Shown here: in pieces, positions 1 to 64,000 of the stretch
Position numbering within the stretch: position 1 is the stretch's first letter
Layout of the letters: the number at the start of each line of letters is the position of its first letter
Assembly (NCBI RefSeq): GCF_001457775.1
Contig: NZ_CYSG01000005.1
Span: forward strand, 1-64,000
Direction of reading: 5' to 3'
Origin: Phaeobacter sp. CECT 5382
GTDB taxonomy: Bacteria; Pseudomonadota; Alphaproteobacteria; Rhodobacterales; Rhodobacteraceae
DNA length: 64,000 nt
Notes under the pieces: generated by a model
Seen by the model: the letters and a program-made list of their open reading frames with translations, nothing else
Database searches by the model: none
Told to the model about the DNA's origin: nothing
Position numbers and translations under genes: made by a program

Positions 1-469
1 TCGACATATCTAATCTCCTTCGTATTGAAGATCAGCTGACTACAAATCGCAGCTTACGTCAGTGTCCGAATTTCGGGGGGTAGCTCAGCTGAAAACACGT
101 CCATAGTTTCGAACAAGTCGCGTCGTTGTCGAGAGTATTGCGGACCCTGCATTCGGTCATCTCCGGTCATGGCGTGGCGCAAATTGCCATCCCGACCGGC
201 GACTGGGCTACAACGAGTGTGATCAGACGTGAAAACCACTCAAAATGGGGCGGGGCGTCCGACACCGGGGCAGAAAATCTATGTCCTTGGCCGCGGCAGA
301 GAAATTGACCCTTGAAACAAAAGCTCAAGGATCGCATATGTAGGGGGCTAACGTTTCTCTATGTCGACCCACTGTCTCCCGTTTGCGGCGTTCAGTCTCT
401 CGATTCAGACCTAAACAACGCCGGGCTGTCGCACCAACGCGGGCAGCAATTTTTTAGGAGACTACGGAT
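1..469. other. Gene-free leader region upstream of the cold-shock gene
   Basis: I see no convincing gene here. Two open frames of about 60 codons lie on opposite strands, but their products are low-quality and match no family I know. The stretch just before the cold-shock gene carries its ribosome binding site (AGGAG, 456-460). The left part of this region probably holds the promoter and 5' leader of that gene, because cold-shock mRNAs often have long structured leaders. The window begins inside this region, so its left border is unknown. Confidence 0.4.
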
Positions 470-676
470 ATGGCTTCAGGCACCGTAAAATGGTTTAACT
501 CAACCAAAGGCTTCGGCTTCATTGCACCCGACGGCGGCAGCAAAGATGTATTTGTTCACATTTCTGCTGTTGAGCGTTCCGGTCTGACCGGTCTGGCCGA
601 CAACCAAAAAGTGACCTTCGACATCGAACCCGGCCGTGACGGTCGTGAGTCCGCTGTGAACCTCGAGCTGGCATAA
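470..676 (+). CDS. Cold-shock protein, CspA family
   Basis: A 68-residue single cold-shock domain, the usual length for CspA-type nucleic-acid chaperones that bind single-stranded RNA and DNA in the cytoplasm. RNP1 (KGFGFI, residues 13-18) and RNP2 (VFVHIS, residues 27-32) are intact, and the N-terminal GTVKWFN is the family signature. The start is supported by an AGGAG ribosome binding site about 9 bases upstream. The gene is monocistronic and is followed directly by a strong intrinsic terminator. Whether it is cold-inducible or constitutive cannot be told from the sequence. Bacteria of this group usually carry several paralogs, so I give no specific symbol. Confidence 0.95.
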
Positions 677-700
677 GCCTCCTCGGTTCAAAAGTTTTGA

Positions 701-733
701 AACGCGGTCCCTGGCAACGGGGGCCGCGTTTTT
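701..733 (+). terminator. Rho-independent terminator of the cold-shock gene
   Basis: AACGCGGTCCC pairs with GGGGCCGCGTT around a short loop, and a run of T follows (729-733). It sits 25 bases after the cold-shock stop codon on the same strand, the classical position and structure for an intrinsic terminator. Confidence 0.9.
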
Positions 734-878
734 CGTTCTGGATATAGCTTTTGACTGTTGGCGGTCAGGCGGCCCGATGCGTGTTGCGTAGGCGCGCGCC
801 CTTGGGTTGGCTAACCGCAGGGCGGGCAGGCGCTGACCGAAGGCATCGAATGATTGCTTGGCGCGATGGGGCGCAGGA

Positions 879-1541
879 TCAGCGCAGGCTGTGAATGTTC
901 TGGATCAGAGATTCCCGCGCGCCGGTAATGTGGCGGCGGGTTCGCTCGGCGGCGAGGTCGGCGTTGCCATTCATGCAGGCCTCCCAGATTTCCATGTGTT
1001 CTTCGTTGGCACGTTCCATACCATTCGACAGCACCAGCTGCGCCCGCAGGTAGCGGTCGATCCGGTCCATGGCGTTGTCGATAACATCGAGATGATACTG
1101 CAATCCGCTCGCCTGATAGAGGGTGGAGTGGAAATCCCGATTGAGATCGCCCCAGGTCATCGGATCTGAGGATTGCGAAAAGGCCGCCCAGGAGGCGCGT
1201 GCCTTTTCAAGGGTTTCTGGCGACATCTGCGGCACTGCCCGGCGGATGACCTCGGGTTCGATCAGGGCGCGAAAATCAAAGATCTCTTCGGCCTCGGTGG
1301 CCGATAGCCCGGATACAACAGCGCCCTTGTAGCGCTGGGTTTTGACCAACCCCTGTTCTTCGAGGCGCGAAATAGCCTCACGGACCGGGATACGGCTGGT
1401 GTTGAAAAGTCGGGCTATTTCATCCTGACGCAGGGGTTCACCTTCGGTGAGATCGCCCTCGATGATGGCCTTGCGCAGGGCCTCGAAAACAATTGAAGAG
1501 GCCGAGGCGGTCTTGGAAATATCGACGGATTTCAACTTCAT
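879..1541 (-). CDS. GntR/FadR-type (FCD) regulator of hydroxyproline catabolism
   Basis: A 220-residue transcription factor. The N-terminal winged helix (residues about 15-80, with RQDEIARLFNTSRIPVREAIS) is the GntR DNA-binding signature, and the rest is an all-helical FCD effector domain. The start at 1541 has an AGGAGG ribosome binding site 10 bases upstream; a longer open frame reaching 1661 lacks one. The gene is divergent from the four hydroxyproline enzymes and shares their upstream region, where a palindrome is found. FCD regulators usually repress neighbouring catabolic genes until the pathway substrate binds. Control of the adjacent operon is inferred from position only. Confidence 0.88.
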   Translation of the reverse strand: MKLKSVDISKTASASSIVFEALRKAIIEGDLTEGEPLRQDEIARLFNTSRIPVREAISRLEEQGLVKTQRYKGAVVSGLSATEAEEIFDFRALIEPEVIRRAVPQMSPETLEKARASWAAFSQSSDPMTWGDLNRDFHSTLYQASGLQYHLDVIDNAMDRIDRYLRAQLVLSNGMERANEEHMEIWEACMNGNADLAAERTRRHITGARESLIQNIHSLR

Positions 1542-1605
1542 AAAGGGGCTCCTCCTGCTCTGGTCATAGCGCTCTTTCGGATTTGAGGAAAGAGATGTGA
1601 GAAAA

Positions 1606-1630
1606 TATATTGCAAATTGGATCCAATATA
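1606..1630. promoter_or_regulatory. Palindromic candidate GntR operator
   Basis: A perfect 12-bp palindrome ATTGGATCCAAT (1616-1627) lies inside wider arms TATATTG (1606-1612) and CAATATA (1624-1630). It sits between the divergent regulator and the deaminase gene, 65 bases from the regulator start. FCD-type GntR proteins bind short AT-rich palindromes, so this is a plausible operator. Binding is inferred. Confidence 0.5.
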
Positions 1631-1763
1631 AAATAGACAGTAGCCGACAGTGCCGGGCCAATCCGGCTGTAGTGCCATCGTGCCAAATCCGGTGCCGGGA
1701 CTGATGTCACAGAATTCACGCCACCGCCCATTTGCAAACGGGCTGACTTGCAAGGACAAGATC

Positions 1764-2726
1764 ATGAACAAAGACATTTTTTCGGGATGCATTCCGGCTC
1801 TGATGACCCCCTGTACGCCAGACCGCCGCCCAGATTTTGACGCCCTTGTGCGCAAGGGGCAGGAGTTGGTCGCAGTCGGCATGTCGGCCGTGGTCTATTG
1901 CGGATCTATGGGAGATTGGCCCTTGCTGACTGATGCCGAACGCATGGAAGGCGTCGCACGTCTGGTTGCCGCCGGGGTGCCGACGATTGTTGGCACTGGC
2001 GCGGTCAACAGCAAGATCGCCGCGGCTCATGCCGCCCATGCCGCCAAAATTGGCGCGCAGGGATTGATGGTGATCCCGCGGGTTTTGTCACGCGGCCCTT
2101 CCTCCGCTGCCCAAAAGGCGCATTTTAAGTCGGTCTTGGCTGCGGCTCCGGATCTGCCGGCGGTGATCTACAACAGCCCCTATTATGGCTTTGCCACCCG
2201 TGCCGATCTGTTCTTTGACCTGCGCGCCGAGCATTCGAACCTGATTGGTTTCAAGGAATTCGGCGGCGCCGAGGATCTGCGCTACGCGGCGGAAAACATC
2301 ACTTCGAAAGATGACGAGGTCACCCTGATGATCGGCGTCGATACCACTGTCTATCATGGCTATGTGAACTGCGGCGCCACCGGCGCCATCACCGGGATCG
2401 GCAATGCTTTGCCGCGCGAAGTGTTGCATCTGGTTGCCCTGTGCAAGCAGGCCGCCCGGGGCAATGCAACCGCCCGCATCCGCGCCAAAGAACTTGAAGA
2501 AGCACTTGGAGTCTTGTCCTCCTTCGACGAGGGCCCGGATCTGGTGCTTTACTACAAGCACCTGATGGTGCTGAACGGCGATGCGGAATACACCCTGCAT
2601 TTCAACGAAACTGATGCGATGTCGGACAGTCAGCGCCACTACGTCGAGGCCCAGTATACTCTGTTCAAAGACTGGTACGGTGAATGGGCAAAACTGCCCG
2701 GCGCTGCTGTGGCAGCTGCAGCCTGA
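1764..2726 (+). CDS. 1-pyrroline-4-hydroxy-2-carboxylate deaminase (DHDPS family)
   Basis: A 320-residue member of the dihydrodipicolinate synthase/N-acetylneuraminate lyase family. The Schiff-base lysine is K164 (IGFKEFGG) and the accessory tyrosine Y136 (YNSPYYG). The usual GTTGE loop is replaced by GSMGD at residues 47-51, so lysine biosynthesis is unlikely. Adjacent epimerase, oxidase and semialdehyde dehydrogenase genes point to the hydroxyproline pathway. There this enzyme removes water and ammonia from pyrroline-4-hydroxy-2-carboxylate to give 2-oxoglutarate semialdehyde. The start at 1764 has AAGGA upstream; an in-frame extension to 1650 is probably untranslated. It is the first gene of the operon, and the next start lies 2 bases after its stop. 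Confidence 0.85.
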   Translation: MNKDIFSGCIPALMTPCTPDRRPDFDALVRKGQELVAVGMSAVVYCGSMGDWPLLTDAERMEGVARLVAAGVPTIVGTGAVNSKIAAAHAAHAAKIGAQGLMVIPRVLSRGPSSAAQKAHFKSVLAAAPDLPAVIYNSPYYGFATRADLFFDLRAEHSNLIGFKEFGGAEDLRYAAENITSKDDEVTLMIGVDTTVYHGYVNCGATGAITGIGNALPREVLHLVALCKQAARGNATARIRAKELEEALGVLSSFDEGPDLVLYYKHLMVLNGDAEYTLHFNETDAMSDSQRHYVEAQYTLFKDWYGEWAKLPGAAVAAAA

Positions 2727-2728
2727 CC

Positions 2729-3661
2729 ATGCAGATCGTCGATAGTCACACCGCCGGAGAACCGACCCGCCTGATCCTCAGCGGCGGGCCGGAGCTCGGT
2801 GTCGGCACTTTGGCGCAGCGCGCGGAGCGGCTGGTGCAAGATCACGGTGATTTCTGCGCCGCCGTGCTGCTGGAGCCGCGCGGCCATGATGCGATGGTGG
2901 GGGCCTTGTTGCTGCCACCAACGGATCCCGCCTGTGCGGCTGCGGTGATCTATTTCAATCCGGTGGGGCCGCTTGGCATGTGTGGTCATGCCACCATAGG
3001 CACTGTGGTCAGCCTGCATCATCTGGGCCGGATCGGTCTTGGCCTGCACCGGATTGAAACGCCGGTTGGCGTAGTCGAGGTAGATCTGGTCGCGCCGAAC
3101 CGGGCGGTGGTCGAAAATGTTCCCAGCTACCGCTTTGCGCAGGATGTCGTTTTGGATGTGCCCGGGCAGGGGCTGGTCACCGGCGATGTGGCCTGGGGCG
3201 GCAATTGGTTCTTTCTGACAGCAGATTGCCCTGTGGCGCTGGACTTTGATAATATCGACGCTCTCACCCGGGCGGCGAAGGCCATTCGCCGTGCCCTGCA
3301 GGACGCGGGCATCACCGGAGCGCATGGGGCTGATATCGATCACATCGAGTTTCTGGGCGCACCGCAGACGCCGCAGGGGCATGGGCGCAATTTCGTGCTC
3401 TGCCCGGGGGGGGCCTATGACCGGTCCCCCTGTGGTACCGGCTGCTCTGCCAAACTGGCCTGCCTTGCCGAAGAAGGCCTGCTGGAGCCGGGCACGCCCT
3501 GGGTGCAGGAAAGCATTATCGGCAGCACCTACATCCTGCGCTACCACCGCGATACGCAGGGGGCGGTAGTCCCCCGGATCGAAGGTGAGGCCCATGTGAC
3601 CGCGCAGGCGACCCTCCTGTTTGAAGACACAGATCCCTATCGCGCCGGTATCCGGGCGTAA
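2729..3661 (+). CDS. 4-hydroxyproline 2-epimerase (proline racemase family)
   Basis: A 310-residue member of the proline racemase superfamily. Both catalytic cysteines are present: C85 in GMCGHA and C235 in SPCGTGC. This pair marks a two-base epimerase/racemase; 3-hydroxyproline dehydratases have Thr at the second position. In this context it converts trans-4-hydroxy-L-proline to cis-4-hydroxy-D-proline, the first pathway step. Length matches the family. The ATG lies 2 bases after the deaminase stop, so the two are probably translationally coupled, which makes the weak ribosome binding site understandable. Proline racemase activity cannot be excluded from sequence, but the neighbours favour hydroxyproline. 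Confidence 0.87.
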   Translation: MQIVDSHTAGEPTRLILSGGPELGVGTLAQRAERLVQDHGDFCAAVLLEPRGHDAMVGALLLPPTDPACAAAVIYFNPVGPLGMCGHATIGTVVSLHHLGRIGLGLHRIETPVGVVEVDLVAPNRAVVENVPSYRFAQDVVLDVPGQGLVTGDVAWGGNWFFLTADCPVALDFDNIDALTRAAKAIRRALQDAGITGAHGADIDHIEFLGAPQTPQGHGRNFVLCPGGAYDRSPCGTGCSAKLACLAEEGLLEPGTPWVQESIIGSTYILRYHRDTQGAVVPRIEGEAHVTAQATLLFEDTDPYRAGIRA

Positions 3662-3683
3662 CAGCATGAGAAAGACAAAACCC

Positions 3684-5114
3684 ATGGACTACAGAAACCT
3701 GATTGGCGGCAGCTGGGAAGCAACAAGCGAAGCTGTGCCCAATGTGAACCCCTCTGATACCAGCGATATTCTGGGCGTGGCGGCACTTGGCGAGGTGGCT
3801 GACATGGACCGCGCCGTCGCCCGCGCGCGCGCGGCAGCCCCGGTCTGGGCTCAGACGACCCCACAGTCGCGGTTTGATGCGCTGGATTTCATCGGCAGCG
3901 AAATCCTGGCCCGCAAAGAAGAGCTGGGCCGCCTGCTTGCGCGCGAAGAAGGCAAGACCCTGCCCGAGGGCATCGGCGAGGCAGCACGGGCTGGCCAGAT
4001 CTTCAAATTCTTTGCCGGCGAATGTCTGCGCCAAACCGGTGACCACCTTGCCTCTGTGCGTCCCGGCGTCGAGGTCGATGTGACCCGTGCGCCGATTGGC
4101 GTTGTGGGCCTGATCACCCCGTGGAACTTTCCAATTGCCATTCCGGCCTGGAAGATCGCCCCGGCATTGGCCTATGGCAATGCAGTCGTGCTGAAACCGG
4201 CAGAGCTGACACCGGGCTGCGCCTGGGCGCTGGCCGAAATCATCTCGCGGGCGGGTCTGCCCGAGGGTACCTTTAACCTGGTCTTGGGCCGGGGCTCGGT
4301 GATTGGCCAGCATATGGTCGACCACAGCGATGTCGATGGGATCTCCTTTACTGGGTCGGTGCCGACGGGGCGTGGCATTGCCGTGTCCTGCGCGCAGTCG
4401 ATGAAGAAGGTACAGCTGGAAATGGGCGGCAAGAACCCCATGGTGGTTCTGGATGACGCGGATCTTGATCTGGCGGTCGAGGCCTGCCTCAACGGGGCGT
4501 TCTATTCCACCGGACAGCGCTGCACAGCCTCGTCGCGCCTGATCGTGACCGAGGGTATTCACGATCGGTTTGTCGCCGCACTGAGCGTGGCGATGCAGGG
4601 GCTCAAAGTTGGCAACGCGCTGGAGGCTGGCGTCCAGATGGGGCCTGCGGTGGATAGCAGGCAGCTGGATCAGAACCTGTCCTATGTCGCGGCAGCTGCC
4701 GCCGAAGGTGGCAACGTCATCGGCGGCGCACGTCTGTCACTGGCGCAGGAGGGGTTCTATATGGGCCCGGCTTTGATCACCGAAACCAGTCCGCAAATGC
4801 GCATCAACCGCGAAGAAGTCTTTGGCCCGGTGGCCTCGGTGCTGCGGGCGCGCGACTACGACGAAGCCCTGATGCTGGCCAATGACACGCCCTTTGGTCT
4901 AAGCGCCGGGATCTGCACCACCTCGCTGAAACATGCCAGTCATTTCAAGGCCAATGCCGAAGCAGGCATGGTCATGGTGAACCTGCCCACTGCTGGCGTT
5001 GACTATCACGTGCCCTTTGGTGGCACCAAAGGGTCGAGCTATGGCGCGCGCGAACAGGGCGCATATGCGGCGGAATTCTACACCCGGGTAAAGACCGCCT
5101 ATACACTGCCCTGA
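3684..5114 (+). CDS. 2-oxoglutarate semialdehyde dehydrogenase (ALDH family)
   Basis: A 476-residue NAD(P)-dependent aldehyde dehydrogenase. The general base is E246 (LEMGGKNP), the nucleophile C280 (GQRCTAS), and the cofactor loop SFTGSVPTGR is at 221-230. By context it oxidises 2-oxoglutarate semialdehyde from the deaminase to 2-oxoglutarate, the last pathway step that feeds the TCA cycle. Two starts are possible: ATG 3666 and ATG 3684. I chose the latter because GAGAAAG lies upstream and the protein then begins like its relatives. Substrate assignment rests on the gene cluster, since ALDH subfamilies for different semialdehydes are hard to separate by eye. Confidence 0.85.
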   Translation: MDYRNLIGGSWEATSEAVPNVNPSDTSDILGVAALGEVADMDRAVARARAAAPVWAQTTPQSRFDALDFIGSEILARKEELGRLLAREEGKTLPEGIGEAARAGQIFKFFAGECLRQTGDHLASVRPGVEVDVTRAPIGVVGLITPWNFPIAIPAWKIAPALAYGNAVVLKPAELTPGCAWALAEIISRAGLPEGTFNLVLGRGSVIGQHMVDHSDVDGISFTGSVPTGRGIAVSCAQSMKKVQLEMGGKNPMVVLDDADLDLAVEACLNGAFYSTGQRCTASSRLIVTEGIHDRFVAALSVAMQGLKVGNALEAGVQMGPAVDSRQLDQNLSYVAAAAAEGGNVIGGARLSLAQEGFYMGPALITETSPQMRINREEVFGPVASVLRARDYDEALMLANDTPFGLSAGICTTSLKHASHFKANAEAGMVMVNLPTAGVDYHVPFGGTKGSSYGAREQGAYAAEFYTRVKTAYTLP

Positions 5115-5185
5115 TATCGCGGGATAAGACCGCCGAAGGCACGCGCTTGCCTTCGGCAAATTGACAGGCGTTCAGGGGGCATCAG

Positions 5186-6466
5186 ATGGTCAATTCGGCA
5201 GGTGACACGACGGGATCGACCACAGGATTGACCGTCGCCGTGATTGGTGGTGGCGTCATTGGCGTGAGTGCCGCGCTGCGTCTGCAAACGCTGGGCCATC
5301 AGGTCACGATCTATGACCGCAAAGGGCTGGCGGCAGAAGCCTCAGCAGGCAATGCCGGCGCCTTTGCTTTTAGCGAGATCATTCCGCTGGCCACGCCGGG
5401 TATCATCACCAAGGCTCCAAAATGGTTGCTGGATCCGATGGGCCCGCTATCGATCCGCCCGCGCTATGCATTGCGGCTTTTGCCCTGGCTGCTGCAGTTC
5501 TGGCGCGCCAGTTGGCGCGATCGCTATGAGGCTTCCATGTCGGCGCAGGCCGGTCTGATGGATCTGGCGCGTGCGGCCCTGGAACGACAGATTCTTGATA
5601 CCGACGGCGAAGCCCTGATCCAGCGCGACGGTCAGCTGCAACTGTTCGAAAGCGAGGCCGAATTCCGCGCCAGCCTGCCCGGATGGGAGGCGCGCAAGGC
5701 ACAAGGCATTCGCTATGATTTGCTGACCTCTGCCGATGAGATCGCCGAGATCCAGCCGGGTCTGCATCGCCGGTTCAGCCATGCCGGATCTACACCGGAC
5801 TGGATCAATACCGTGGATCCCAAAGCCTGGGTGGAACATCTGGCCGGGCAGTTTCTTGCCCGCGGTGGACGGATCGAGGTGCAGGACATCTCCGGGCTGC
5901 GTCTCAATGAGGGACACCCTTGTTTGGATCTGGGCAGCCACAGGATTTCCCCGGACCGCGTGATCCTGGCCGCAGGCGCCTGGTCACATCAGCTGGCGCG
6001 AGGGCTGGGGGATACCCTGCCGCTGGAGACCGAACGCGGCTATAACACCACCCTGCCAGCTGGGGCCTTTGATCTGAAAACCCATGTTACCTTTTCTCGC
6101 CACGGATTTGTCGCCAGCCGGATCAATGGCGGGGTGCGCATCGGGGGCGCGGTCGAGCTGGGCGGGCTGGCTCTGCCCCCTAACTACCGGCGTGCCGAGG
6201 TGCTGCTGAACAAGGCCGAAAGCTTCATGCCGGGGCTTGATCGCAGTGGTGGCCAGCAGTGGATGGGGTTCCGGCCTTCGATGCCCGACAGTCTGCCTGT
6301 CATCGGTCCCGCGACTGCCAGCGATGCGGTAATCTATGCCTTTGGCCATGGCCATCTGGGGCTGACCCAATCGGCCGCCACAGCCGAGCTGGTCGCGGAA
6401 TTGGTCGAGGCGCGCGCGCCAAGCCTGGCCCTGGAGGCCTTCTCGGCGCGCCGCTTTTATACCTAG
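5186..6466 (+). CDS. D-hydroxyproline oxidase/dehydrogenase (FAD, DAO family)
   Basis: A 426-residue FAD-dependent amine oxidoreductase of the DadA/DAO fold. The dinucleotide-binding motif VIGGGVIG is at residues 19-26 and the C-terminal FAD motif (GFRPSMPDSLPVIGP) is near residue 370. In the cluster it would oxidise cis-4-hydroxy-D-proline to the pyrroline that the deaminase uses, passing electrons to oxygen or the respiratory chain. It is the last operon gene, 71 bases after the dehydrogenase. Its TAG stop overlaps the TAG stop of the convergent methionine gamma-lyase within the 4-base palindrome CTAG (6463-6466). A general D-amino-acid dehydrogenase is the alternative. Confidence 0.83.
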   Translation: MVNSAGDTTGSTTGLTVAVIGGGVIGVSAALRLQTLGHQVTIYDRKGLAAEASAGNAGAFAFSEIIPLATPGIITKAPKWLLDPMGPLSIRPRYALRLLPWLLQFWRASWRDRYEASMSAQAGLMDLARAALERQILDTDGEALIQRDGQLQLFESEAEFRASLPGWEARKAQGIRYDLLTSADEIAEIQPGLHRRFSHAGSTPDWINTVDPKAWVEHLAGQFLARGGRIEVQDISGLRLNEGHPCLDLGSHRISPDRVILAAGAWSHQLARGLGDTLPLETERGYNTTLPAGAFDLKTHVTFSRHGFVASRINGGVRIGGAVELGGLALPPNYRRAEVLLNKAESFMPGLDRSGGQQWMGFRPSMPDSLPVIGPATASDAVIYAFGHGHLGLTQSAATAELVAELVEARAPSLALEAFSARRFYT

Positions 6467-7674
6467 GCCGCTTGCACCAAAAACGGGGCCAGGGACTGTT
6501 CCAGATCCGCGAGAATATCCTCAGGCTCCTCTAGCCCTGCCGACAGGCGCACCAGACCGTCGGTGATGCCATGCTCTGCGCGCTCTTCTGGTGTGTAGGT
6601 GGAGTGCGTCATCGAGGCCGGATGCTGGATCAGTGTTTCAGCATCTCCCAGCGAGACTGCCCGTGCAATCATCTGCAACCGGTTCATCATCTGACGCCCG
6701 GCACTGATGCCGCCCTTCAGTTCAAACGCGATCATGCCACCGGGTTGCGCCATCTGGCGGCAGGCCAGATCATACTGCTCAAAACTTTGCAGACCGGGAT
6801 AATGCACTTTTTCCACCGCCGGGTGGCCTTCTAGCCAGTCAGCGATTAGTGCTGCGGTGTTGCAGTGCCGTTCCATCCGCAGCGCCAGGGTTTTGAGGCC
6901 ACGCATCACCAGTAGTGCATTGAAGGGCGCCATGACCGCGCCGGTCATGTCTTTCATGCCAACGAGGCGGATCTCCTGCACCAGCTCGGCGCGGCCTGCG
7001 ACCAGACCGGCAACCACATCGCCATGCCCGCCGAGGTATTTGGTGGCCGAATGCAGCACCAGATCCGCGCCCAGCTCGATCGGGCGGGTGAGATAGGGCG
7101 TGGCATAGGTATTGTCGACCACCACTGTGGCCGCGTGGGCGCGGGCGATCCGGCTGGCCCCGGCGATATCCACCAGCCGCATGTTGGGATTGGCAGGGGT
7201 TTCGAAATAGACCACCCGGGTCTTGTCACTGATCGCCGCCTCGAGGTTGGCAAGGTCAGTCATATCCACATGGCTGACGGTGATGCCGAACTTTTGCAAC
7301 CCGTGGCGCATGAAGGCAAAGGTGCAGCCATAGAGCGTTTTGTCCACCAGCACCTCGTCCCCCGGCGACAGAAGTGTCCACATGACAGATGTGATCGCGC
7401 CCATGCCAGACGACAGCGCCAGACCTGCTTCGGCGCCCTCTAGCGTGGCGATGCGCTGTTCCAGCAGATCCAGCGTCGGGTTGGAGATGCGCGAATAGAT
7501 ATGACCGGGGCGGTCGCCTGCGAACATCTCGCCGCCTGCCTCGGCGGTTTCAAAGGCAAAGGTGGAGGTCAGATGCAGCGGCGGCGTTAACGCCCCCTCG
7601 TTTGCCTGCGCGTCATAGGCGTGATGAATGGCGCGGGTGGAAAAACCGGGCTGGGAATTGCGAAGGGTGGACAT
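6463..7674 (-). CDS. megL: Methionine gamma-lyase (PLP-dependent)
   Basis: A 403-residue Cys/Met-metabolism PLP enzyme. The PLP lysine is K212 (HSATKYLGGHGD). The segment LYGCTFAF holds Y115 and C117, equivalent to the Tyr114/Cys116 pair characteristic of methionine gamma-lyases and usually absent in cystathionine lyases and synthases. The enzyme would split L-methionine into methanethiol, ammonia and 2-oxobutyrate. In marine bacteria it is one known source of methanethiol. The start at 7674 has AGGAG 8 bases upstream; an extension to 7770 is unlikely. It is divergent from an Lrp-family regulator, the arrangement often seen for this enzyme. Confidence 0.87.
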   Translation of the reverse strand: MSTLRNSQPGFSTRAIHHAYDAQANEGALTPPLHLTSTFAFETAEAGGEMFAGDRPGHIYSRISNPTLDLLEQRIATLEGAEAGLALSSGMGAITSVMWTLLSPGDEVLVDKTLYGCTFAFMRHGLQKFGITVSHVDMTDLANLEAAISDKTRVVYFETPANPNMRLVDIAGASRIARAHAATVVVDNTYATPYLTRPIELGADLVLHSATKYLGGHGDVVAGLVAGRAELVQEIRLVGMKDMTGAVMAPFNALLVMRGLKTLALRMERHCNTAALIADWLEGHPAVEKVHYPGLQSFEQYDLACRQMAQPGGMIAFELKGGISAGRQMMNRLQMIARAVSLGDAETLIQHPASMTHSTYTPEERAEHGITDGLVRLSAGLEEPEDILADLEQSLAPFLVQAA

Positions 7675-7763
7675 TTCGTGGCTCCTGTCTGCTGATGGTA
7701 AGGACAGAATGCACTTGTCTTTTGGGTTATAGGTTGCGAATGCTGCCGATAGGTGGTCAAATT

Positions 7764-7780
7764 TTGGCATAAACTGCCAA
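7764..7780. promoter_or_regulatory. Inverted repeat between megL and its Lrp regulator
   Basis: TTGGCA, a 5-base spacer, then TGCCAA: a perfect 6-bp dyad lying 26 bases before the regulator start and 90 bases before the lyase start. Lrp/AsnC proteins bind such dyads in divergent regions. Its role as an operator is inferred from placement. Confidence 0.4.
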
Positions 7781-7805
7781 GTCGTGTTGGGGAGTCGTCG
7801 CTGAA

Positions 7806-8264
7806 ATGGACCATAAAGATCGGCAGATCATTCGCGCCCTGCAGCGCGACGGGCGCATGACCAATCAGGATCTGGCAGAGGCGGTGAACCTGTCACCGTC
7901 GCCCTGCTTAAGGCGGTTGCGCAATCTGGAAAAATCCGGGGCTATCATTGGCTTTGCGGCTGTCGCCGATGCCAAGCTCTATGGTTTGGCCTTTGAGGTG
8001 TTTGTGCGGATCAAGCTGGAAAAACACCAAGAGGATGTGGTGCAGAATTTTGAGCGTCGGGTGCAGGCCATGGATGAGGTTCTGGAATGCCACATGATGA
8101 CGGGGCAGGTGGATTATCAGCTCAAGGTGCTGGTGTCGGGGCTGGACGCCTATGAGGATTTCATCCGCAACAGAATCCACCCCATTGGCGGCGTGGGATC
8201 GATCGAGACAAGTTTCGTCTACGGAACAGTGAAAAAGACGGCGGTGTTTCCCGACCCCAGCTAG
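7806..8264 (+). CDS. Lrp/AsnC family transcriptional regulator
   Basis: A 152-residue protein of standard family length. It has an N-terminal AsnC-type helix-turn-helix (DRQIIRALQRDGRMTNQDLA, then LSPSPCLRRLRNLEKSG) and a C-terminal RAM ligand-binding/oligomerisation domain from about residue 65. The HTH_AsnC signature is intact. Divergence from the methionine gamma-lyase suggests it senses methionine or a related amino acid and controls that gene. GGGGAG lies about 12 bases upstream of the ATG, a rather long spacing. The following gene is convergent, and its stop lies only 3 bases away. Confidence 0.9.
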   Translation: MDHKDRQIIRALQRDGRMTNQDLAEAVNLSPSPCLRRLRNLEKSGAIIGFAAVADAKLYGLAFEVFVRIKLEKHQEDVVQNFERRVQAMDEVLECHMMTGQVDYQLKVLVSGLDAYEDFIRNRIHPIGGVGSIETSFVYGTVKKTAVFPDPS

Positions 8265-8267
8265 CGC

Positions 8268-9461
8268 CTAGCGCGACGCCGTTGGCATGAAGCTGCCCTG
8301 CAGGATGGCATTGGCCCTGCTTGACACTGTGCCTGTTGATACAGTGCCTGTTGGGCCGGTTTCGGCGGTGGTGCTGGCATTGCGACTGGCCATACGTTCC
8401 AGGTTGACAATGGTCGATAGCATCAACCGGTCATGGCTCCAGTCGCCGGGACGCTGCATCAGCATCGCGGTGGCCAAGACAGATGCAATCATCAGACCGG
8501 AAATCAAAGCCCAGCCGAACCCGGTATCGCCATGGGGCGCGCGTGCGGTGACGGCAATGATACGCTGCTGCAGGGTCGAGTTTCGCCGGGTCTCGCGCCG
8601 GTCAACCAAGGCCACCGCAGGGCTGCGGCGAGTGAAGAACACGCCTTCCTTGGCGGCCTGGGCACAGGCGCGGATGAGGCATTCGCAATAGCTGCGGATA
8701 TCCAGGCCGGGGCGCGCCATCAGGGCCTGATCGCAGGCAAATTCGCGCAGCATGCGGACTTCGCGCCGCCACAGGTAGAAAGCAGGGTTCCAGAACAGCA
8801 ACGGACGCAGCATCTCGAGCAGGAATTCGCATTCGATATCGCGCTGGCGGAAATGCTGCAACTCATGCGCCATGGTCAGGCGCAGATCCTGCGGATTGTT
8901 CAGTAATTCGGTGGGGAGCACCACGTAGCGCATGAACAACCCGCGGGTGGAATAGGCCACCGGCGTGGTGTCCGACAGCAGAATACGGGTGTTGGAGATC
9001 TGTTTCCACAGGAACGCCCGGCGCAGGGCGCGGCGCAGCCGATAAACAGAGAGCGCGACATGCACGGCGCAGACCAGCCCGCCAAGCGCAAGGGCGGCCG
9101 CCAGAATACGGGTCCAGAGCGGTTGCTGCGAGGTCAGCACGCGGACCGTGTCTTCGCGCAGGCCCAGAAGGCTTTCAAAGCTGGAGGCACTCATATTGAC
9201 GTTGCCCTGCAGGTATTGTGCCACCAGAAGGTCGGCAATATTGGGCGGATGTGCCATCACCCATTGGGTGAAACCCAGCATCAGAAAAGGGGATAGTGCC
9301 AGCAATAGCGTGAGTGCATTCATCAGCTTGAGCTGGGCCAGAAAGGCATTGGCGAGCCGCGTATTGGACAGAAGTTTTCGCGCCGCAAGCCAGAGCAGGG
9401 TGCCCGTGAGAACCAGAAGGTTCAGATCCAGATAACCATTGAGCAGCGCGTCAGCTTTCAT
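8268..9461 (-). CDS. BlaR1/MecR1-like M56 membrane metallopeptidase
   Basis: A 397-residue integral membrane protein with about three N-terminal transmembrane segments (within residues 12-65 and near 117-138), a cytoplasmic zinc-peptidase core with HELQH (H199, E200, H203) and the downstream ligand region REFACD near E240, then one late membrane segment near 317-335. It lacks the extracellular penicillin-binding sensor domain of true BlaR1, so the signal it senses is unknown. It overlaps the BlaI-type repressor gene by 11 bp. The likely role is signal-dependent proteolysis that inactivates that repressor. No beta-lactamase gene is nearby. Confidence 0.82.
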   Translation of the reverse strand: MKADALLNGYLDLNLLVLTGTLLWLAARKLLSNTRLANAFLAQLKLMNALTLLLALSPFLMLGFTQWVMAHPPNIADLLVAQYLQGNVNMSASSFESLLGLREDTVRVLTSQQPLWTRILAAALALGGLVCAVHVALSVYRLRRALRRAFLWKQISNTRILLSDTTPVAYSTRGLFMRYVVLPTELLNNPQDLRLTMAHELQHFRQRDIECEFLLEMLRPLLFWNPAFYLWRREVRMLREFACDQALMARPGLDIRSYCECLIRACAQAAKEGVFFTRRSPAVALVDRRETRRNSTLQQRIIAVTARAPHGDTGFGWALISGLMIASVLATAMLMQRPGDWSHDRLMLSTIVNLERMASRNASTTAETGPTGTVSTGTVSSRANAILQGSFMPTASR

Positions 9462-9867
9462 TGTCCCCCAGCCTTTCGTTCAGCAGCGCCCGCATCTCAA
9501 CGAGCATGTCGTCGGTGACTTCCTCATCATCAACAAGGCGTGCGACCAGGGCCGCCGGTGCGCCGTTGAAAAGCTTGCTCGAAAGGTTTTTCAGAGAGGT
9601 TTTTTGATACTCTGTTTTGGGAACGGCGGGGCGATAGATCAGCGAGCGGTCAGCGCGTTCACTGGTCAGAAAGCCCTTTTGTTCCATGATCTTGAGGACC
9701 GTCGCGACAGAAGTATAGGCGCGTTCCTGCAGCTTGTTCAGCTCTGCCAGGATTTCGCGCACGGTGCCGCCGCCTGTTGCCCAGACCACGGTCATGAATT
9801 CAAGTTCAACCTCGGTCAGAAGCGAATTGTCCTGTTTCTTTCGCATGTGGGCAGATGTCCGGTCCAT
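9451..9867 (-). CDS. BlaI/MecI/CopY family repressor
   Basis: A 138-residue winged-helix repressor. It has the motif LTEVELEFMTVVW at the start of helix 1 and a recognition segment ERAYTSVATVLKIMEQKGFL, both typical of the BlaI family. The C-terminal part forms the dimer domain that M56 peptidases cleave. It is the first gene of a two-gene operon with the overlapping M56 peptidase gene, the standard architecture of this sensor-repressor pair. GAAAGA precedes the ATG. The target genes are not evident; besides its own operon, they may lie elsewhere on the chromosome. Confidence 0.88.
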   Translation of the reverse strand: MDRTSAHMRKKQDNSLLTEVELEFMTVVWATGGGTVREILAELNKLQERAYTSVATVLKIMEQKGFLTSERADRSLIYRPAVPKTEYQKTSLKNLSSKLFNGAPAALVARLVDDEEVTDDMLVEMRALLNERLGDNES

Positions 9868-10186
9868 TTTGGTCTTTCAGCGATGCTAGAGGAAGCAGGG
9901 GGAATTTGAAAACTATTTCTTTAGCAGAAGGCGCATTTCAGGGCTGGAGGGAGTTGAATTGGGCGCTTCCGCGCGCCTGTTTGGTAGGTTGAAAGGTGAT
10001 ATTTCGACCCAAATCTTGGGATTTGAGGCGGCTGTGGAGATATCTGCTGAGAGGGCCTGAACGGGCAGGTCTGCCGTTCAGGCCCTGTGCAATTATGTCA
10101 AGGTTCGCGCGTCTTTGCGCGTCAAGGGCAGGCCGCTGACGCGGGGCCTTTGGCCCCCTTGACCCGCAGGGAGCCAAAGCTCCGGA
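9868..10186. other. Intergenic region with strong hairpins after the ABC operon
   Basis: No gene is seen. A very stable hairpin (AGGGCCTGAACGGGCAG, loop GT, CTGCCGTTCAGGCCCT, 10052-10086) has one bulged base. A second, GGGGCC-TTT-GGCCCC, lies at 10143-10157 next to CCGC-TGAC-GCGG (10133-10144). A third short hairpin, GGAGC-CAAA-GCTCC, lies at about 10171-10184. None has a T-tract on either strand. They may still stop or protect the 3' end of the ABC transcript that enters from the right. The left part should contain the promoter of the BlaI-type gene. Confidence 0.5.
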
Positions 10187-10465
10187 TCAGACCTTCCAGA
10201 AGGTGAAGACCCCCCAGGCAATGGCAAGCCCCAGTGGCCACCAGAGCGGCATGCCGATCAGGCCAAGCCAGGCCAGAAAGATATAGCTGGTGCCCAGAAG
10301 GGTGATAAACAGCCGATCCCCGCGGGTGGTGGTGAGGCCCAGCACGCCGCGGCGTGTGTTGCCGCCGGGGGTGCGGATTTCCAGCGCGATGAGTACGCCA
10401 ATGGCGGAAAAAATCCCGATGAAGACCAGCGCAGTTGGCCAGGTCCAGGCCATCCAAGACAGCAT
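10187..10465 (-). CDS. GlpU-like DUF2160 small membrane protein
   Basis: A 92-residue hydrophobic protein with about three predicted membrane segments (residues 8-28, 50-68, 72-90), matching the DUF2160 family. In rhizobial glycerol ABC systems a protein of this type (GlpU) is encoded with the two permeases. Its molecular role is not established; an accessory subunit of the importer is the usual guess. The ATG overlaps the permease stop in the sequence TAATG (10463-10467), so its translation is coupled. It is the last gene of the operon. Confidence 0.75.
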   Translation of the reverse strand: MLSWMAWTWPTALVFIGIFSAIGVLIALEIRTPGGNTRRGVLGLTTTRGDRLFITLLGTSYIFLAWLGLIGMPLWWPLGLAIAWGVFTFWKV

Positions 10466-11262
10466 TACACCCTCCCCATCGCAAAACCTTTTGCGATATA
10501 GTTGCGGACGAACCAGATGACGATGGCGCCCGGAATGATTGTCAATGTGCCCGCAGCTGCCAGCAGGCCCAGCTCGTACCCCGCGCTGGAGGCGGTTTTG
10601 GTCATGGTGGCGGCGATGAGTTTTGCGGCCACAGCTGTCAGAGGTTTTGGCAACAGCAGGTCCACCCAGGAAAACATGAAACAGAAGAAGGCAGCGACGC
10701 CGACGCCCGCTTTGATTGACGGGATAAAGATCGTGGCAAAGAAGCGCGGGAAGGAATAGCCGTCGACATAGGCGGTCTCGTCCAGCTCTTTGGGGATGCC
10801 GCCCATGAAGCCTTCCAGGATCCAGACAGCCAGTGGAATGTTGAACAGGCAATGCGCCAGTGCCACCGCCAGGTGGGTATCAAACAACCCGACCGCAGAA
10901 TAAAGCTGGAAAAACGGCAGGGCAAAGACCGCCGCAGGGGCCATCCGGTTGGTCAAAAGCCAAAAGAACAGCTGTTTGTCGCCCAGAAAGCGGTACCTGC
11001 TGAACGCATAGGCAGCAGGTAACGCCACGGCGACCGAGATCACCGTGTTGATGGTCACGTAGAGGATCGAGTTGATATAGCCCCAGTACCAGGTCGGATC
11101 GGTAAAAATCGTGGTGTAGTTTTCCAGAGTGAAGGTCTGCGGGAACAGCGAGAACCCGGAGAGGATTTCATTAGTGGTCTTGAAGCTCATGGCCACCAGC
11201 CAATAGATCGGCAGCATGAGAAACAGGATATAGATCACGGGAACGATGGAACGTTTCTGCAT
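10465..11262 (-). CDS. Sugar/polyol ABC permease (GlpQ-like)
   Basis: A 265-residue inner-membrane permease of the MalG type, with about six transmembrane helices. The cytoplasmic coupling (EAA) loop reads ELDETAYVDGYS...IFIP near residues 160-180; it contacts the ATPase subunits. The N-terminal segment VIYILFLMLPIYWLVAMSF is the first helix. It lies 12 bases after its partner permease. The combination of genes matches the glycerol importer GlpSTPQ(U)V described in Rhizobium leguminosarum. Glycerol as substrate is inferred from that match. Confidence 0.8.
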   Translation of the reverse strand: MQKRSIVPVIYILFLMLPIYWLVAMSFKTTNEILSGFSLFPQTFTLENYTTIFTDPTWYWGYINSILYVTINTVISVAVALPAAYAFSRYRFLGDKQLFFWLLTNRMAPAAVFALPFFQLYSAVGLFDTHLAVALAHCLFNIPLAVWILEGFMGGIPKELDETAYVDGYSFPRFFATIFIPSIKAGVGVAAFFCFMFSWVDLLLPKPLTAVAAKLIAATMTKTASSAGYELGLLAAAGTLTIIPGAIVIWFVRNYIAKGFAMGRV

Positions 11263-11274
11263 CAGCCCGCCTCC

Positions 11275-12138
11275 TTAATTCAGGTCGTCTTTGGTCATCA
11301 GCGTGTAAAACAGCCAGCTGACCAGAAGAGTGATTGCAAAATAGATCAGCGACATTGCCGCAGCGGGGCCGAGGTCAAACTGACCCAGGGCGATTTTCAC
11401 CAGATCGATCGAAAGCAGCGTGGTGGAGTTCCCCGGACCACCACCCGTCAGCACAAAGGGCTCGGTGTAGATGTTGAAGCTGTCCATAAACCTGAGAAGG
11501 ATTGCGATGGTCAGCACGGTTTTCATCTTGGGCAGCTGGATGAACCGGAACACGGCCCAGTTGGAGGCACCGTCGATTTTGGCGGCCTGATAATAGGCAT
11601 CCGGGATCGACACCAGGCCAGCATAGGCCAGCAGCACCACCAGCGAGGTCCAGTGCCAGACATCCATGGTGATGATGGTGACCCAGGCAGCAAAGGGGTT
11701 CTGAGTCATGTCATAGGTGATCCCCAGCACATGGTTCAGGAAATAACCCAGCAGACCAATGTCGGGCAGGGTAAAGATGTTCCACATCGCGCCGACCACA
11801 TTCCATGGGATCAGCATCGGCAGCGCCATCAGCACGAGGCAAACGGGCACCCAGAACCCTTGGCGCGGCATCGATAGCGCAATGGCAATGCCCAGCGGCA
11901 CCTCGATGATGAGGATCAGGAAGGTGAACAGGAACTGCCGCCCAAGAGCCGCATGAAATCGATCAGAGCGCAGGATCTGTTCGAACCAGTCGAGACCCTG
12001 CCAGAAAAACACATTGTCACCAAAGGTTTCCTGCACCGAATAGTTCACCACAGTCATCATCGGGATCAGCGCATTAAAGGCGACCAGGATCAGAACCGGC
12101 AGCACAAAGAACCAGGCCTTTTGGTTTTCAGTTTTCAT
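11275..12138 (-). CDS. Sugar/polyol ABC permease (GlpP-like)
   Basis: A 287-residue MalF-type permease with about six membrane helices. Its EAA loop (YYQAAKIDGASNWAVFRFIQLP) is near residues 185-206 and is close to consensus. The protein forms the translocation channel together with the following permease. Its ATG overlaps the TGA of the upstream ATPase by 4 bp (12135-12138), showing tight coupling. Family assignment as a carbohydrate-uptake permease is firm; glycerol specificity comes from the full gene set. Confidence 0.82.
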   Translation of the reverse strand: MKTENQKAWFFVLPVLILVAFNALIPMMTVVNYSVQETFGDNVFFWQGLDWFEQILRSDRFHAALGRQFLFTFLILIIEVPLGIAIALSMPRQGFWVPVCLVLMALPMLIPWNVVGAMWNIFTLPDIGLLGYFLNHVLGITYDMTQNPFAAWVTIITMDVWHWTSLVVLLAYAGLVSIPDAYYQAAKIDGASNWAVFRFIQLPKMKTVLTIAILLRFMDSFNIYTEPFVLTGGGPGNSTTLLSIDLVKIALGQFDLGPAAAMSLIYFAITLLVSWLFYTLMTKDDLN

Positions 12139-13238
12139 AGCGACGCCTCCGCTGCGGTGTCGGGTTTATCGGGATCGGTGGCCAGCCAACCGTCCACATA
12201 AAGCCGGGTCTGATCCCGGCGAAATTCAAGATGCACCTCTGAGCCTTTGGTCGGGGCGGTGCCTTCGATCACCGCATTGATCCGGCTGCCATTGGCACTG
12301 CATTCCACCACTGTGTGGCGGCCCACATCGGAGACCTTGGTGACTACGGCGGGCAGGCCGGATTCGGCGAATTTGACAAATTCGGGGCGAATGCCGATCT
12401 CGGTTTTGCCAATTGCCTCGCCCCGAATGGGCCCTTCGAGCGCGATGGCATCCGCGCCAAACAGGGCCACACCGGCGCGCAGATCGCAGGGTAGGATGTT
12501 CATCCCTGGGGAGCCGATGAAATGGCCAACAAACGTATGCGCGGGACGCTCAAACAGCTCGACGGGGGTGCCGATCTGCACCACTTCGCCCAATTGCATC
12601 ACCACCACCTGATCGGCAAAGGTCAGTGCCTCTGTCTGGTCGTGGGTCACATAGATCATCGTCGCCTTGACGCGCTGGTGCAGCTCTTTCAGCTTTGAGC
12701 GCAGCTTCCACTTCAGGTGCGGGTCAATTACCGTCAGGGGTTCGTCGAACATCACAACATTGACGTCTTCGCGCACCAATCCGCGCCCCATCGAGATCTT
12801 CTGCTTGTTGTCGGGCGACAGGCCAGCGGCCTTTTGGTCCAGCATTTCGGTGACTTCGAGCATCTCGGCGATGGCCATAACGCGGTCGCGCACCGTGTCC
12901 TCATCGCGGCCGCGATTGCGCAGCGGAAAGGCCAGATTGTCGTAGACCGTCATGGTGTCGTAGATCACCGGAAACTGAAAGACCTGCGCGATGTTGCGCT
13001 GATCGGGGGGCAGGTCGGTGACGTCTTGTCCGTCAAACAGGATCTGGCCCTCAGATGGCACCAGCAGGCCCGAGATGATATTCAACAGCGTGGATTTTCC
13101 ACAGCCCGACGGCCCCAGCAGCGCATAGGCGCCGCCATCGGTCCAGTCGAGGTCGATTTCCTTCAGGGCATAATCCGAGGGGGATTTCGGGTTCGGAAAA
13201 TAGCTGTGTCGCAGCTTGGAGAGTGTTATTTTAGCCAT
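12135..13238 (-). CDS. ABC ATPase with degenerate signature motif (GlpT-like)
   Basis: A 367-residue MalK-type ATPase: nucleotide-binding domain, then a C-terminal OB-fold regulatory region from about residue 240. Walker A (GPSGCGKST), Walker B (VVMFDEP) and the switch histidine (YVTHDQTEA) are intact. The ABC signature LSGGQ is replaced by LSPDNK, and the D-loop reads LTVIDP. It would pair with the neighbouring ATPase, whose defects are complementary, giving one complete and one degenerate ATP site. The start at 13238 lies 7 bases after the upstream stop with GAGG in front; a longer frame to 13400 runs into the upstream gene and is rejected. Confidence 0.83.
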   Translation of the reverse strand: MAKITLSKLRHSYFPNPKSPSDYALKEIDLDWTDGGAYALLGPSGCGKSTLLNIISGLLVPSEGQILFDGQDVTDLPPDQRNIAQVFQFPVIYDTMTVYDNLAFPLRNRGRDEDTVRDRVMAIAEMLEVTEMLDQKAAGLSPDNKQKISMGRGLVREDVNVVMFDEPLTVIDPHLKWKLRSKLKELHQRVKATMIYVTHDQTEALTFADQVVVMQLGEVVQIGTPVELFERPAHTFVGHFIGSPGMNILPCDLRAGVALFGADAIALEGPIRGEAIGKTEIGIRPEFVKFAESGLPAVVTKVSDVGRHTVVECSANGSRINAVIEGTAPTKGSEVHLEFRRDQTRLYVDGWLATDPDKPDTAAEASL

Positions 13239-13245
13239 AGGAGCC

Positions 13246-14337
13246 TCAGGCTGCGCGGGAGCCGTCGGGTGCAAAGAAGTAGCACGCCGAAGGGTCCATG
13301 TAGAAGTCATGCATCTCGCCAATCTCGTAGGGATGCACCCCTGCCGAAAGCGAAACCCAGTTTGCATGTGTTTCGCCCGCCGGGGTGCTGCCCAGGCCAA
13401 GGTCGAAATGCGCCGAACTTTCGGAACCCGAAAGCTCCGTTACCTGTACCTGACCGGCCAGGCGTACCGTTGCTTTGTCGCTGGCGGTTGGCAGAACGTG
13501 ATAGGGGCGCACTGCCAGATCATAGGCGCCATCGGCCAGACCAGCTGCATCGCCTGACAGCTGCCACGACACTCGCGTTCCCATCCGGGCGGTGTTGCCT
13601 TCCTTGGTGACGCTGGCAGTATTGATCGGTGGGTCGGAAAAGACCCGCGCTGCATCGAGATTGCCGGGATTGCGGTAGATTTCGGCCGTGGGGCCAAACT
13701 GTGTGACGCGACCATCGCGCATCAGTGCCGTTTTGCCACCCAAGAGCAGTGCCTCTTCGGGCTCTGAAGTGGCATAGACCACCACGGCGCCGCGTCCGGC
13801 AAAGAGTTCCGGCAGCTGGTCGCGCAATTCTTCGCGCAGCTTGTAGTCCAGGTTGGCGAGGGGTTCATCCAGAAACACCGCCCGGCTTTCCTTGGCGATG
13901 GCACGCGCCAGCGCGCAGCGCTGCTGCTGGCCACCAGAGAGCTCATGCGGGCGGCGCTGCAGCATCGGTTTCAGCTGCAGGATCTCTGCCGCCTCGGCAA
14001 CACGATCTTCGATCTCGGACTTCGCCATCCCAGCCACTTTCAGCGGCGAGGCGATATTGTCGTAGACCGTCATATGTGGGTAGTTGATGAAAAACTGATG
14101 CACCAGGCTGATATTGCGCTTCTGTGTGCTGAGCCGGGTGACGTCCTCGCCCTCCATCAGCACCTGACCACTGGCCATCGGGTCGAGCCCGGCCATCAGC
14201 TTGATCAGCGAGGTCTTGCCTGATCCGGTGGCGCCCAGCAGGACGTTGAAGTGACCGGGCTCCAGCATCAGGGAGGTATCCTTGATGTGTTCGACCGCGC
14301 CGACGCGCTTGGTCACGTTTCTTAATTCTAGTGCCAT
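13246..14337 (-). CDS. ABC ATPase lacking the switch histidine (GlpS-like)
   Basis: A 363-residue MalK-type ATPase with Walker A (GATGSGKTS), a canonical signature LSGGQQQR, Walker B (VFLDEP) and a C-terminal regulatory domain. At the H-loop, where THD is expected, the sequence is ATSEPEEA, so the switch histidine is serine. With the next gene it likely forms a heterodimeric motor for the importer. The start MALELRNV at 14337 is preferred; an in-frame upstream ATG at 14373 adds 12 unrelated residues. It lies between the binding-protein gene and the second ATPase in the operon. Confidence 0.83.
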   Translation of the reverse strand: MALELRNVTKRVGAVEHIKDTSLMLEPGHFNVLLGATGSGKTSLIKLMAGLDPMASGQVLMEGEDVTRLSTQKRNISLVHQFFINYPHMTVYDNIASPLKVAGMAKSEIEDRVAEAAEILQLKPMLQRRPHELSGGQQQRCALARAIAKESRAVFLDEPLANLDYKLREELRDQLPELFAGRGAVVVYATSEPEEALLLGGKTALMRDGRVTQFGPTAEIYRNPGNLDAARVFSDPPINTASVTKEGNTARMGTRVSWQLSGDAAGLADGAYDLAVRPYHVLPTASDKATVRLAGQVQVTELSGSESSAHFDLGLGSTPAGETHANWVSLSAGVHPYEIGEMHDFYMDPSACYFFAPDGSRAA

Positions 14338-14496
14338 CTTGCTTTGACTTTCCGGCAACCGGCCAGACAGCATTTGCTGACAAGGGCCGTGTCTGTATTT
14401 GCGTAGCGGAGAAAGAGCCCCGGAGTGTCGCGAAACGCTCCGGGGCAGTGTCGGGCCTAATACCCTGGGGATCAGAGGCCCGACGGGGAGGAGGTG

Positions 14497-16230
14497 TTAC
14501 TGCGAGGCCCAGCGGGCGACCAGTTCGTCATAGTTGACGGTCTGACCTGCAGGTTTCTCGTTCTCCAGCGGTGGCTTGGCGCCGCCATTGGCATACCACC
14601 ACTCGGCGTCTTTTTCTTCGTTCAGGCGCGGACCACAGCCGCCGTAGATCTCAGCCTGCTCATCGGCACGCTGCATGCGGGCCATAGTGATGTCCATTTC
14701 CTCGGCCAGACGGTTCATCGCTTCCTGCGGGGTAAAGGCACCCGAGTTCACGTCACCAATCTGCTGCCACCAGATCTGGGCCAGCTTTGGATAATCCGGC
14801 ACGTTCACACCGGTTGGTGACCAGGCCACACGATCCGGCGAGCGGTAGAATTCTACCAGACCACCCAGGTTCGCCGCGCGCTCCGAGAAGCTTTCGTGGT
14901 TGACCGAGCTGTCACGAATGAAGGTCAGACCCACGTGGGATTTCTTCACGTCAACAGTTTTGGACACAACGAACTGGGCATAGAGCCAGGCCGCCTGCGA
15001 CCGCTCCAGTGGCGTGGATTTGAGGAAGGTCCAGGAACCAACGTCCTGATAGCCAACCTTCTGACCGTCTTCCCAGTAGGGGCCATGCGGGCTGGGCGCC
15101 ATACGCCACAGCGGTGCACCGGCGTCATCGACGGTGTTGTTGCCTTCGGACTTTGGCTTTACCATATCGGCGGTAAAGGCAGTGTACCAGAAGATCTGCT
15201 GGGCAACATTGCCCTGCGCCAGAGCTGGCAGCGACTGGTAGAAGTCATAAGACGCCGCACCGGGAGGTGCATATTTGCGCAGCCATTCGTCCCATTTGCG
15301 GATTGCATAGACCGCCGCCGGACCGTTGGCAGCGCCACCACGCGAGACACTTGCGCCCGCTGGGTTACAGGAGCCCGCTTCCATACGGATGCCCCACTCA
15401 TCGATTGGCACGCCGTTCGGTTCACCTTTGGAGCCGGCACCGGCCATCGACAGCCAGGCATCGGTCATCCGCCAGCCAAGGTCAGGCGCACGTTTGCCAT
15501 AATCCATGTGGCCATAGATCGCTGTTCCGTCGATTTCTTTGACGTCTTCGCTAAAGAACTCGGCGATGTCCTCATAGGCGGACCAGTTGACCGGAACACC
15601 CAGGTCATAGCCGTATTTGGCCTTGAAGGCTTCCTGAAGATCGGCGCGGTCGAACCAGTCCTTGCGGAACCAGTAGAGGTTGGCAAACTGCTGATCAGGC
15701 AGTTGATACAGATCGCCATCGGGACCGGTGGTGAACTGAGTGCCCATGAAATCATCAAGGTCGAGACCGGGGTTGGTCTGGGCCTTGAAATCGCCTGCCA
15801 TCATGTCGCTGAGGTTATGGGCCAGCTGCAGACGTGAGTGGGTGCCGATCAGATCGGAATCGTTGACATAGGCATCATAAAGATTGCGCTGTGTCTGCAT
15901 TTGGGTCTGAACCGCCTGTACCACTTCGCCTTCGCCGAGGATCTGGTGGTTCACCTTGATACCGGTGATTTCCTCAAAGGCTTTGGTCAGAACTTCCGAT
16001 TCATAGGAATGCGTCGGAATGCCCTCGGAGAGCACGTTGATCTCCATGCCCTTGTAGGGCTCGGACGCAGTGATGAACCACTGCATCTCGCTCATTTGTT
16101 CGTCTTTGTTCAGAACCGATGGCTGAAATTCCTCATCGATCCATTTCTTGGCGGCTGCTTCATCGGCATGACCCGCCTGTCCCGCGACAACGGCGCAAAC
16201 CGCTGCTGCGGACAAAAGATACCTACGCAT
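14497..16230 (-). CDS. Periplasmic substrate-binding protein (GlpV-like)
   Basis: A 577-residue solute-binding protein with a Sec signal peptide (MRRYLLSAAAVCAVVAGQAGHA, cleavage near residue 22). It is much longer than the roughly 420 residues common for sugar-binding proteins, and this length is typical of the glycerol-binding GlpV branch. Conserved segments include PTHSYESEVLTKAFEEITGI near the N-terminus of the mature protein. The start has GGAGG 9 bases upstream. It is the first gene of the minus-strand operon; 160 bases separate it from the first ATPase, a usual distance for a processing or attenuation site after an abundant binding protein. Glycerol as ligand is inferred from the gene set; no glpD, glpK or glpR is nearby. 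Confidence 0.8.
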   Translation of the reverse strand: MRRYLLSAAAVCAVVAGQAGHADEAAAKKWIDEEFQPSVLNKDEQMSEMQWFITASEPYKGMEINVLSEGIPTHSYESEVLTKAFEEITGIKVNHQILGEGEVVQAVQTQMQTQRNLYDAYVNDSDLIGTHSRLQLAHNLSDMMAGDFKAQTNPGLDLDDFMGTQFTTGPDGDLYQLPDQQFANLYWFRKDWFDRADLQEAFKAKYGYDLGVPVNWSAYEDIAEFFSEDVKEIDGTAIYGHMDYGKRAPDLGWRMTDAWLSMAGAGSKGEPNGVPIDEWGIRMEAGSCNPAGASVSRGGAANGPAAVYAIRKWDEWLRKYAPPGAASYDFYQSLPALAQGNVAQQIFWYTAFTADMVKPKSEGNNTVDDAGAPLWRMAPSPHGPYWEDGQKVGYQDVGSWTFLKSTPLERSQAAWLYAQFVVSKTVDVKKSHVGLTFIRDSSVNHESFSERAANLGGLVEFYRSPDRVAWSPTGVNVPDYPKLAQIWWQQIGDVNSGAFTPQEAMNRLAEEMDITMARMQRADEQAEIYGGCGPRLNEEKDAEWWYANGGAKPPLENEKPAGQTVNYDELVARWASQ

Positions 16231-16529
16231 CTTTTTCCTCCCTAAAAGTCCGTAAGGCCAGGAATGCGACAAGCGCATCTGACTGGCATAGAGCTTTCAT
16301 AGAGGCGTCACACTTGTCAAACTAAAAATTTAGTATTGATTTAAGGTGTTGAAGTTAAATAATTTTAATCGCGTAAAATTCGGGCGCGACCGGGCAGAGA
16401 TACGACTCTTTTTGGGCTTGATTTGCGCCTGAGACTTTGCCGCGTCGCGGCATTTAAATATCAGTTTTTGTGAATATATCTTGTGAAATAGCCATCGCTC
16501 AGAACACCAATTCAGTCTATGAGACAGCT
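16231..16529. promoter_or_regulatory. Divergent promoter region, binding protein/RNA methyltransferase
   Basis: About 300 bases with a clearly AT-rich core (16310-16380) between two divergent genes. A TTGACA hexamer on the minus strand (16312-16317) could be a -35 element for the importer operon, but I find no good -10 at the proper spacing. The region must contain promoters for both directions. No further gene is seen. Confidence 0.4.
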
Positions 16530-17657
16530 ATGAGCGAAATAAACACATTCGAAATTTTCCTGACGGCGGCACCGGGACTGGAAGCCGCGCTTTTGGCTGA
16601 GACGATAGAGGCCGGTTTTACCGATGCCAAATCCGTACCCGGTGGGGTCACCATTCAGGGCGACTGGCGAGAGGTTTGGCGCGCCAATCTGCAACTGCGT
16701 GGTGCGGCCCGCGTGTTGGCGCGGATTGGCGAATTCCGCGCCTTTCATCTGGCGCAGCTCGACAAGCGGTCGCGGAAATTCCCCTGGGGTGATGTGCTGC
16801 GCCGCGATGTGCCACTGAAGGTCGAAGTGACGACCAACAAGAAATCCAAGATCTATCACGCCGGTGCCGCCGCCCAGCGGGTTGAAAAAGCGCTGGTTGA
16901 AACCTTTGGTGCCACGATTTCGAAAGAGGCGGCGCTGACGCTGAAGCTGCGCATTGATGACAACAACTGTCTGTTCAGTATCGACACCTCGGGCGAGGGG
17001 CTGCACAAGCGCGGCCATAAATCCGCTGTGGGCAAGGCACCGATGCGCGAGAACCTCGCCGCACTGTTCCTGCGCGACTGCGGATTTGACGGACGCGAGG
17101 CGGTGGTGGACCCCATGTGTGGCTCCGGCACCTTTATCATCGAGGCGGCAGAGATTGCCCTGGGCTTGATGCCGGGACGCAGCCGCGCCTTTGCTTTTGA
17201 ACAGCTGGCCTCGTTTGATGCCACAGCTTTTGAAACTCTGAAACAAGAGCTGACAGCCAAAGCGCATGCTGAGGCAGGTCTGATGTTTTACGGATCCGAC
17301 CGCAACGCAGGCGCGGTTGAGATGGCCACGGCAAATGCCGAACGTGCGGGGGTGGCGGCTGTCACTCAGTTCAGCCAGCAGGCTGTCAGTGATCTGATGC
17401 CACCTGAAGGCGCGCCGGGTCTGGTTATCGTCAACCCGCCTTACGGTGCGCGGATCGGCAACAAGAAACTTTTGTTTGCCCTCTATGGCGCGCTGGGACA
17501 GACCCTGAAGGAACGCTTTTCCGGCTGGCGGGTCGGCATTGTCACCAGCGAGACCGGGTTGGCCAAGGCGACCGGGTTGCCGTTTCTGCCTCAGGGCGCG
17601 CCGGTGGCACATGGCGGTTTGAAAATTCGCCTGTTCAAGACCAAACCCTTGCCGTGA
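16530..17657 (+). CDS. THUMP-domain RNA methyltransferase (RlmL/TrmN-like, class I)
   Basis: A 375-residue SAM-dependent methyltransferase with an N-terminal ferredoxin-like/THUMP region (residues about 5-150, RNA binding) and a Rossmann catalytic domain. SAM motif I is DPMCGSGTF (near residue 193) and the catalytic motif IV is NPPYG (near residue 303), indicating N-methylation of a base, typically guanine N2 in 23S rRNA or tRNA. It matches the single-domain RlmL-type proteins common in alphaproteobacteria, not the long RlmKL fusion. The start at 16530 is chosen because the protein then begins like its relatives; the in-frame ATG 60 bases upstream is the alternative. The exact target base is unknown. 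Confidence 0.83.
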   Translation: MSEINTFEIFLTAAPGLEAALLAETIEAGFTDAKSVPGGVTIQGDWREVWRANLQLRGAARVLARIGEFRAFHLAQLDKRSRKFPWGDVLRRDVPLKVEVTTNKKSKIYHAGAAAQRVEKALVETFGATISKEAALTLKLRIDDNNCLFSIDTSGEGLHKRGHKSAVGKAPMRENLAALFLRDCGFDGREAVVDPMCGSGTFIIEAAEIALGLMPGRSRAFAFEQLASFDATAFETLKQELTAKAHAEAGLMFYGSDRNAGAVEMATANAERAGVAAVTQFSQQAVSDLMPPEGAPGLVIVNPPYGARIGNKKLLFALYGALGQTLKERFSGWRVGIVTSETGLAKATGLPFLPQGAPVAHGGLKIRLFKTKPLP

Positions 17658-17788
17658 TCTGTCACGCCGGTTGGGCCCAGAAAACTGACGTTATGATTTG
17701 CTTTACCTCGTATTTCAGCTGAGGCATCTGACCAAAGTCGTTGGGCTGTGTGCCCTCAGACACGGCTTTAGCGAAGGAGAGTGCCGCG

Positions 17789-18298
17789 ATGACAACAGCC
17801 CCGATAGGTGGCCACGACGGGCCATATCCCGCGCCGGTCCGAGTGGATGCCCAAGAAGTCCTGCCTGACTGGATCGACTACAATGGCCATATGAATGTTG
17901 GCTACTACGGTTTGGCCTTTGATCGGGCGATTGATCAGCTGTTTGATCAGCACATCGGTAACGGCGAAGCCTATGTGCGCGCCGCCGGGCAGGGGCTCTA
18001 TGTGTTGCAATCGCATATCACCTTCTTGTCCGAGCTTTTGGCGGGGCAGAGCTTTGATGTCGCGTTTCACCTGATTGATCACGACCTCAAACGCATCCAT
18101 TTCTGGGCTGAGCTGAAGGTCGGGACACGGATCTGTGCCACGCAGGAAGTTCTGGCGATGAACGTCGATCATGGCACCAAACGCAGCACGGTTTTTCCGG
18201 ATTGGCTGCAACGAAGACTGGCGCAGATGCAGGCGGATCATGACGGTTTGGCGCGTCCCGCCGGGCTGGGCGCTGATCTTGGAATTCGTAGACGTTGA
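17789..18298 (+). CDS. Hotdog-fold acyl-CoA thioesterase-like protein
   Basis: A 169-residue protein of the 4-hydroxybenzoyl-CoA thioesterase type. The segment DWIDYNGHMNVGYYGLAFD (near residues 28-46) holds the Asp-Tyr-x-Gly-His-x-Asn signature of this family. It should hydrolyse an acyl-CoA; the substrate is not known. Closest in appearance are thioesterases that accompany carnitine or betaine-CoA metabolism, but no carnitine gene is present here. GAAGGAGAG lies about 10 bases before the ATG. It is monocistronic and followed by a terminator-like hairpin facing the convergent acyl-CoA dehydrogenase gene. Confidence 0.72.
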   Translation: MTTAPIGGHDGPYPAPVRVDAQEVLPDWIDYNGHMNVGYYGLAFDRAIDQLFDQHIGNGEAYVRAAGQGLYVLQSHITFLSELLAGQSFDVAFHLIDHDLKRIHFWAELKVGTRICATQEVLAMNVDHGTKRSTVFPDWLQRRLAQMQADHDGLARPAGLGADLGIRRR

Positions 18299-18324
18299 AG
18301 ACCTGACACTGTGCTATCAGCTGC

Positions 18325-18360
18325 AAAAGAGGCGCCGCAAGGCGCCCCTTCTTTTGGTTT
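18325..18360. terminator. Hairpin terminator between convergent genes
   Basis: GGCGCC, loop GCAA, GGCGCC (18331-18346), flanked by A-rich sequence on the left and CTTCTTTTGGTTT on the right. It ends the plus-strand thioesterase transcript. The A-rich left flank becomes a U-tract on the other strand, so it may also stop transcripts from the acyl-CoA dehydrogenase side. Confidence 0.75.
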
Positions 18361-18394
18361 CAACTGACTGCCCGCGCTTTTGGAAAACGAGCTT

Positions 18395-19537
18395 TCAAAG
18401 CCCCATTTGCCGGACCGCCAGATCGCGCATGATTTCTTCTGAGCCGCCGCCGATGGCCATGACTTTGACCTCGCGGTAGATCTTTTCCACCCGGTTGCCG
18501 CGCAGATAGCCTGCGCCGCCCAGGATCTGCATCGCCTCCGAGGCGCAGAATTCGCAGGCTTTGGTGGCAAAGAACTTCGCCTTGCTCAGCTCGGCCACCG
18601 GCATCTCGCCTTCGTTGACCTGCCAGCAGATCATCCGCAAGGTCGCCTCGACCGCATCAATGCGGGCGGACATCTCGGCGATCTTGTGACGGATCACCTG
18701 ATGCTTGATCAGCTTTTTACCAAAGGTCTCGCGCTCCTGTGCCCAGGCAATGCTGTCTTCAAGGCAGGCTTTCATCATCCCTAGCACCCCGGCGATCAGG
18801 TTGATGCGCTCCATGTTGAAATTATTCATGATCGCCAGAAACCCGGTGCCTTCGTCGCCCATCATGTTACTGGCAGGCACCCGGACCTCATCCAGGAACA
18901 GCGTTGCCTGATCCGAGCACCACCAGCCCATTTTGCGGGTCAGTGCACTGCGCGAGAACCCAGCCATATCGGCTTCGACAAAGAACAGCGAAATGCCGTT
19001 CAGCCCCTCGCCGCCAGTGCGGGCCGGGATCACGAAATAATCCGATGTCATGCCGCCGGTAATAAAGGTCTTGGAGCCGCTGATGACCCAGTGATTGCCA
19101 TCGCGCCGTGCGGTTGTTTTCAGATTGGCCACATCTGACCCGCCGCCGGGTTCCGTCACGCCAAGGGAAGAGCCTTTGCGGCCGGACAGAATTTCCGGCA
19201 GCACCCGTTCTCGGATCTCGTCACAGGCAAGCCGCGCGATCGGCTCTACGGATATAGTGCGCCCGGCCAGGGCTGCTGTGACGCCGCCTGCTCCGCAGCG
19301 GGCCATTTCCTCGCTATAGGCGGTGCGCAAGAAACAATCGTCAAAACCAAGACCGCCATATTTCTCGTCGATGCCAAAGCCCCAGACACCAAATTCACCG
19401 ACCTTTTGGTGCAGCTCCCAGGGAACCGCGCCGGCCTCGTCCCAGTCATCGCAGTAGGGCTGAATTTCTTTTTCCACAAAGCTGCGAATGGTGTCGCGAA
19501 AGGCGCGGCGCTCTTCGGTCTCAAATGGGTTCTTCAT
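18395..19537 (-). CDS. Acyl-CoA dehydrogenase (isovaleryl/long-chain type catalytic base)
   Basis: A 380-residue FAD-dependent acyl-CoA dehydrogenase with the three-domain layout. The segment GVTEPGGGSDVAN is the family's first signature. At the C-terminal site where medium-chain enzymes have the catalytic Glu, this protein reads AIGGGSEEIM. A glutamate in the helix NNFNMERIN instead matches the base position of isovaleryl-CoA and long-chain dehydrogenases. It therefore probably oxidises a branched-chain or long acyl-CoA. The start at 19537 has GGGAG upstream and overlaps the end of the TetR gene by 17 bp, so the two are cotranscribed. Confidence 0.85.
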   Translation of the reverse strand: MKNPFETEERRAFRDTIRSFVEKEIQPYCDDWDEAGAVPWELHQKVGEFGVWGFGIDEKYGGLGFDDCFLRTAYSEEMARCGAGGVTAALAGRTISVEPIARLACDEIRERVLPEILSGRKGSSLGVTEPGGGSDVANLKTTARRDGNHWVISGSKTFITGGMTSDYFVIPARTGGEGLNGISLFFVEADMAGFSRSALTRKMGWWCSDQATLFLDEVRVPASNMMGDEGTGFLAIMNNFNMERINLIAGVLGMMKACLEDSIAWAQERETFGKKLIKHQVIRHKIAEMSARIDAVEATLRMICWQVNEGEMPVAELSKAKFFATKACEFCASEAMQILGGAGYLRGNRVEKIYREVKVMAIGGGSEEIMRDLAVRQMGL

Positions 19538-20216
19538 CCGTGTCTCCCTGAGAGGCGCGCGCGGACAGATGCGGCGCCATGATGCGGCCAAATAGATCGA
19601 CCATCTTTGTTATGATTTCCGGGTCGCGCTCATAAGGTGCCTGAGTGTGCAGCCCGCGCATGAAGCTGCGGCAGATCGACCAGAGCAGGGCCAGCTCATC
19701 CTCGTGACCCTCAGCGGCGCTATAGAGATGGGCAATGTTGCGATTGAAATCGTCATTATAGGCCCAGAGCGACGGGGTGATCCGCGCACTCAGCGCTTTG
19801 TCGGTGCGGGCCGCGACTAGGATTTCCATCAGTGCGCGTCCCTCGCGGGTATTGATGACGCGTCGCCACAGCCGGTGCAGCTGTTCCTGCAAGCAATCGC
19901 AGTCGCGTGACGGGCGCAAAAGATTGGCCTCTCCATCGGGCGGCGCCGTGCCGCGAACGGGGGCCAGAAGATGCTCCAGTGTTTTCACCATCATTTCCTC
20001 TTTGGAGGGAAAATGATGCGTTAGCGCCCCACGCGACACACCCGCCAGCGTCTGGACCCGGTTGATAGAGCATTCGGAATAGCCCAGCTCATCCAGGTTG
20101 GTGATCACCGCGTCAAAGATCTTGCCACGAGTGCGCGCCACGCGGGCCGGGTTGCCGCGCATGGGGTCTTTGATCGCAGAGGTGACGTTCGGTTGGTCTT
20201 CGGTTCCTGTGCACAT
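19521..20216 (-). CDS. TetR family transcriptional regulator
   Basis: A 231-residue regulator with an N-terminal helix-turn-helix at residues about 27-75 (SINRVQTLAGVSRGALTHHFPSKEEM), the TetR_N signature, and a ligand-binding C-terminal half of unknown specificity. AAGGAT is placed correctly upstream of the ATG. It overlaps and precedes an acyl-CoA dehydrogenase gene and is divergent from a DinB-like gene. It probably represses both directions in response to an acyl-CoA or other lipid-derived ligand. That ligand is a guess from the neighbour. Confidence 0.88.
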   Translation of the reverse strand: MCTGTEDQPNVTSAIKDPMRGNPARVARTRGKIFDAVITNLDELGYSECSINRVQTLAGVSRGALTHHFPSKEEMMVKTLEHLLAPVRGTAPPDGEANLLRPSRDCDCLQEQLHRLWRRVINTREGRALMEILVAARTDKALSARITPSLWAYNDDFNRNIAHLYSAAEGHEDELALLWSICRSFMRGLHTQAPYERDPEIITKMVDLFGRIMAPHLSARASQGDTDEEPI

Positions 20217-20319
20217 CAGCCTATCCTTTTGTCGAATCGTAAAACAGAACGCTTGGTCTGTTCAATTGCATGAATGCAGGTCAGACGCAGCGGCACTTGA
20301 CCGTGAGAGGGAGAGAAAG

Positions 20320-21114
20320 ATGCAACAGGCAGAAGATTTTCGCGCAGAAAGCCAGGCCCTGGCCACCTTGCTGGAGGATCTGCCAGAGGCGGATCTGCAC
20401 CGGGAGACGTTGTTCAAGGGGTGGACCATCGATCATGTGCTGGGGCATCTGCACTTGTTCAATGTCGCGGCCGAGACCTCGCTACAGGGGGCTGTCGCAT
20501 TCGGGGCCTTCATTGGTCCGGTGGTGAAAGAGATGCAGGCGGGCAAGTCGATCCTGGAATGCCAGTTTCCCTGGCTGGACAGATTGTCCGGTCGGGCCCT
20601 GTTTGAGGCCTGGCGCGCGGGGGCTGAAAGCTGTGCTGATGCCTTTGCCACGGCAGACCCAAAGGCGCGGGTGAAATGGGTGGGCCCGGATATGAGCGCG
20701 CTGAGCTCGATCACCGCACGCCAGATGGAGACCTGGGCCCACGGTCAGGAGGTGTTTGACCTGCTGGGCGTTGAGCGCGTGGAGCAGGACCGCATCCGCA
20801 ATATTGCCCATCTCGGGGTGTCGACCTATGGCTGGACCTTCATCAACCGCAAAGAAGCAGTGCCAGAGCCTGCTCCCTATGTGGAATTGACCGGGCCATC
20901 TGGAGCTATTTGGACCTGGAATGAGGCGCAGGCGGACAATTGCCTGCGTGGATCAGCAGTGGAGTTCGCCCAGGTGGTGACACAGGTGCGCAACATTGCC
21001 GATACTTCTTTGGGAACAACAGGCCCGACTGCCACACGCTGGATGGAGATCGCTCAATGTTTCGCAGGCCCCGCCGAGACACCCCCGGTCAAAGGCCAGC
21101 GTCACAAGGCGTGA
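20320..21114 (+). CDS. TIGR03084-type DinB/MDMPI-fold metal-binding protein
   Basis: A 264-residue protein of the mycothiol-maleylpyruvate isomerase/DinB superfamily. The N-terminal half holds WTIDHVLGHLHLFNVAAETS (near residue 30), where the histidines provide part of a metal site; a later conserved segment is SITARQMETWAHGQEVFDLLG. The TIGR03084 family has no defined activity; thiol-dependent transfer or isomerisation is typical of the fold. The start has GAGAGGGAGAG upstream and replaces a much longer open frame that crosses the divergent TetR promoter. Its divergence from the TetR/acyl-CoA dehydrogenase pair suggests shared control. Confidence 0.7.
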   Translation: MQQAEDFRAESQALATLLEDLPEADLHRETLFKGWTIDHVLGHLHLFNVAAETSLQGAVAFGAFIGPVVKEMQAGKSILECQFPWLDRLSGRALFEAWRAGAESCADAFATADPKARVKWVGPDMSALSSITARQMETWAHGQEVFDLLGVERVEQDRIRNIAHLGVSTYGWTFINRKEAVPEPAPYVELTGPSGAIWTWNEAQADNCLRGSAVEFAQVVTQVRNIADTSLGTTGPTATRWMEIAQCFAGPAETPPVKGQRHKA

Positions 21115-21148
21115 CCTTGATCATGTCGAGAGTGTAGGGCCATGAGAG

Positions 21149-21226
21149 GGGGGGCTCCCGCGCGGGCTTGATCTCCTGACGGAGATTGCGCCCCCTTGGG
21201 CCCGGCGCCGCCCCTGTCGGGGCGGC
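21149..21226. repeat. Dispersed two-hairpin intergenic repeat, copy A
   Basis: Three blocks are shared with copy B at 59936 and have identical spacing: GGGGGGCTCCCGC at offset 0, CCTGACGGA at offset 26, and TTGGGCCCGGCGCCGC at offset 47. Between the blocks the sequence differs, but hairpins are kept. Here they are ATCTCC-TGAC-GGAGAT (21171-21186) and GCCGCCCC-TGTC-GGGGCGGC (21207-21226). It lies between two convergent genes. Confidence 0.7.
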
Positions 21227-21355
21227 GGACCTGTGGCATTTGTTGAGAGACCCACCCAGTCGGGGTTTTGGTGGCCACGACCATTATGGAAAAAATCACT
21301 GGCCGGGTGCCAGACCATCGAAGGCCACCACTAATTCTCTTAACCGAGAGCCAGC

Positions 21356-22213
21356 TCAGGGCGTATCGATCTCCCCCTGAAGCAGGCGCCATGCCTGAAG
21401 CAGGCCTGCCAGCGCCATGCGTTCGGGATCCGCGTGGGTGGCCGACAGTCCCTGTGCCTGCAGGGCCGCCATATAGGGGGCTGCCAGATCATCACTGCCA
21501 ATCAGGGCCAGGTTCTGCCCCAGCCAATAGGGGCGTGCAGAAGCAAGTTCGGCGCCAAGCAGATAGCCCCATAGCGCGCCATTTGCCTCTGGCGCGTCCT
21601 TTTCAGAAAATTGCACTGCGACAGACAGCTCGGCCAGACGGGCGGCCAGGCGCTCGGGCTTTGACATGATGTCGGCTGCGGCCTCTTGCAGGGCGGTCTG
21701 GGCCCAGGTCGCTGTCTGATTTTGCCGCAATGATTGAAACAGGCGCGGGGTAAGGAAGCTCTGAAAACTGACCACTTCTGCGGCGCTGACCAAAGCCCAA
21801 TGGGTCATGGCACCGGGCAGGCAGATCACCCCGTCCCATTTGGGATTTAGAGCAAGGAAGCCTGCGATCTGCGCCGCAGCAGTTTGCATCACTGCCAGCG
21901 GAGCGGCCTGTTTCAGCCCCGGTAGGAACTGCAACCGCCTGCCGTCAGGGGATTGTTCAACTGTGCGCAGATCGCCTGGCTTTGCCGGAATCTCTACGGG
22001 TTGGGCCAGGTCAGAGCCGCTGACCAGAACCGGAATATCAGAAGTCGAAGTGCTTTCGTTTAGAAAACTCAAAAGGGGTGGGCGCCACTCCCCCTCGGAA
22101 AAGGGCAGGTGATGCTGTCGCAAAACAGTGGCTCCGGCCATGGTCCATAGGGTGATGTGCTGGGCGCCGATTGCGACGGCAATCCAGTTCGGGAGGGTTT
22201 GGGCAGCACTCAT
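21356..22213 (-). CDS. Degenerate 2-dehydro-3-deoxygalactonokinase-like protein
   Basis: A 285-residue protein resembling DgoK kinases, which phosphorylate 2-keto-3-deoxygalactonate. The middle section (FLALNPKWDGVICLPGAMTHWALVSAAEVVSFQSFLT) is recognisable. The N-terminal phosphate loop, normally D-x-G-T-S-x-x-R, is here VAIGAQHITLW, so the aspartate and the Thr-Ser pair are lost. The LPGTHTKW motif is also altered. No partner aldolase gene (dgoA) is adjacent. I read it as a kinase-fold protein that has probably lost or changed activity. It is a single gene with a clean ATG and uninterrupted frame, so it is not an obvious pseudogene. Confidence 0.65.
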   Translation of the reverse strand: MSAAQTLPNWIAVAIGAQHITLWTMAGATVLRQHHLPFSEGEWRPPLLSFLNESTSTSDIPVLVSGSDLAQPVEIPAKPGDLRTVEQSPDGRRLQFLPGLKQAAPLAVMQTAAAQIAGFLALNPKWDGVICLPGAMTHWALVSAAEVVSFQSFLTPRLFQSLRQNQTATWAQTALQEAAADIMSKPERLAARLAELSVAVQFSEKDAPEANGALWGYLLGAELASARPYWLGQNLALIGSDDLAAPYMAALQAQGLSATHADPERMALAGLLQAWRLLQGEIDTP

Positions 22214-22792
22214 CGTTTTCAGACCTCTTAAGGGAACTCCGACGCTACAGGTCAGAGACTTTCTGTGTTCATACCGGTGCCGACAGGAGGTTTCAAATCT
22301 GGTTTGTCAGAGGGCTTTCACAGGATCAGGAACTGGCTAGTGATGGGCCTGAGAGAAGCAATGTTCAGGCAGAGTTCAAGAGGTGGCGCAGGCCGATTCC
22401 TAAAAAACGCGACTTTTTTGAGGCGCAAGTTAGACAATGATTCCATTTCAACTTTCAAAAACAGAGATAGTGCCTATCTGATGGGAGGGATTGTTTCCTC
22501 ATTGGGGTGTGTAAAAGGGAAAATAGACTGTATGCCTATCCTTTCGTTACAATTCTAGCCAATTTGCGTAGATATATTCTGTCACAAAATCCTGTAAGCT
22601 CAGGGGGCGCTTGGCGATGTCGTCGGCGATCTGACAGAGCCCAGGATGAGGCCGAAACATGCGGGGGCATGTTTTCGGGGCAAACCTCAGGGTGTGACAA
22701 CAAAGCCTGATCAGCTGCTGTGTGGGTTTTGATTTTAATGTGCAGTGCAATCACTGGGGGATCGCTCCCCCAGCCGAGAGAGCTGTGAGCGT
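22214..22792. other. Long gene-poor region before the polysaccharide locus
   Basis: About 580 bases with lower G+C than the flanks and no convincing gene; small open frames here overlap one another and match nothing. Dyads are AGATAG-TGC-CTATCT (22465-22479), CGAAACATGC-GGGG-GCATGTTTTCG (22653-22677) and CTGGGGG-ATCGCT-CCCCCAG (22754-22773). The last lies just before the ribosome binding site of the first gene. The region probably holds the promoter and regulatory sites of the exopolysaccharide locus. Confidence 0.5.
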
Positions 22793-23635
22793 ATGGGGTT
22801 GAAGATGAAAGACTTTGTATCAGGTGCTGCGGGGGGCATGTTGCCAGGCGCGTCGAAGGAGGGCTGGCTGTCGGACGCCGGGATAGGCTATTCCTTGACG
22901 CCAGCAGTCATTCGGTCTGGTGCCATTCGGTCCGGGGTCTTGGTTGCTGCCAACACCAACGCGATGCTGCAACGTCTGCCGCCACAGGGAGGGCAGTACA
23001 GGGCCTCTGGTGGGCGAGGCCGCAAGGGGGTTTATGCAGCCGCTGGCAAGCGGGCGCTGGATCTTTTTCTGGTATTGGCGTCGCTGCCGATTGCTCTGCC
23101 GATCATTGTTTTCGCCGCTCTGGCTCTTTGGGTGGAAAGCGGTGTGCCCTTTTATTACCAGGATCGCCTGGGTCGGTACGGCAGGCGCTTTCGCTTGTTC
23201 AAGCTGCGCACCATGGTGCGTAATGCGGATCAGTGCCTGCAGGAACATCTTGACCGTGACCCGGCCCTGCGTCGCGAATGGGATGAAACACAAAAGCTGA
23301 AGCAGGACCCGCGTATCACCCCCGTCGGCCGGATCCTGCGGATGACATCGCTGGATGAGCTGCCGCAGCTTTGGAACGTTTTCACCGGAGAGATGAGCCT
23401 GGTTGGCCCGCGTCCGATGATGCCCGAACAGCTCAAGCTCTATGGAGATGCTTCGGCCTATTTTGCGGTCAAGCCGGGACTGACCGGTCTGTGGCAGGTG
23501 TCCAGTCGCAACGAGAGCAGTTTTGCCTCGCGGGCGCAGGCCGATGCCGACTACCTGCGCGCCATGGGGTTGCCATTGGATCTGAAGCTGATCTGGCGGA
23601 CCGTAGGTGTCGTGGCCAGAGGCACTGGATATTAA
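22793..23635 (+). CDS. ExoY/WbaP-like undecaprenyl-phosphate sugar-1-phosphate transferase
   Basis: A 280-residue bacterial sugar transferase that would start the lipid-linked repeat unit on undecaprenyl phosphate at the inner membrane. It has one membrane hairpin (residues about 88-115) and the catalytic core: YYQDRLGRYGRRFRLFKLRTM, SLDELPQLWNVFTGEMSLVGPRP and PGLTGLWQVSSRN. The roughly 80-residue N-terminus before the membrane helix is low in conservation. ATG 22793 and ATG 22805 are both possible; the ribosome binding site evidence does not decide. It opens the locus and is followed in the same direction by the BY-kinase-like and Wzz genes. Confidence 0.88.
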   Translation: MGLKMKDFVSGAAGGMLPGASKEGWLSDAGIGYSLTPAVIRSGAIRSGVLVAANTNAMLQRLPPQGGQYRASGGRGRKGVYAAAGKRALDLFLVLASLPIALPIIVFAALALWVESGVPFYYQDRLGRYGRRFRLFKLRTMVRNADQCLQEHLDRDPALRREWDETQKLKQDPRITPVGRILRMTSLDELPQLWNVFTGEMSLVGPRPMMPEQLKLYGDASAYFAVKPGLTGLWQVSSRNESSFASRAQADADYLRAMGLPLDLKLIWRTVGVVARGTGY

Positions 23636-23710
23636 TCTGTTTGGGTTTGACTGCGGGCCTGCCTATGCGGCCCCCCGGGCACCATGCTAGAAGTTGTCAG
23701 GAGATAGCAC

Positions 23711-25006
23711 GTGAAGCATTTTTCTGTACCTGCCCGCTCCGGCGCCGACCAAGGGCGCTCATTCTTATGGGACGATGATGACGGCATGACGCAAGAAGGT
23801 TTCAAGAGATTTCATCGTCGCAATCGGGGGCGTCAGGGCACCGCGGTTCAGGATGATGCGGGCCAGGACAGGCTGCTACTGGCCACAAAACAGGTGAAAA
23901 ATCCGTCTCAAAAAACGGCTCGAAAACAAATCCAGAAACCGGCCGAGAAAATTACGAGCCCGGAACTTGCCGACCAAGAACTTACTGGGCAGCAGGGGCG
24001 GGCGGTCGAAGATATGCCAAAACCCAAGCCAATGTTGTTGAAGCCCTCGTTGAAGGCTTCTGCGGGCAAACCGTCCGTCGGCAAACCTTCCGTGCAACCT
24101 TCCGTGGCCCAGGCATCTGTGAAAGGGTCGCTTGGGAAAAGTACCCCGAAAGACACCCCCATAAACACTGTGAGCATGAACAAGACTGCCAAGCCGGTGG
24201 ACTCGACTACTGCCGAAACTGTTCCAGAGCATTCTGTCTCTGAGGCTCCGAAAACACATCCCAAAAGAGACCGGTCTGCTGGTCTGCCAACCCGGTTTGA
24301 TCCCTGGCTGCAACTGCCACAGGTTCCTTTTGATTTCTTGGGGCAAAAGCCCTCGCGCCTGCCTTTGGTTAGCGCCTTTCGCAGTTCACCGACTGCGCGG
24401 GCCTTTGATCTGCTTCGCACCCGCCTGCTGCACAGTCTCAGGGATCATGGCTGGAAACGGGTGGCGATCACCAGTCCGGCTGCGGGTGGGGGGACGACTT
24501 TTTGCGCGGTTAATTTGGCGCTGAGCCTTGCCCGCGTTCCCGGCAGCCGAACTGTGCTGATGGACATGAATTTCCGCCGACCAGGGGTCGCGGCAGCATT
24601 GGGTATTCCGGCTGCTGGCAGCATGGTTGATTTTCTCGCCGGTGAGCTTTCGCTGCCCGAACAGTTGTGCCGTCTGTCCGATACGCTTGCGGTGGGAACC
24701 AATCGGGTTTCGAAACAGAATGCCTCGGATATTCTGCATGCGCCCAGCACGGGCGAAGTGCTGGACGACATGATTGAGGACTGTCGCGCTGATACGGTGC
24801 TGTTTGATCTGCCACCCGTGCTTGAAAACGATGACGTTCCTGCGTTTTTGCCACAGGTGGACGGGGTTTTGCTGATCTCGGACGGGGATCACACCACGGC
24901 GGCTCAATTGGCGGCCTGCGAAAAAATGCTGGCGGGCCATGCGCCGCTTTTGGGGGTGGTGCTCAATCGGGCGCAGCAGACGGATAGAACACAGGTAACG
25001 CCCTGA
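23711..25006 (+). CDS. CpsD/CapB-like ATPase with a broken P-loop
   Basis: A 431-residue protein with a long low-complexity, Lys/Pro/Ser-rich N-terminal half (repeated KPSV units near residues 113-135) and a C-terminal domain of the bacterial tyrosine-kinase/ParA type. Walker A' (VLMDMNFRRPG) and Walker B (VLFDLPPV) are recognisable. Walker A reads SPAAGGGTTF: compared with SP-x-x-G-x-G-K-T-T the invariant lysine is deleted. There is also no C-terminal tyrosine cluster. It may regulate chain length with the separate Wzz protein without kinase activity. The GTG start at 23711 has AGGAGA upstream; ATG 23786 is the alternative. Confidence 0.75.
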   Translation: MKHFSVPARSGADQGRSFLWDDDDGMTQEGFKRFHRRNRGRQGTAVQDDAGQDRLLLATKQVKNPSQKTARKQIQKPAEKITSPELADQELTGQQGRAVEDMPKPKPMLLKPSLKASAGKPSVGKPSVQPSVAQASVKGSLGKSTPKDTPINTVSMNKTAKPVDSTTAETVPEHSVSEAPKTHPKRDRSAGLPTRFDPWLQLPQVPFDFLGQKPSRLPLVSAFRSSPTARAFDLLRTRLLHSLRDHGWKRVAITSPAAGGGTTFCAVNLALSLARVPGSRTVLMDMNFRRPGVAAALGIPAAGSMVDFLAGELSLPEQLCRLSDTLAVGTNRVSKQNASDILHAPSTGEVLDDMIEDCRADTVLFDLPPVLENDDVPAFLPQVDGVLLISDGDHTTAAQLAACEKMLAGHAPLLGVVLNRAQQTDRTQVTP

Positions 25007-25233
25007 CAATTTCTCAGCCCAGTTATAGTTGTATCCTGAAACAAACCGCTCTTCGGTTGACAGAAGATGCGCCGGGTTGAGCGGGCTTCAACAGGCAGGA
25101 GAATTCGTCGCAAGATGCGGCCATAGTTTTGCCGACTTGCCATGATTATGTGGTGGTGAAACCTTCACCAGGTGCTGATCGGCTATGCTATCCTCATGGT
25201 GAGCTATGATGTGACGACAATAGAGAGCTTCCA

Positions 25234-26517
25234 ATGGGGCCGATTTTTTCAGTACGTGATTTTTGGGAAATGCTGCGTCGCCGCTGGACAGTGATCCTTT
25301 ATGTGACGGTGCTGGGGTGCATGGTCTCCCTCTGGGTCGCTCTGCGTCAGCAGCACTTGTACCAGAGCACCGAGGTAATCCAGGTTACCCGTCCGACAAT
25401 TGCCGATGATCTGGCCAAATCCACCGTCGAAGGCTCTTCGGCGCGGCGGATGCAGTTGATCGAACAACGCCTGATGGCACGTGGCACCTTGCTCGACATC
25501 ATCGAGAAATTTGCACTCTACGCGGACCTGCCAGCCCTGACGCCGACTGAAAAGGTGGTCATGCTGCGCAATGCGGTCTCCATTACTGGTGTGGCGGCGG
25601 CGCGCGAAGGCTTTGCAGATGATGGCACCATTTCTGTCCTGACGATCACGGCTCTGATGCCCACGGCCCTGCAGGCCCAGCAGGTCGCCAGCGAATTTGG
25701 CCAACGCACCATCGAGTTAAGCGTCGCCAGCCGGATAGAACAGGCCCGCGAAACCCTCAGCTTCTTTGCCGAAAAAGAAGCGGCCGTCGCCAGCCAGATC
25801 AGCACCCTCGAAGAAGAGATCTCTGCTTTTTACACTGCCAATGACGTGGCCCAGCCCGGCACGGTGGAGTTTCGGCGCAGCGAAATCGCGACGATCAACG
25901 AAAGCCTGCTGGATATTGCTCGCGAAAAAATCCTGATCCGGCGCGCTGCCGATCAGGCCAGTGCGACTGAGCGTCCGGCAACAGCAAAACGCATGCTGGC
26001 GGATTTTGCCGAACAACTGGCGACACTGGATGCCCAGAACAGCTTGTTGAACCAGCGTAAATCCGAATTGGAAGCGGCATTGCAGACCACGCCCGAAGTC
26101 CAGCGGCAACTGGGGGTCTACAGCCGCCAGATGCAGGCGCTTCAGGGAGAGTTAGAAACCATATCGGCCCGCCGCAACGAGGCCGAGGTGGGCTTTCGTC
26201 TGGAAACCTCGCGGCAGTCGGAACGCCTGACGGTGCTGGAACCTGCGGCCCTTGCGGACTATCCATCCACAGCAGCACGCAAGAAAAAGGCTTTGATGGG
26301 GGGCGTTGCCAGCCTGCTGGTGGGCCTGGCGGGGGCCTTTGGTTTGGAACTCCGCAAGCCGGTACTGCGCTCCGCCGTGCAGATGGAACGGGAGACCGGA
26401 CTGGCCCCGGTTGCCTCGATCCCGGTGCTGGACGTCAGAAAACACCAGCCCGGCAGGATCGCTGCCTGGTTGCGGGCCAGGCGCAAGCCACGCGCGCAAA
26501 AACTGGCGCAACGTTAG
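25234..26517 (+). CDS. Wzz/GumC-type polysaccharide chain-length determinant
   Basis: A 427-residue inner-membrane protein with an N-terminal Wzz domain and transmembrane helix (VILYVTVLGCMVSLWVAL, residues about 20-37), a long periplasmic coiled-coil region (about residues 150-330) and a second membrane segment near 350-368. The cytoplasmic tail (about 55 residues) has no ATPase domain; that part is encoded separately by the preceding gene. Such proteins control polymer length and export in Wzx/Wzy systems. The ATG has GAGAG upstream. The 227-base gap to the previous gene may hold its own promoter. It is convergent with the flippase gene. Confidence 0.85.
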   Translation: MGPIFSVRDFWEMLRRRWTVILYVTVLGCMVSLWVALRQQHLYQSTEVIQVTRPTIADDLAKSTVEGSSARRMQLIEQRLMARGTLLDIIEKFALYADLPALTPTEKVVMLRNAVSITGVAAAREGFADDGTISVLTITALMPTALQAQQVASEFGQRTIELSVASRIEQARETLSFFAEKEAAVASQISTLEEEISAFYTANDVAQPGTVEFRRSEIATINESLLDIAREKILIRRAADQASATERPATAKRMLADFAEQLATLDAQNSLLNQRKSELEAALQTTPEVQRQLGVYSRQMQALQGELETISARRNEAEVGFRLETSRQSERLTVLEPAALADYPSTAARKKKALMGGVASLLVGLAGAFGLELRKPVLRSAVQMERETGLAPVASIPVLDVRKHQPGRIAAWLRARRKPRAQKLAQR

Positions 26518-26554
26518 AGCCATTCTTTTCAACGGTGATAGCCGGTGATCCTGC

Positions 26555-27922
26555 TCAGTTTGGCAGGGTCTCGATCAATGTGCCAAGGCTTTCGCGGTGC
26601 CAAAAGAGAGCTGCGCCACCGAGGGCCGTGGCGATGGCTGCAAAGACGCTATCGTGCAGCGGATCCCAGGCCTGATGCTTGCGGGCAAGCCAGATCAGCA
26701 CGGGGTAGGCCGCGAGCATGGAAAGACCCATGGCAAGGATGCCGCCGGGTAGGCCGAACCAGGCGACAGCCAGTAGAAAAAACCCGGTTTGCAACAGAGC
26801 GCGACAGGCGGTAAACGCAAAAAAGCCGCGACTGTCACCAGCCGCCAGCGCAGCCTGATCATAGGTCATGGTGATCACCGCCGGTACCAAAGTCAACGAG
26901 ATCAGTACTATCATTGGTCCGGCCTGTGCGTAGCGGTCATCATAGAGAAGATCGACCAGCCAGGGGCCAATCCAGGCCATCAGCAGTAGCAACGACAAGA
27001 TTGCAGCCGTCAGCCCGGTACGCAGTTGCCGCTGACGTCGGCGGTTCTGCGGATCGGCCGCAACAGGTTTGTCGCGGTAAACCGGGATCATCAGGCGCTG
27101 ATTCACAGCATGTCCCAGCAGCATCGGGAAACTGGCCAGGAAAAACCCGATATTGTAGACGCCCAAAACCTCGAGCGAGACGAATTTCCCCAGGATTGCG
27201 CGATCGCCTTGTGACGTCAAAAACCAAAATGCGGTCGACAGGAAAATCCATTTTCCAAAGCGGATGAGCTCTTTGGCAGCTGTTGCCTCCCATCGGAACT
27301 GGTTGCGCATGCCCGGCAAGCCATAATACGTCAGCGCCAGTTTGGCTGCGGCCTGCACGACGCCGCCCAACACCAGCGCAATCACCGACCCGCTGATCCA
27401 GGCCAGCAGCACCATGGTGCCAACCCCAATCGATTGCGCCGCTAGGTCTAGCAGCGTGACACGTCCGACCAGCAGATGCCGGTGCGCGGTCTCGATCCGG
27501 GTCGGGTTGAAGCCGGCAATGGCCAGACCAATTCCCGCAATGGGTAGATAGTACAGTAGTTCTGGCGCGCCATAGAACCAGGCCATTGGCCAGGCCAGAA
27601 CCAGTGTCATGACCCATAATCCAAAGCCACGCAGCACCTGAATGCTCCAGGCAGTGTTGAGGAAGTCCGGATCATCACCGCGGGCATTTTGCGCAATCGA
27701 AGAACCTATGCCGACATCCGAAAACAGCGACAGCCCAACCGTCACCACAGTGACCAGCGCCATTAGTCCGAAGGCTTCGGGAAACAGCAGGCGCGCCAGC
27801 ACCAGATTGGCCGCCAGACGCAGGGCCTGACTGCCGCCATAGCCGATCATTAGCCAGGAGGCGGAGCGCAACACACGGGCCATCAATCCATGGCCCGAAA
27901 AGCGGGCTGCAAGCTGTTTCAT
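26555..27922 (-). CDS. Wzx-like oligosaccharide flippase
   Basis: A 455-residue MOP-superfamily membrane protein with about 12-14 predicted helices and the WzxC-type N-terminal pattern (SWLMIGYGGSQALRLAANLVLARLLFPEAFGLMALV). It would flip the undecaprenyl-linked repeat unit to the periplasmic side for polymerisation. The start at 27922 is preferred since GGGAG lies 7 bases upstream; GTG 27949 lacks such a site. It is transcribed alone on the minus strand, divergent from the GT4 gene with a regulatory region between. Other flippase families are less likely given the glycosyltransferase context. Confidence 0.85.
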   Translation of the reverse strand: MKQLAARFSGHGLMARVLRSASWLMIGYGGSQALRLAANLVLARLLFPEAFGLMALVTVVTVGLSLFSDVGIGSSIAQNARGDDPDFLNTAWSIQVLRGFGLWVMTLVLAWPMAWFYGAPELLYYLPIAGIGLAIAGFNPTRIETAHRHLLVGRVTLLDLAAQSIGVGTMVLLAWISGSVIALVLGGVVQAAAKLALTYYGLPGMRNQFRWEATAAKELIRFGKWIFLSTAFWFLTSQGDRAILGKFVSLEVLGVYNIGFFLASFPMLLGHAVNQRLMIPVYRDKPVAADPQNRRRQRQLRTGLTAAILSLLLLMAWIGPWLVDLLYDDRYAQAGPMIVLISLTLVPAVITMTYDQAALAAGDSRGFFAFTACRALLQTGFFLLAVAWFGLPGGILAMGLSMLAAYPVLIWLARKHQAWDPLHDSVFAAIATALGGAALFWHRESLGTLIETLPN

Positions 27923-28016
27923 CCGGTCTCCCAATGTTCTGCTTGCCACAGGCTAGGCGGCGGCAGTCGGCGGGTCAATCGCCGGGCAGGCCGGGCTGGG
28001 AATTGGGCCATTCAGG

Positions 28017-28108
28017 GGCTGATATTGCCGACAATCCCGGCACTGGCCCACCATTGGCAGCACTTGGTTGACAGGGGCAATGGCCCCTAGGCAAGGGCGA
28101 TATCAGCC
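28017..28108. promoter_or_regulatory. Long-spaced inverted repeat in the flippase/GT4 divergent region
   Basis: GGCTGATATTGCC (28017-28029) is mirrored with one mismatch by GGCGATATCAGCC (28096-28108), 66 bases apart. Between them lie a TTGACA hexamer (28068-28073) and a small hairpin AGGGGC-AATG-GCCCCT (28073-28088). This is the only intergenic space between two divergent polysaccharide genes and a good candidate for a looped operator. Confidence 0.45.
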
Positions 28109-28167
28109 GCTACCCTTGGGGGCGAAGAATGGGTGGCTGGCCAGAGTAGGAATGGAGTGGGAATCTC

Positions 28168-29391
28168 GTGAAAATTGCTTATGTTCTGAACAGTTACCCT
28201 GAACCCTCGCATAGTTTTATCCGCCGTGAAATCCAGGCTCTGGAGCGTCAGGGGCTAGAGGTGCTGCGCCTGCCGATGCGGCCCGGATCCGCGCCGCTGG
28301 TCGATCCCGGTGATCAGGACGAAGCCGCACGCAGCCACTATGTTTTGCAGGTCGGCGCGCTCGGCTTGTTTTCCTGCTTTTTGCGACAACTTGTCAGAGC
28401 GCCGCGCATGACGCTGGCGGCACTGCGGCTGGCCTGGCGCCTGGGGCGGCGGTCGCAGTCGGGTGTGCTGCGCCATCTGATCTATCTGCTTGAGGCGGCC
28501 TATGTGGCCCGGCGCTGTGCGGTTGAAGGCGTCGACCATATGCATGCGCATTTTGGCACCAATGCCACCACCGTGGCCTTGCTGGCGCATGTGCTGGGTG
28601 GGCCGGGCTACAGTTTTACCACCCATGGCCCGGAAGAATTTGATGCCCCACAGGCGTTGTCCTTGGGTCTCAAGGTCAATCGCTCACGCTTTGCTGTTGC
28701 GATCAGCAGCTTTGGCAAAAGCCAGCTGAGCCGCTGGGCCGATTTCGGTGCCTGGGAGCGTTTGAAAGTGGTGCACTGCGGGATTGAGCCTGCGCGCTTT
28801 GCCGATCCCGTCCCATTGCCAGAAGGGCCGTTGCGATTGGCAGCCATCGGACGTTTCGTGGAACAAAAGGGCCAGATGGTGCTGGTCAAGGCCATGGCGC
28901 AGGTGGTGCAGAGCCACCCGGAGGTGCATCTGTCACTGATTGGCGATGGGGAAATGCGTGCAGATCTGGAAGTGGCGATTGCAGCGGCTGGATTGGAGCG
29001 CAATATCACCTTCACCGGTTGGCTGGCCGAGCAGGGCGTGCGGGCCGAACTGGCGGCGGCCCACGCGCTGGTGATGCCCTCCTTTGCCGAAGGCCTTCCC
29101 ATGGTGGTGATGGAGGCGATGGCGGCGGCGCGTCCGGTTCTGGCGACTTATATCGCCGGCACACCAGAGCTGGTTCTGCCCAGCAAAACGGGCTGGCTGG
29201 TGCCGGCGGGCGACGCAAGGGTGCTGGCTGCAGCCATTGTTGAGCTGGCCGAAACACCGCGTCCAACTCTTGAGGCGATGGGGCAGGCGGGACGCGCGCG
29301 CGTGCTGCAACGCCACGACAGCGATGTGGAGGCGGCAAAACTCGCGGAATTGTTTCGCGCAGCTCAAGGCGCGTCCCGCAAAGATCGTTGA
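28168..29391 (+). CDS. Glycosyltransferase family 4
   Basis: A 407-residue GT-B glycosyltransferase. The N-terminal acceptor domain starts with MKIAYVLNSYPEPSHSFIRREI, and the donor domain from about residue 225 holds AIGRFVEQKGQ and MPSFAEGLPMVVMEAMAAARPVLAT, the GT4 E-x7-E nucleotide-sugar site. It adds one sugar to the lipid-linked intermediate in the cytoplasm; donor and linkage cannot be told. The start is GTG at 28168, preceded by GGAGTGGGA. It is the only plus-strand gene between the flippase and the NRPS/PKS operon, and the next gene is convergent. Confidence 0.87.
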   Translation: MKIAYVLNSYPEPSHSFIRREIQALERQGLEVLRLPMRPGSAPLVDPGDQDEAARSHYVLQVGALGLFSCFLRQLVRAPRMTLAALRLAWRLGRRSQSGVLRHLIYLLEAAYVARRCAVEGVDHMHAHFGTNATTVALLAHVLGGPGYSFTTHGPEEFDAPQALSLGLKVNRSRFAVAISSFGKSQLSRWADFGAWERLKVVHCGIEPARFADPVPLPEGPLRLAAIGRFVEQKGQMVLVKAMAQVVQSHPEVHLSLIGDGEMRADLEVAIAAAGLERNITFTGWLAEQGVRAELAAAHALVMPSFAEGLPMVVMEAMAAARPVLATYIAGTPELVLPSKTGWLVPAGDARVLAAAIVELAETPRPTLEAMGQAGRARVLQRHDSDVEAAKLAELFRAAQGASRKDR

Positions 29392-29470
29392 GAAGCGGAG
29401 CCCTCCCTCCCGCGTGCTGTGACAGTTTGTTCATTTTTTTTGGCGACCTGCAGCGCAGCAAGGCGGCGCT

Positions 29471-30337
29471 TTAGCGCCCGCGCGTCCACCGCTGCGCCGA
29501 GCGAAACAGTGGCGTCTTCACCGCAGCGGTCACCAGGGCATAGGCTGCAAAGCCAAAGGGATCGCGCAGCGCCAGACGGGCCAGTTCTGACAAGGGCATC
29601 GGCTGTTTGTCGTCATTGGCCAAAAGCTGTGGAAACCGTTGGGCCAGCTCAGCGACACCTGCATTCTGCCGCCGCCGCACCCGGGTCAGATTGCGAAACC
29701 CCTCGACCAGCGGCCAGCTATAGGTCGCTGGCAGCTTGATCCTTTCAGCAGATGAAAAAGTAAGCCGCGCGAAGGTGTCATCGGCAATGATATCCGGCCA
29801 GTCCTGCCAACGCGCGCGCCCGGCCCGGTTCATGGCAAATAGCCCAAACCCTGGCACCCCGGCGCGCACAAAGGGCATGTTCACCCAAAATCGCCCATAG
29901 GCGCGGCTGAAAGCAGTTTGGGCCGGGGCAGTCCGGGGGGTGCCGCTGGCATAGCGCGGCTCTTGCCGGGTCAGTGCGCGCGTGATTTGCGGCAGCAATT
30001 TCGGAGATACGGTCACATCTGCATCCAGATAGACCAGAACATCGGCGCGCGCTTCGGCATCTCCCAAGGTCAGTGCATTCAGCTTGCCACCTTCTGGCAG
30101 GTCCAGCACCTTAACATGCCAACCGTCGGGCACCGGCTGGCTGCGGGCAATATCCGCCGTTGCATCGGTGCAGCCGTTGGCGAGCACCAGCACTTCGCCC
30201 CAGCCTGCGGCGGGCAGGGATTGCCCCGGCAGCGGATCAGAGGCCAGCAAGGCCGACAGGCAATCGGCGATATAGTCTGCCTCATTATGGGCAGGGATCA
30301 GGACCGAAATCAGTGGCTTGTCAGACGTGAGGCTCAT
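29471..30337 (-). CDS. Glycosyltransferase family 2
   Basis: A 288-residue GT-A glycosyltransferase. The N-terminus ISVLIPAHNEADYIADCL is the nucleotide-binding start, and the DXD motif reads YLDADV near residue 105. IADDTFARL near residue 188 fits the catalytic base region. The C-terminal segment (RDPFGFAAYALVTAAV) may associate with the membrane. It is the last gene of the long minus-strand operon; its ATG overlaps the stop of the preceding SGNH/glycosidase gene by 4 bp (30334-30337). Sugar specificity is unknown. Confidence 0.85.
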   Translation of the reverse strand: MSLTSDKPLISVLIPAHNEADYIADCLSALLASDPLPGQSLPAAGWGEVLVLANGCTDATADIARSQPVPDGWHVKVLDLPEGGKLNALTLGDAEARADVLVYLDADVTVSPKLLPQITRALTRQEPRYASGTPRTAPAQTAFSRAYGRFWVNMPFVRAGVPGFGLFAMNRAGRARWQDWPDIIADDTFARLTFSSAERIKLPATYSWPLVEGFRNLTRVRRRQNAGVAELAQRFPQLLANDDKQPMPLSELARLALRDPFGFAAYALVTAAVKTPLFRSAQRWTRGR

Positions 30338-32871
30338 TTCACCGCCTCCAGCATCTGCCAGCGCGGATTATCGCCGTCGCTCAGGCTGCGCAACGCGCCC
30401 CAGCTGCCCCATTTTCCAGGCACAGCCACATCGGCATAGGCGGTGAAGAGTGTTCCGCCAAGATCGCGCCACCCGGTCAGAAGCGTGGCATAAAGCGCGC
30501 CCATTTCTGCAGTGTAGTTGAAATGGGTGAAAAACCCGGTGAGCATCTCATCCTCGGCCATGGGGCCGATGCCTACGACGTGACTGCCGCCTTCATACAT
30601 GATCAGCTCCAGCCCGTGCCGATCAGCAACCTTTTTGTGATAGGGCAGCACCCGGCCCAACAGATCAACAAGCGTGTCGGCGGGATCGCCAGTTACCAGC
30701 CCGTCGCCCAGCTCTGTCGCTGCCTGCGCCGTGGCGACGTCATACTGATGGGTTTCGATGAACTTGGCGGCTTGCGCGCCCTGCAGCCCCTGTTCTGTTG
30801 CCATGTCGCGGGCGCGCAGCTGGCTGTCGGCAATCCAGGCGCGCACGATGGGCGCGCGTTCCTTGATGCCCAGGATGCCGCCAAAATAGCCGGTCACCGC
30901 ATAGGCGTCGAAATAGTCAGCTGGGGGGGCATGATCTGGCGCTTCGGCTTGCCACAGCGGGGCTGTCAGCACCTGCTCTTCGAGGCCAAGCCAGCCGGTC
31001 TGGGTTGATATTACCCGAACGAGGCGATCCGCTGCAGTGTCATCAAAGACCTTGGTCCAGATCCGCGACATTTCGGCGGCGCGGGCACCGTAAAACTGCA
31101 TCCAGAGGTCTTTGCCGCCCCAGCGCGCTTGCGCCTGGGTATCAGCCCAGCGGGCCTGCTCAAACTGCCAGTTCCAGACCTCGTTGGAGTATTCCACATA
31201 GGTTTTCAGGTCAAAATCCAGACGATCCCGTGTCAGGCTGGCGAAATTGCGCATGTAGCTGTCATCGGCCATATGGGGCATGTTGAACCAGGGGTTTGCC
31301 CCCAGCTGATTGGCCAGCTCGACCATGATTTCCGCAGGAACCCCCTGGCGCGCCCAGGAGTAGTCGCGGATCTGCGGGCGATCTTCCCAGCCGATCTGTT
31401 CGGAATCATTGGTGCCCATCCAATCCATGAACCGCAGGGCCGCAAAGCCATCCAGCAGTGCCAGCCAGCGCGGATTGAAGATCTCTCCGGCATCAAAAGC
31501 CGCCAGATCGGTTTCTTTGACCACAGTGATATTGCGCAGATAGGCGCCATCGCGTCCGATGCGTTGCAGTCGAATTTCAACCGGGCCGGGACCGGGGGTG
31601 AAATCAAAGGAGACCTCGCCCCTGCCATAGCGCTGGTTTTTGGCGCGGCCTGCAACCTCGATAATGCCTTTGCCCTCGTAGCGCAGCACATAGCGCCCGG
31701 CCAGCGATTGCGCGCTTTCGGGCAGATCGGTGAGGATCACGGTGCCGATCGAGCCTAATTCTGGCGGGATGGCGGTGGGCCAGCCATCGGGATCAAGGTA
31801 GCCTGCGGCATCCAGATCCGCCTCATTGGCACCACCCCAGCGCCCGGCCAGATGGCCGATCCAGGGGCGGGCTGTTTTGAAATGGTCTAGAAACGGTGCT
31901 TGCGGGCTCCAATCCGCGATGGGCATCAGGTTCATCGCAATGGGCTGACGGGCCAGGTTTGCTGGGGTTTCAAATCCCTGAGGCAGCTCGTCCGGGATTG
32001 GCCCGTCCAGCTGTGGCAGCTCTGCCTCTGGCGGCAGGCCAGGAGGGTCCGCTGGCAGGGCCGCCGTGCGTATCTCGCGCCCCTCACGTCCCTGGGCTGC
32101 GGCCCAAGCGATCTGCTGAAACCGTTTTGCCTGTGCGGACGTCGGGGCGGGGTAGCCGCTACCCCACCGATCTTTCAGCTGATCGGGCAGGCCTTCGGGC
32201 TTCTGTCCAGTCAGCACGGCATATTGCACCAGGCTGAGGTAGTAAAAGCCAAGCGCGTTGGGATGGATGTCATCTGCAAACAGATCTGAAACCTGCCGCA
32301 GACCCGGAACGGTGCCAGCCCGGATCGCATCATCCATCCGCGCCATGGCCTGTCCTGCGGGCAGCAGCTGAATATCGCCGCCGGTGGAGGCGTTAACCTC
32401 GTCCACCAGTGCCTGCCAGCGGGGCAGGTCTTGCGCCAGCCGGTCACGCCAGGGAGTAGCAGCCCCATCGTCAAAGGGAATATCCACCCCGGTGCCGCTG
32501 TTCAGGCTGTGCCAGGTCTCCTGCAGATAGAACTGCACGTCTGGGTTGGCGCTGTGCGCCAGTTGGTAAAACTGGGCGACAGCGGCGTCTGAGTGGCTCC
32601 ACTTCAGGTGATTGGCCAGCGGTATGGCCTCGGTGACGATCACCGCATCGACCGGAGCTTTCAGCCGGTCACGGGCATTGATGCCCTCGGCGCTGTCGGC
32701 GTGTTGCCAATTATAGCTGAGCGGCGCGCCATTGATGATCTGGGCCTCGACCTGCACGGATGCAGCCCCGGGTTGGCGCGCCAAGAGCTGCTCCAGCATC
32801 TGCGGATTATCCGGCCCAAACAGCGAATGCCCGACCATCACAACCGAGGTCACCAGTGTTTCGAGGTTCAT
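30334..32871 (-). CDS. SGNH hydrolase fused to a glycoside-hydrolase-like domain
   Basis: An 845-residue two-part protein. Residues 1-265 form an SGNH-like domain with GHSL (S16) and DDIHPN (D200, H203), close in pattern to the protein encoded next to it. A linker rich in Pro leads to a domain (about 310-845) with a beta-rich section and a TIM-barrel-like part. There, SNEVWN (E564) and IMYEGG (E760) sit as the two carboxylates of clan GH-A glycosidases would. I infer removal of an O-acyl group and cleavage of a glycan. No signal peptide is visible, so a cytoplasmic site or an unusual export route must be considered. Both junctions are 4-bp overlaps. Confidence 0.62.
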   Translation of the reverse strand: MNLETLVTSVVMVGHSLFGPDNPQMLEQLLARQPGAASVQVEAQIINGAPLSYNWQHADSAEGINARDRLKAPVDAVIVTEAIPLANHLKWSHSDAAVAQFYQLAHSANPDVQFYLQETWHSLNSGTGVDIPFDDGAATPWRDRLAQDLPRWQALVDEVNASTGGDIQLLPAGQAMARMDDAIRAGTVPGLRQVSDLFADDIHPNALGFYYLSLVQYAVLTGQKPEGLPDQLKDRWGSGYPAPTSAQAKRFQQIAWAAAQGREGREIRTAALPADPPGLPPEAELPQLDGPIPDELPQGFETPANLARQPIAMNLMPIADWSPQAPFLDHFKTARPWIGHLAGRWGGANEADLDAAGYLDPDGWPTAIPPELGSIGTVILTDLPESAQSLAGRYVLRYEGKGIIEVAGRAKNQRYGRGEVSFDFTPGPGPVEIRLQRIGRDGAYLRNITVVKETDLAAFDAGEIFNPRWLALLDGFAALRFMDWMGTNDSEQIGWEDRPQIRDYSWARQGVPAEIMVELANQLGANPWFNMPHMADDSYMRNFASLTRDRLDFDLKTYVEYSNEVWNWQFEQARWADTQAQARWGGKDLWMQFYGARAAEMSRIWTKVFDDTAADRLVRVISTQTGWLGLEEQVLTAPLWQAEAPDHAPPADYFDAYAVTGYFGGILGIKERAPIVRAWIADSQLRARDMATEQGLQGAQAAKFIETHQYDVATAQAATELGDGLVTGDPADTLVDLLGRVLPYHKKVADRHGLELIMYEGGSHVVGIGPMAEDEMLTGFFTHFNYTAEMGALYATLLTGWRDLGGTLFTAYADVAVPGKWGSWGALRSLSDGDNPRWQMLEAVK

Positions 32872-33812
32872 TTGGTGCCCTCGCCGCCGGATGTGACGCC
32901 AAACCCGATACGCGGCTGCGTCAAAACGGTCTCCCAGACGATCTTCTGCACCTGCGCGGCGGCCATGGGCGTGAAGCTATTGGCGGCGCTGCCATCACTG
33001 CGCTGCAGCTGATGCGGCAGGCCCAGCGGGCTGCGCTGATAAAGCACCGCATAGTGGGTCAGCGCCACCACATAGGCGCCAAGGTCATTGATATGGATGG
33101 TGTCCAGCGCGCCCTGATCATTGCGGGCAAACAGATCCTCGCGCGTAGTCATGCCGTCGATTTCACCCGCCTCGGCGGCGCGGGCCACGGCGGCCATGAC
33201 CTGCCCTGCCGGGATCAGATAGGCGGGACGTTCAGGATTGGCGCGGCTGTCCGCCCCGGTCAGTTTTCCCAGCCAGAGCGGTCCGAGATCCTGCGCAATG
33301 CGGGTCTCCCAGCCATCGGGGTCATTCAGGTGATGCCAGGTCTCATAGAGGTAGACGCGGGTTTCGGTCGCACCGCTGCGGGCCAGATCGGCCCAGCGGT
33401 GGAAATAATCTGCACCGTCGAAATAGCGGAGGGCATCACGCAACTCGACCATCTCTGTCAGGATCACGGCGTCATAATCACCAGATCCAATTGCCTCGCG
33501 GGCGTCGCGGTAGGCGGAGGTTGCATTGGTTGTGGCAAAATCGCGAATTTCCAGATCCGGTTCCCAATGTTCCTTGAGCGACGTGCCGGACCCGAGCTGG
33601 CTGTTCCAGTGATGCCCGGCCGGGGCAAGCTGCGCCAGCATATGCGGCATATCCGGCCCCACCAGCGAGTGGCCGAGATGAAACACCGACAGCGTGCCTG
33701 TGGGGGCTGCAAGTGGCGGCACTGGCGGCAGCGGCGCGGGTTTGATCCAGCGCGCCAGCGGCCAGAGCGCCAGCAAGGCGGGCAAAAGCAGCAATGCACG
33801 ACGCTGTTTCAT
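32868..33812 (-). CDS. Membrane-anchored SGNH-like esterase
   Basis: A 314-residue protein with an N-terminal signal anchor (residues 5-21, hydrophobic after KQRR) and a Pro-rich stalk, placing the enzyme domain in the periplasm. The catalytic residues expected for SGNH hydrolases are S49 (GHSL), D237 and H240 (DTIH). Segments such as YLYETWHHLND and FHLGHSLVGPDMPHML recur almost unchanged in the N-terminal domain of the following 845-residue protein, so the two are paralogs. A role in adding or removing acetyl or other acyl groups on the polysaccharide is inferred. It overlaps that gene by 4 bp. Confidence 0.68.
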   Translation of the reverse strand: MKQRRALLLLPALLALWPLARWIKPAPLPPVPPLAAPTGTLSVFHLGHSLVGPDMPHMLAQLAPAGHHWNSQLGSGTSLKEHWEPDLEIRDFATTNATSAYRDAREAIGSGDYDAVILTEMVELRDALRYFDGADYFHRWADLARSGATETRVYLYETWHHLNDPDGWETRIAQDLGPLWLGKLTGADSRANPERPAYLIPAGQVMAAVARAAEAGEIDGMTTREDLFARNDQGALDTIHINDLGAYVVALTHYAVLYQRSPLGLPHQLQRSDGSAANSFTPMAAAQVQKIVWETVLTQPRIGFGVTSGGEGTK

Positions 33813-33816
33813 CCGG

Positions 33817-34518
33817 CTATCCTCTCAGTTCTGCGGTGGTGACGATGAGGCCCGCACCGATGGCAAAGCGGCCATGGATGAACTCGCCACAAGAAAACGG
33901 TGGCTGGTCGGCGCAGAACCGGGCGGCAAAGCTGGCCTGCGCCACATCAATTGTCAGCTCCATACCGTCAAAGCCGTAGTAGCGCGCGCTGAGGATGAAC
34001 TGGCATTTGTAGGCGGCTTCCTTGGCGGAAAAGATCACTTTGGCCATCTGGCCGGGGTTGGTCTGGGCGCGCAGCCAGTCCTGTTCCTGGGCCGAGCAGA
34101 TCGCAGGCCAAAGATCATCCGCCAGGGGTTTGTCTTCTTCGACATCAATACCAAGGCCCCGCACCCGTTCAGGCCCGGCCGGGTCTGGTTTGGCAACCAC
34201 CGCCATGGCGCAGCTATGGGTGTGGCTGATGGATCCGACCAGCCCATCCGGCCAGACCGGTGCGCGGTTCTTGCCGACAGGAATGGCCGCCGGCGCGTGG
34301 CCTGCCTGTGCCATGGCCTGATGAGCGGCGGCCCGTCCGGCGGCAAATTCGCGATGCCGCTTGGCCACAGCATTGGGCGAAAGACAGGCAGCTTCTTCGG
34401 CAAAGGGGGCAGGTGGATCGGCCAGTGGGTTGGCGATGGCCAAAGCGATGTCCGCTCCAAAGAGCGGCCGCACCAGGCTGTGCCGCTCTTGGTCCTGTGT
34501 CAAAAGATCCGTCGTCAT
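33817..34518 (-). CDS. 4'-phosphopantetheinyl transferase (Sfp/EntD type)
   Basis: A 233-residue enzyme that moves phosphopantetheine from CoA to carrier-protein serines. The metal-binding motif GLGIDVEE (D125, E127) and the second motif FSAKEAAYK (K166, E167, K171) are intact, and the N-terminal part resembles EntD. Its ATG overlaps the NRPS stop by 4 bp. It should activate the carrier domains of the NRPS (S1466) and the PKS (S1851) in the same operon. The SGNH gene starts 4 bases after its stop. A dedicated transferase supports a functional assembly line. Confidence 0.93.
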
Positions 34519-37500
34519 CCTGCCCGTGCTTTGCGGTTTGCCCGCATGGCCCGCCGTTTCGACATGGTGTCGGATTTGGCAGCCAGCGCGGCTTCATCTT
34601 GAACCGGATCATCGGGCTTTGTGCCGCCGCCCGCAAGGGTTTCGATATGGGCCGCAAGCCCGGCCAGTGTCGGGAAGCGGAAGATATCGGTGATTGAAAG
34701 CCTGGCCAGATCAAGTGCCGCACGGATATCGCGGTGTGCCTGAACTGCCAGCAGCGAGTGACCACCAAGCGCAAAGAAGTTGTCCTGTGCGCCAATGCCT
34801 TCGACGCCCAAGATCCGCGACCAGACGCTGGCGATCTCTGCCTGCACCCCGGCGCTAAGCGGCACCATGGCGGCTGGAGCTGTCTGCTGCGTCCCGGCTG
34901 TGTGCACTGGTTTTGGATCTGGCAGCGCCTTGCGGTCGATCTTTTTGTTGGGGGTCAGTGGAAAGGCATCGAGTGCGACCAGATGCGCCGGTACCATGAC
35001 CTCCGCAAGACGGCGGGACAGATAAGCCTTGGCCGCTCCCAGATCCACTGGTTTGTCGGCCTCCTGCGTGACATATCCAACCAGCTGCGCCGCTTCGCCC
35101 ACCTGACGCTCCACCACTACCGCGCCGGTAACATTGGGCTGGCTGGCCAGGGCGGCTTCGATTTCGCCCAGCTCGATCCGCTGGCCACGGATCTTGACCT
35201 GATGATCGGTGCGCCCGAGGAAATCCAGCGAGCCGTCAGACCGCCAGCGCACCAGATCGCCGGTGCGATACATGGTGCCAACTGCCACGGGATCCGCGAC
35301 AAAGCGGTCTGCGGTTAGCTCGGGCCGGTGCCAGTATCCACTGGTGACACCTTTGCCGCCAATATAGAGCTCTCCTGCGGCCCCCATCGGCACCGGGCGC
35401 TGCGCTTCGTCCAAGACATAGACCGCAGTATTGGCCAGCGGTGCGCCAATGTTGGCGACACCGGTGGGCACGCCCGCGAGATCTTGCATGGTGGACCAGA
35501 TTGTCGTCTCGGTCGGGCCATACATGTTGTGGATCTGTGCAGGCGTTGCCTCGCGCAGGGCACCAACCAGATCGCCGGGCAGGGCTTCGCCGCCAACAAG
35601 CAGATGCTGCAGGCGCCCCAGCACCATGCGGGCTTCGTCGTCCTGCACCAGCATGCGTGCCATCGAAGGCGTGCACTGCATATGGCTGACGCGATGGCGC
35701 ATCATCTGCGCCGACAGGGAGAAATCATCCGCAGCCAATTCCTGCGCAGTATTGGCACGGCGCAGCACTTCGGCCAGCGGTTTCAGCCCTTCGAGCACCA
35801 CATCCGGCGCGATGCCGTAGTCGATCAGGCAGGCGATCTCATCGACGCCGATACGTTTCAGTTGCTCGGTGCGGACCAAGGCGTCGTCAACAGTGCCAAA
35901 CAGGCCGGACTCTTCGAAATAGCGATCAAAGGCGAAGTCCAGAATGGCTTCCAGCTCTTCGCCGCTCAGCGCATCGAGCTGCATGTCAAAGGCATTGTTG
36001 ACGCCCTTGGGCCGTTTGAAGGCCGGAAAGGCCCAGGCATATTGCTTGATCAGCCCGGCGGCAGAGCGCAGGTAGTCCTTCATCGGCTCACGTGCGATGC
36101 GGCGTGCTTCTTCGCGGGTGTCGGCCAGATAGCTGTGCAACATCAGGGTGACTTTGAAATCTGCCGGATCATGGCCTGCTGCACGCAGGGCATCGTGATA
36201 GATGCGGATCTTGCCGCCGACCTCTTCGATGCTTTGACCCAAGAGATGCGTCAGCACATTGGCACCGATCTCGCCGGCCTCGCGCCAGGTGTCGGGATTG
36301 CCCGCCGTGGTCACCCAAACGGGCAGTTCCTTTGATACTGGGCGTGGCTGCGTCACGACGGCATGCGTGCTGCCATCCTTGCGCGGGAAATCCACTTCTT
36401 CGCCGCGCCAAAGCCTGCGCAGAGTGTCAATGCATTCATACATCGCAGGCTTGTTGGCGGGCGGGGTGTTTTCCGGGCGCAGCACAAAATCATCCGGCTG
36501 CCAGCCCGCTGCAATACCAAGCCCCGCGCGCCCATTGGTGAGGTTGTCAATCACCGACCATTCCTCGGCGACGCGGGCGGGGTGGTGCAATGGCGCCACG
36601 CAGGATCCTGCCCGCACGCTGAGATTGCTGGTCACGGCCGCTACCGCAGCACCCGTCACCGAAGGGTTCGGATAGGGGCCACCAAAGGCGTGGAAATGGC
36701 GTTCTGGCGTCCAGACCGCATTAAAGCCATTGGCATCGGCAAATTTGGCACCCTCTAGCAGCAGATGGTATTTGCGCGGACCGGGACCATCGTCATTGCC
36801 CCAGTAAAACAGGTTGAAATCCATCCGCCGGTCAGAAATCGCAATCGGGCCATTGGAGAGCTCAAGCCGGCTTTCGTCGCTCGACAGCACCAGTTTGAAG
36901 CCGCGCGACAGGGTCCAGAACAGTTCGAGCACCGAAATGTCAAACGACAGGCTGGTGACGGCCAGCCAGGTGTCGCCCACCTTGTGAGGGATGCGCGCAT
37001 CCATGGCGGCAAAGAAATTGGCGACATTGTCCTGACGCACCATCACGCCCTTTGGCGTGCCGGTAGAGCCGGAGGTATAGATCAGATAGGCCAGATCCGC
37101 GCCGGTGGCCGCACTTTGAACATTGGGCAGATCCGGGGGCGCAGCGGGCAGGCTGTCGACAGTGATCACCTCGGCAGCGCTCGAGGGCAGAGCTGCGCGC
37201 ATGGCCTCCTGTGTGACGATGACTGGCGCGCCACTGTCGGAAATGTAATGCGCGATGCGGTCACCGGGATAGGCGGGATCCAGCGGCACATAGGCGCCCC
37301 CGGCCTTGAGCACACCAAGGGTCGCGACCAGCAGATCCGCTGACCGCTTGATATAGACGCCAACCGGGATGCCGGGTTTTACGCCCTTATCCTGCAAATG
37401 CAGTGCTAGCGCATTGGCGCGGGCATTGAGGGCGGCGTAGCTGTAGCTTTCGCCTTCAAAGACCAGCGCGGTTGCCTCGGGGCTGCGCGCGACCTGCGCC

Positions 37501-39152
37501 TCAAATGCGTCTTGAATGGTCTGCTCTGTCGGCAGCGCTGTGGCGGTCTGGTTCCAGTCCTGCAACAGGGTTCTGCGTTCGGCTTCGGGCAGGATAGGCA
37601 GATCGGACAGGGCTGTGTCGGGATGGGATGCGATGACGCCCAGCAAAAGCTCCAGCCGCGCGGCGAGCAGCTCCGCGGCTGTGCTATCCAGCTGGGCGTC
37701 ATTCACATGCAGCGCCAAGGCGCCATCCATCAGCGAAACGGTGATAGCGCAGCCTGGCAGGGCTGCATCCCGATCCACTGAAATCCCGATGCCCGGCTGG
37801 CTTTGCGGGGCAAGCTCTGGGGCGCGGGCCACCAGATCAAGCGCAAAGCCGCCATGGTTGCGGGCGGTTTGGACCTCGGCCTTTACCTGACTTTCCAAGG
37901 TGTTCACAAGGGCATTACGCGTGGCGCGCAGCGGAACCCAGTCAGAAACCATACCAGCGGCAGCAGAGGCAACCGGTGTGGCAAAGGCAATATCTGCCTG
38001 ATCTTCGCCCGTGCTGAGCAGTGCCCAGGCGAGAATGGCGGTCAGGGTCTGGTCTTCGGACAGCTCGGATGGCTGCGTCAGCGCGTGGCGGCTGAAACTC
38101 TCTGTGCGGCCATGGGTGCTGCGCGGTTGGGACAGCGGGACAGTCACGGGCTGCATGTCTTTCAAGGCGCGGCGCCAATGCGCTTCGCCGCCTTGCGACG
38201 TGGTCATGGCCGCCGTCAGCGCATCCGCAGCCTCAGGCGAGAGTGCTGGCAATTGAGTGCCAACCGTGAGGAGCGCTGGCAGATCAACCGGGCTGCCTGC
38301 AAGGCTGGTGATATCTTCAAGCGCGATGGCCCCATCCCCGGTGGCCCCATCCCCGGTGGCGACAGTCACCACGGCCCCGGTGACGCTCAGTACGGTACCC
38401 GCGGCGACCCTTTTATCTGTGTCGGGAATGTCGGCAGGGCTGGCCTTGCCGATGCGCAGGATCTGATCGTCCAGGTGCAGTTTGGCGCAGCCCAGCGGGT
38501 TCCAGTAGGGGCCGAAATCCAATGCACGCACCAGATGGCACAGGGTCTGGGCCGGTTGCGAAAAATCCAGAATGGCGCCTGCAGCGGGGCGCAGGGCCTT
38601 GCTGAAGTAACTGCGCTGGCTCAGATCCTGCGGCTGGCGGTGCAGCGCGTCGCGGCTTAGTTGGTCCAGAACCTCGCCAAAACTGTCCATGGCGGCGGCA
38701 TAACATTTCGAGTTGAGGCTAAAGGCGGTTTCATCCTCGGCAATGTCGAACAGACGCTGGGCGAGGATATCGCCCTCATCCACGCCGCCCTCCATCATGT
38801 GCCAGGTGATGCCATGCTGGGCCTCGGCGTTGATCAGCGCCCAGTTCGGGGTGTTGAGCCCGGCATAGCGGGGCAGGGGGCCGTCGTGGAAATTCACCGC
38901 ACCTTTGGTCGCCCGTGCCAGTACAGCATCAGGGATCATGCGCAGATTGGCGATCGACAACAGCCAGTCGAAAGGCTGGTCAATCTCATTTGGGCTCTGG
39001 AGCAGCGCCAGCCCCTTTTGCCGGGCCCAGGCGCAGATATCCGCATCGGTCGAAACCACCGCCGTGATCTGGTGGCCGTCTGCCAGCACCGCGTCAGCGC
39101 AGCCAATCAACAAGGATTCATTGCCGATGACGACACAGGAAAAATGGCTCAT
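34515..39152 (-). CDS. NRPS: formyltransferase, truncated C, A with inserted monooxygenase, PCP
   Basis: A 1545-residue synthetase. Residues 1-250 form a formyltransferase with the N87/H89/D125 triad ([18 protein letters not shown]). About 320-520 resembles only the C-terminal half of a condensation domain, with no HHxxxDG. Adenylation motifs are A3 [11 protein letters not shown] (692), A4 FDIS (737), A5 NMYGPTET (1209), A7 YRTGDL (1295) and A10 with K1404. Residues about 776-1110 between A4 and A5 form a luciferase-like FMN monooxygenase of the MupA/Atu3671 type. My manual specificity code is D-I-L-Q-L-G-M-I-W-K, resembling glycine codes. The carrier serine is S1466 (GGHSL), followed by a basic tail. 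It probably forms a formyl-capped starter for the PKS. Confidence 0.88.
38328..38357. repeat. 15-bp tandem duplication inside the NRPS linker
   Basis: GGCCCCATCCCCGGT occurs twice in perfect tandem. On the coding strand it gives two ATGDG-type pentapeptide units near residues 265-275, in the linker between the formyltransferase and the truncated condensation region. It keeps the frame, so it is tolerated length variation. Confidence 0.85.
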
Positions 39153-40192
39153 TTGAGATCCTCCGGGACCGGGGTGTGAAGGCGCGTTTCACTGACAGAT
39201 GAGGCTGAGACGGATGAGGTTGAGGTAGATGGGGCTGGTCGCGCAGCGGGGCGCAGATCATGAATGATCAAATCACGCAGAAAATAGTCGGGATCGGCTT
39301 GCGGTTTGCCCTGGAGCAGACGGCGCAGGCCGTAAACTAAACAGCCTGCAACGCGCGCCAGAGTGGCAACTGCGGCATAGAACGCCCCGTGGGTTTTACG
39401 AAAATAATGGCTACGCGACTGGAACCAATAGGCTGGTGTGCGCGTCCATTGCTTCATGCCGGTCGAGGCCGATCCTTCATGTGCGACAATGCTATCGGGC
39501 ACATAATGCGTGCGCCAGCCAGCCTGGGCGGCCCGGCGGCACAGATCGGTTTCCTCGAAATACAGGAAAAAAGTCTCGTCAAAGCCGCCGATCGCATCAA
39601 TGACGGGGCGGCGGATCATCAGGCTGGCGCCTGCGGTCCAGTCCACCTGGGATTCGGTCTTTGGCAGGCCTATGGCAACGACCCACGGCGCCAGCAGGCG
39701 GCTGAACAGCCCGGTGCGGGCCGCCATTTCAAATTCGCCTGCGATTGACGGAAAACGGAAGGCGGTGCAATGGGGCACGTCATCGGTGCCCTTGACGAAA
39801 GACCCGGCAAGACCGGCACCGGGGTGGTCGGCAAGAAAATCGCGCAGGGTGCCTATGGTGGTGCCTTGCACAAAGGCGTCCGAATTCAGCAGGTAATAGT
39901 AGTCCGGCGCGCTGCCATCCGACAGTCCGGCGGCAAAGCCGATGTTCATGCCGGCACCAAAGCCGCCGTTGACCTCTGAGCGGATCAACCGAAACTGGCT
40001 GTTTTCCAGCCAACCCCGTTGTTTTGCCCCCTGCTGCAGGGCCTCCCAGGAGCCATCACCGGATCCATTGTCGATCACCAAAACCTCGCCGGGCAGATCC
40101 CGCATTTCGGCGAGCGCCGCCTCTGCCGATCTGAGAGTCATCTCGGGGGTGCGGTAGTTCAGGATGATGGTGAGAATGCTGCCCTCTGCCAT
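39149..40192 (-). CDS. Glycosyltransferase family 2, rhamnosyltransferase-like
   Basis: A 347-residue GT-A enzyme resembling WbbL-type rhamnosyltransferases: [18 protein letters not shown] at the N-terminus, [10 protein letters not shown] as the DXD-like site near residue 100, and [25 protein letters not shown], the conserved acceptor/base region, near residue 220. The C-terminus is a Ser/Thr-rich tail. The gene lies between the PKS (4-base gap) and the NRPS (4-bp overlap), which suggests that a sugar is attached to their product or that polymer and product are made together. The start at 40192 is preferred; a longer frame would run into the PKS gene. Confidence 0.86.
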
Positions 40193-40196
40193 GCTG

Positions 40197-43100
40197 TTAC
40201 TCCGCCGCCTGTGCATAGGTCTGATCGGCGTCAGGTTTCGGCGCGGACCGGCCTGGATCCGGCTCTCCGGGATCAAGCCGGGTCTGGATGGCCGCGGCCA
40301 GCGTGCTGGCATTGGGCAAAAGCACCATACTGTCGTGATCTCCAGGCACTTCGACCACCTCCAGCGTGGGGGCCCAGCGGCTCCAGTCATTGTCCGCAAA
40401 AACATATTCGCGTTCCTGGCTGACCCAGTTACCCCGGCTGACTTGCCAGTGAAGGTCCAGCGGCGGACGCAGCAGGGTCACCGGGCCCTGCCAGGGTTTC
40501 AGATCATAGACCTCGACTGCCTGGCGGAAAGCCAGTTCGATCTTGCGATTGTTGAAGCTGGGTGCTGTGCCGCTTTCAGCGGGGCGCGCGCGGCGTTTGC
40601 TGATCTCCCACAGGATGCGGTTCTTGGCCCATTCCAGCAGGTAGCCCGCTCCTTTTTTGCGCAGCTCCTGCAGTTTTATCAGGGCTTTGTCGGCTTGGTT
40701 GAGGCCGGGACGCACCGGCAGGGGCGTATCCAGCAGGATCAGGGCTGCGACGTCATCGCCTGCGGCCTGCACCTGCTGCGCCATCTCATAGGCGGTGATA
40801 CCGCCGCCGGAAAAGCCGCCCAACAGATAGGGGCCTTCGGGCTGGATCTGCTTGATCTCGGCCAGATAGTCACGGGCGGCAGCCTCGATGGTGTCATGTG
40901 GGGTTTCCGCCCCGATCAGCCCTTTTGCTTGCAACCCATAGATCGGGCGGTCGGTCCCTAGGATCTGCGCCAGATGGCGCAGGTTCAGCACATTGCCAAA
41001 CATACCAGCCACCAAAAACAGAGGTGACGTGTCTACATTTCCGGGTGCGGGTCCGGGGTGCAGTTGCACCAGATGGGTATAGCGCGGCGCATCGGCAGCG
41101 GCGGGTTCCGCCCCACCACCTGTCGAGGTCTGCGTGCCGGTGCCTCCCGCCTGGATCACCAGTTGCGCCAGCTTGGCGACACTGGGGGCTTCAAACAGGA
41201 CCGACAGCGCAAAATCCACATCGAACTGCCGCTTGATCTGCGCAAACAGCCGTACCGCGATCAACGAATGGCCACCAAGGTCAAAGAAACTGTCGGCTAC
41301 CCCAACCTGCGCCACGCCCAGCAGGCTCTGGAACAGAGCGGCGAGGCTTTCTTCGACCGGATTGGAGGGGGCGATATAATCCGTATCCAGATCCGGGCGT
41401 TCAAAGGTCTGGCTTTCATCCGCTGCGGCTTCGGTGGTGCTTTGATCCGTCTGGGCGATCAGGGCTGGCAGCTCCAAGGAGGAAATCACCACCTGACTGC
41501 GATTGCTGGTCAAGGCGCAGTTCAGCGCACGCTCCAAGGCTGCAGGCCCTTCGGCGGCGCGAATACCATTGCGCATATTGATCTGCAGGCGGCGCTCAGC
41601 CTCAGACAGGGGCTGGGTCGCAGGGCTGGCGACAAGCCCCAGCGCCTGCGCGTCTGTATCTGCTTCACTCTGCGGTGCTGTTGCCTCAAACCCAGCAACG
41701 AGCCGGGTCATCTGGAAGCCTTCGATTTCGACCAGAACTGTGCCGTCGGCATCGCTGAGGGTGATGTCGAAGCTGGCACTGGTGGCGTCGGAGCCGGGAT
41801 TGAGCCGCATATGGCTGTGGATCTGATCGGTGAGTGGCGCAAAGACCCGGATCATCTGGTACGAGACCGGTACCCAGAGGGCGCTGCCATCATAACCCGG
41901 CACCAGCGAAATCGCCCAACCGGTGGCCAGATCCATCAGGCCCGGATGCAGCAGACAGTGATCCTGCGCCGCTGCAGCAGGCAGGCGCAACTGCGCCAGA
42001 CCTTCGTCAGTTCCGAGCGCCATGTGTTCCAAAACTTGCCAGCGCGGACCAAACTTCAGATGTGCCTGCTGGGGCGAGCGCAGTGGGGTTGCGGGCGTGC
42101 CGCTGGTCACATCAGGGCAGCGTGCTGCAATTTCGGCCAGATCCAACGTCTTTGGCGCAGGGCTGCCTGGCAATGAGCTGTCTTGCAATGAGCTTGCTGG
42201 CAATGAGCTGTCTGGCAGCAGCGCTACACGCGCTTCGGCGTTGAGGGCATAGCCTTCGGAACTGAGACTGCTGTGGATGGCAAGATCATACTGCGTTGCT
42301 GCCCCAGCTGCTGGGGTTTGGGACGCAGGCGGCGAAAGTCGCAGAACCATGTCGCGAGGATGAGCTTCCTGGACCACCAGTGGGCGCAAAAAGTAGAGAT
42401 CACGGATTTCAAACGGGGTTTTCAAATCCAGCGCCGCAAGGGCTTCGGCAGCCCATTCGATATAGCCAGTGCCAGGGATGAGGGCAGTGCCAGATTTGGT
42501 CCGGTGCTCATCCAGCAGCCAGTCCTGTTGCGCCGAAAGTCTGCTGGTGAAAACCGGATTGCCAAAGCCGTCGAACTGCGTCTGCTCCAGCAGCGGCTGG
42601 GCACAGTCGCGCGGCTCTGTCGGGCCTTTGCCGCCCTGTCGCGCCGCGAGGGCTTCGGCGGCCATGCCGGTGTCGGCCCAGACGCCCCAGTCGACGGTGA
42701 CGACGCGGGTTTTGCTGCCCTGACGATGGGCCGCCCAGGCGTTGAGATATTCATTGGCGGCAACATAGTCGATCTGCCCCGCAGGCCATGTCACCGTTGA
42801 AGACGAGGAAAACAGCACCATCAGATCCAAGCTGCCATCGGGGAACAGCGCCTCCAGCACCCGCAGGCCGGTGACCTTGGGGGCCAGGACTGCGGCGATT
42901 TGGCTTTCGGATTTGGCCAGAATGGGGCCGTCATCTATATGCCCCGCAGCATGGATCACACCGTCGGGTGCGCCAAAGCGGCTTTCGATCTCGGTGAGGG
43001 CAGCCCGCATGTCGCCGCTGTTGCAGACATCGGCCGCCAAAGGCAGTACTGCGCCAGTGCCGATCTGTTCAAGATCCTGAATGGCCCGGATGCGCTGGGC

Positions 43101-46100
43101 CAGACGGTCAGAGGGGCCATGGGTTGTTAGATACTGGTCCCAGGTGTTGCGGGGCGGCAGGCCGTCGCGTGACAGCAGAGCAATCTTGGCGTCGTGGTGT
43201 TGCATCAGATGCGCGGCCACGCTGAACCCGATCCCGCCATAGCCGCCAGTGATCAGATAAATGCCACCGGTTTTGAACCCCATATTATTCGGAGCCGTTT
43301 CTGCAGCGCTCTTTGGCGTGAGTTCTGTCGTGGCATCCGGCAGCGTCAGCGCACGCCAGCTTTTTTCCAATCGCTTGTTGCCGCGCCAGGCGACGATGCT
43401 GTTTTGTGGCTCGGCCAGCAGCTCTTCGAGCAGGCGCGGCGTGAGATCTGTCGCCTCTGCTCCGCGCAATGCGGCCAGCAGGCCAGGTTGCTGCGGCAGC
43501 TCGATATCAATGGCACTGCAGGTGATCTGCGGGAACTCGCGCGGGATCACCCCGACAGGGCCGGCAATCAGCGCCTTTTCCGGGTAGGGCAGCGCCTCGT
43601 GGGCAACCTGTGCGGCACCGGTGGTAAAGACGCTCAGATGGATCGGATCAGCCAGATCCAGTCCGCCCAGCTCCTGTGCCAGAGCGGTGAGAGAGGCAAA
43701 GCCCATTTCCAAATTGCGATCAAAGAAGGAAGATCCGGGGCGGAAGATCTCTTCATTAGTGACAAGCCAGAAATGCGCGATGCGATTTGGCATGGCACCT
43801 GAGTCTGCCAGATCGGCCAGCAGGGCGGCATAGCCAAAGCGGCCCTGTTCCGGCGGCAGAATGTAGTCGCCATCCGCCAGTTTGGCATAGGTGTCACCAG
43901 CGCGCACAAGGCTGACTTGATGTCCTGCGGCGCGCAGGCGCGCGGATGTTGCCGTAGCCAACCCGCAGTCATCTGCAAAAATCAGCCAGTTTTGCGATGC
44001 CTCTGCCAGGTCGGTGTCGATATCATACTCGCAGTCTGCCAAACGCGGTCGCCAAGCCGGGCGATAGCCCCAGTCGGCGATGTTATCATGGCGCCGGGGC
44101 AGCGGTGTGCTTTCTTGCTGCTGTGTCGTGCCCGGCGCGATGAAATAGCGGCTTCTTTGGAACTGATAGCCGGGCAGCGGCAGGCGACGGCGCTTTGCCT
44201 CGCCCCAGATCTGATCCCAGTCGGCCTCGACGCCGCAGGCCCAGAGACGGCCAATGACGCCAAAGAAATAGGCGTCATCCATGATCTGCTGATCGGGGTG
44301 GCGCAGGGCGCTGAGAACCTGGCCTGGCTTGATATTTGGCGACAACTGGGCCAAAGCGCTCAGCGCCTTGCCGGGGCCGACCTCCAGGAAAACGCGACCG
44401 GGGGTGGCGGCGAGAGTTTCCATGCAGTCGGCAAAGCGCACAGTATTGCGAAGCTGTCCCACCCAGTAGTCGGGATCCATGGCCTGCTGCGGCGTCAAGA
44501 GCTGGCCAGAGCGGTTGGATATCACCGGGATTTGAGGGGCCGAAAGGCTGAGCTCGCTGAGAAAATCGCGGTATTCGGACAGAATACCGTCGAGCATGCG
44601 TGAGTGCGCCGCGATATCGATCTGGATACGCTGAAAATCCACTTCCTGCGCTGTCAGGCGCTGAGCCAGTGTATCAAGTGCGTCTTGCGGACCGGACACA
44701 GCCGTCAGGCTGGGGGCATTGACGCTGGCAATATCAAGATCCGCGCTGATCAGCGCCGCAACCTCAGCCAGTGGCAGAGCAATCGACAGCATGCCACCGG
44801 CTGGCACCCTGTCAAACAAACGCCCCCGTAGCAGCACGAGATCAATGCAGTCTTCAAATGAGATCACCCCGGCGAGACAGGCGGCGGTGTTTTCGCCCAT
44901 CGAATGGCCGACCAAGGCGGCCGGACGGATGCCCCAGCTGATCCAGAGCTGCGCCAGCGCATATTCCACGATCATGATCAGCGGCAATTGCACCGAGGGT
45001 TTCTGCAGTTCAGCATCGGCGGCGACCTCATCGCCCGCCTCGGGCAACCAAAGCGCGCGAATGTCATAGTCGAGTTGCGGCTGCAGATGGTCCAGGCCCC
45101 GGTCCATCCAGTCGGCAAAGACCGGCTCTGTCTCGTAAAGGTCGCGCGCCATGCCGGCATATTGTGCACCGCCACCGGGAAAGGAGAACACCACCTCCGG
45201 CGTGTCGCCAAGGCGATCATGGCTGAAGACCTGACGCGGATCGCCCTCGCGCAGCAGGGCCGCGGCTTCGGCGGCGCTTTCGGCAACCAGAACCCGGCGT
45301 TTGGCAAAACCGCGACGGCCTTCTTTCAGCGTATAGGCGACATCCGCCATATCCACATCCGGGTTGGCCTCCAGGTAGTCGGCAAGTGCCGCGCTATTGG
45401 CGGCAAGGGCGGATTTGGATTGGCCTGATAGGCACAGAACATGGAAGGGGAAATCGCTTTCCTCGGATGCGGCGCGTTGAGGCGCCTCCTCCAGAATGGC
45501 ATGGGCATTGGTGCCGCCGACGCCAAGCGCGTTGATCGCAGCGCGGCGTGGGCCCTTGTGCGATATCCAGGGTGCAAGCTCTGCGTTCACCCGGAAGGGA
45601 GAGGTGTCAAAATCGATCGCCGGATTGGGCGCTTCATAGCTCAGCGAGGGGGGGATTTCGCCCTGCGTCAAAGCCAGCGAGGTCTTGATCAGCCCGGCGA
45701 TGCCTGCGGCGGTGTCAAGGTGGCCGATATTGGTTTTGACCGATCCGATGCGGCAATAACCGGTCGCATCGGTGTCTGCGTTATATGCCTCGGTCAGGGC
45801 GGAAACCTCGATCGGATCGCCCAGATAGGTACCGGTGCCGTGGCATTCGACATAATCGATGGTTTCAGCCGAGATGTCGGCCGCCGCCAGTGCCTGACGG
45901 ATCGCGGCAGTCTGCCCACCGACCGAAGGCGCCAGGTATCCGGCCTTGTCGGCACCGTCATTGTTGATGGCAGAGCCTTTGATCACGGCCCAGATATGAT
46001 CACCATCCGCCTGCGCGTCTTCAAGCCTGCGCAGGGCAACCGCACCGGCGCCAGAGCCAAAGACGGTGCCCTGAGCGCGGTGGTCAAAGGCATGGCAATG

Positions 46101-46817
46101 GCCATCGGGGCTGAGGATCTCGTTTTCTTTGTAAAGATAGCCGCGCCCCTGCGGCATATCGATGGTGACACCGCCCGCCAGCGCCATGCCGCATTCGCCT
46201 GCTCGCAGCGCTTTGCAGGCATAGTGCACCGCCACCAGCGAGGTGGAGCAAGCGGTCTGAATATTGACCGAAGGTCCTTTCAGATCAAAGACATGGCTGA
46301 CGCGGGTGGTCAGGAAATCCTTGTCATTGCCGGTATGGCGCAGCAGGAACATGCCGACTTCATCGACCAGACCGGGATTGGAGCAGATGTTGAAATAGAA
46401 ATAGCTGCCCATGCCGCAGCCGCCATAGACACCGATGGGCTCTTGCAGGGTTTCGGGGGGGTGGGCGGCGTTTTCCATCGCTCCCCAGGCCACTTCAAGG
46501 AACTTGCGGTGCTGGGGGTCCAGAATAGCGGCCTCTTTGGGGCTGAAGCCAAAGAACTCCGCATCAAAATCGGCAAAACCATCCAGCAGGGCTGCATGGC
46601 GCACATAGTTCGGATCTGCCAGAGTTTCAGGCGTAACACCGGCGGCCAGAAGGTCTTCTTCGGACAAAGGCACAATGCTTTCGATCCCTGCGCGCAGGTT
46701 GTGCCAATAGGCATCAACCCCTTCGGCCCCGGGCACATTGACCGACATGCCGACAATGGCGATGTCCCCGGAATATGCGGGGGCGGAACTGTCTGGAGTC
46801 TGCGTCACGGTAACCAC
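40197..46817 (-). CDS. Type I polyketide synthase, single module KS-AT-KR-DH-ACP-TE
   Basis: A 2206-residue synthase. The KS triad is C190 (TACSTS), H326 (VECHGTGT) and H366 (KTNIGHLD). The AT has S639 (GHSMGE) and the specificity-region motif AAHS (736-739), neither classical malonyl (HAFH) nor methylmalonyl (YASH). KR has GGYGGIG (1191-1197), Y1351 and N1355. DH has H1438 in H-x3-G-x4-P and a candidate D1629. The carrier serine is S1851 (GGHSL). TE has S2003 (GFSGGG) and H2161. There is no loading, enoylreductase or methyltransferase domain, so a single extension, reduction, dehydration and release is expected, taking its starter from the NRPS. It is preceded by a 298-base gap and so probably starts the transcript segment. 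Confidence 0.92.
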   Translation of the reverse strand: MVTVTQTPDSSAPAYSGDIAIVGMSVNVPGAEGVDAYWHNLRAGIESIVPLSEEDLLAAGVTPETLADPNYVRHAALLDGFADFDAEFFGFSPKEAAILDPQHRKFLEVAWGAMENAAHPPETLQEPIGVYGGCGMGSYFYFNICSNPGLVDEVGMFLLRHTGNDKDFLTTRVSHVFDLKGPSVNIQTACSTSLVAVHYACKALRAGECGMALAGGVTIDMPQGRGYLYKENEILSPDGHCHAFDHRAQGTVFGSGAGAVALRRLEDAQADGDHIWAVIKGSAINNDGADKAGYLAPSVGGQTAAIRQALAAADISAETIDYVECHGTGTYLGDPIEVSALTEAYNADTDATGYCRIGSVKTNIGHLDTAAGIAGLIKTSLALTQGEIPPSLSYEAPNPAIDFDTSPFRVNAELAPWISHKGPRRAAINALGVGGTNAHAILEEAPQRAASEESDFPFHVLCLSGQSKSALAANSAALADYLEANPDVDMADVAYTLKEGRRGFAKRRVLVAESAAEAAALLREGDPRQVFSHDRLGDTPEVVFSFPGGGAQYAGMARDLYETEPVFADWMDRGLDHLQPQLDYDIRALWLPEAGDEVAADAELQKPSVQLPLIMIVEYALAQLWISWGIRPAALVGHSMGENTAACLAGVISFEDCIDLVLLRGRLFDRVPAGGMLSIALPLAEVAALISADLDIASVNAPSLTAVSGPQDALDTLAQRLTAQEVDFQRIQIDIAAHSRMLDGILSEYRDFLSELSLSAPQIPVISNRSGQLLTPQQAMDPDYWVGQLRNTVRFADCMETLAATPGRVFLEVGPGKALSALAQLSPNIKPGQVLSALRHPDQQIMDDAYFFGVIGRLWACGVEADWDQIWGEAKRRRLPLPGYQFQRSRYFIAPGTTQQQESTPLPRRHDNIADWGYRPAWRPRLADCEYDIDTDLAEASQNWLIFADDCGLATATSARLRAAGHQVSLVRAGDTYAKLADGDYILPPEQGRFGYAALLADLADSGAMPNRIAHFWLVTNEEIFRPGSSFFDRNLEMGFASLTALAQELGGLDLADPIHLSVFTTGAAQVAHEALPYPEKALIAGPVGVIPREFPQITCSAIDIELPQQPGLLAALRGAEATDLTPRLLEELLAEPQNSIVAWRGNKRLEKSWRALTLPDATTELTPKSAAETAPNNMGFKTGGIYLITGGYGGIGFSVAAHLMQHHDAKIALLSRDGLPPRNTWDQYLTTHGPSDRLAQRIRAIQDLEQIGTGAVLPLAADVCNSGDMRAALTEIESRFGAPDGVIHAAGHIDDGPILAKSESQIAAVLAPKVTGLRVLEALFPDGSLDLMVLFSSSSTVTWPAGQIDYVAANEYLNAWAAHRQGSKTRVVTVDWGVWADTGMAAEALAARQGGKGPTEPRDCAQPLLEQTQFDGFGNPVFTSRLSAQQDWLLDEHRTKSGTALIPGTGYIEWAAEALAALDLKTPFEIRDLYFLRPLVVQEAHPRDMVLRLSPPASQTPAAGAATQYDLAIHSSLSSEGYALNAEARVALLPDSSLPASSLQDSSLPGSPAPKTLDLAEIAARCPDVTSGTPATPLRSPQQAHLKFGPRWQVLEHMALGTDEGLAQLRLPAAAAQDHCLLHPGLMDLATGWAISLVPGYDGSALWVPVSYQMIRVFAPLTDQIHSHMRLNPGSDATSASFDITLSDADGTVLVEIEGFQMTRLVAGFEATAPQSEADTDAQALGLVASPATQPLSEAERRLQINMRNGIRAAEGPAALERALNCALTSNRSQVVISSLELPALIAQTDQSTTEAAADESQTFERPDLDTDYIAPSNPVEESLAALFQSLLGVAQVGVADSFFDLGGHSLIAVRLFAQIKRQFDVDFALSVLFEAPSVAKLAQLVIQAGGTGTQTSTGGGAEPAAADAPRYTHLVQLHPGPAPGNVDTSPLFLVAGMFGNVLNLRHLAQILGTDRPIYGLQAKGLIGAETPHDTIEAAARDYLAEIKQIQPEGPYLLGGFSGGGITAYEMAQQVQAAGDDVAALILLDTPLPVRPGLNQADKALIKLQELRKKGAGYLLEWAKNRILWEISKRRARPAESGTAPSFNNRKIELAFRQAVEVYDLKPWQGPVTLLRPPLDLHWQVSRGNWVSQEREYVFADNDWSRWAPTLEVVEVPGDHDSMVLLPNASTLAAAIQTRLDPGEPDPGRSAPKPDADQTYAQAAE
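42167..42211. repeat. 15-bp tandem repeat inside the PKS dehydratase linker
   Basis: Three 15-bp units occur in a row: CTGGCAATGAGCTGT, CTTGCAATGAGCTTG, CTGGCAATGAGCTGT. They encode SSL-containing pentapeptides near residues 1536-1550, in a loop of the dehydratase region. Units 1 and 3 are identical. Confidence 0.85.
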
Positions 46818-47115
46818 GAACCTCTAAACTCGGCATCCTTTGAAAATACCGCCCTGGCGTCTGCTGTCCCCCGGCCGAACGGAGGGGCATAGGCCAAGAG
46901 CGGGGCGACTAAGATCGATAAAGGCCAACCTGCAAAAAAACCTGAAGCCCTCTCTCCTGAAGCCGACTCTAGAGAGACATTCCGGAAACTTGGCCCAAGC
47001 CATTTGTGTGCCCCACACGAATCCTTCTCACCCAGGGTAAACTTGATCAATATATGGGGCCAAGCTGTGAAAGCTTGGTGTTCAAATTGGACGAGAAAGT
47101 GGAAAGAGTAAGGCA
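46818..47115. promoter_or_regulatory. Gap upstream of the PKS with CCAAG dyads
   Basis: About 300 bases between the polymerase stop and the PKS start on the same strand, with no gene. Two dyads share the half-site CCAAG: CTTGG-C-CCAAG (46989-46999) and CCAAGCT-GTGAA-AGCTTGG (47060-47078). The region is long enough for a promoter for the PKS-NRPS segment. The second dyad could equally end the polymerase transcript, but it lacks a T-tract. Confidence 0.45.
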
Positions 47116-48579
47116 TCAGATCTGCCTTTGGCGCTGGCGGGCGCTGCGGTGTGGCACCAGTATCTGGGCTCCGTCAAACAAGGGGCGGCGTGCCTCGAAC
47201 AGGCCCGGATAGCGCAGCCGTTCCGCGTAGCCGAGGATTGATCCGGCACAAAGCCACGTGACCGGCACCAGAGTGTCATTCAGCATCATATCAACCATTG
47301 TGGCCGCCAGGATCAGGGCGATCGGTGTTGCAAAGGGCGAGATTTCACTGACCTGGCGCCGCCGGATTTCAATCCCGAGCAGGACGAGGGGCAGGGTCAG
47401 CAGTCCCATTTCGGCGAGGTACCCAAGCCAGCCCAGGGTGCCAAAGACCAGAATCCAATGGCCATCCGGGATCGAGATGATCGCGCCCGTCTCCAAATCC
47501 CGCACCAGATTGCGACCCCATCCGCCCCATCCGAACCAGGGTTTTTCAGCAGCACGGCCCAGCATCAGCGCCTCGTTTTCAAAGCGATAACCCAGGGATT
47601 GCGCCCGGTCGGCACTGATGGCTTCGGCCTGGGCAAGGATGGCGTCGATGGGGATCAGGCCAAGATTGCGCAACATCGGGTAGGTGATAGCGACAGCTGC
47701 CAGCCCCAGCGCGATACGGATCTGTAAGCGGGCCGGGGCAAGCGCGACCAGAGGTACAAAGCTGAGCCCGTAGGCCAGCGAGGCCAGACTCTTACACAGA
47801 ATCAAAACAACAAACAGGTACCCTGCGGCAAAAGCAAACCGGGTTTTGTCCTTGCCGGTGGCAACGCGTGCCAAAGCAGTAGTCGCGATCACGGCAGAAA
47901 ACATGAACAGCGCCAGCCAGAGCGAATGCGGCAGAAAGACAATGGGGCGAAAACCACCCTGACGCATGGTCTGGGAAAAATCATGCTGAAAGAAGCCGTA
48001 GACTGAAATGTTGATCTGGGGGCTGAGCCGGATCTCGATCAGCGAGGGAATGGAATAGGCAAGACCCGCGATACAGAATGCCAAAAGCAGCTCTTTTTGC
48101 GCAGCAGGCGAGGAGAGATAGCGGCGCGCTAGCAAAAACGGCATCAGGATGATGATCTGATTGATCATCACGGATCCCAGATCACGCCAGCGCAGACCGG
48201 GCAGCATATCGGTGATGTAGCGGATCGGTTCGGAGCCCGCGAGGACTTCGAAGATCACCGGATCACTGTTGGTCATCACCGTCGGCACGACGCTAAAGGC
48301 AAAGCCCAGTGTCAACAGGCGTGCCAAAGGATGCTGCGGCAGCAAAGGCACTTTTTTGCGCATCAGGCCCACGCACAGAAGGAAAGCCACGACCGATGGA
48401 ATGGTAAATTTGTCCATGTCCGGCACCAGAGGCAGGTCGAACTCAGCCACAGGTGGCAGCAGCAGATAGCCCGCCAGAAAGCTCCACAGAATGGCCCGTT
48501 CCAACGGCAGGCGTCGAAACAAGATCAGGCTGATCACAGGCCAGAGCAGCAGCATCAGGTAGGCAAGTGCGTTGGGCAT
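47116..48579 (-). CDS. Wzy/O-antigen-ligase-like polysaccharide polymerase
   Basis: A 487-residue integral membrane protein with about 11-12 hydrophobic segments and a large periplasmic loop (about residues 290-360, with WFGWGGWGRNLVRD and IPDGHWILVFGTLGWLGYL), the pattern of Wzy/WaaL proteins. In this locus it would polymerise repeat units flipped by Wzx under control of Wzz. Sequence conservation in this family is very low, so polymerase and ligase cannot be separated with certainty; the adjacent Wzz and Wzx favour a polymerase. It is the first gene on the minus strand and is divergent from the GT26 gene. Confidence 0.78.
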   Translation of the reverse strand: MPNALAYLMLLLWPVISLILFRRLPLERAILWSFLAGYLLLPPVAEFDLPLVPDMDKFTIPSVVAFLLCVGLMRKKVPLLPQHPLARLLTLGFAFSVVPTVMTNSDPVIFEVLAGSEPIRYITDMLPGLRWRDLGSVMINQIIILMPFLLARRYLSSPAAQKELLLAFCIAGLAYSIPSLIEIRLSPQINISVYGFFQHDFSQTMRQGGFRPIVFLPHSLWLALFMFSAVIATTALARVATGKDKTRFAFAAGYLFVVLILCKSLASLAYGLSFVPLVALAPARLQIRIALGLAAVAITYPMLRNLGLIPIDAILAQAEAISADRAQSLGYRFENEALMLGRAAEKPWFGWGGWGRNLVRDLETGAIISIPDGHWILVFGTLGWLGYLAEMGLLTLPLVLLGIEIRRRQVSEISPFATPIALILAATMVDMMLNDTLVPVTWLCAGSILGYAERLRYPGLFEARRPLFDGAQILVPHRSARQRQRQI

Positions 48580-48860
48580 TTGAGCGTTGTAATCTCCAAT
48601 TGCGGCAGGGCGATGGGGAATTGGTGACCTGGATCGGACCTTTCAGACCAAATCTAGATCATCTGCCCCTCTCCTGTCGCCTGCAATTCAGCGCAAGCGC
48701 TAGCCGATTGCAGCGGCGACACGATACCAAAGGCTAGGAGGCTATCCCTATGGTCTAGGAGGCAAGAGAGCGGTATTGCACTAAGGTGAACCCTTTTTCA
48801 ACGTAGCCAGCCGGACAGCCGGGCGGGCTGCATGGGGCCAGCAGCTGCAGAGGGGAATGC

Positions 48861-49616
48861 GTGTTTTTCGAATTTCAGAATCGACGTATCACGGTGAACA
48901 TGCCGGATCGGGCGACGCTCGAAACGGAGGTGCTTCGGCGCTTCGCCGATGACGAGGGCTTTGCTCTGGCGACGGTCAATCTGGATCATCTGGTCAAACT
49001 GGCGCAGTCGCGCGTGTTTCTGGAGGCCTATGCCGGACAGGATCTGGTTGTTGCGGATGGGCGGCCAATCGTCTGGCTGTCGCAACTGGCCAAGCGTCCG
49101 GTCGAGTTGATGCCCGGATCGGATATGGTGTTGCCGCTCTGTCGTTTGGCCGCAACCGCTGGCGTTCCGGTGGCCCTGGTCGGCAGTACCGACATTGCCC
49201 TGAGCGATGCCGCTGAAGCGTTACAGAGGCAGGTTCCGGGTTTGGATCTGGCCTGGTGTCATGCGCCCTCGGGCGTGTTTGATCCGGTCGGAGAAGAGGC
49301 CGACATGATCCTGCAGACATTGAACGAAAAAGGCATTCGCCTGTGTTTTCTTGCGCTTGGCGCGCCAAAGCAGGAACAGTTTGCCCATCGGGGGCGTGAG
49401 GCTGCCCCCAGGGTCGGTTTTGCCTCGGTAGGGGCGGGGCTGGATTTTCTGGGCGGCCACCAGACGCGTGCACCGCTATGGGTGCGTAGACTGGCGATGG
49501 AGTGGTTGTGGCGGGCCCTGAGCAGCCCGCAGCGCATGTTGCCACGCTATGCAAAGTGTTTTGCCATTCTTCCGGGGCACTGCATCAAGGCGCTGCGCCT
49601 GCGCGCCAGAGGCTAG
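48861..49616 (+). CDS. WecG/TagA/CpsF family glycosyltransferase (GT26)
   Basis: A 251-residue enzyme of family GT26, which transfers (N-acetyl)mannosaminyl-type or glucosyl residues to lipid-linked intermediates. The signature blocks ATVNLDHLVKLAQ, VVADGRPIVWLSQL, and LGAPKQEQFAHR with GASLDF-like VGAGLDFLGG are present. The start is GTG at 48861 with AGAGGGGA 5 bases upstream. It is transcribed alone, divergent from the polymerase over a 281-base intergenic region and convergent with the next glycosyltransferase pair. GGCTAGGAGGCTA occurs both before it (about 48732) and at its stop (about 49611). Confidence 0.87.
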   Translation: MFFEFQNRRITVNMPDRATLETEVLRRFADDEGFALATVNLDHLVKLAQSRVFLEAYAGQDLVVADGRPIVWLSQLAKRPVELMPGSDMVLPLCRLAATAGVPVALVGSTDIALSDAAEALQRQVPGLDLAWCHAPSGVFDPVGEEADMILQTLNEKGIRLCFLALGAPKQEQFAHRGREAAPRVGFASVGAGLDFLGGHQTRAPLWVRRLAMEWLWRALSSPQRMLPRYAKCFAILPGHCIKALRLRARG

Positions 49617-49685
49617 GAGGCTAGGACGGCTCCGCAAAAGGGTGAATCATCCATCGTTTGAAGAGCTGGCCTGGCTCTCTCCACG

Positions 49686-50705
49686 CTATTTGTATTCCAG
49701 AATGCCTCGGCTTTTGCCGCGCCAGCGGTTCCACCAGTATTCCATGACCCCCATCGCCTCAGCAAATTTGCCCAGAAGCGAAAAGCAGGCGGCCTGAAAT
49801 CCCATGCGCCGACTAAGGCGCAAAAGCTGTGCAGGATAGAGGCAGAAGCCGATCAGGGCCCATGGGCTGATAGCAGATAACAGCAGCAATGCCACGGGCA
49901 GCGCCAGCCCCCAGACCAGTGCGCGACGGGTTTCTTGCACCCAATGGTGATCCGGCGGCCCGCCATGCAACGCGGCGCCTTCGGCAAAGGCGTGACCGGC
50001 CCTGCGGCTGCGCTTCCACCACTGGGAAAACCGCAGCATCTGGGCATCATGTAGGGTCATCTCGCTGTCCAGCCGCCAGATCTTCCAGCCGCTGCGGCGC
50101 AGACGCAGGCACATCTCGGGCTCCTCGCCGGCGATCAGGTCTTCGCGGTAGCCGTGGACATCCTGAAGTGCACTTAAACGCATCAGGGCATCGCCACCGC
50201 AGGCCTTGGCCTCTCCGACGGGGGTGTTCCATTCCTGGTCACACAGCCTGTTGTAGATTGACGCGTCGGGGAAGCGCTCGCGCCGCCGCCCACAGACCAC
50301 TGCAATGTCGGGGTGGTCGATCAGAAACCTGTGCGCCGTTGCGATCCAGTCGGGATCTACGGCGCAGTCGCCATCAACCAGCTGGACAAAACCTGTGGCA
50401 GGTGCTGCGGAGTTTGCGGGGGTCGCAATCGACCCATTCTGGCTGAGGCAAGACAGTCCAGCGTTTCGCGCCCGCGCAGCGGTGAAGGGCAGTGCCATGT
50501 CCAGCTCAACCACCTCGGCCCCCAGGTCCTGAGCCGCCGCAACCGAGCCGTCGTTGGACCCGCTATCGACATAGATCAGCCGGTTCACCTGTGGTTTCAG
50601 CGAGCTGAGGCAGGCCATCAGGCGCGTGCCCTCGTTACGGCCGATGACAACCGCATCGATGATGGGAGCGTTGGGAGGCGCTTTGCTGGGGAAACGCTCA
50701 GTCAT
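49686..50705 (-). CDS. Glycosyltransferase family 2, ExoA-like
   Basis: A 339-residue GT-A enzyme with an N-terminal VVIGRNEGTRLMACLSSL, the DXD-like site LVDGDCAVD near residue 112, the ED-like motif IAGEEPEMCLRLRRSGW, and two C-terminal hydrophobic segments (about 265-310) that tie it to the inner membrane. It belongs with the polysaccharide glycosyltransferases, adding one sugar of the repeat unit. Its ATG overlaps the stop of the upstream glycosyltransferase by 4 bp. Donor and acceptor are unknown. Confidence 0.85.
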   Translation of the reverse strand: MTERFPSKAPPNAPIIDAVVIGRNEGTRLMACLSSLKPQVNRLIYVDSGSNDGSVAAAQDLGAEVVELDMALPFTAARARNAGLSCLSQNGSIATPANSAAPATGFVQLVDGDCAVDPDWIATAHRFLIDHPDIAVVCGRRRERFPDASIYNRLCDQEWNTPVGEAKACGGDALMRLSALQDVHGYREDLIAGEEPEMCLRLRRSGWKIWRLDSEMTLHDAQMLRFSQWWKRSRRAGHAFAEGAALHGGPPDHHWVQETRRALVWGLALPVALLLLSAISPWALIGFCLYPAQLLRLSRRMGFQAACFSLLGKFAEAMGVMEYWWNRWRGKSRGILEYK

Positions 50706-51805
50706 GTGGTGCCGCCTCTGGCAGCTTCGGCTAACGGATTTTGTGTAATCGATTGGGCGATATGTGCCGTAAACTCCGGATCTGACAGAAGAAATCCCTG
50801 CTGTTGCAGACCGGAAATGCCGGGAAAGGTCTGTGCCGTCTCGGACCAGAGGCTAAGATCGCTGTTCTGGCCTATCGCTGCAAGGCGCAGGCGGTCTTCG
50901 CCATGGGCAATGCTGGCGCTGGCCAGGCTTTGTTGATCGCGCCCAAAGCTGTCATTGGCGAATTTGTAATGCTTGATCAGCGCAGTCATCGGAGCCAGGT
51001 GCAGCCCGGTCGAGGCATGCGGATGAACGGCTGGGCCCACGTCAGCACCGTTAAAGATCAACGGGTGCTTGCTGAGGCAGCAGTTTTCCCCAAAAACCTT
51101 GCCGCGGACACCGCCAAACAGGATCGGCGGGGCAGATATGGCCGGGGAATTCTGGTGCAAAAAATAAGCCAGCCCTGTTTGATCGCTGTCATAGGGCAGC
51201 GATTTGACTGCGCTGAGGTCGCAGTTGGAAAACTGCTCCATGACATCGCGGTAGGGCAGGCTTGCCACATCGCGCAAGGCTGACTTGGGAAACATCTCCA
51301 GCATCTGTGCCATGACGCCGGTATAGCCCTGTGCTGTAAGATAGCGGATGAAGCCCGCCAGACCGATCTCGAACCGGCCCTCAAAATCAAAGATCTCATC
51401 CATATCAACGATTAGACACCAGCGGTCCTGCCCGTAGCGGCGCGCAGCCGTAGCGCGAAAATCATTCTCGAAACGGCCCCAGGGCAGAGTTGACTGCAGC
51501 ACGGCCACGCCGGGCTCCTGTTGCAGACGGGCCAGGGTGTCATCGCGGGATCCATTGTCAACAAAGACAAAATGGCGAATGCCCAGGGCGCGATAATGAT
51601 CAAAAAACACATCCAGATAGTAGCCGCCATCACGCACCAGCGCGATCAGCACCACCTCATCAGGGGCGGCGACACGGCCCTTTGGGCCATGCAGATGGCG
51701 GATCGAGCGCTGCAGGCGTATTTGTTGCCAGTTTTTCTGCCAGTGCCGTTTCAGGCGTTTTGAGAGGCGCGCCCAAAAAGAGGGCTGCGCTGCGCGATCC
51801 GTCAT
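50702..51805 (-). CDS. Glycosyltransferase of the GT2_4/GT92-like type
   Basis: A 367-residue protein whose core runs from about residue 45: VVLIALVRDGGYYLDVFFDHYRALGIRHFVFVDNGSRDDT is the nucleotide-sugar start, and CLIVDMDEIFDF near residue 130 supplies the acidic metal site. This matches the 'glycosyl transferase family 2' group with the DMDE motif (PF13704-like). The N-terminus is basic and rich in Arg/Trp/Lys, possibly membrane-peripheral. It is the first gene of a two-gene operon that closes the polysaccharide locus; 176 bases separate it from tamB. Confidence 0.78.
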   Translation of the reverse strand: MTDRAAQPSFWARLSKRLKRHWQKNWQQIRLQRSIRHLHGPKGRVAAPDEVVLIALVRDGGYYLDVFFDHYRALGIRHFVFVDNGSRDDTLARLQQEPGVAVLQSTLPWGRFENDFRATAARRYGQDRWCLIVDMDEIFDFEGRFEIGLAGFIRYLTAQGYTGVMAQMLEMFPKSALRDVASLPYRDVMEQFSNCDLSAVKSLPYDSDQTGLAYFLHQNSPAISAPPILFGGVRGKVFGENCCLSKHPLIFNGADVGPAVHPHASTGLHLAPMTALIKHYKFANDSFGRDQQSLASASIAHGEDRLRLAAIGQNSDLSLWSETAQTFPGISGLQQQGFLLSDPEFTAHIAQSITQNPLAEAARGGTT

Positions 51806-51981
51806 CCGGTCTCCATTGATCCCTGTTGTTTCCTATCTCAGCGCGATGGCCCGTTTCCTGCCAGCCTAAGCCGCAGACAGGCATTGGAAAAGGGGGCGAA
51901 ACACACAGTGTTCGATTTGGAGCCTGTTGCGGCAGATTTGTTGGACCAGTTTGCCCGTAGTAGTGTAATCCTACGCGGGTC

Positions 51982-54900
51982 TTAGTAGTCCCGCTTGAAG
52001 AACAGTCCAACGCCGGTTTCGCCTTCGCTGTCCACGGTGCCCGACATGGTGATGCTGTCAGAGACATCCAGATTGATGCTGAGCTCGCTGTCGCCACGGG
52101 TATTGACGTTGAAGTCGGTGTAGACATTCTCGCTGACATAGCCGCCAATCCCCAACAGGCCCGATCCGAGATTGTCCAAGCCAAGGTCAACCTTATCCGC
52201 GCCAGTGCCGTCGCGCAGCTTGCTTTCGGTGCCTAGGCCACGCCCACTCAGCTCCAGGGCCGAACTGGCCAGTCGCGCCAGCGCCAGTGGCGACAGATTC
52301 TGGATGTCATCGCCAAACAGCAGCAGCGCCAGGGCCTCTTCGCTGGGGCGGGGCGGATCAGATGTGACCTCGATCACCGGGGCATCCACGGGCCCCGAAA
52401 TTTCCAGCGTTGCAGTGCCGGTGGCGGTGCTGGCAGAGGACTGAAACTCGAGATAGGGTTTCAGATCGCCCAGCAAGGTTATGCGGCCCTCGTCCAGATC
52501 CAGTCGGCGACCAAGGATATCAAAGGTGCCGCGCACCAGGCTGATCTGCCCAGCGGGTGCCAGTGCTGCGGTGCTGCCGCGCAGCTGGATGCGCCCGCCC
52601 AGTTCAGCACGCAGGCCACGGCCACGGGCATGCACCCGGCTGGGGGCGTCGATCAGCACATCCAGATTGATGTTCGAAGCGGATCCGCCCGAGCCCCCGC
52701 TTTCGATCAACCCGGCGCGGGCGCGGGTCAGCTGGCTTTGGCGGGTTTCATTGATATGGCGGATCGGCGGAATAGGGGCCGCCGAGATCGACCCACCGGC
52801 GGTGTTGAGATTGATATTGGTCTCGCCCACATCAATACGCCCGCTCAACAGGCTGGTGCCAATCAGTTGGCCTGCCAGCCTGAGATCGCCATTGAGGATC
52901 GTGTCATAGCTCAGATGGTCGGTGACCACCACGTCGCGAATACCGATCTGAAGCGCGCTGTCAAACGGCGCGAGCAAGGCGACCGGGCCACTGGCCTGCA
53001 GACTTCCACCATCGCGGGGCCAGGCGGTCAGGTTCAGCTGCGCGCGCGCCTGCGCCAGGGTCACGTTGGCAGTGATATCATCTATCCGTTGGGCCGCGGC
53101 AGGCAGGGCCAGCGAGGCCCCCGAGGTGCTGATCGACCCGCTTAGCGCTTCCAGCCCCGGCGCGCCCTGCAAAGCGAGATCAAAGCGCGCCGCGCCGCTG
53201 ACCAGATTGGGGGTAATAAAAGGATTAGCCCCCTCCAACCGTAACTGGCCCGTGGCGGTCATATCGGCCAGCCCGGTTGCCTCATCAAAGCTGCCCTGCA
53301 GACGGGCCTCGGCCCCGGCGGGGGCCGTGGCATCGCCTTTGATCTGCCAGACACCCTGACGCCGCTGTGCCTGGCCAACCGCTGCGACCTTGCCCGGAAG
53401 CTCGGGCAGGAACCGCTGCAGCTCATCCAGGGCGGCGTCAAAGGTGAAGTCGGCGTCGCCGTCCAGGCGCACGGATCCGTCGAGTTTGGCAAAGGAGGAA
53501 TGCGGCCCAGTCAGCTGGGCGAGGCCCGTCAGCGTATCACCGCTGCGGCTGATATCACCCTTCAGGGTCAGCGGGCCGGACATCTGCGGCAGCAACAGAT
53601 TGAGCTCTTTGAGGCGGGCCTGCAGGGTCAGGGCTCCACTGTCGCTGTCCAGATCGCCCTGCGCCTGTGCCGTGAGCTGGTTGCCATCCAGCTGCAGCGA
53701 GGTGATGCGCAGCCCGTCCTCATCGCGCCCGCCCTGAAAGGTCAGCGCGATATTGCCCTCGGTCAGGCGATCAAGCTCGGCAATGCCGATTGTCAGACCC
53801 TGACCCTGCATTGCCAGATCAGCGTCAAAGGACCCAGAGAGCGGCGTCAGCGACCCCTCTATCTGGGCCTGCACCGCGCCAGTCAAAGGCAGCTCGGTAA
53901 GATCGGAAAACCGGTCTAAATTTGCAGCCCCAGCACGCAGATCAGCGGTGATTTTCAACCCGGCCTGCAGCCCATCAAAAGCCACATCACCACTGATCTG
54001 ATAGTCGCTGCCCTGCAACTGCATTTCAGTGACAGTGAGCGCGCTGGTCCCGCGCGTGGAAAGCTGCCCGGACAGGCGCAGATCTTCACCCACGGCGCGG
54101 GCCAGGGCCGGGTCGCGCAGCTGCAGGCCTTGCAGCGCGGCGGTGAGGGTTCCGTCAAGATTGCGCAAGGCATCCTGATCTTCGGCCAGCAGGCCCTTGG
54201 CCTGCAAATGCGCGCGCGGTACGCGTGCTTGCGGATGGCTCAGCTCTGTCAGAGTGGCGTCAACGGACCAGTCGCCTGCGCGGGTTTTGCTGGCACTGAT
54301 CTGGGCACTGGCAAGGGTGGTGTCGGCCCCGGATATTGGCAGCACGACGGCGGCTTGTCCCTGCGGGGCTGCAATGCCAGCGCGCAGGTTCGCAGTGTCG
54401 AGCTTGCCAGCCGGGCTGAGCGCAACAGCGCCGCTGACCGTCAAAGCCTGGGTGCGCAGCGCCAGACTATCAACTGTGGTGCCGGCCTCGACAGAGGTCT
54501 CTCCGCGCAGCGACAACCGCAGATTGGGACCAAAAAAGGGTCGGTAATCAGGGTGCAGTAGGACGTCAATATCACCCCCAAGATCGGCGCTGAAGCCAAT
54601 GCTGGAAGCCGCTGTTGTGGCCTGTTCTGGCTCGCTCGCATCTTGAGCATGCGAGGCCGCACCGCCAGCTTTCAGCACCACCTCGCCCGTCAGCCGGGGC
54701 GCGCCATTGGAGGCCAGCGTGATCTGCGCTGTGAAGTCTTCGACCGGGCCGTTGCCTGCGAGGCTCAGGCCCAGACTGGGGCTGCCGGGTAGATCGAGTG
54801 CTGTAGAAATCAACCCACCTGCGGCCTCGTCCAGGGCCAGGTTCAGCGCGATCTGTCGGCTGTCGCCGACATAGTCCGCATTCAGGATCAAACGATCCCC

Positions 54901-55485
54901 CGGTTTGTCGAGGCGATTGACATTGAGATCCGTCGCCAGATTGCCTTCGGCCAGTGTAAAGCCGCCTTTGAGGTTCAGGCTGGCGGGCTCACCGAGAAGA
55001 TCCGCGCCCAATTCGATGCGTTCCGCGCGAATCTCACCGATATTGATCGAGACCGGTAGCTCCGGCAGCTCGAATGGTGTGGCCTCGGGGGCAGGCAGGC
55101 TGGGGTCTTCGGGCAGGGGCTGCGGCGCACGCAGTACGGTGATCTCTTTTGCAACCAGCTGGTTGACCGAGAAGTTGCCGCGTAGCAGCGCCAGCCTGTT
55201 CCAGTCCAGCTGAGCGTCTTTGAGGTCCAGCCAGATGCCGGCCTCATCGGCGACAGTCAGGCGGGCGATGCTGGCCTGTGACGACAGTGCACCGCTGAGG
55301 CCGGTGACGCTGATATATTGGCTGTCGCTGGACAGGGTGTCCTCGAGAAAGCTTTCCAGATAGCTTGGTTCTGGTTCCGGTTCCGGGCTGGTTTGTGTGC
55401 TTTGCTGTGCGGCCAGAGGCAGCGCCAGACCAAAGGCTGTCGATAGCAACAAGGCGGCGCGCATATGAGAAATCCCGGTCATCAA
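51982..55485 (-). CDS. tamB: Translocation and assembly module subunit TamB
   Basis: A 1167-residue protein with an N-terminal signal anchor (LLLSTAFGLALPLAAQQS), long beta-rich repeats of the AsmA/TamB type and the conserved C-terminal DUF490 domain from about residue 800, ending in a beta-barrel-like strand (GETGVGLFFKRDY). TamB spans the periplasm and, with TamA, helps insert outer-membrane proteins and probably moves phospholipid. It lies directly downstream of tamA, overlapping by 4 bp, the usual arrangement. The gene is not part of the polysaccharide locus, although the products share the cell envelope. Confidence 0.88.
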   Translation of the reverse strand: MMTGISHMRAALLLSTAFGLALPLAAQQSTQTSPEPEPEPSYLESFLEDTLSSDSQYISVTGLSGALSSQASIARLTVADEAGIWLDLKDAQLDWNRLALLRGNFSVNQLVAKEITVLRAPQPLPEDPSLPAPEATPFELPELPVSINIGEIRAERIELGADLLGEPASLNLKGGFTLAEGNLATDLNVNRLDKPGDRLILNADYVGDSRQIALNLALDEAAGGLISTALDLPGSPSLGLSLAGNGPVEDFTAQITLASNGAPRLTGEVVLKAGGAASHAQDASEPEQATTAASSIGFSADLGGDIDVLLHPDYRPFFGPNLRLSLRGETSVEAGTTVDSLALRTQALTVSGAVALSPAGKLDTANLRAGIAAPQGQAAVVLPISGADTTLASAQISASKTRAGDWSVDATLTELSHPQARVPRAHLQAKGLLAEDQDALRNLDGTLTAALQGLQLRDPALARAVGEDLRLSGQLSTRGTSALTVTEMQLQGSDYQISGDVAFDGLQAGLKITADLRAGAANLDRFSDLTELPLTGAVQAQIEGSLTPLSGSFDADLAMQGQGLTIGIAELDRLTEGNIALTFQGGRDEDGLRITSLQLDGNQLTAQAQGDLDSDSGALTLQARLKELNLLLPQMSGPLTLKGDISRSGDTLTGLAQLTGPHSSFAKLDGSVRLDGDADFTFDAALDELQRFLPELPGKVAAVGQAQRRQGVWQIKGDATAPAGAEARLQGSFDEATGLADMTATGQLRLEGANPFITPNLVSGAARFDLALQGAPGLEALSGSISTSGASLALPAAAQRIDDITANVTLAQARAQLNLTAWPRDGGSLQASGPVALLAPFDSALQIGIRDVVVTDHLSYDTILNGDLRLAGQLIGTSLLSGRIDVGETNINLNTAGGSISAAPIPPIRHINETRQSQLTRARAGLIESGGSGGSASNINLDVLIDAPSRVHARGRGLRAELGGRIQLRGSTAALAPAGQISLVRGTFDILGRRLDLDEGRITLLGDLKPYLEFQSSASTATGTATLEISGPVDAPVIEVTSDPPRPSEEALALLLFGDDIQNLSPLALARLASSALELSGRGLGTESKLRDGTGADKVDLGLDNLGSGLLGIGGYVSENVYTDFNVNTRGDSELSINLDVSDSITMSGTVDSEGETGVGLFFKRDY

Positions 55486-57287
55486 AACGCCTGCCCGATA
55501 CCAATGTAGAACTGCAGGCCATCCTCGGTGCCGCCATCCACCGGATAGGCAAAATCCACCCGCAGCGGGCCAATTCCGGCCACATCATAGCGCAGCCCGA
55601 TCCCGGCGCCGGAATGGCGTTGCGAGCTGCCGGACACAAAGCTGTCACTGTCGACAAAGCCGACATCATAAAACCCGACCAGCGAGATTTTCTCGCTCAC
55701 CTTGCCGCGGACCTCGCCAGACAGTGCCAGATACCCCCGCCCACCAGCGGTGGCGGTCCCGACCGGCACGCCCAAAGATTGGTATTCATGTCCCCGCACC
55801 GAGCCGGCACCGCCGGAAAAGAACAACAGTGTCGGCGAGACATTGCCCAGCGACGGCCCAATCAAAGAGCCAAGCTGGGCCCGGCCTGCCAATACAATCC
55901 GGTCATTTGCGCCTAGCCCGTGATAGATCCGCCCGTCGAGCTTGACCTGTACGCCGCTGTCGCTGCCATCCAGCCCAAAGAAGGGGCGGACGCGGGCATT
56001 GAGAAAATAGCCATCACTGGCGTCCACGCTGCTGTTGCGGCGATCATATTCGGCGCGCAGGAACCCGGTGACATATTTGAACCTGCGCTTCCCAAAGACA
56101 TCTGTCGCCAGGATCGAATTGAAGCCCAGCCCGGCCTCGGCGAACAGATAATCCGAATAGACCCGCCGCACACCAATGCCGCCCAGCATCTGAGTGGCCG
56201 TATAGTGTTCCTCATCAAGGCGCTCGGCCTCCAGCATGTAGAACAGATTGTCATCTGCGCCTAGTGCTGCGGGCTGGTCCAGGCGCAGGGCGATGCGCCC
56301 GTCAATGTCGGTGCCAATCCCGCTGAGCCGGGTTTCAAAGCGCAATTTTTCCGCCCGTCCAAACAGGTTGCGGTGCATCCAGGAGGTCGTCACCTCCAGC
56401 CCGTCTGTCGAGCTGAGCTCGGCGCCAAAGGTCAGACGCCGTGGCGGCATGTCTTCCACCGTGGCGACGAAATCCAGCGTGCCATCGGGGTTGGGCGCGT
56501 CTGCCTCTCGCAGGGTGATAGCGGAGAACGTCCCGGTGCGGCGCAGGCGGCTGGCGGGCTTGGCCAGCAGATCGGGGTGGTAGACCTCGCCGGTAGGAAA
56601 TCCGGCGATGGCCTGAATTGCGCTTTCTTCCACAGCACTTGGGGTCGTGACCTGCAGCTTGCCAAAGCGCAGTTGCGGACCCGGCGCCAGGCGCAGGCGG
56701 GCGTCCAGCGTCGCGGCGCGATGATCTGCTGTGATTTGCTGTTGGTCCAGTTCCACCTTGGGGTGTCCCGCGTGCTGCCAGGCGAGCAGGCCGGCGTCAC
56801 GCGCATCGCGCAGTTGGCCTGTTGTGGCCGCTTGTCCGGCCGCAAAGCCTTCGGGGCGGGCAATCTCGCTGGTGCCGGGCCAGGGGGCGATCTCGGCGCG
56901 CGAAAAGATGAACTTTGGTCCCGGCTTCACGTTGATGCGGATCTGGTTGATCTGCTTTGGAGTGTTCAGCGGCTGAATGCGGGCGGCCTCGACGCCGTCC
57001 AGCCGGATCGAAATTTCGGGCGCAAAATGCCCGGCGTCATATAGCACCTGAACCAGTGTGCGATAGTCTGACAGGGCTGCGGCCAGCAGCTCTTGCACAT
57101 CGGTGTCGCTGCCAGCTGCGAGGGCCGAAGATGCTGCCTGCAGGCGCTGGTTCAGATCTTCAGACGCGCCGGGAGCCGAAAGGGACGCCGTGGCGCTCCA
57201 GCTCATAGAGGGCGGCAAACCACCGGCCAAAATCAGGCCAAGAGCAGCCATGCGCAGACTGTTGCGCAGGGAAGAATTCAAAGACAT
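55482..57287 (-). CDS. tamA: BamA/TamA family outer-membrane protein TamA
   Basis: A 601-residue Omp85-family protein: signal peptide (residues about 1-32, ALGLILAGGLPPSMSWSA), POTRA domains to about residue 270, and a C-terminal 16-stranded barrel (bacterial surface antigen domain). The conserved loop motif GSVRGHEY near residue 500 is the VRGY/F signature of the Omp85 superfamily, and the last residue is Phe, the typical outer-membrane insertion signal. The start at 57287 has GGAG about 6 bases upstream; GTG 57293 is a less likely alternative. It is coupled to tamB by a 4-bp overlap. Confidence 0.9.
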   Translation of the reverse strand: MSLNSSLRNSLRMAALGLILAGGLPPSMSWSATASLSAPGASEDLNQRLQAASSALAAGSDTDVQELLAAALSDYRTLVQVLYDAGHFAPEISIRLDGVEAARIQPLNTPKQINQIRINVKPGPKFIFSRAEIAPWPGTSEIARPEGFAAGQAATTGQLRDARDAGLLAWQHAGHPKVELDQQQITADHRAATLDARLRLAPGPQLRFGKLQVTTPSAVEESAIQAIAGFPTGEVYHPDLLAKPASRLRRTGTFSAITLREADAPNPDGTLDFVATVEDMPPRRLTFGAELSSTDGLEVTTSWMHRNLFGRAEKLRFETRLSGIGTDIDGRIALRLDQPAALGADDNLFYMLEAERLDEEHYTATQMLGGIGVRRVYSDYLFAEAGLGFNSILATDVFGKRRFKYVTGFLRAEYDRRNSSVDASDGYFLNARVRPFFGLDGSDSGVQVKLDGRIYHGLGANDRIVLAGRAQLGSLIGPSLGNVSPTLLFFSGGAGSVRGHEYQSLGVPVGTATAGGRGYLALSGEVRGKVSEKISLVGFYDVGFVDSDSFVSGSSQRHSGAGIGLRYDVAGIGPLRVDFAYPVDGGTEDGLQFYIGIGQAF

Positions 57288-57522
57288 GGGCACTCCGGGC
57301 AGCGTGCAAAATCAGGTGTAGAACGCGCATCTTTTGGCCCCGCGCGGGGCCGGATGCGTTGCGTTTGTGAGCCTATCACAGAGCGGAGCGAGGTAAAGCA
57401 GTCAACGAGGCGTCGCGATCACAGGCCGGTGAGCAGTGGCAGGAAACCGCGCGTGCATATTTACAGAGCATTTAAAGCCGGGAAGTCAAAAATGGGCAGT
57501 GAAAGCTGCACAGGTAGATCTG

Positions 57523-58752
57523 TCACATCTGTGCATTTTTGAACCAGCGCCGGATTGCGGCGCGATCTTCGGGCTCCATGAAGGTGACATTGGCCGGGGG
57601 CATGGCATCTGTCACACCGGCATGCATGAACACGGCCTCGGCCTGACGGGCCAGATCGCCTTCGGTTTCCAGCAACACACCCTTGGGGGCGGTGCGGATG
57701 CCATCCCAGTAGGGTTCACGGGCGTGGCACATGCTGCAGCGCCCCAGCACGATTTCATGCACGTCTTTAAAGCCCTGCGCCTGTGCCATTTTCTGCGCGG
57801 TGCCAGTGAGCGCGGCTGCTTCGTCAGCCTCGCCATCATGTTCCAGCCCCAGCGTAGACAGGATGATGACCCCAAGAAACAGCAGCGTGGTCGCCAGCCA
57901 AGTCCAGGTCGGATTGCCTTTGCCGGCATGTTTGGTGTTGAAATAATGCCGGATGGTGACGCCCATCAAAAACACCAGTGCTGCAATCAGCCAATTGTAC
58001 TCACTGGCAAAAGCCAGTGGATAGTGGTTCGACAGCATGAGGAAAATCACCGGCAGGGTGAGGTAGTTGTTATGGGTCGAGCGCAGCTTGGCGATTTTGC
58101 CATATTTGGCGTCGGGCGTACGGCCTGCCTGTAGATCCGCCACCACGATACGCTGGTTTGGCATGATGATGAAAAACACATTGGCGGTCATGATGGTGGC
58201 GGTGAAAGCCCCCAGATGCAGCATCATGGCACGGCCGGTAAAGACCTGGTTCAGCCCATATCCCATGGCCACCAGCAGCACGAATAGCAGCACCATCAGC
58301 AGGGTCGGGCGGTCGGCCAGGCCGGATTTGCACAACCGGTCATAGATCAGCCAGCCAATCGACAGCGAGGCGGCAGAGATGGCAATGCCCTGCCAGAGCG
58401 CGAGCTCGGCCTTGGTTTGATCAATCAGGTAGAGCTCGCCGCCGACCCAATAGACCACCATCAGCAGGGCGAAACCCGAAAGCCAGGTGGTGTAGCTTTC
58501 CCATTTGAACCAGATCAGGTGCTCGGGCATCGCGGCGGGGGCAACCAGATATTTGCGGATGTGATAAAAGCCGCCGCCATGCACCTGCCATTCTTCGCCA
58601 TGGGCACCGACAGGTAGGTCGGGGGATTTGCGCAGGCCCAGATCCAGCGCGATGAAGTAGAAAGAGGACCCGATCCAAGCCATCGCAGTGATCAAATGCA
58701 GCCAGCGAATGGCAAAGCCAAGCCAATCCCACATCATTAGAATCTCATACAT
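57523..58752 (-). CDS. puuD: Urate hydroxylase PuuD (membrane, cytochrome c fusion)
   Basis: A 409-residue protein with about eight hydrophobic segments (DUF989-type) and a C-terminal cytochrome c domain with CSMCH at residues 339-343 and a probable axial Met at 384 (DAMPP). This is the membrane-bound, cytochrome-coupled urate oxidase that forms 5-hydroxyisourate, used in many proteobacteria instead of soluble uricase. The rest of the urate pathway lies just to the right. It is divergent from the LysR gene, with an intergenic region that carries an 18-bp triple repeat. GTGAGG precedes the ATG. Confidence 0.9.
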   Translation of the reverse strand: MYEILMMWDWLGFAIRWLHLITAMAWIGSSFYFIALDLGLRKSPDLPVGAHGEEWQVHGGGFYHIRKYLVAPAAMPEHLIWFKWESYTTWLSGFALLMVVYWVGGELYLIDQTKAELALWQGIAISAASLSIGWLIYDRLCKSGLADRPTLLMVLLFVLLVAMGYGLNQVFTGRAMMLHLGAFTATIMTANVFFIIMPNQRIVVADLQAGRTPDAKYGKIAKLRSTHNNYLTLPVIFLMLSNHYPLAFASEYNWLIAALVFLMGVTIRHYFNTKHAGKGNPTWTWLATTLLFLGVIILSTLGLEHDGEADEAAALTGTAQKMAQAQGFKDVHEIVLGRCSMCHAREPYWDGIRTAPKGVLLETEGDLARQAEAVFMHAGVTDAMPPANVTFMEPEDRAAIRRWFKNAQM

Positions 58753-58788
58753 GCCGTGCGCCTCACTGTCTTTTTTGGCAGGGTCTGC

Positions 58789-58844
58789 CCAGTACTGTAA
58801 ATTTGGCCAGTCCTGAAAATTTGCCCAGTCCTGAAAATGATTTG
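58789..58844. repeat. Triple 18-bp direct repeat in the puuD/LysR promoter region
   Basis: Three consecutive units: CCAGTACTGTAAATTTGG (58789-58806), CCAGTCCTGAAAATTTGC (58807-58824) and CCAGTCCTGAAAATGATTTG (58825-58844). The period is 18 bp, close to two helical turns. They begin 36 bases before puuD and lie on the same DNA as the LysR promoter. They could be regulator binding sites, or slippage copies of a promoter element. Confidence 0.8.
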
Positions 58845-58948
58845 ACCTGTGGCGACCCTAGTCAAACCCTTGTTTATTCGGTATTCCAGTAAACTTCCAA
58901 GCTGTATCAAAAAAACAAGAAGAATGCGCCAAGACGACAGGGGGTCTC

Positions 58949-59896
58949 ATGTCCTATCTCGACAATATCCGAACCTTTGTGCGGGTTTATGAGCTGGGCT
59001 CGATGTCCGCGGCGGGGCGGGATCTGCGGATCTCTCCGGCGGTGACCTCGGCGCGGATTTCGCAGCTGGAGGACTACCTTGGCGTGCGCCTGTTCCAACG
59101 CACCACCCGTAATCTGACCGCCACCGAACAGGGCCGCGCGTTTTATTCCGGCGCCGTTTCGGTGCTGGAGGCGGTGGATCAGGCCGAAGCGCAGGTGATG
59201 CATCTGACGGATACGCCCCGCGGCACTTTGTTTGTCGCAGCCCCGCTGGGGGCCGGGCGGCGGCTGGTCGCGCCCGAGGTGCCTGAGTTTTTGGCGCAAT
59301 ACCCGGAGATCAATCTGCGCATGCGCCTGTCGGATCGGACTGTGGATCTGACCACCGAGGGGCTGGATCTGGCGTTTTTCCTTGGCCAGCCTGAGGACAG
59401 CAATCTGCGCATGCGCAAAGTTGCCGACTGCCGACGGGTGCTGTGCGCAGCACCGCAATATGTCGCGCGCCATGGCAACCCACAAAGTGGCGCGGATCTG
59501 GTCAAGGGCGGGCACAATTGCCTGAACCTGCGCTATCCGGGCGCCAGCGAATTTCAGTGGATGCTGAATAGCCCTGAAGGCCCCAAACGCTTTGCGGTGT
59601 CGGGGCGGTATGAATGTGACGATGGCGATGTTCTGACCGATTGGGCGCTGGCCGGGGAAGGCATTGCGCTGAAACCGGTGTTCGAAGTCGCAGCGCATCT
59701 TGCGGCGAAAAGACTGGTGCCGGTGGCGCAGCAGGCCGCCCCTGTGCCGGTGCAGATGGCCTGTCTGTATACCCATCGCCGGCATCAGGACCCAAAGACG
59801 CGCATGTTCATGGACTTCATGACCCAGCGGATGGCGGCTTCGGTGCATGCGGCTGAGGCCTCGGTGGCCGATTTGCTGAGCGCGGCGACAGACTAG
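58949..59896 (+). CDS. LysR family regulator of the urate cluster
   Basis: A 315-residue LysR protein. The N-terminal HTH (residues about 3-62, VRVYELGSMSAAGRDLRISPAVTSARISQLEDYLGVRLFQRTTR) is close to consensus, and the substrate-binding domain starts near residue 90. AGGGGG lies about 8 bases before the ATG. Its position between puuD and the HIU hydrolase gene, with both running away from or toward it, suggests it controls urate breakdown with urate or an intermediate as co-inducer. This is inference from context; the binding domain resembles the CrgA/DsdC-like subgroup often found near catabolic genes. Confidence 0.88.
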   Translation: MSYLDNIRTFVRVYELGSMSAAGRDLRISPAVTSARISQLEDYLGVRLFQRTTRNLTATEQGRAFYSGAVSVLEAVDQAEAQVMHLTDTPRGTLFVAAPLGAGRRLVAPEVPEFLAQYPEINLRMRLSDRTVDLTTEGLDLAFFLGQPEDSNLRMRKVADCRRVLCAAPQYVARHGNPQSGADLVKGGHNCLNLRYPGASEFQWMLNSPEGPKRFAVSGRYECDDGDVLTDWALAGEGIALKPVFEVAAHLAAKRLVPVAQQAAPVPVQMACLYTHRRHQDPKTRMFMDFMTQRMAASVHAAEASVADLLSAATD

Positions 59897-59935
59897 GCTG
59901 CTCAGGATAATTCGAAAGCCGTTGAGAAAAGAAAC

Positions 59936-60009
59936 GGGGGGCTCCCGCCCCTGAAAGAGGCCCTGACGGACCTCTGGCAGTGTTGGGCCCGGCGCCGCTG
60001 ACGCGGCGC
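59936..60009. repeat. Dispersed two-hairpin intergenic repeat, copy B
   Basis: The same three blocks and spacing as copy A at 21149, with stems of different sequence: AGAGG-C-CC, loop TGAC, GG-A-CCTCT (59956-59975) and GCGCCGC-TGAC-GCGGCGC (59992-60009). It lies between the convergent LysR and HIU-hydrolase genes, where it may also act as a transcript end. Confidence 0.7.
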
Positions 60010-60034
60010 ACCAGCGACAGTTGCGAGGGAGTGC

Positions 60035-60391
60035 CTAGCTGCCGCGATAGGTGGAGTAGCCAAAGGGCGACAGCAGCAGCGGCACATGATAATGTGCAGC
60101 GGCGTCGCTGATGCCAAAGCGGATTGGCACTGCGTCGAGAAACAACGGGTCGCTGCCAGCCTGACCACTGGCGCGCAGATAGGCTCCGGCCTGAAACACC
60201 AGCTCATAGATGCCAGGGGTGAAATCGCTCTGCGGCAGGATGGCGCTATCGGTGCGTCCGTCTGCATTGGTGGTCATTTCTGCCAGTTTGATGCGGGTCT
60301 CACCCTGCAGACGATAGAGCGTGATCGGCAGGCCCGCCGCGGGGCAGCCCCGGGCCGTGTCCAGAACATGGGTGGTCAGATATCCTGTCAT
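60035..60391 (-). CDS. uraH: 5-hydroxyisourate hydrolase
   Basis: A 118-residue transthyretin-like protein of normal length. The N-terminal GYLTTHVLD box and the C-terminal YRGS tetrapeptide are the diagnostic signatures of HIU hydrolase (transthyretin proper lacks YRGS). It converts 5-hydroxyisourate, the product of PuuD, to OHCU in the cytoplasm. It is divergent from the PuuE-UraD gene across 194 bases that must contain both promoters. Confidence 0.94.
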
Positions 60392-60585
60392 TGCGGCATT
60401 CCTCGATTGCTATGCTGCTTTTTCCTGCACCAGTTCTGATTTTGCTGCAAATAGGCCCGCATTGACAGTGTATTCGGGAAAATTTGAAAATGAACTCACA
60501 TCTTTTACAATAGCAAGAGAGAACAGGGTTTTCGCGCGTCTCACACTGAGACGTGCGGGCAGGGCATAGGAAAGAGACGCAGCGC

Positions 60586-62004
60586 ATGAACAGATATCCG
60601 CGCAATATGATCGGCAATGGGGTACGGGCACCGGATGCGGCCTGGCCCGGTGGCGCCAAAGTCGCCGTGCAATTTGTGCTGAACTATGAAGAGGGCGGCG
60701 AAAACTGCACCCTGCACGGGGATGCGGGCTCTGAGGCCTTCCTGTCCGATATCGCCGGGGCTGCGCCCTGGGCGGGGCAGCGCCACTGGAACATGGAATC
60801 GATCTATGAATATGGCGCCCGCGCCGGGTTCTGGCGTCTGCACCGGATGTTCACGCAGGCGGATATTCCGCTGACCATCTATGGGGTTGCGACGGCGCTG
60901 GCGCGGTCGCCGGATCAGGTGGCGGCGATGAAATCCGCAGGCTGGGAGATCGCAAGCCACGGCTTGAAATGGGTCGAACACAAAGACATGCCCGAGGAAG
61001 AGGAACGCGCCGCCATCGCAGAGGCCGTGCGTCTGCACACCGAGGTGGTCGGAGAACGCCCGCGCGGCTGGTACACCGGTCGTTGCAGCACCAACACGGT
61101 GCGACTGGTCGCTGAGGAAGGCGGGTTCGACTATGTGTCAGACACCTATGACGACGATCTGCCCTACTGGCTGGAGGTTGGGGAGCGCGACCAGCTGGTG
61201 ATCCCCTATACGCTGGAAGCCAATGACATGCGCTTTGCCACGGCTCCGGGCTATATCACCGGCGAGCAGTTCTTTCAGTATCTGAAAGACGCCTTTGATC
61301 TGCTTTACGCCGAAGGCGCGGCAGGTGCGCCAAAGATGATGAACATCGGCCTGCATTGCCGCCTCATTGGACGGCCCGGCAAGGCGGCGGGGCTGAAAAG
61401 GTTCATCGACTATATTCAGGGTTTTGACGGGGTCTGGTGCCCGCGTCGGATCGAGATTGCCGAGCATTGGGCCAAGACCCACCCGCATCAGCGTCGTGAA
61501 CGGGCCAGCCAGATGGACAAGGCGCGTTTTGTCGAGGTGTTTGGCGGCATCTTCGAGCATTCCCCCTGGATTGCCGAGCGTGCCCATGGGCTGGAGCTGG
61601 GGCCGGCCCATGACACAGCAGGCGGTGTGCACAATGCCCTGTGCCGGATGTTCCGCTCCGCCAGCGAGGCAGAGCGCCTGGGCGTGCTGGTCGCACACCC
61701 GGATCTGGCCGGAAAACTGGCCGCGGCCAAGCGGCTGACGGAGGAAAGTACCTCTGAGCAGGCAAGTGCCGGGCTGGATGCACTGACAGATGCGGAGCGC
61801 GCACGCTTCACCCAACTCAATGCAGAGTATGTCGCCAAGCACGGTTTTCCCTTCATTATTGCGGTGCGCGATCACGACAAGGCGTCCATCCTGGCGGCCT
61901 TTGAACGGCGCATCGGCAATGGGCGGGAGCAGGAATTTGCAGAGGCCTGCAAGCAGGTGGAACGCATCGCCGAATTCCGCCTGCGTGATCTGGTGCCCTC
62001 ATGA
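60586..62004 (+). CDS. puuE: Bifunctional allantoinase PuuE - OHCU decarboxylase UraD
   Basis: A 472-residue fusion. Residues 1-305 form a polysaccharide-deacetylase-fold allantoinase (PuuE type, with VQFVLNYEEGGE, EIASHGLKWVEH and NIGLHCRLIGRPGKAAGL). Residues about 310-472 form an OHCU decarboxylase domain (FGGIFEHSPWIAERA, AHPDL, LNAEYVAKHGFPFIIAV). One chain thus gives both the decarboxylation to S-allantoin and its opening to allantoate, flanking steps of the pathway. The start at 60586 has GGAAAGAGA upstream. It overlaps the next gene by 4 bp. Each half is close to the length of its stand-alone counterpart, so it is a true fusion and not read-through. Confidence 0.92.
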   Translation: MNRYPRNMIGNGVRAPDAAWPGGAKVAVQFVLNYEEGGENCTLHGDAGSEAFLSDIAGAAPWAGQRHWNMESIYEYGARAGFWRLHRMFTQADIPLTIYGVATALARSPDQVAAMKSAGWEIASHGLKWVEHKDMPEEEERAAIAEAVRLHTEVVGERPRGWYTGRCSTNTVRLVAEEGGFDYVSDTYDDDLPYWLEVGERDQLVIPYTLEANDMRFATAPGYITGEQFFQYLKDAFDLLYAEGAAGAPKMMNIGLHCRLIGRPGKAAGLKRFIDYIQGFDGVWCPRRIEIAEHWAKTHPHQRRERASQMDKARFVEVFGGIFEHSPWIAERAHGLELGPAHDTAGGVHNALCRMFRSASEAERLGVLVAHPDLAGKLAAAKRLTEESTSEQASAGLDALTDAERARFTQLNAEYVAKHGFPFIIAVRDHDKASILAAFERRIGNGREQEFAEACKQVERIAEFRLRDLVPS

Positions 62005-62498
62005 GCGTGGCGCTGACGCAGATCCGCATCCAGCCGATGACGGCGACAGGTTTTGCGCCCTTTGGCGATCTGCTGGATGTCGCTGGAGATCCTGACAAGA
62101 TCATCAATCAGGGGCTTTGTGGGCGATATCATGACCGGGCACAGATGGATTTTGGGGTCGGGCGGGCCGGGCTCAGCCTGTTTCAGGCCGAGCCCCGCAC
62201 ACTGCCGCTGCGCTTGGAGATGATGGAGCGCCACCCCGAGGGCAGTCAGGCTTTTATCCCGATGAGCGAACATGGGTTTCTGGTCATTGTGGCGCCAGAT
62301 GCCGATGGCATGCCGGGGCGGCCTTTGGCCTTTGAGACCGCGCCGGGGCAGGCGATCAATTTTCACCGGGGCACCTGGCATGGGGTTCTGACCCCGCTAC
62401 ATGCACCGGGGCTATTTGCCGTGGTCGACCGCATTGGCGCAGGTGACAACCTGCAGGAACACTGGTTCGACACCGCCTTTGAGGTGGTGCGCGCCTGA
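62001..62498 (+). CDS. allA: Ureidoglycolate lyase
   Basis: A 165-residue cupin-fold enzyme of the AllA family, splitting ureidoglycolate into glyoxylate and urea. Segments FAPFGDLL, PEGSQAFIPM and FHRGTWHGVLTPL fit the family; the last holds the conserved cupin histidine, and FAVVDRIGAGDNLQEHW closes the domain. Length is standard. Its ATG overlaps the PuuE-UraD stop by 4 bp. The enzyme producing its substrate (allantoate amidohydrolase or allantoicase) is not in the window and should lie to the right or elsewhere. Confidence 0.93.
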   Translation: MSVALTQIRIQPMTATGFAPFGDLLDVAGDPDKIINQGLCGRYHDRAQMDFGVGRAGLSLFQAEPRTLPLRLEMMERHPEGSQAFIPMSEHGFLVIVAPDADGMPGRPLAFETAPGQAINFHRGTWHGVLTPLHAPGLFAVVDRIGAGDNLQEHWFDTAFEVVRA

Positions 62499-62594
62499 CG
62501 AGACACAACAAGACAAGACACAACAACCAGAGACAGGCTGCCCAACAGAAGGCGGTCGTTTCGATACCAACCAACAGAACAAGAGGGAATGAAA

Positions 62595-64000
62595 ATGGCT
62601 GACGGCTCCTTGGGAAGCCCCGCGCAATTGCGGGACCCGAATTATACTCCACCCCTGGCGCGCGCAGTGCCGCTGGGCATCCAGCACGTGCTGGCAATGT
62701 TTGTGTCCAACGTGACACCGGCGATCATCGTGGCGGGGGCTGCGGGTTTTGGCTTTGGTTCCAACTCGCCTGACTTTCCGGAGCTGCTCTATCTGATCCA
62801 GATGTCGATGCTTTTTGCCGGGGTTGCGACGCTGTTGCAGACGGTAACGCTGGGGCCAGTGGGTGCAGGCCTGCCGATTGTTCAGGGGACGTCTTTTGCT
62901 TTTTTGCCGATCATGATCCCGCTGGTGGTGGGAAAGGGCGTTGATGGATTGGCCGCCCTTTATGGTGGGGTGCTGATTGGTGGCATCTTCCATGGCTTGC
63001 TGGGGCTGTTCATTGGCAAGATCCGCTTTGCCTTGCCGCCACTGGTGACGGGTTTGGTCGTGACCATGATCGGACTGGCGCTGGTCAAGGTCGGCATTCA
63101 ATACGCCGCCGGTGGAGTGCCTGCGATTGGCACGCCTGAATATGGCTCCCTGTTGAACTGGTCGGCAGCTCTTGTGGTGATCTTTGCCACCCTTGGGCTC
63201 AAATTCTTTGCCCGCGGCATGCTGTCGGTTTCGGCCGTTTTGCTGGGTCTGATCATCGGCTACATCTACGCGCTGCTGATGGGCATGGTCACGGTCGAGG
63301 CGATCGGTGCCAGCTGGTCGCGGGCAGCCTCTTTCGCCCTGCCGGTGCCTTTCAAATACGGTTTTGAATTCTCCTTTGCGGCCATCCTTGGCTTCTGCCT
63401 GATGGCCTTTGTCTCGGCGGTGGAAACCGTCGGCGACGTCAGCGGTATCACCCGGGGCGGTGCCAAACGCGAAGCCACAGATCAGGAAATCTCCGGGGCG
63501 ACCTATGCCGACGGGATCGGCTCTGCCGTGGCCGGGATCTTTGGGGGGCTGCCTAATACCTCGTTCAGCCAGAACGTCGGGCTGATTGCCATGACCGGTG
63601 TCATGAGCCGTCATGTGGTCACCATTGGCGCGCTGTTCCTGATCCTGTGTGGTTTGGTGCCAAAGGTTGGCGCGATCATTCGCACCATCCCGATCGAGGT
63701 GCTGGGCGGCGGTGTTATCGTGATGTTTGGCATGGTAGTTGCAGCTGGGATTTCGATGCTCTCGGATGTGAACTGGAACCGGCGCAATATGGTGATCTTT
63801 GCCATATCTTTGTCGGTCGGTCTCGGTTTGCAGCTGGAGCCGGGTGCAGTGCAATACCTGCCCGCGACCTTGAAGGTGCTGATGACCAGCGGCCTGCTGC
63901 CTGCGGCATTGATTGCCATTGTGCTGAACCTGATCCTGCCTGCGGAACTGGCGGATGAGGCCACCGAAGAAGTGTCCGGCGGCATGGCGGGTCACGGGGA
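62595..64000 (+). CDS. NCS2 family urate/xanthine permease (cut by window end)
   Basis: The visible 468 residues form a nucleobase:cation symporter-2 with about 14 hydrophobic segments. Diagnostic motifs are SAVETVGDVSGI and GLPNTSFSQNVGLIAMTGV, the latter typical of the xanthine/urate branch, not of uracil carriers. The pathway genes in front suggest urate as substrate. The gene continues past position 64000; judged from family length only a short C-terminus is missing. The ATG at 62595 lies 6 bases after AAGAGGGA; the in-frame ATG 62589 is too close to that site. Its minus-strand shadow frame is not a gene. Confidence 0.9.
   Translation, partial: MADGSLGSPAQLRDPNYTPPLARAVPLGIQHVLAMFVSNVTPAIIVAGAAGFGFGSNSPDFPELLYLIQMSMLFAGVATLLQTVTLGPVGAGLPIVQGTSFAFLPIMIPLVVGKGVDGLAALYGGVLIGGIFHGLLGLFIGKIRFALPPLVTGLVVTMIGLALVKVGIQYAAGGVPAIGTPEYGSLLNWSAALVVIFATLGLKFFARGMLSVSAVLLGLIIGYIYALLMGMVTVEAIGASWSRAASFALPVPFKYGFEFSFAAILGFCLMAFVSAVETVGDVSGITRGGAKREATDQEISGATYADGIGSAVAGIFGGLPNTSFSQNVGLIAMTGVMSRHVVTIGALFLILCGLVPKVGAIIRTIPIEVLGGGVIVMFGMVVAAGISMLSDVNWNRRNMVIFAISLSVGLGLQLEPGAVQYLPATLKVLMTSGLLPAALIAIVLNLILPAELADEATEEVSGGMAGHG

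Follow-up and report, generated by a model that had tools for sequence, protein, structure and literature searches.

What would an assembly line of the NRPS and PKS type contribute to a locus for a surface polysaccharide? The question is raised by positions 22745–51805 of the window—the whole stretch of 64,000 nucleotides analysed here—where a Wzx/Wzy-type polysaccharide locus encloses an NRPS-like/PKS line.

Organization of the locus

The core of the locus is a minus-strand run of seven genes, extending from the PKS to the glycosyltransferase GT2a and encoding a PKS, a GT2 glycosyltransferase (GT2b), an NRPS-like protein, a 4'-phosphopantetheinyl transferase (PPTase), two SGNH proteins—one of them with a glycosidase-like fusion—and a second GT2 glycosyltransferase (GT2a). 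Neighbouring genes are spaced by 4-nt gaps or overlaps, so one transcript is expected. Promoter scans returned one and zero promoter-like sites, fewer than the shuffled mean, and Rfam and tRNA scans returned nothing. An earlier sequence-only reading had placed NRPS, PKS and PPTase genes amid polysaccharide genes on the minus strand, with glycosyltransferases between NRPS and PKS and at the end of the run; the Pfam and NCBIfam scans confirm all of this, both glycosyltransferases matching PF00535.

Polysaccharide genes lie on either side of the run and on both strands. On one side are found a WbaP-type priming sugar transferase (Bac_transf; 22745–23635, plus strand; Pfam PF02397, E 7e-57, over cut-off), a Wzc-like BY-kinase/CpsD (23711–25006, plus; NCBIfam TIGR03018, E 2e-19, below the curated cut-off), a Wzz-like chain-length determinant (25234–26517, plus; PF02706, E 2e-4, and TIGR03007, E 1e-20, both below cut-off), the Wzx flippase (26555–27949, minus; PF13440, E 5e-44, over cut-off), and a GT4 glycosyltransferase (28168–29391, plus; PF13692/PF00534). 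They are followed by GT2a (29471–30337, minus), the last gene of the coupled run, which overlaps the preceding gene by 4 nt. The other side holds a Wzy-like membrane protein (47116–48579, minus), a WecG/TagA/CpsF glycosyltransferase (48861–49616, plus; PF03808, E 1e-44), the glycosyltransferase GT2c (49686–50705, minus; PF00535), which is a conserved partner of the line, and the glycosyltransferase GT2d (50702–51805, minus; PF13704, E 2e-19). A 103-aa ORF at 46805–47116 has no match in the family scans and was rejected as probably not a gene.

Of the Wzx/Wzy designation proposed earlier, the Wzx part stands, while the Wzy part belongs to a candidate: the protein at 47116–48579 has no family match over cut-off in Pfam or NCBIfam, and is called Wzy-like from its approximately eight TM-like segments and its place in the locus, a position that is conserved. 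The outer-membrane exporter Wza is absent from the window, and the genome has its two PF02563 genes on contigs C7 and C19; in Shinella and Aminobacter, a Wza-type gene is present inside the locus.

Domains of the assembly line

The NRPS-like protein (34515–39152, minus), analysed with Pfam and NCBIfam, has the make-up of a loading module, with the order FT–half C–A[MOX]–PCP. No Pfam condensation domain is present, and the half C domain is our own reading of the sequence. The NRPS label given earlier is corrected accordingly: a true modular NRPS is rejected, as no full C domain is present. The MOX domain (TIGR04020; 467.6 bits against a cut-off of 244.45) occupies residues 779–1129, between the two halves of the A domain. 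The signature of the A domain, read from its motifs, is D-I-L-Q-L-G-M-I-W-K, in a residue numbering placed by motif. The exact code DILQLGMIWK is found in 43 of 106 family sequences, and the other 63 differ from it only at position 299 (60 sequences), only at position 330 (two), or at both (one). In the portion of PMC12283262 covered here, this code is assigned to Gly activation with MOX, and the A domain is accordingly predicted to activate glycine. The expected FT residues are likewise conserved: all 106 sequences have the Asn and the Asp, and 105 of them the His.

Three further genes complete the line. The PPTase (33817–34518, minus) matches PF17837 (E 3e-24) and PF01648. GT2b (39149–40192, minus) is encoded between NRPS and PKS, most likely with its start at 40192 rather than 40405, as judged from the sequence, and has the NRPS as its neighbour in all 80 named loci (the best 80 of 553 relatives). 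The type I PKS (40197–46817, minus) holds the Pfam domains KS-AT-KR-DH-ACP-TE, with no enoyl reductase domain. Its KS and AT residues, together with KR Tyr/Asn, DH His/Asp, ACP Ser, and TE Ser/Asp, are kept in 97 of 97 full-length PKS proteins, a tally that leaves out the loosely aligned KR Ser column (S in 69, T in 27, and C in one).

SGNH proteins

Both SGNH proteins are encoded within the coupled run. The larger one, SGNH-GH (30334–32871, minus; 845 aa), combines an SGNH domain with a C-terminal part presumed to be glycosidase-like from an NE...E pattern; this C-terminal part has no Pfam or PDB match. The 845-aa protein alone has a GDSL match, which is sub-threshold (E 0.0014), and it holds invariant residues in an alignment of 23 sequences. 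SGNH2 (32868–33812, minus) is a candidate SGNH-type esterase/acyltransferase with no family match over cut-off in Pfam or NCBIfam, whose Gly-His-Ser and Asp-x-x-His motifs are invariant in 29 sequences. It is counted as an SGNH protein because its orthologues are approximately 30% identical to the N-terminus of the 845-aa protein and because these motifs are conserved. An orthologous SGNH2 ORF is found in 49 of the 80 named loci (best 80 of 553 relatives). Profile searches of SGNH2 and SGNH-GH against PDB sequences gave no match each at E<=1. By eye, the N-terminus of SGNH2 looks hydrophobic, although a crude TM scan found no TM segment. SGNH-GH of the window has no obvious signal sequence by eye, and the SGNH/GH genes of other genera look exported by the same criterion.

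Conservation of the linkage

Line and polysaccharide genes are inherited together as one conserved unit. Within the genus, the NRPS is present in all 11 other genomes and the surrounding block is largely syntenic, with local defects: the contig stops at the PKS in G004, the PKS is in pieces in G001, and Wzx is absent in G011 and reduced to one fifth in G007, GT2d being partial in both of the latter. Among 60 genomes (own included), 19 carry the NRPS, 18 Wzx, and 18 GT2c, the last two in the identical 18 genomes, and none of the 41 NRPS-negative genomes has Wzx or GT2c at the limits used. Across 295 genera of the family, the NRPS occurs in 103 and this Wzx subfamily in 107, with both in 96, NRPS alone in seven, Wzx alone in 11, and neither in 181, a table on which Fisher's p ignores shared ancestry. 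Where both genes lie on the same contig, their distance is at most 25 kb in 71 of 76 pairs. In G189, G438, and G644, Wzx and the line are more than 50 kb apart, and even there the line has other polysaccharide genes next to it.

The flanks of the line point in the same direction. In the best 80 of 553 confirmed relatives—named loci that lean toward close homologues and whose genes bear family-level tblastn labels—another Wz, WbaP, or glycosyltransferase gene is found within the flanks available in 78 loci, a Wzx/Wzy/Wzz/Wzc/WbaP/Wza gene in 74, and a gene of a wider list including SGNH-GH, AT3, GMC, and SDR in 79. Under these labels, the second 'GT2b' of Hydrogenophaga is another glycosyltransferase, and 'hyp' stands for SGNH2 and, for one query, a Wzy-like protein. 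The two loci lacking genes of the first kind are L070, on a 9.9-kb contig, and L129, with ManC and AT3 by Pfam. The test proposed by the sequence-only reading, conserved co-occurrence across Rhodobacteraceae, thus has a strongly positive outcome.

The linkage is kept under several gene orders and in two proteobacterial classes and three orders, extending to the Hyphomicrobiales (Shinella, Aminobacter, and Neorhizobium) and, without a recognised Wzx, to the betaproteobacterial Hydrogenophaga. The copies from betaproteobacteria fall within the Rhodobacterales sequences, with weak backbone support, in a pattern as after horizontal transfer. The loci can also sit on plasmids (29 plasmid records, 16 of them with a query coverage of 80% or more; eight inspected). 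On the basis of the co-occurrence and linkage counts, a plain chance neighbourhood was rejected. On the other hand, the 40-kb stretches examined in G576 and G482 contain similar polysaccharide genes but lack the line, so the polymer does not require the line everywhere.

Reduced lines in the same slot and other assembly lines in the loci

The line has been shortened in at least two genera, G487 and G499, independently and in the same slot. In G499, only the glycine A domain, the ACP, and the TE look intact by their catalytic residues. Non-catalytic parts (a pseudo-KR, the FT C-lobe, and the putative half C) are equally well kept, so A, ACP, and TE are singled out by intact catalytic residues alone and not by overall identity. 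Relatives of the G499 line were matched in four of 61 genomes, namely G499 itself and three intact-type lines, and G499 could represent a decaying line. The reduced lines of G499 and G487 favour decoration of the polysaccharide; that of G499 would carry out a plain glycyl transfer, in a logic comparable to the D-alanylation of teichoic acids. Other TE-ended lines are found in the loci of Paracoccus (C-A-PCP-TE) and Hydrogenophaga (AMP-PCP-C-A-PCP-TE). The Paracoccus locus also encodes an AT3-SGNH acyltransferase, and AT3 homologues occur in eight of the 80 named loci (best 80 of 553 relatives).

Comparison with known systems

In the D-alanylation of teichoic acids, the adenylation domain DltA and the carrier DltC supply an aminoacyl group to a surface polymer and act with DltD, a partner of SGNH type. 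The window resembles this logic at the level of domains, with an A domain, a carrier (of the NRPS or the PKS), and a candidate SGNH-type partner, but differs in its glycine code and its PKS-derived carrier and TE, and no MBOAT (DltB) match was found among the scanned genes of the locus. In formylating initiation modules of the LgrA type (F-A-PCP), the FT is likewise fused ahead of A and PCP, whereas the FT of the window is nearer by sequence to ArnA (E 5e-18) and GDP-perosamine N-formyltransferase (8e-18) than to LgrA (6e-6). A-MOX modules of the myxothiazol/melithiazol type are terminal and amide-forming. The glycine A-MOX modules treated in the covered portion of PMC12283262 have the identical ten-residue signature and the inserted TIGR04020 MOX; unlike them, the module of the window serves for loading, begins with an FT, and has no more than the putative half C. 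RkpA/WcbR of rhizobial and Burkholderia capsule clusters are likewise type I PKS proteins within capsular polysaccharide clusters, but the portion of PMC3908369 covered here mentions no NRPS, FT, or MOX partner for them, and the window differs by its Wzx/Wzy machinery, its KS-AT-KR-DH-ACP-TE order, and its predicted glycine starter.

The sequence-only reading knew of no described system with this composition. This does not hold for the assembly genes themselves, given that the same four genes—NRPS, PKS, glycosyltransferase, and PPTase—constitute a conserved orphan cluster of Roseobacter, with its product given as unknown in 2015, which Collins et al. reported in 28 of 57 Roseobacter genomes (PMC4337385, in the portion covered). 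One strain of that work, Leisingera sp. ANG-Vp, carries the locus (L067). In P. inhibens, a PKS and an NRPS have the nearby locus numbers Inhi_1972 and _1974 in the parts of PMC4062626 and PMC10608839 covered here. It is the polysaccharide setting that was not found in print. The cluster is described as a secondary-metabolite cluster, with no mention of the surrounding Wzx/Wzy locus in the covered portions of PMC4337385, PMC4062626, and PMC10608839; the words 'polysaccharide' and 'exopolysaccharide' do not occur in the main text of PMC4337385; the setting is equally unmentioned in the covered portions of PMC8383342 and PMC6224355; and no published link of the cluster to a polysaccharide was found in the literature searched.

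Proposed role of the line and its alternatives

Judged from sequence, it is rather probable that the locus directs a Wzx/Wzy-dependent surface polysaccharide, either exopolysaccharide or capsule, for which the line would supply a small acyl group. Among the roles proposed earlier for the product—decorating, capping, or anchoring the polymer—decoration by a glycine-derived acyl group is the best reading, and a lipid anchor is rejected as the main reading in view of the missing ER, the predicted glycine starter, and the reduced lines. The PPTase would arm the carriers, the A domain would activate glycine, the FT domain would N-formylate the glycyl unit, and the inserted MOX would oxidise it. The PKS would then add one malonate-type unit, or more if it is iterative, to be reduced by the KR and dehydrated by the DH, before the TE releases or transfers the chain. 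The acyl group may reach a repeat-unit sugar; the simplest course would be a cytoplasmic transfer onto the lipid-linked repeat, ahead of the Wzx flip. Wzy would polymerise the decorated units, and the SGNH proteins and the glycosidase-like protein might remodel the polymer, once acylated, beyond the inner membrane.

A more specific proposal is put forward tentatively, with its chances a little short of even: that a repeat-unit acyl group is made by an NRPS-PKS hybrid with a (formyl)glycine start and MOX oxidation, in roughly one third of the family's sampled genera as well as in other orders, and that in some lineages the line retains just three parts, a glycine A domain, a single carrier, and a TE, which together aminoacylate the polymer, a Dlt-like function arising out of a polyketide line. 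If the line indeed decorates the polymer, a widespread orphan cluster of marine roseobacters would gain a testable role in surface-polymer tailoring instead of the synthesis of a free metabolite, and its product would have to be sought in the exopolysaccharide and not in culture extract. NRPS/PKS chemistry would be extended to polymer decoration, and the shortened lines would form a natural series in which to study the reduction of an assembly line.

Counting in favour of decoration are the near-invariant active sites, the Gly+MOX code, the coupled gene order, the conserved linkage, the reduced lines, the other TE-ended lines in the same loci, and the AT3-SGNH acyltransferase of Paracoccus with the AT3 homologues. 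Counting against it, no dedicated carrier-to-sugar transferase was identified in the locus, a TE normally hydrolyses or cyclises its chain, SGNH-GH of the window lacks an obvious signal sequence, and SGNH2 lacks a TM segment by scan. Also weighing against decoration are G618, a single genus in which the refuting condition named by the sequence-only reading is realised (a line away from polysaccharide genes, described below), the distant homologues in other settings, the polysaccharide genes of G576 and G482 that come without a line, and the possible decay of the line in G499.

It is unlikely that the line makes instead a free soluble molecule, perhaps glycosylated by GT2b—a signal, or a siderophore-like or defensive metabolite—and shares the locus through surface-attached life or retention by the polymer. 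The best NCBIfam similarity of GT2b, far below cut-off, is to the mycofactocin glycosyltransferase, whose acceptor is a small molecule. A line away from polysaccharide genes, which would speak for such a product, is found in a single genus belonging to the same clade. In G618, the retained PKS, NRPS, and SGNH2 genes are flanked by cobalamin genes on one side and by an amino-acid transporter on the other; no polysaccharide gene was found adjoining the line, and Wzx and GT2b are absent at the limits used. Distant homologues (41–44% identity) occur in other settings as well, among transport and metabolism genes in G377 and with other NRPS/PKS genes in L062 and G546, and natural-product megasynthases are known to include glycine-MOX modules (PMC12283262, in the portion covered). 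However, Pfam scanning of the locus genes in the window reveals no dedicated small-molecule exporter, the line is tied to a particular Wzx subfamily and to GT2c across genera and gene orders, and the SGNH/GH genes, exported-looking in other genera, belong to the same coupled run. Moreover, the line of G499, which at best could activate glycine, would be senseless as the source of a secreted metabolite.

It is quite improbable that the product sits at the end of the chain, as a lipid-like anchor, primer, or cap, instead of decorating the repeat unit. Such a role has been considered for the PKS genes of the rkp/wcb capsule loci, and a terminus of this kind could be a substrate of WbaP, Wzx, Wzz, and GT2b. 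The presence of the type I PKS genes rkpA/wcbR in capsule clusters speaks for it (PMC3908369, in the portion covered). However, a long saturated lipid is not expected from a line with no enoyl reductase and a predicted glycine start, a normal WbaP-type priming enzyme is present, and a line reduced to glycine activation cannot build a lipid anchor.

Finally, it is very improbable that both gene sets travel together by way of a genomic island or replicon and share no product, as the plasmid-borne loci and the nested betaproteobacterial copies with their weak backbone support might suggest, against which the linkage outlasts changes of gene order and extends over three orders in two proteobacterial classes, Wzx and the line co-occur even more than 50 kb apart with polysaccharide genes adjoining the line, and closely spaced genes mix both sets.

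Organization of the locus

The polysaccharide block and the assembly line occupy positions 22745–51805 of the window, which lies on contig C5 of a genome of 4.1 Mb; their genes are on both strands and were scanned against Pfam and NCBIfam. The polymer genes encode a WbaP-type priming transferase, Wzc-like and Wzz-like proteins, Wzx, a Wzy-like membrane protein and WecG/CpsF, and the remaining glycosyltransferases are a GT4 enzyme and the family-2 enzymes GT2a, GT2b, GT2c and GT2d. The line itself consists of a PKS and an NRPS-like protein with a PPTase; alongside stand a protein joining SGNH to a glycosidase-like part and a second SGNH protein (SGNH2). Both the domain searches and the gene order confirm the sequence-only reading of an NRPS-PKS line lying within a polysaccharide locus. 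The seven minus-strand genes from the PKS to GT2a are spaced by +4, −4, −4, +4, −4 and −4 nt, so the carrier-protein enzymes, the two SGNH proteins and two glycosyltransferases are very probably expressed as one transcript; a gap of 298 nt separates the Wzy-like gene from the PKS. Promoter scans gave one and zero promoter-like sites, fewer than the mean for shuffled sequence. The NRPS is ~80% identical to those of the same-genus strains Pseudophaeobacter sp. EL27 and 'Phaeobacter' sp. 11ANDIMAR09.

The TamB/TamA genes (51982–57293) follow directly after the polysaccharide locus, and TamB homologues are also present in 10 of the best 80 of 553 loci, other genera included. Near one end of the region lies a gene (57523–58752) for a member of the urate oxidase N-terminal family (PF06181), and near the other end a gene (20098–21114) for a protein with a mycothiol maleylpyruvate isomerase N-domain (PF11716).

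Domains and active sites of the assembly line

In profile searches, the NRPS-like protein comprises a formyltransferase (FT; PF00551/PF02911), ~210 residues interpretable as half of a C domain (its C-terminal part), an adenylation (A) domain split by a monooxygenase (MOX), and a PCP. The MOX matches TIGR04020 with 467.6 bits (cut-off 244.45), and one chain, PuwE, has its best stretch over this domain among the best 60 of 80 solved chains matched. The solved structures nearest to the FT are ArnA and GDP-perosamine N-formyltransferase, with LgrA much lower in the ranking. The PKS is organized as KS-AT-KR-DH-ACP-TE (Pfam). The signature of the A domain, with positions placed by motif, is DILQLGMIWK, which an excerpt of a published study gives as exactly common to four glycine-activating domains holding a MOX (PMC12283262).

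These features are highly conserved. NRPS ORF matches were found in 109 loci, 106 of them full length, the three with a matched span below 90% (L078, G020, G033) being left out. FT Asn and Asp are kept in 106/106 sequences and FT His in 105, being Phe in the genome G377, while the PCP Ser is present in 104 (the remainder being one gap and one X). Eight of the ten positions of the A-domain code are invariant in these 106 sequences; position 330 takes either Ile (103) or Val (3), position 299 is variable (Leu 45, Met 47, Phe 11, others 3), and the exact code of the window occurs in 43. Similarly, 97 of the 107 PKS ORF matches are full length, those with a matched span below 90% (G007, L081, L098, L122, G001, L062, G020, L073, G033 and L070) being left out. 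All 97 carry KS Cys/His/His, AT Ser/His, KR Tyr/Asn, DH His/Asp, ACP Ser and TE Ser/Asp; TE His is present in 94, with three gaps.

Linkage of the line to polysaccharide genes

In a set of 60 genomes, comprising 59 relatives plus the genome of the window, the NRPS (E ≤ 1e-100) was found in 19, and Wzx and GT2c (both E ≤ 1e-40) in 18 each. The three coincide in the same 18 genomes, 12 of which belong to one genus; the NRPS-positive genome without Wzx and GT2c (G033) is a draft with a 6.8-kb contig, and neither gene was detected at E ≤ 1e-40 in any of the 41 NRPS-negative genomes. The block is largely syntenic in the 11 other genomes of the same genus, with local exceptions: the contig of G004 stops at the PKS, G001 has a fragmented PKS, G011 lacks Wzx, and Wzx of G007 is reduced to a fifth, GT2d being partial in both G007 and G011. 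A 48%-identical Wzx lies elsewhere in the latter two genomes (G007:C1:2604822 and G011:C22:24388; loci L038/L039, L032/L033).

A survey of the family, with one genome per genus for 295 genera (NRPS E ≤ 1e-200, Wzx E ≤ 1e-90), detected the NRPS in 103 and Wzx in 107. Both are present in 96 genera, the NRPS only in 7, Wzx only in 11 and neither in 181 (Fisher p 1e-55, with shared ancestry ignored), and GT2b (E ≤ 1e-50) occurs in 105. The two genes share a contig in 76 pairs, the distance being at most 25 kb in 71, 25–50 kb in 2 and more than 50 kb in 3; a further 20 pairs are split over different contigs. The conserved co-occurrence of NRPS/PKS and Wzx/Wzy genes envisaged across Rhodobacteraceae is thus borne out.

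Among the best 80 of 553 confirmed relatives, taken as named loci, GT2b adjoins the NRPS in all 80, the PKS and the PPTase are found in 78 each, and another Wz, WbaP or GT gene in 78, the two others being L070 (a 9.9-kb contig) and L129. A Wzx, Wzy, Wzz, Wzc, WbaP or Wza gene is present in 74 of these best 80, the loci without one being L070, L081, L122, L129, L132 and L136. L129 holds ManC adjoining the PKS and an AT3 gene, and L136 holds GT61, GT2, GT4 and epimerase genes. Tritonibacter mobilis (L091) and Leisingera aquimarina (L071) are among the strains with the locus. There is strong support for the line and the polysaccharide being functionally joined. As for the mechanism, where decoration, capping and anchoring had been suggested, the leading candidate is decoration of the polysaccharide by an acyl group derived from glycine, which is regarded as fairly probable.

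An excerpt of PMC4337385 names the four-gene cluster (NRPS, PKS, GT and PPTase), found in 28 of 57 Roseobacter genomes, with its product unknown; the word 'polysaccharide' is absent from the main text of that paper. Excerpts of other studies report a PKS and an NRPS with nearby locus numbers in P. inhibens (PMC4062626), a comparison of a PKS/NRPS region in four genera (PMC10608839), and rkpA/wcbR PKS genes within capsule clusters (PMC3908369). Searches of open-licence papers for an NRPS-PKS line tied to a polysaccharide locus gave no paper when strict, and among the papers listed by looser ones no title or abstract opening mentions such a tie, and carrier-protein aminoacylation tied to exopolysaccharide was likewise not found among open-licence papers.

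Exceptions to the linkage

Ten genera were inspected: five of the seven with an NRPS and no Wzx (G560 and G568 left aside), the three with Wzx more than 50 kb away, and two of the 20 in which Wzx and the NRPS fall on separate contigs. In eight of them (G189, G438, G644, G593, G686, G465, G537 and G580), polysaccharide genes other than Wzx adjoin the line, and G546 holds a distinct, larger NRPS/PKS cluster. G618 is a true exception, its PKS, NRPS and SGNH2 being flanked by cobalamin-synthesis genes and an amino-acid transporter.

Two more distant relatives also lie in other surroundings. That of G377 (43% identity), which has lost the FT His, is surrounded by unrelated genes, zinc-transport and TPP-enzyme genes among them, in a scan of 10 ORFs on its flanks. 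On the Aliiroseovarius M344 plasmid (L062), an FT-A-MOX-PCP relative (41%) adjoins a 9.2-kb NRPS/PKS gene and apparently contributes to a different product; GT2 and TamAB genes are ~10–18 kb off, and the plasmid's only WbaP-type gene is ~75 kb away. An XrtD exosortase/VPLPA-CTERM set lies alongside. In the G020 locus (L054/L055), both NRPS and PKS are in pieces, perhaps because the line is decaying or the genome was misassembled.

Gene orders and phylogeny

Two orders prevail among the best 80 of 553 loci, Wzy/PKS-GT2b-NRPS-PPT/SGNH2 (35 loci) and Wzx/PKS-GT2b-NRPS-PPT/Wzz (24 loci), with minor orders besides. PKS and NRPS have divergent orientations in the plasmid loci of Shinella and Aminobacter, which still include Wzx, GT2c and Wza-type genes within the 20-kb flanks; in Shinella, WecG adjoins the line and GT2b (40%) is further away. 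The arrangement in Neorhizobium is similar. Three Hydrogenophaga (Burkholderiales) hold the line with WecG-like genes (27–31%) and, in two of the three, a WbaP-type gene (~43%); Wzx was not recognised near the line in these three loci.

In a tree of 115 sequences, 110 from Rhodobacterales, Hydrogenophaga and Hyphomicrobiales form a clade with support 1.0, within which several backbone nodes are unsupported. Outside it fall G318 and L063 (Methylobacterium), along with G377, L062 and G546; G318 and L063 have Wzz/Wzc-like and GT4 genes within ~12 kb.

Reduced lines

Six of the 11 genera with Wzx and no NRPS at E ≤ 1e-200 were inspected (G494, G539, G650, G658 and G667 lay outside). In G576 and G482, related polysaccharide genes are present and no line was found in 40 kb (in G576 the sequence to one side of Wzx extends for just 6 kb), and in G549 and G557, Wzx lies on short contigs. 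G487 (L180/L181 joined, 18176–27827) and G499 (L178, 8190–18512) hold shortened lines in the usual slot.

The MOX is deleted in both. The NRPS of G487 keeps the FT and PCP sites, with the A-domain code DILQLGLIWK, and its PKS keeps KS, AT, ACP and TE, the DH being deleted. The NRPS of G499 keeps the A-domain code and has lost the FT triad and the PCP Ser; its PKS has lost KS Cys/His/His, AT Ser/His, KR Tyr/Asn and DH His, and keeps ACP Ser, TE Ser/Asp/His and DH Asp. This PKS is split into two ORFs of 1208 and 778 aa, whereby DH-ACP-TE becomes a separate frame. The KR Tyr and Asn, lost in G487 as well, are Arg and Asp, respectively, in both genomes. The A-domain tree groups G499 with the G013/G031 type (support 1.0) and G487 with G029 (0.77), and as the two are placed apart, their reductions look independent.

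The identity of G499 to the window was compared with that of 60 (NRPS) or 54 (PKS) divergent intact homologues. It falls far under this background in KS (z −8.8), AT (−6.6), the FT N-lobe (−4.5), KR (−4.3), DH (−3.5) and PCP (−2.5), and closer to it in A (−1.5 and −0.8), ACP (−1.9) and TE (−1.9). However, judged by identity alone, A, ACP and TE do not stand out, because the pseudo-KR (−0.1), FT C-lobe (0.7) and half C domain (−0.3), none of them catalytic, are kept equally well, and the TE of G487 reaches −2.5. What does set these three domains apart are their intact predicted catalytic residues. If functional at all, the G499 line could, judging from its residues, only activate glycine and hand it over to something; an acceptor for this glycine would be implied, since hydrolysing it back would be futile. 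Alternatively, the line may be a non-functional relic.

SGNH, glycosidase-like and other possible tailoring genes

SGNH2 orthologues are found in 49 of the 80 named loci (the best 80 of 553), including two from Hydrogenophaga whose N-terminus ends, by eye, in a lipobox-like LGAC or LTAC, and one lies beside the G618 line. In some genera, that of the window among them (30334–32871), SGNH and the glycosidase-like part form one protein; in others (L080, L084, L089, L106, L115 and L124) the glycosidase-like part is separate, and in ~10 loci it stands alone with a signal-like N-terminus by eye. Neither part matched any Pfam family above threshold or any PDB sequence.

Acyl and aminoacyl tailoring seems to be a theme of these polysaccharide loci. 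A Hydrogenophaga locus contains an extra assembly-line gene with the order AMP-PCP-C-A-PCP-TE (L122:18747–24752), a Paracoccus locus one with C-A-PCP-TE that adjoins WecG (L175:7002–11057), and a Neorhizobium locus a lone A domain (L064:32100–33764). Paracoccus also holds a fused AT3-SGNH acyltransferase.
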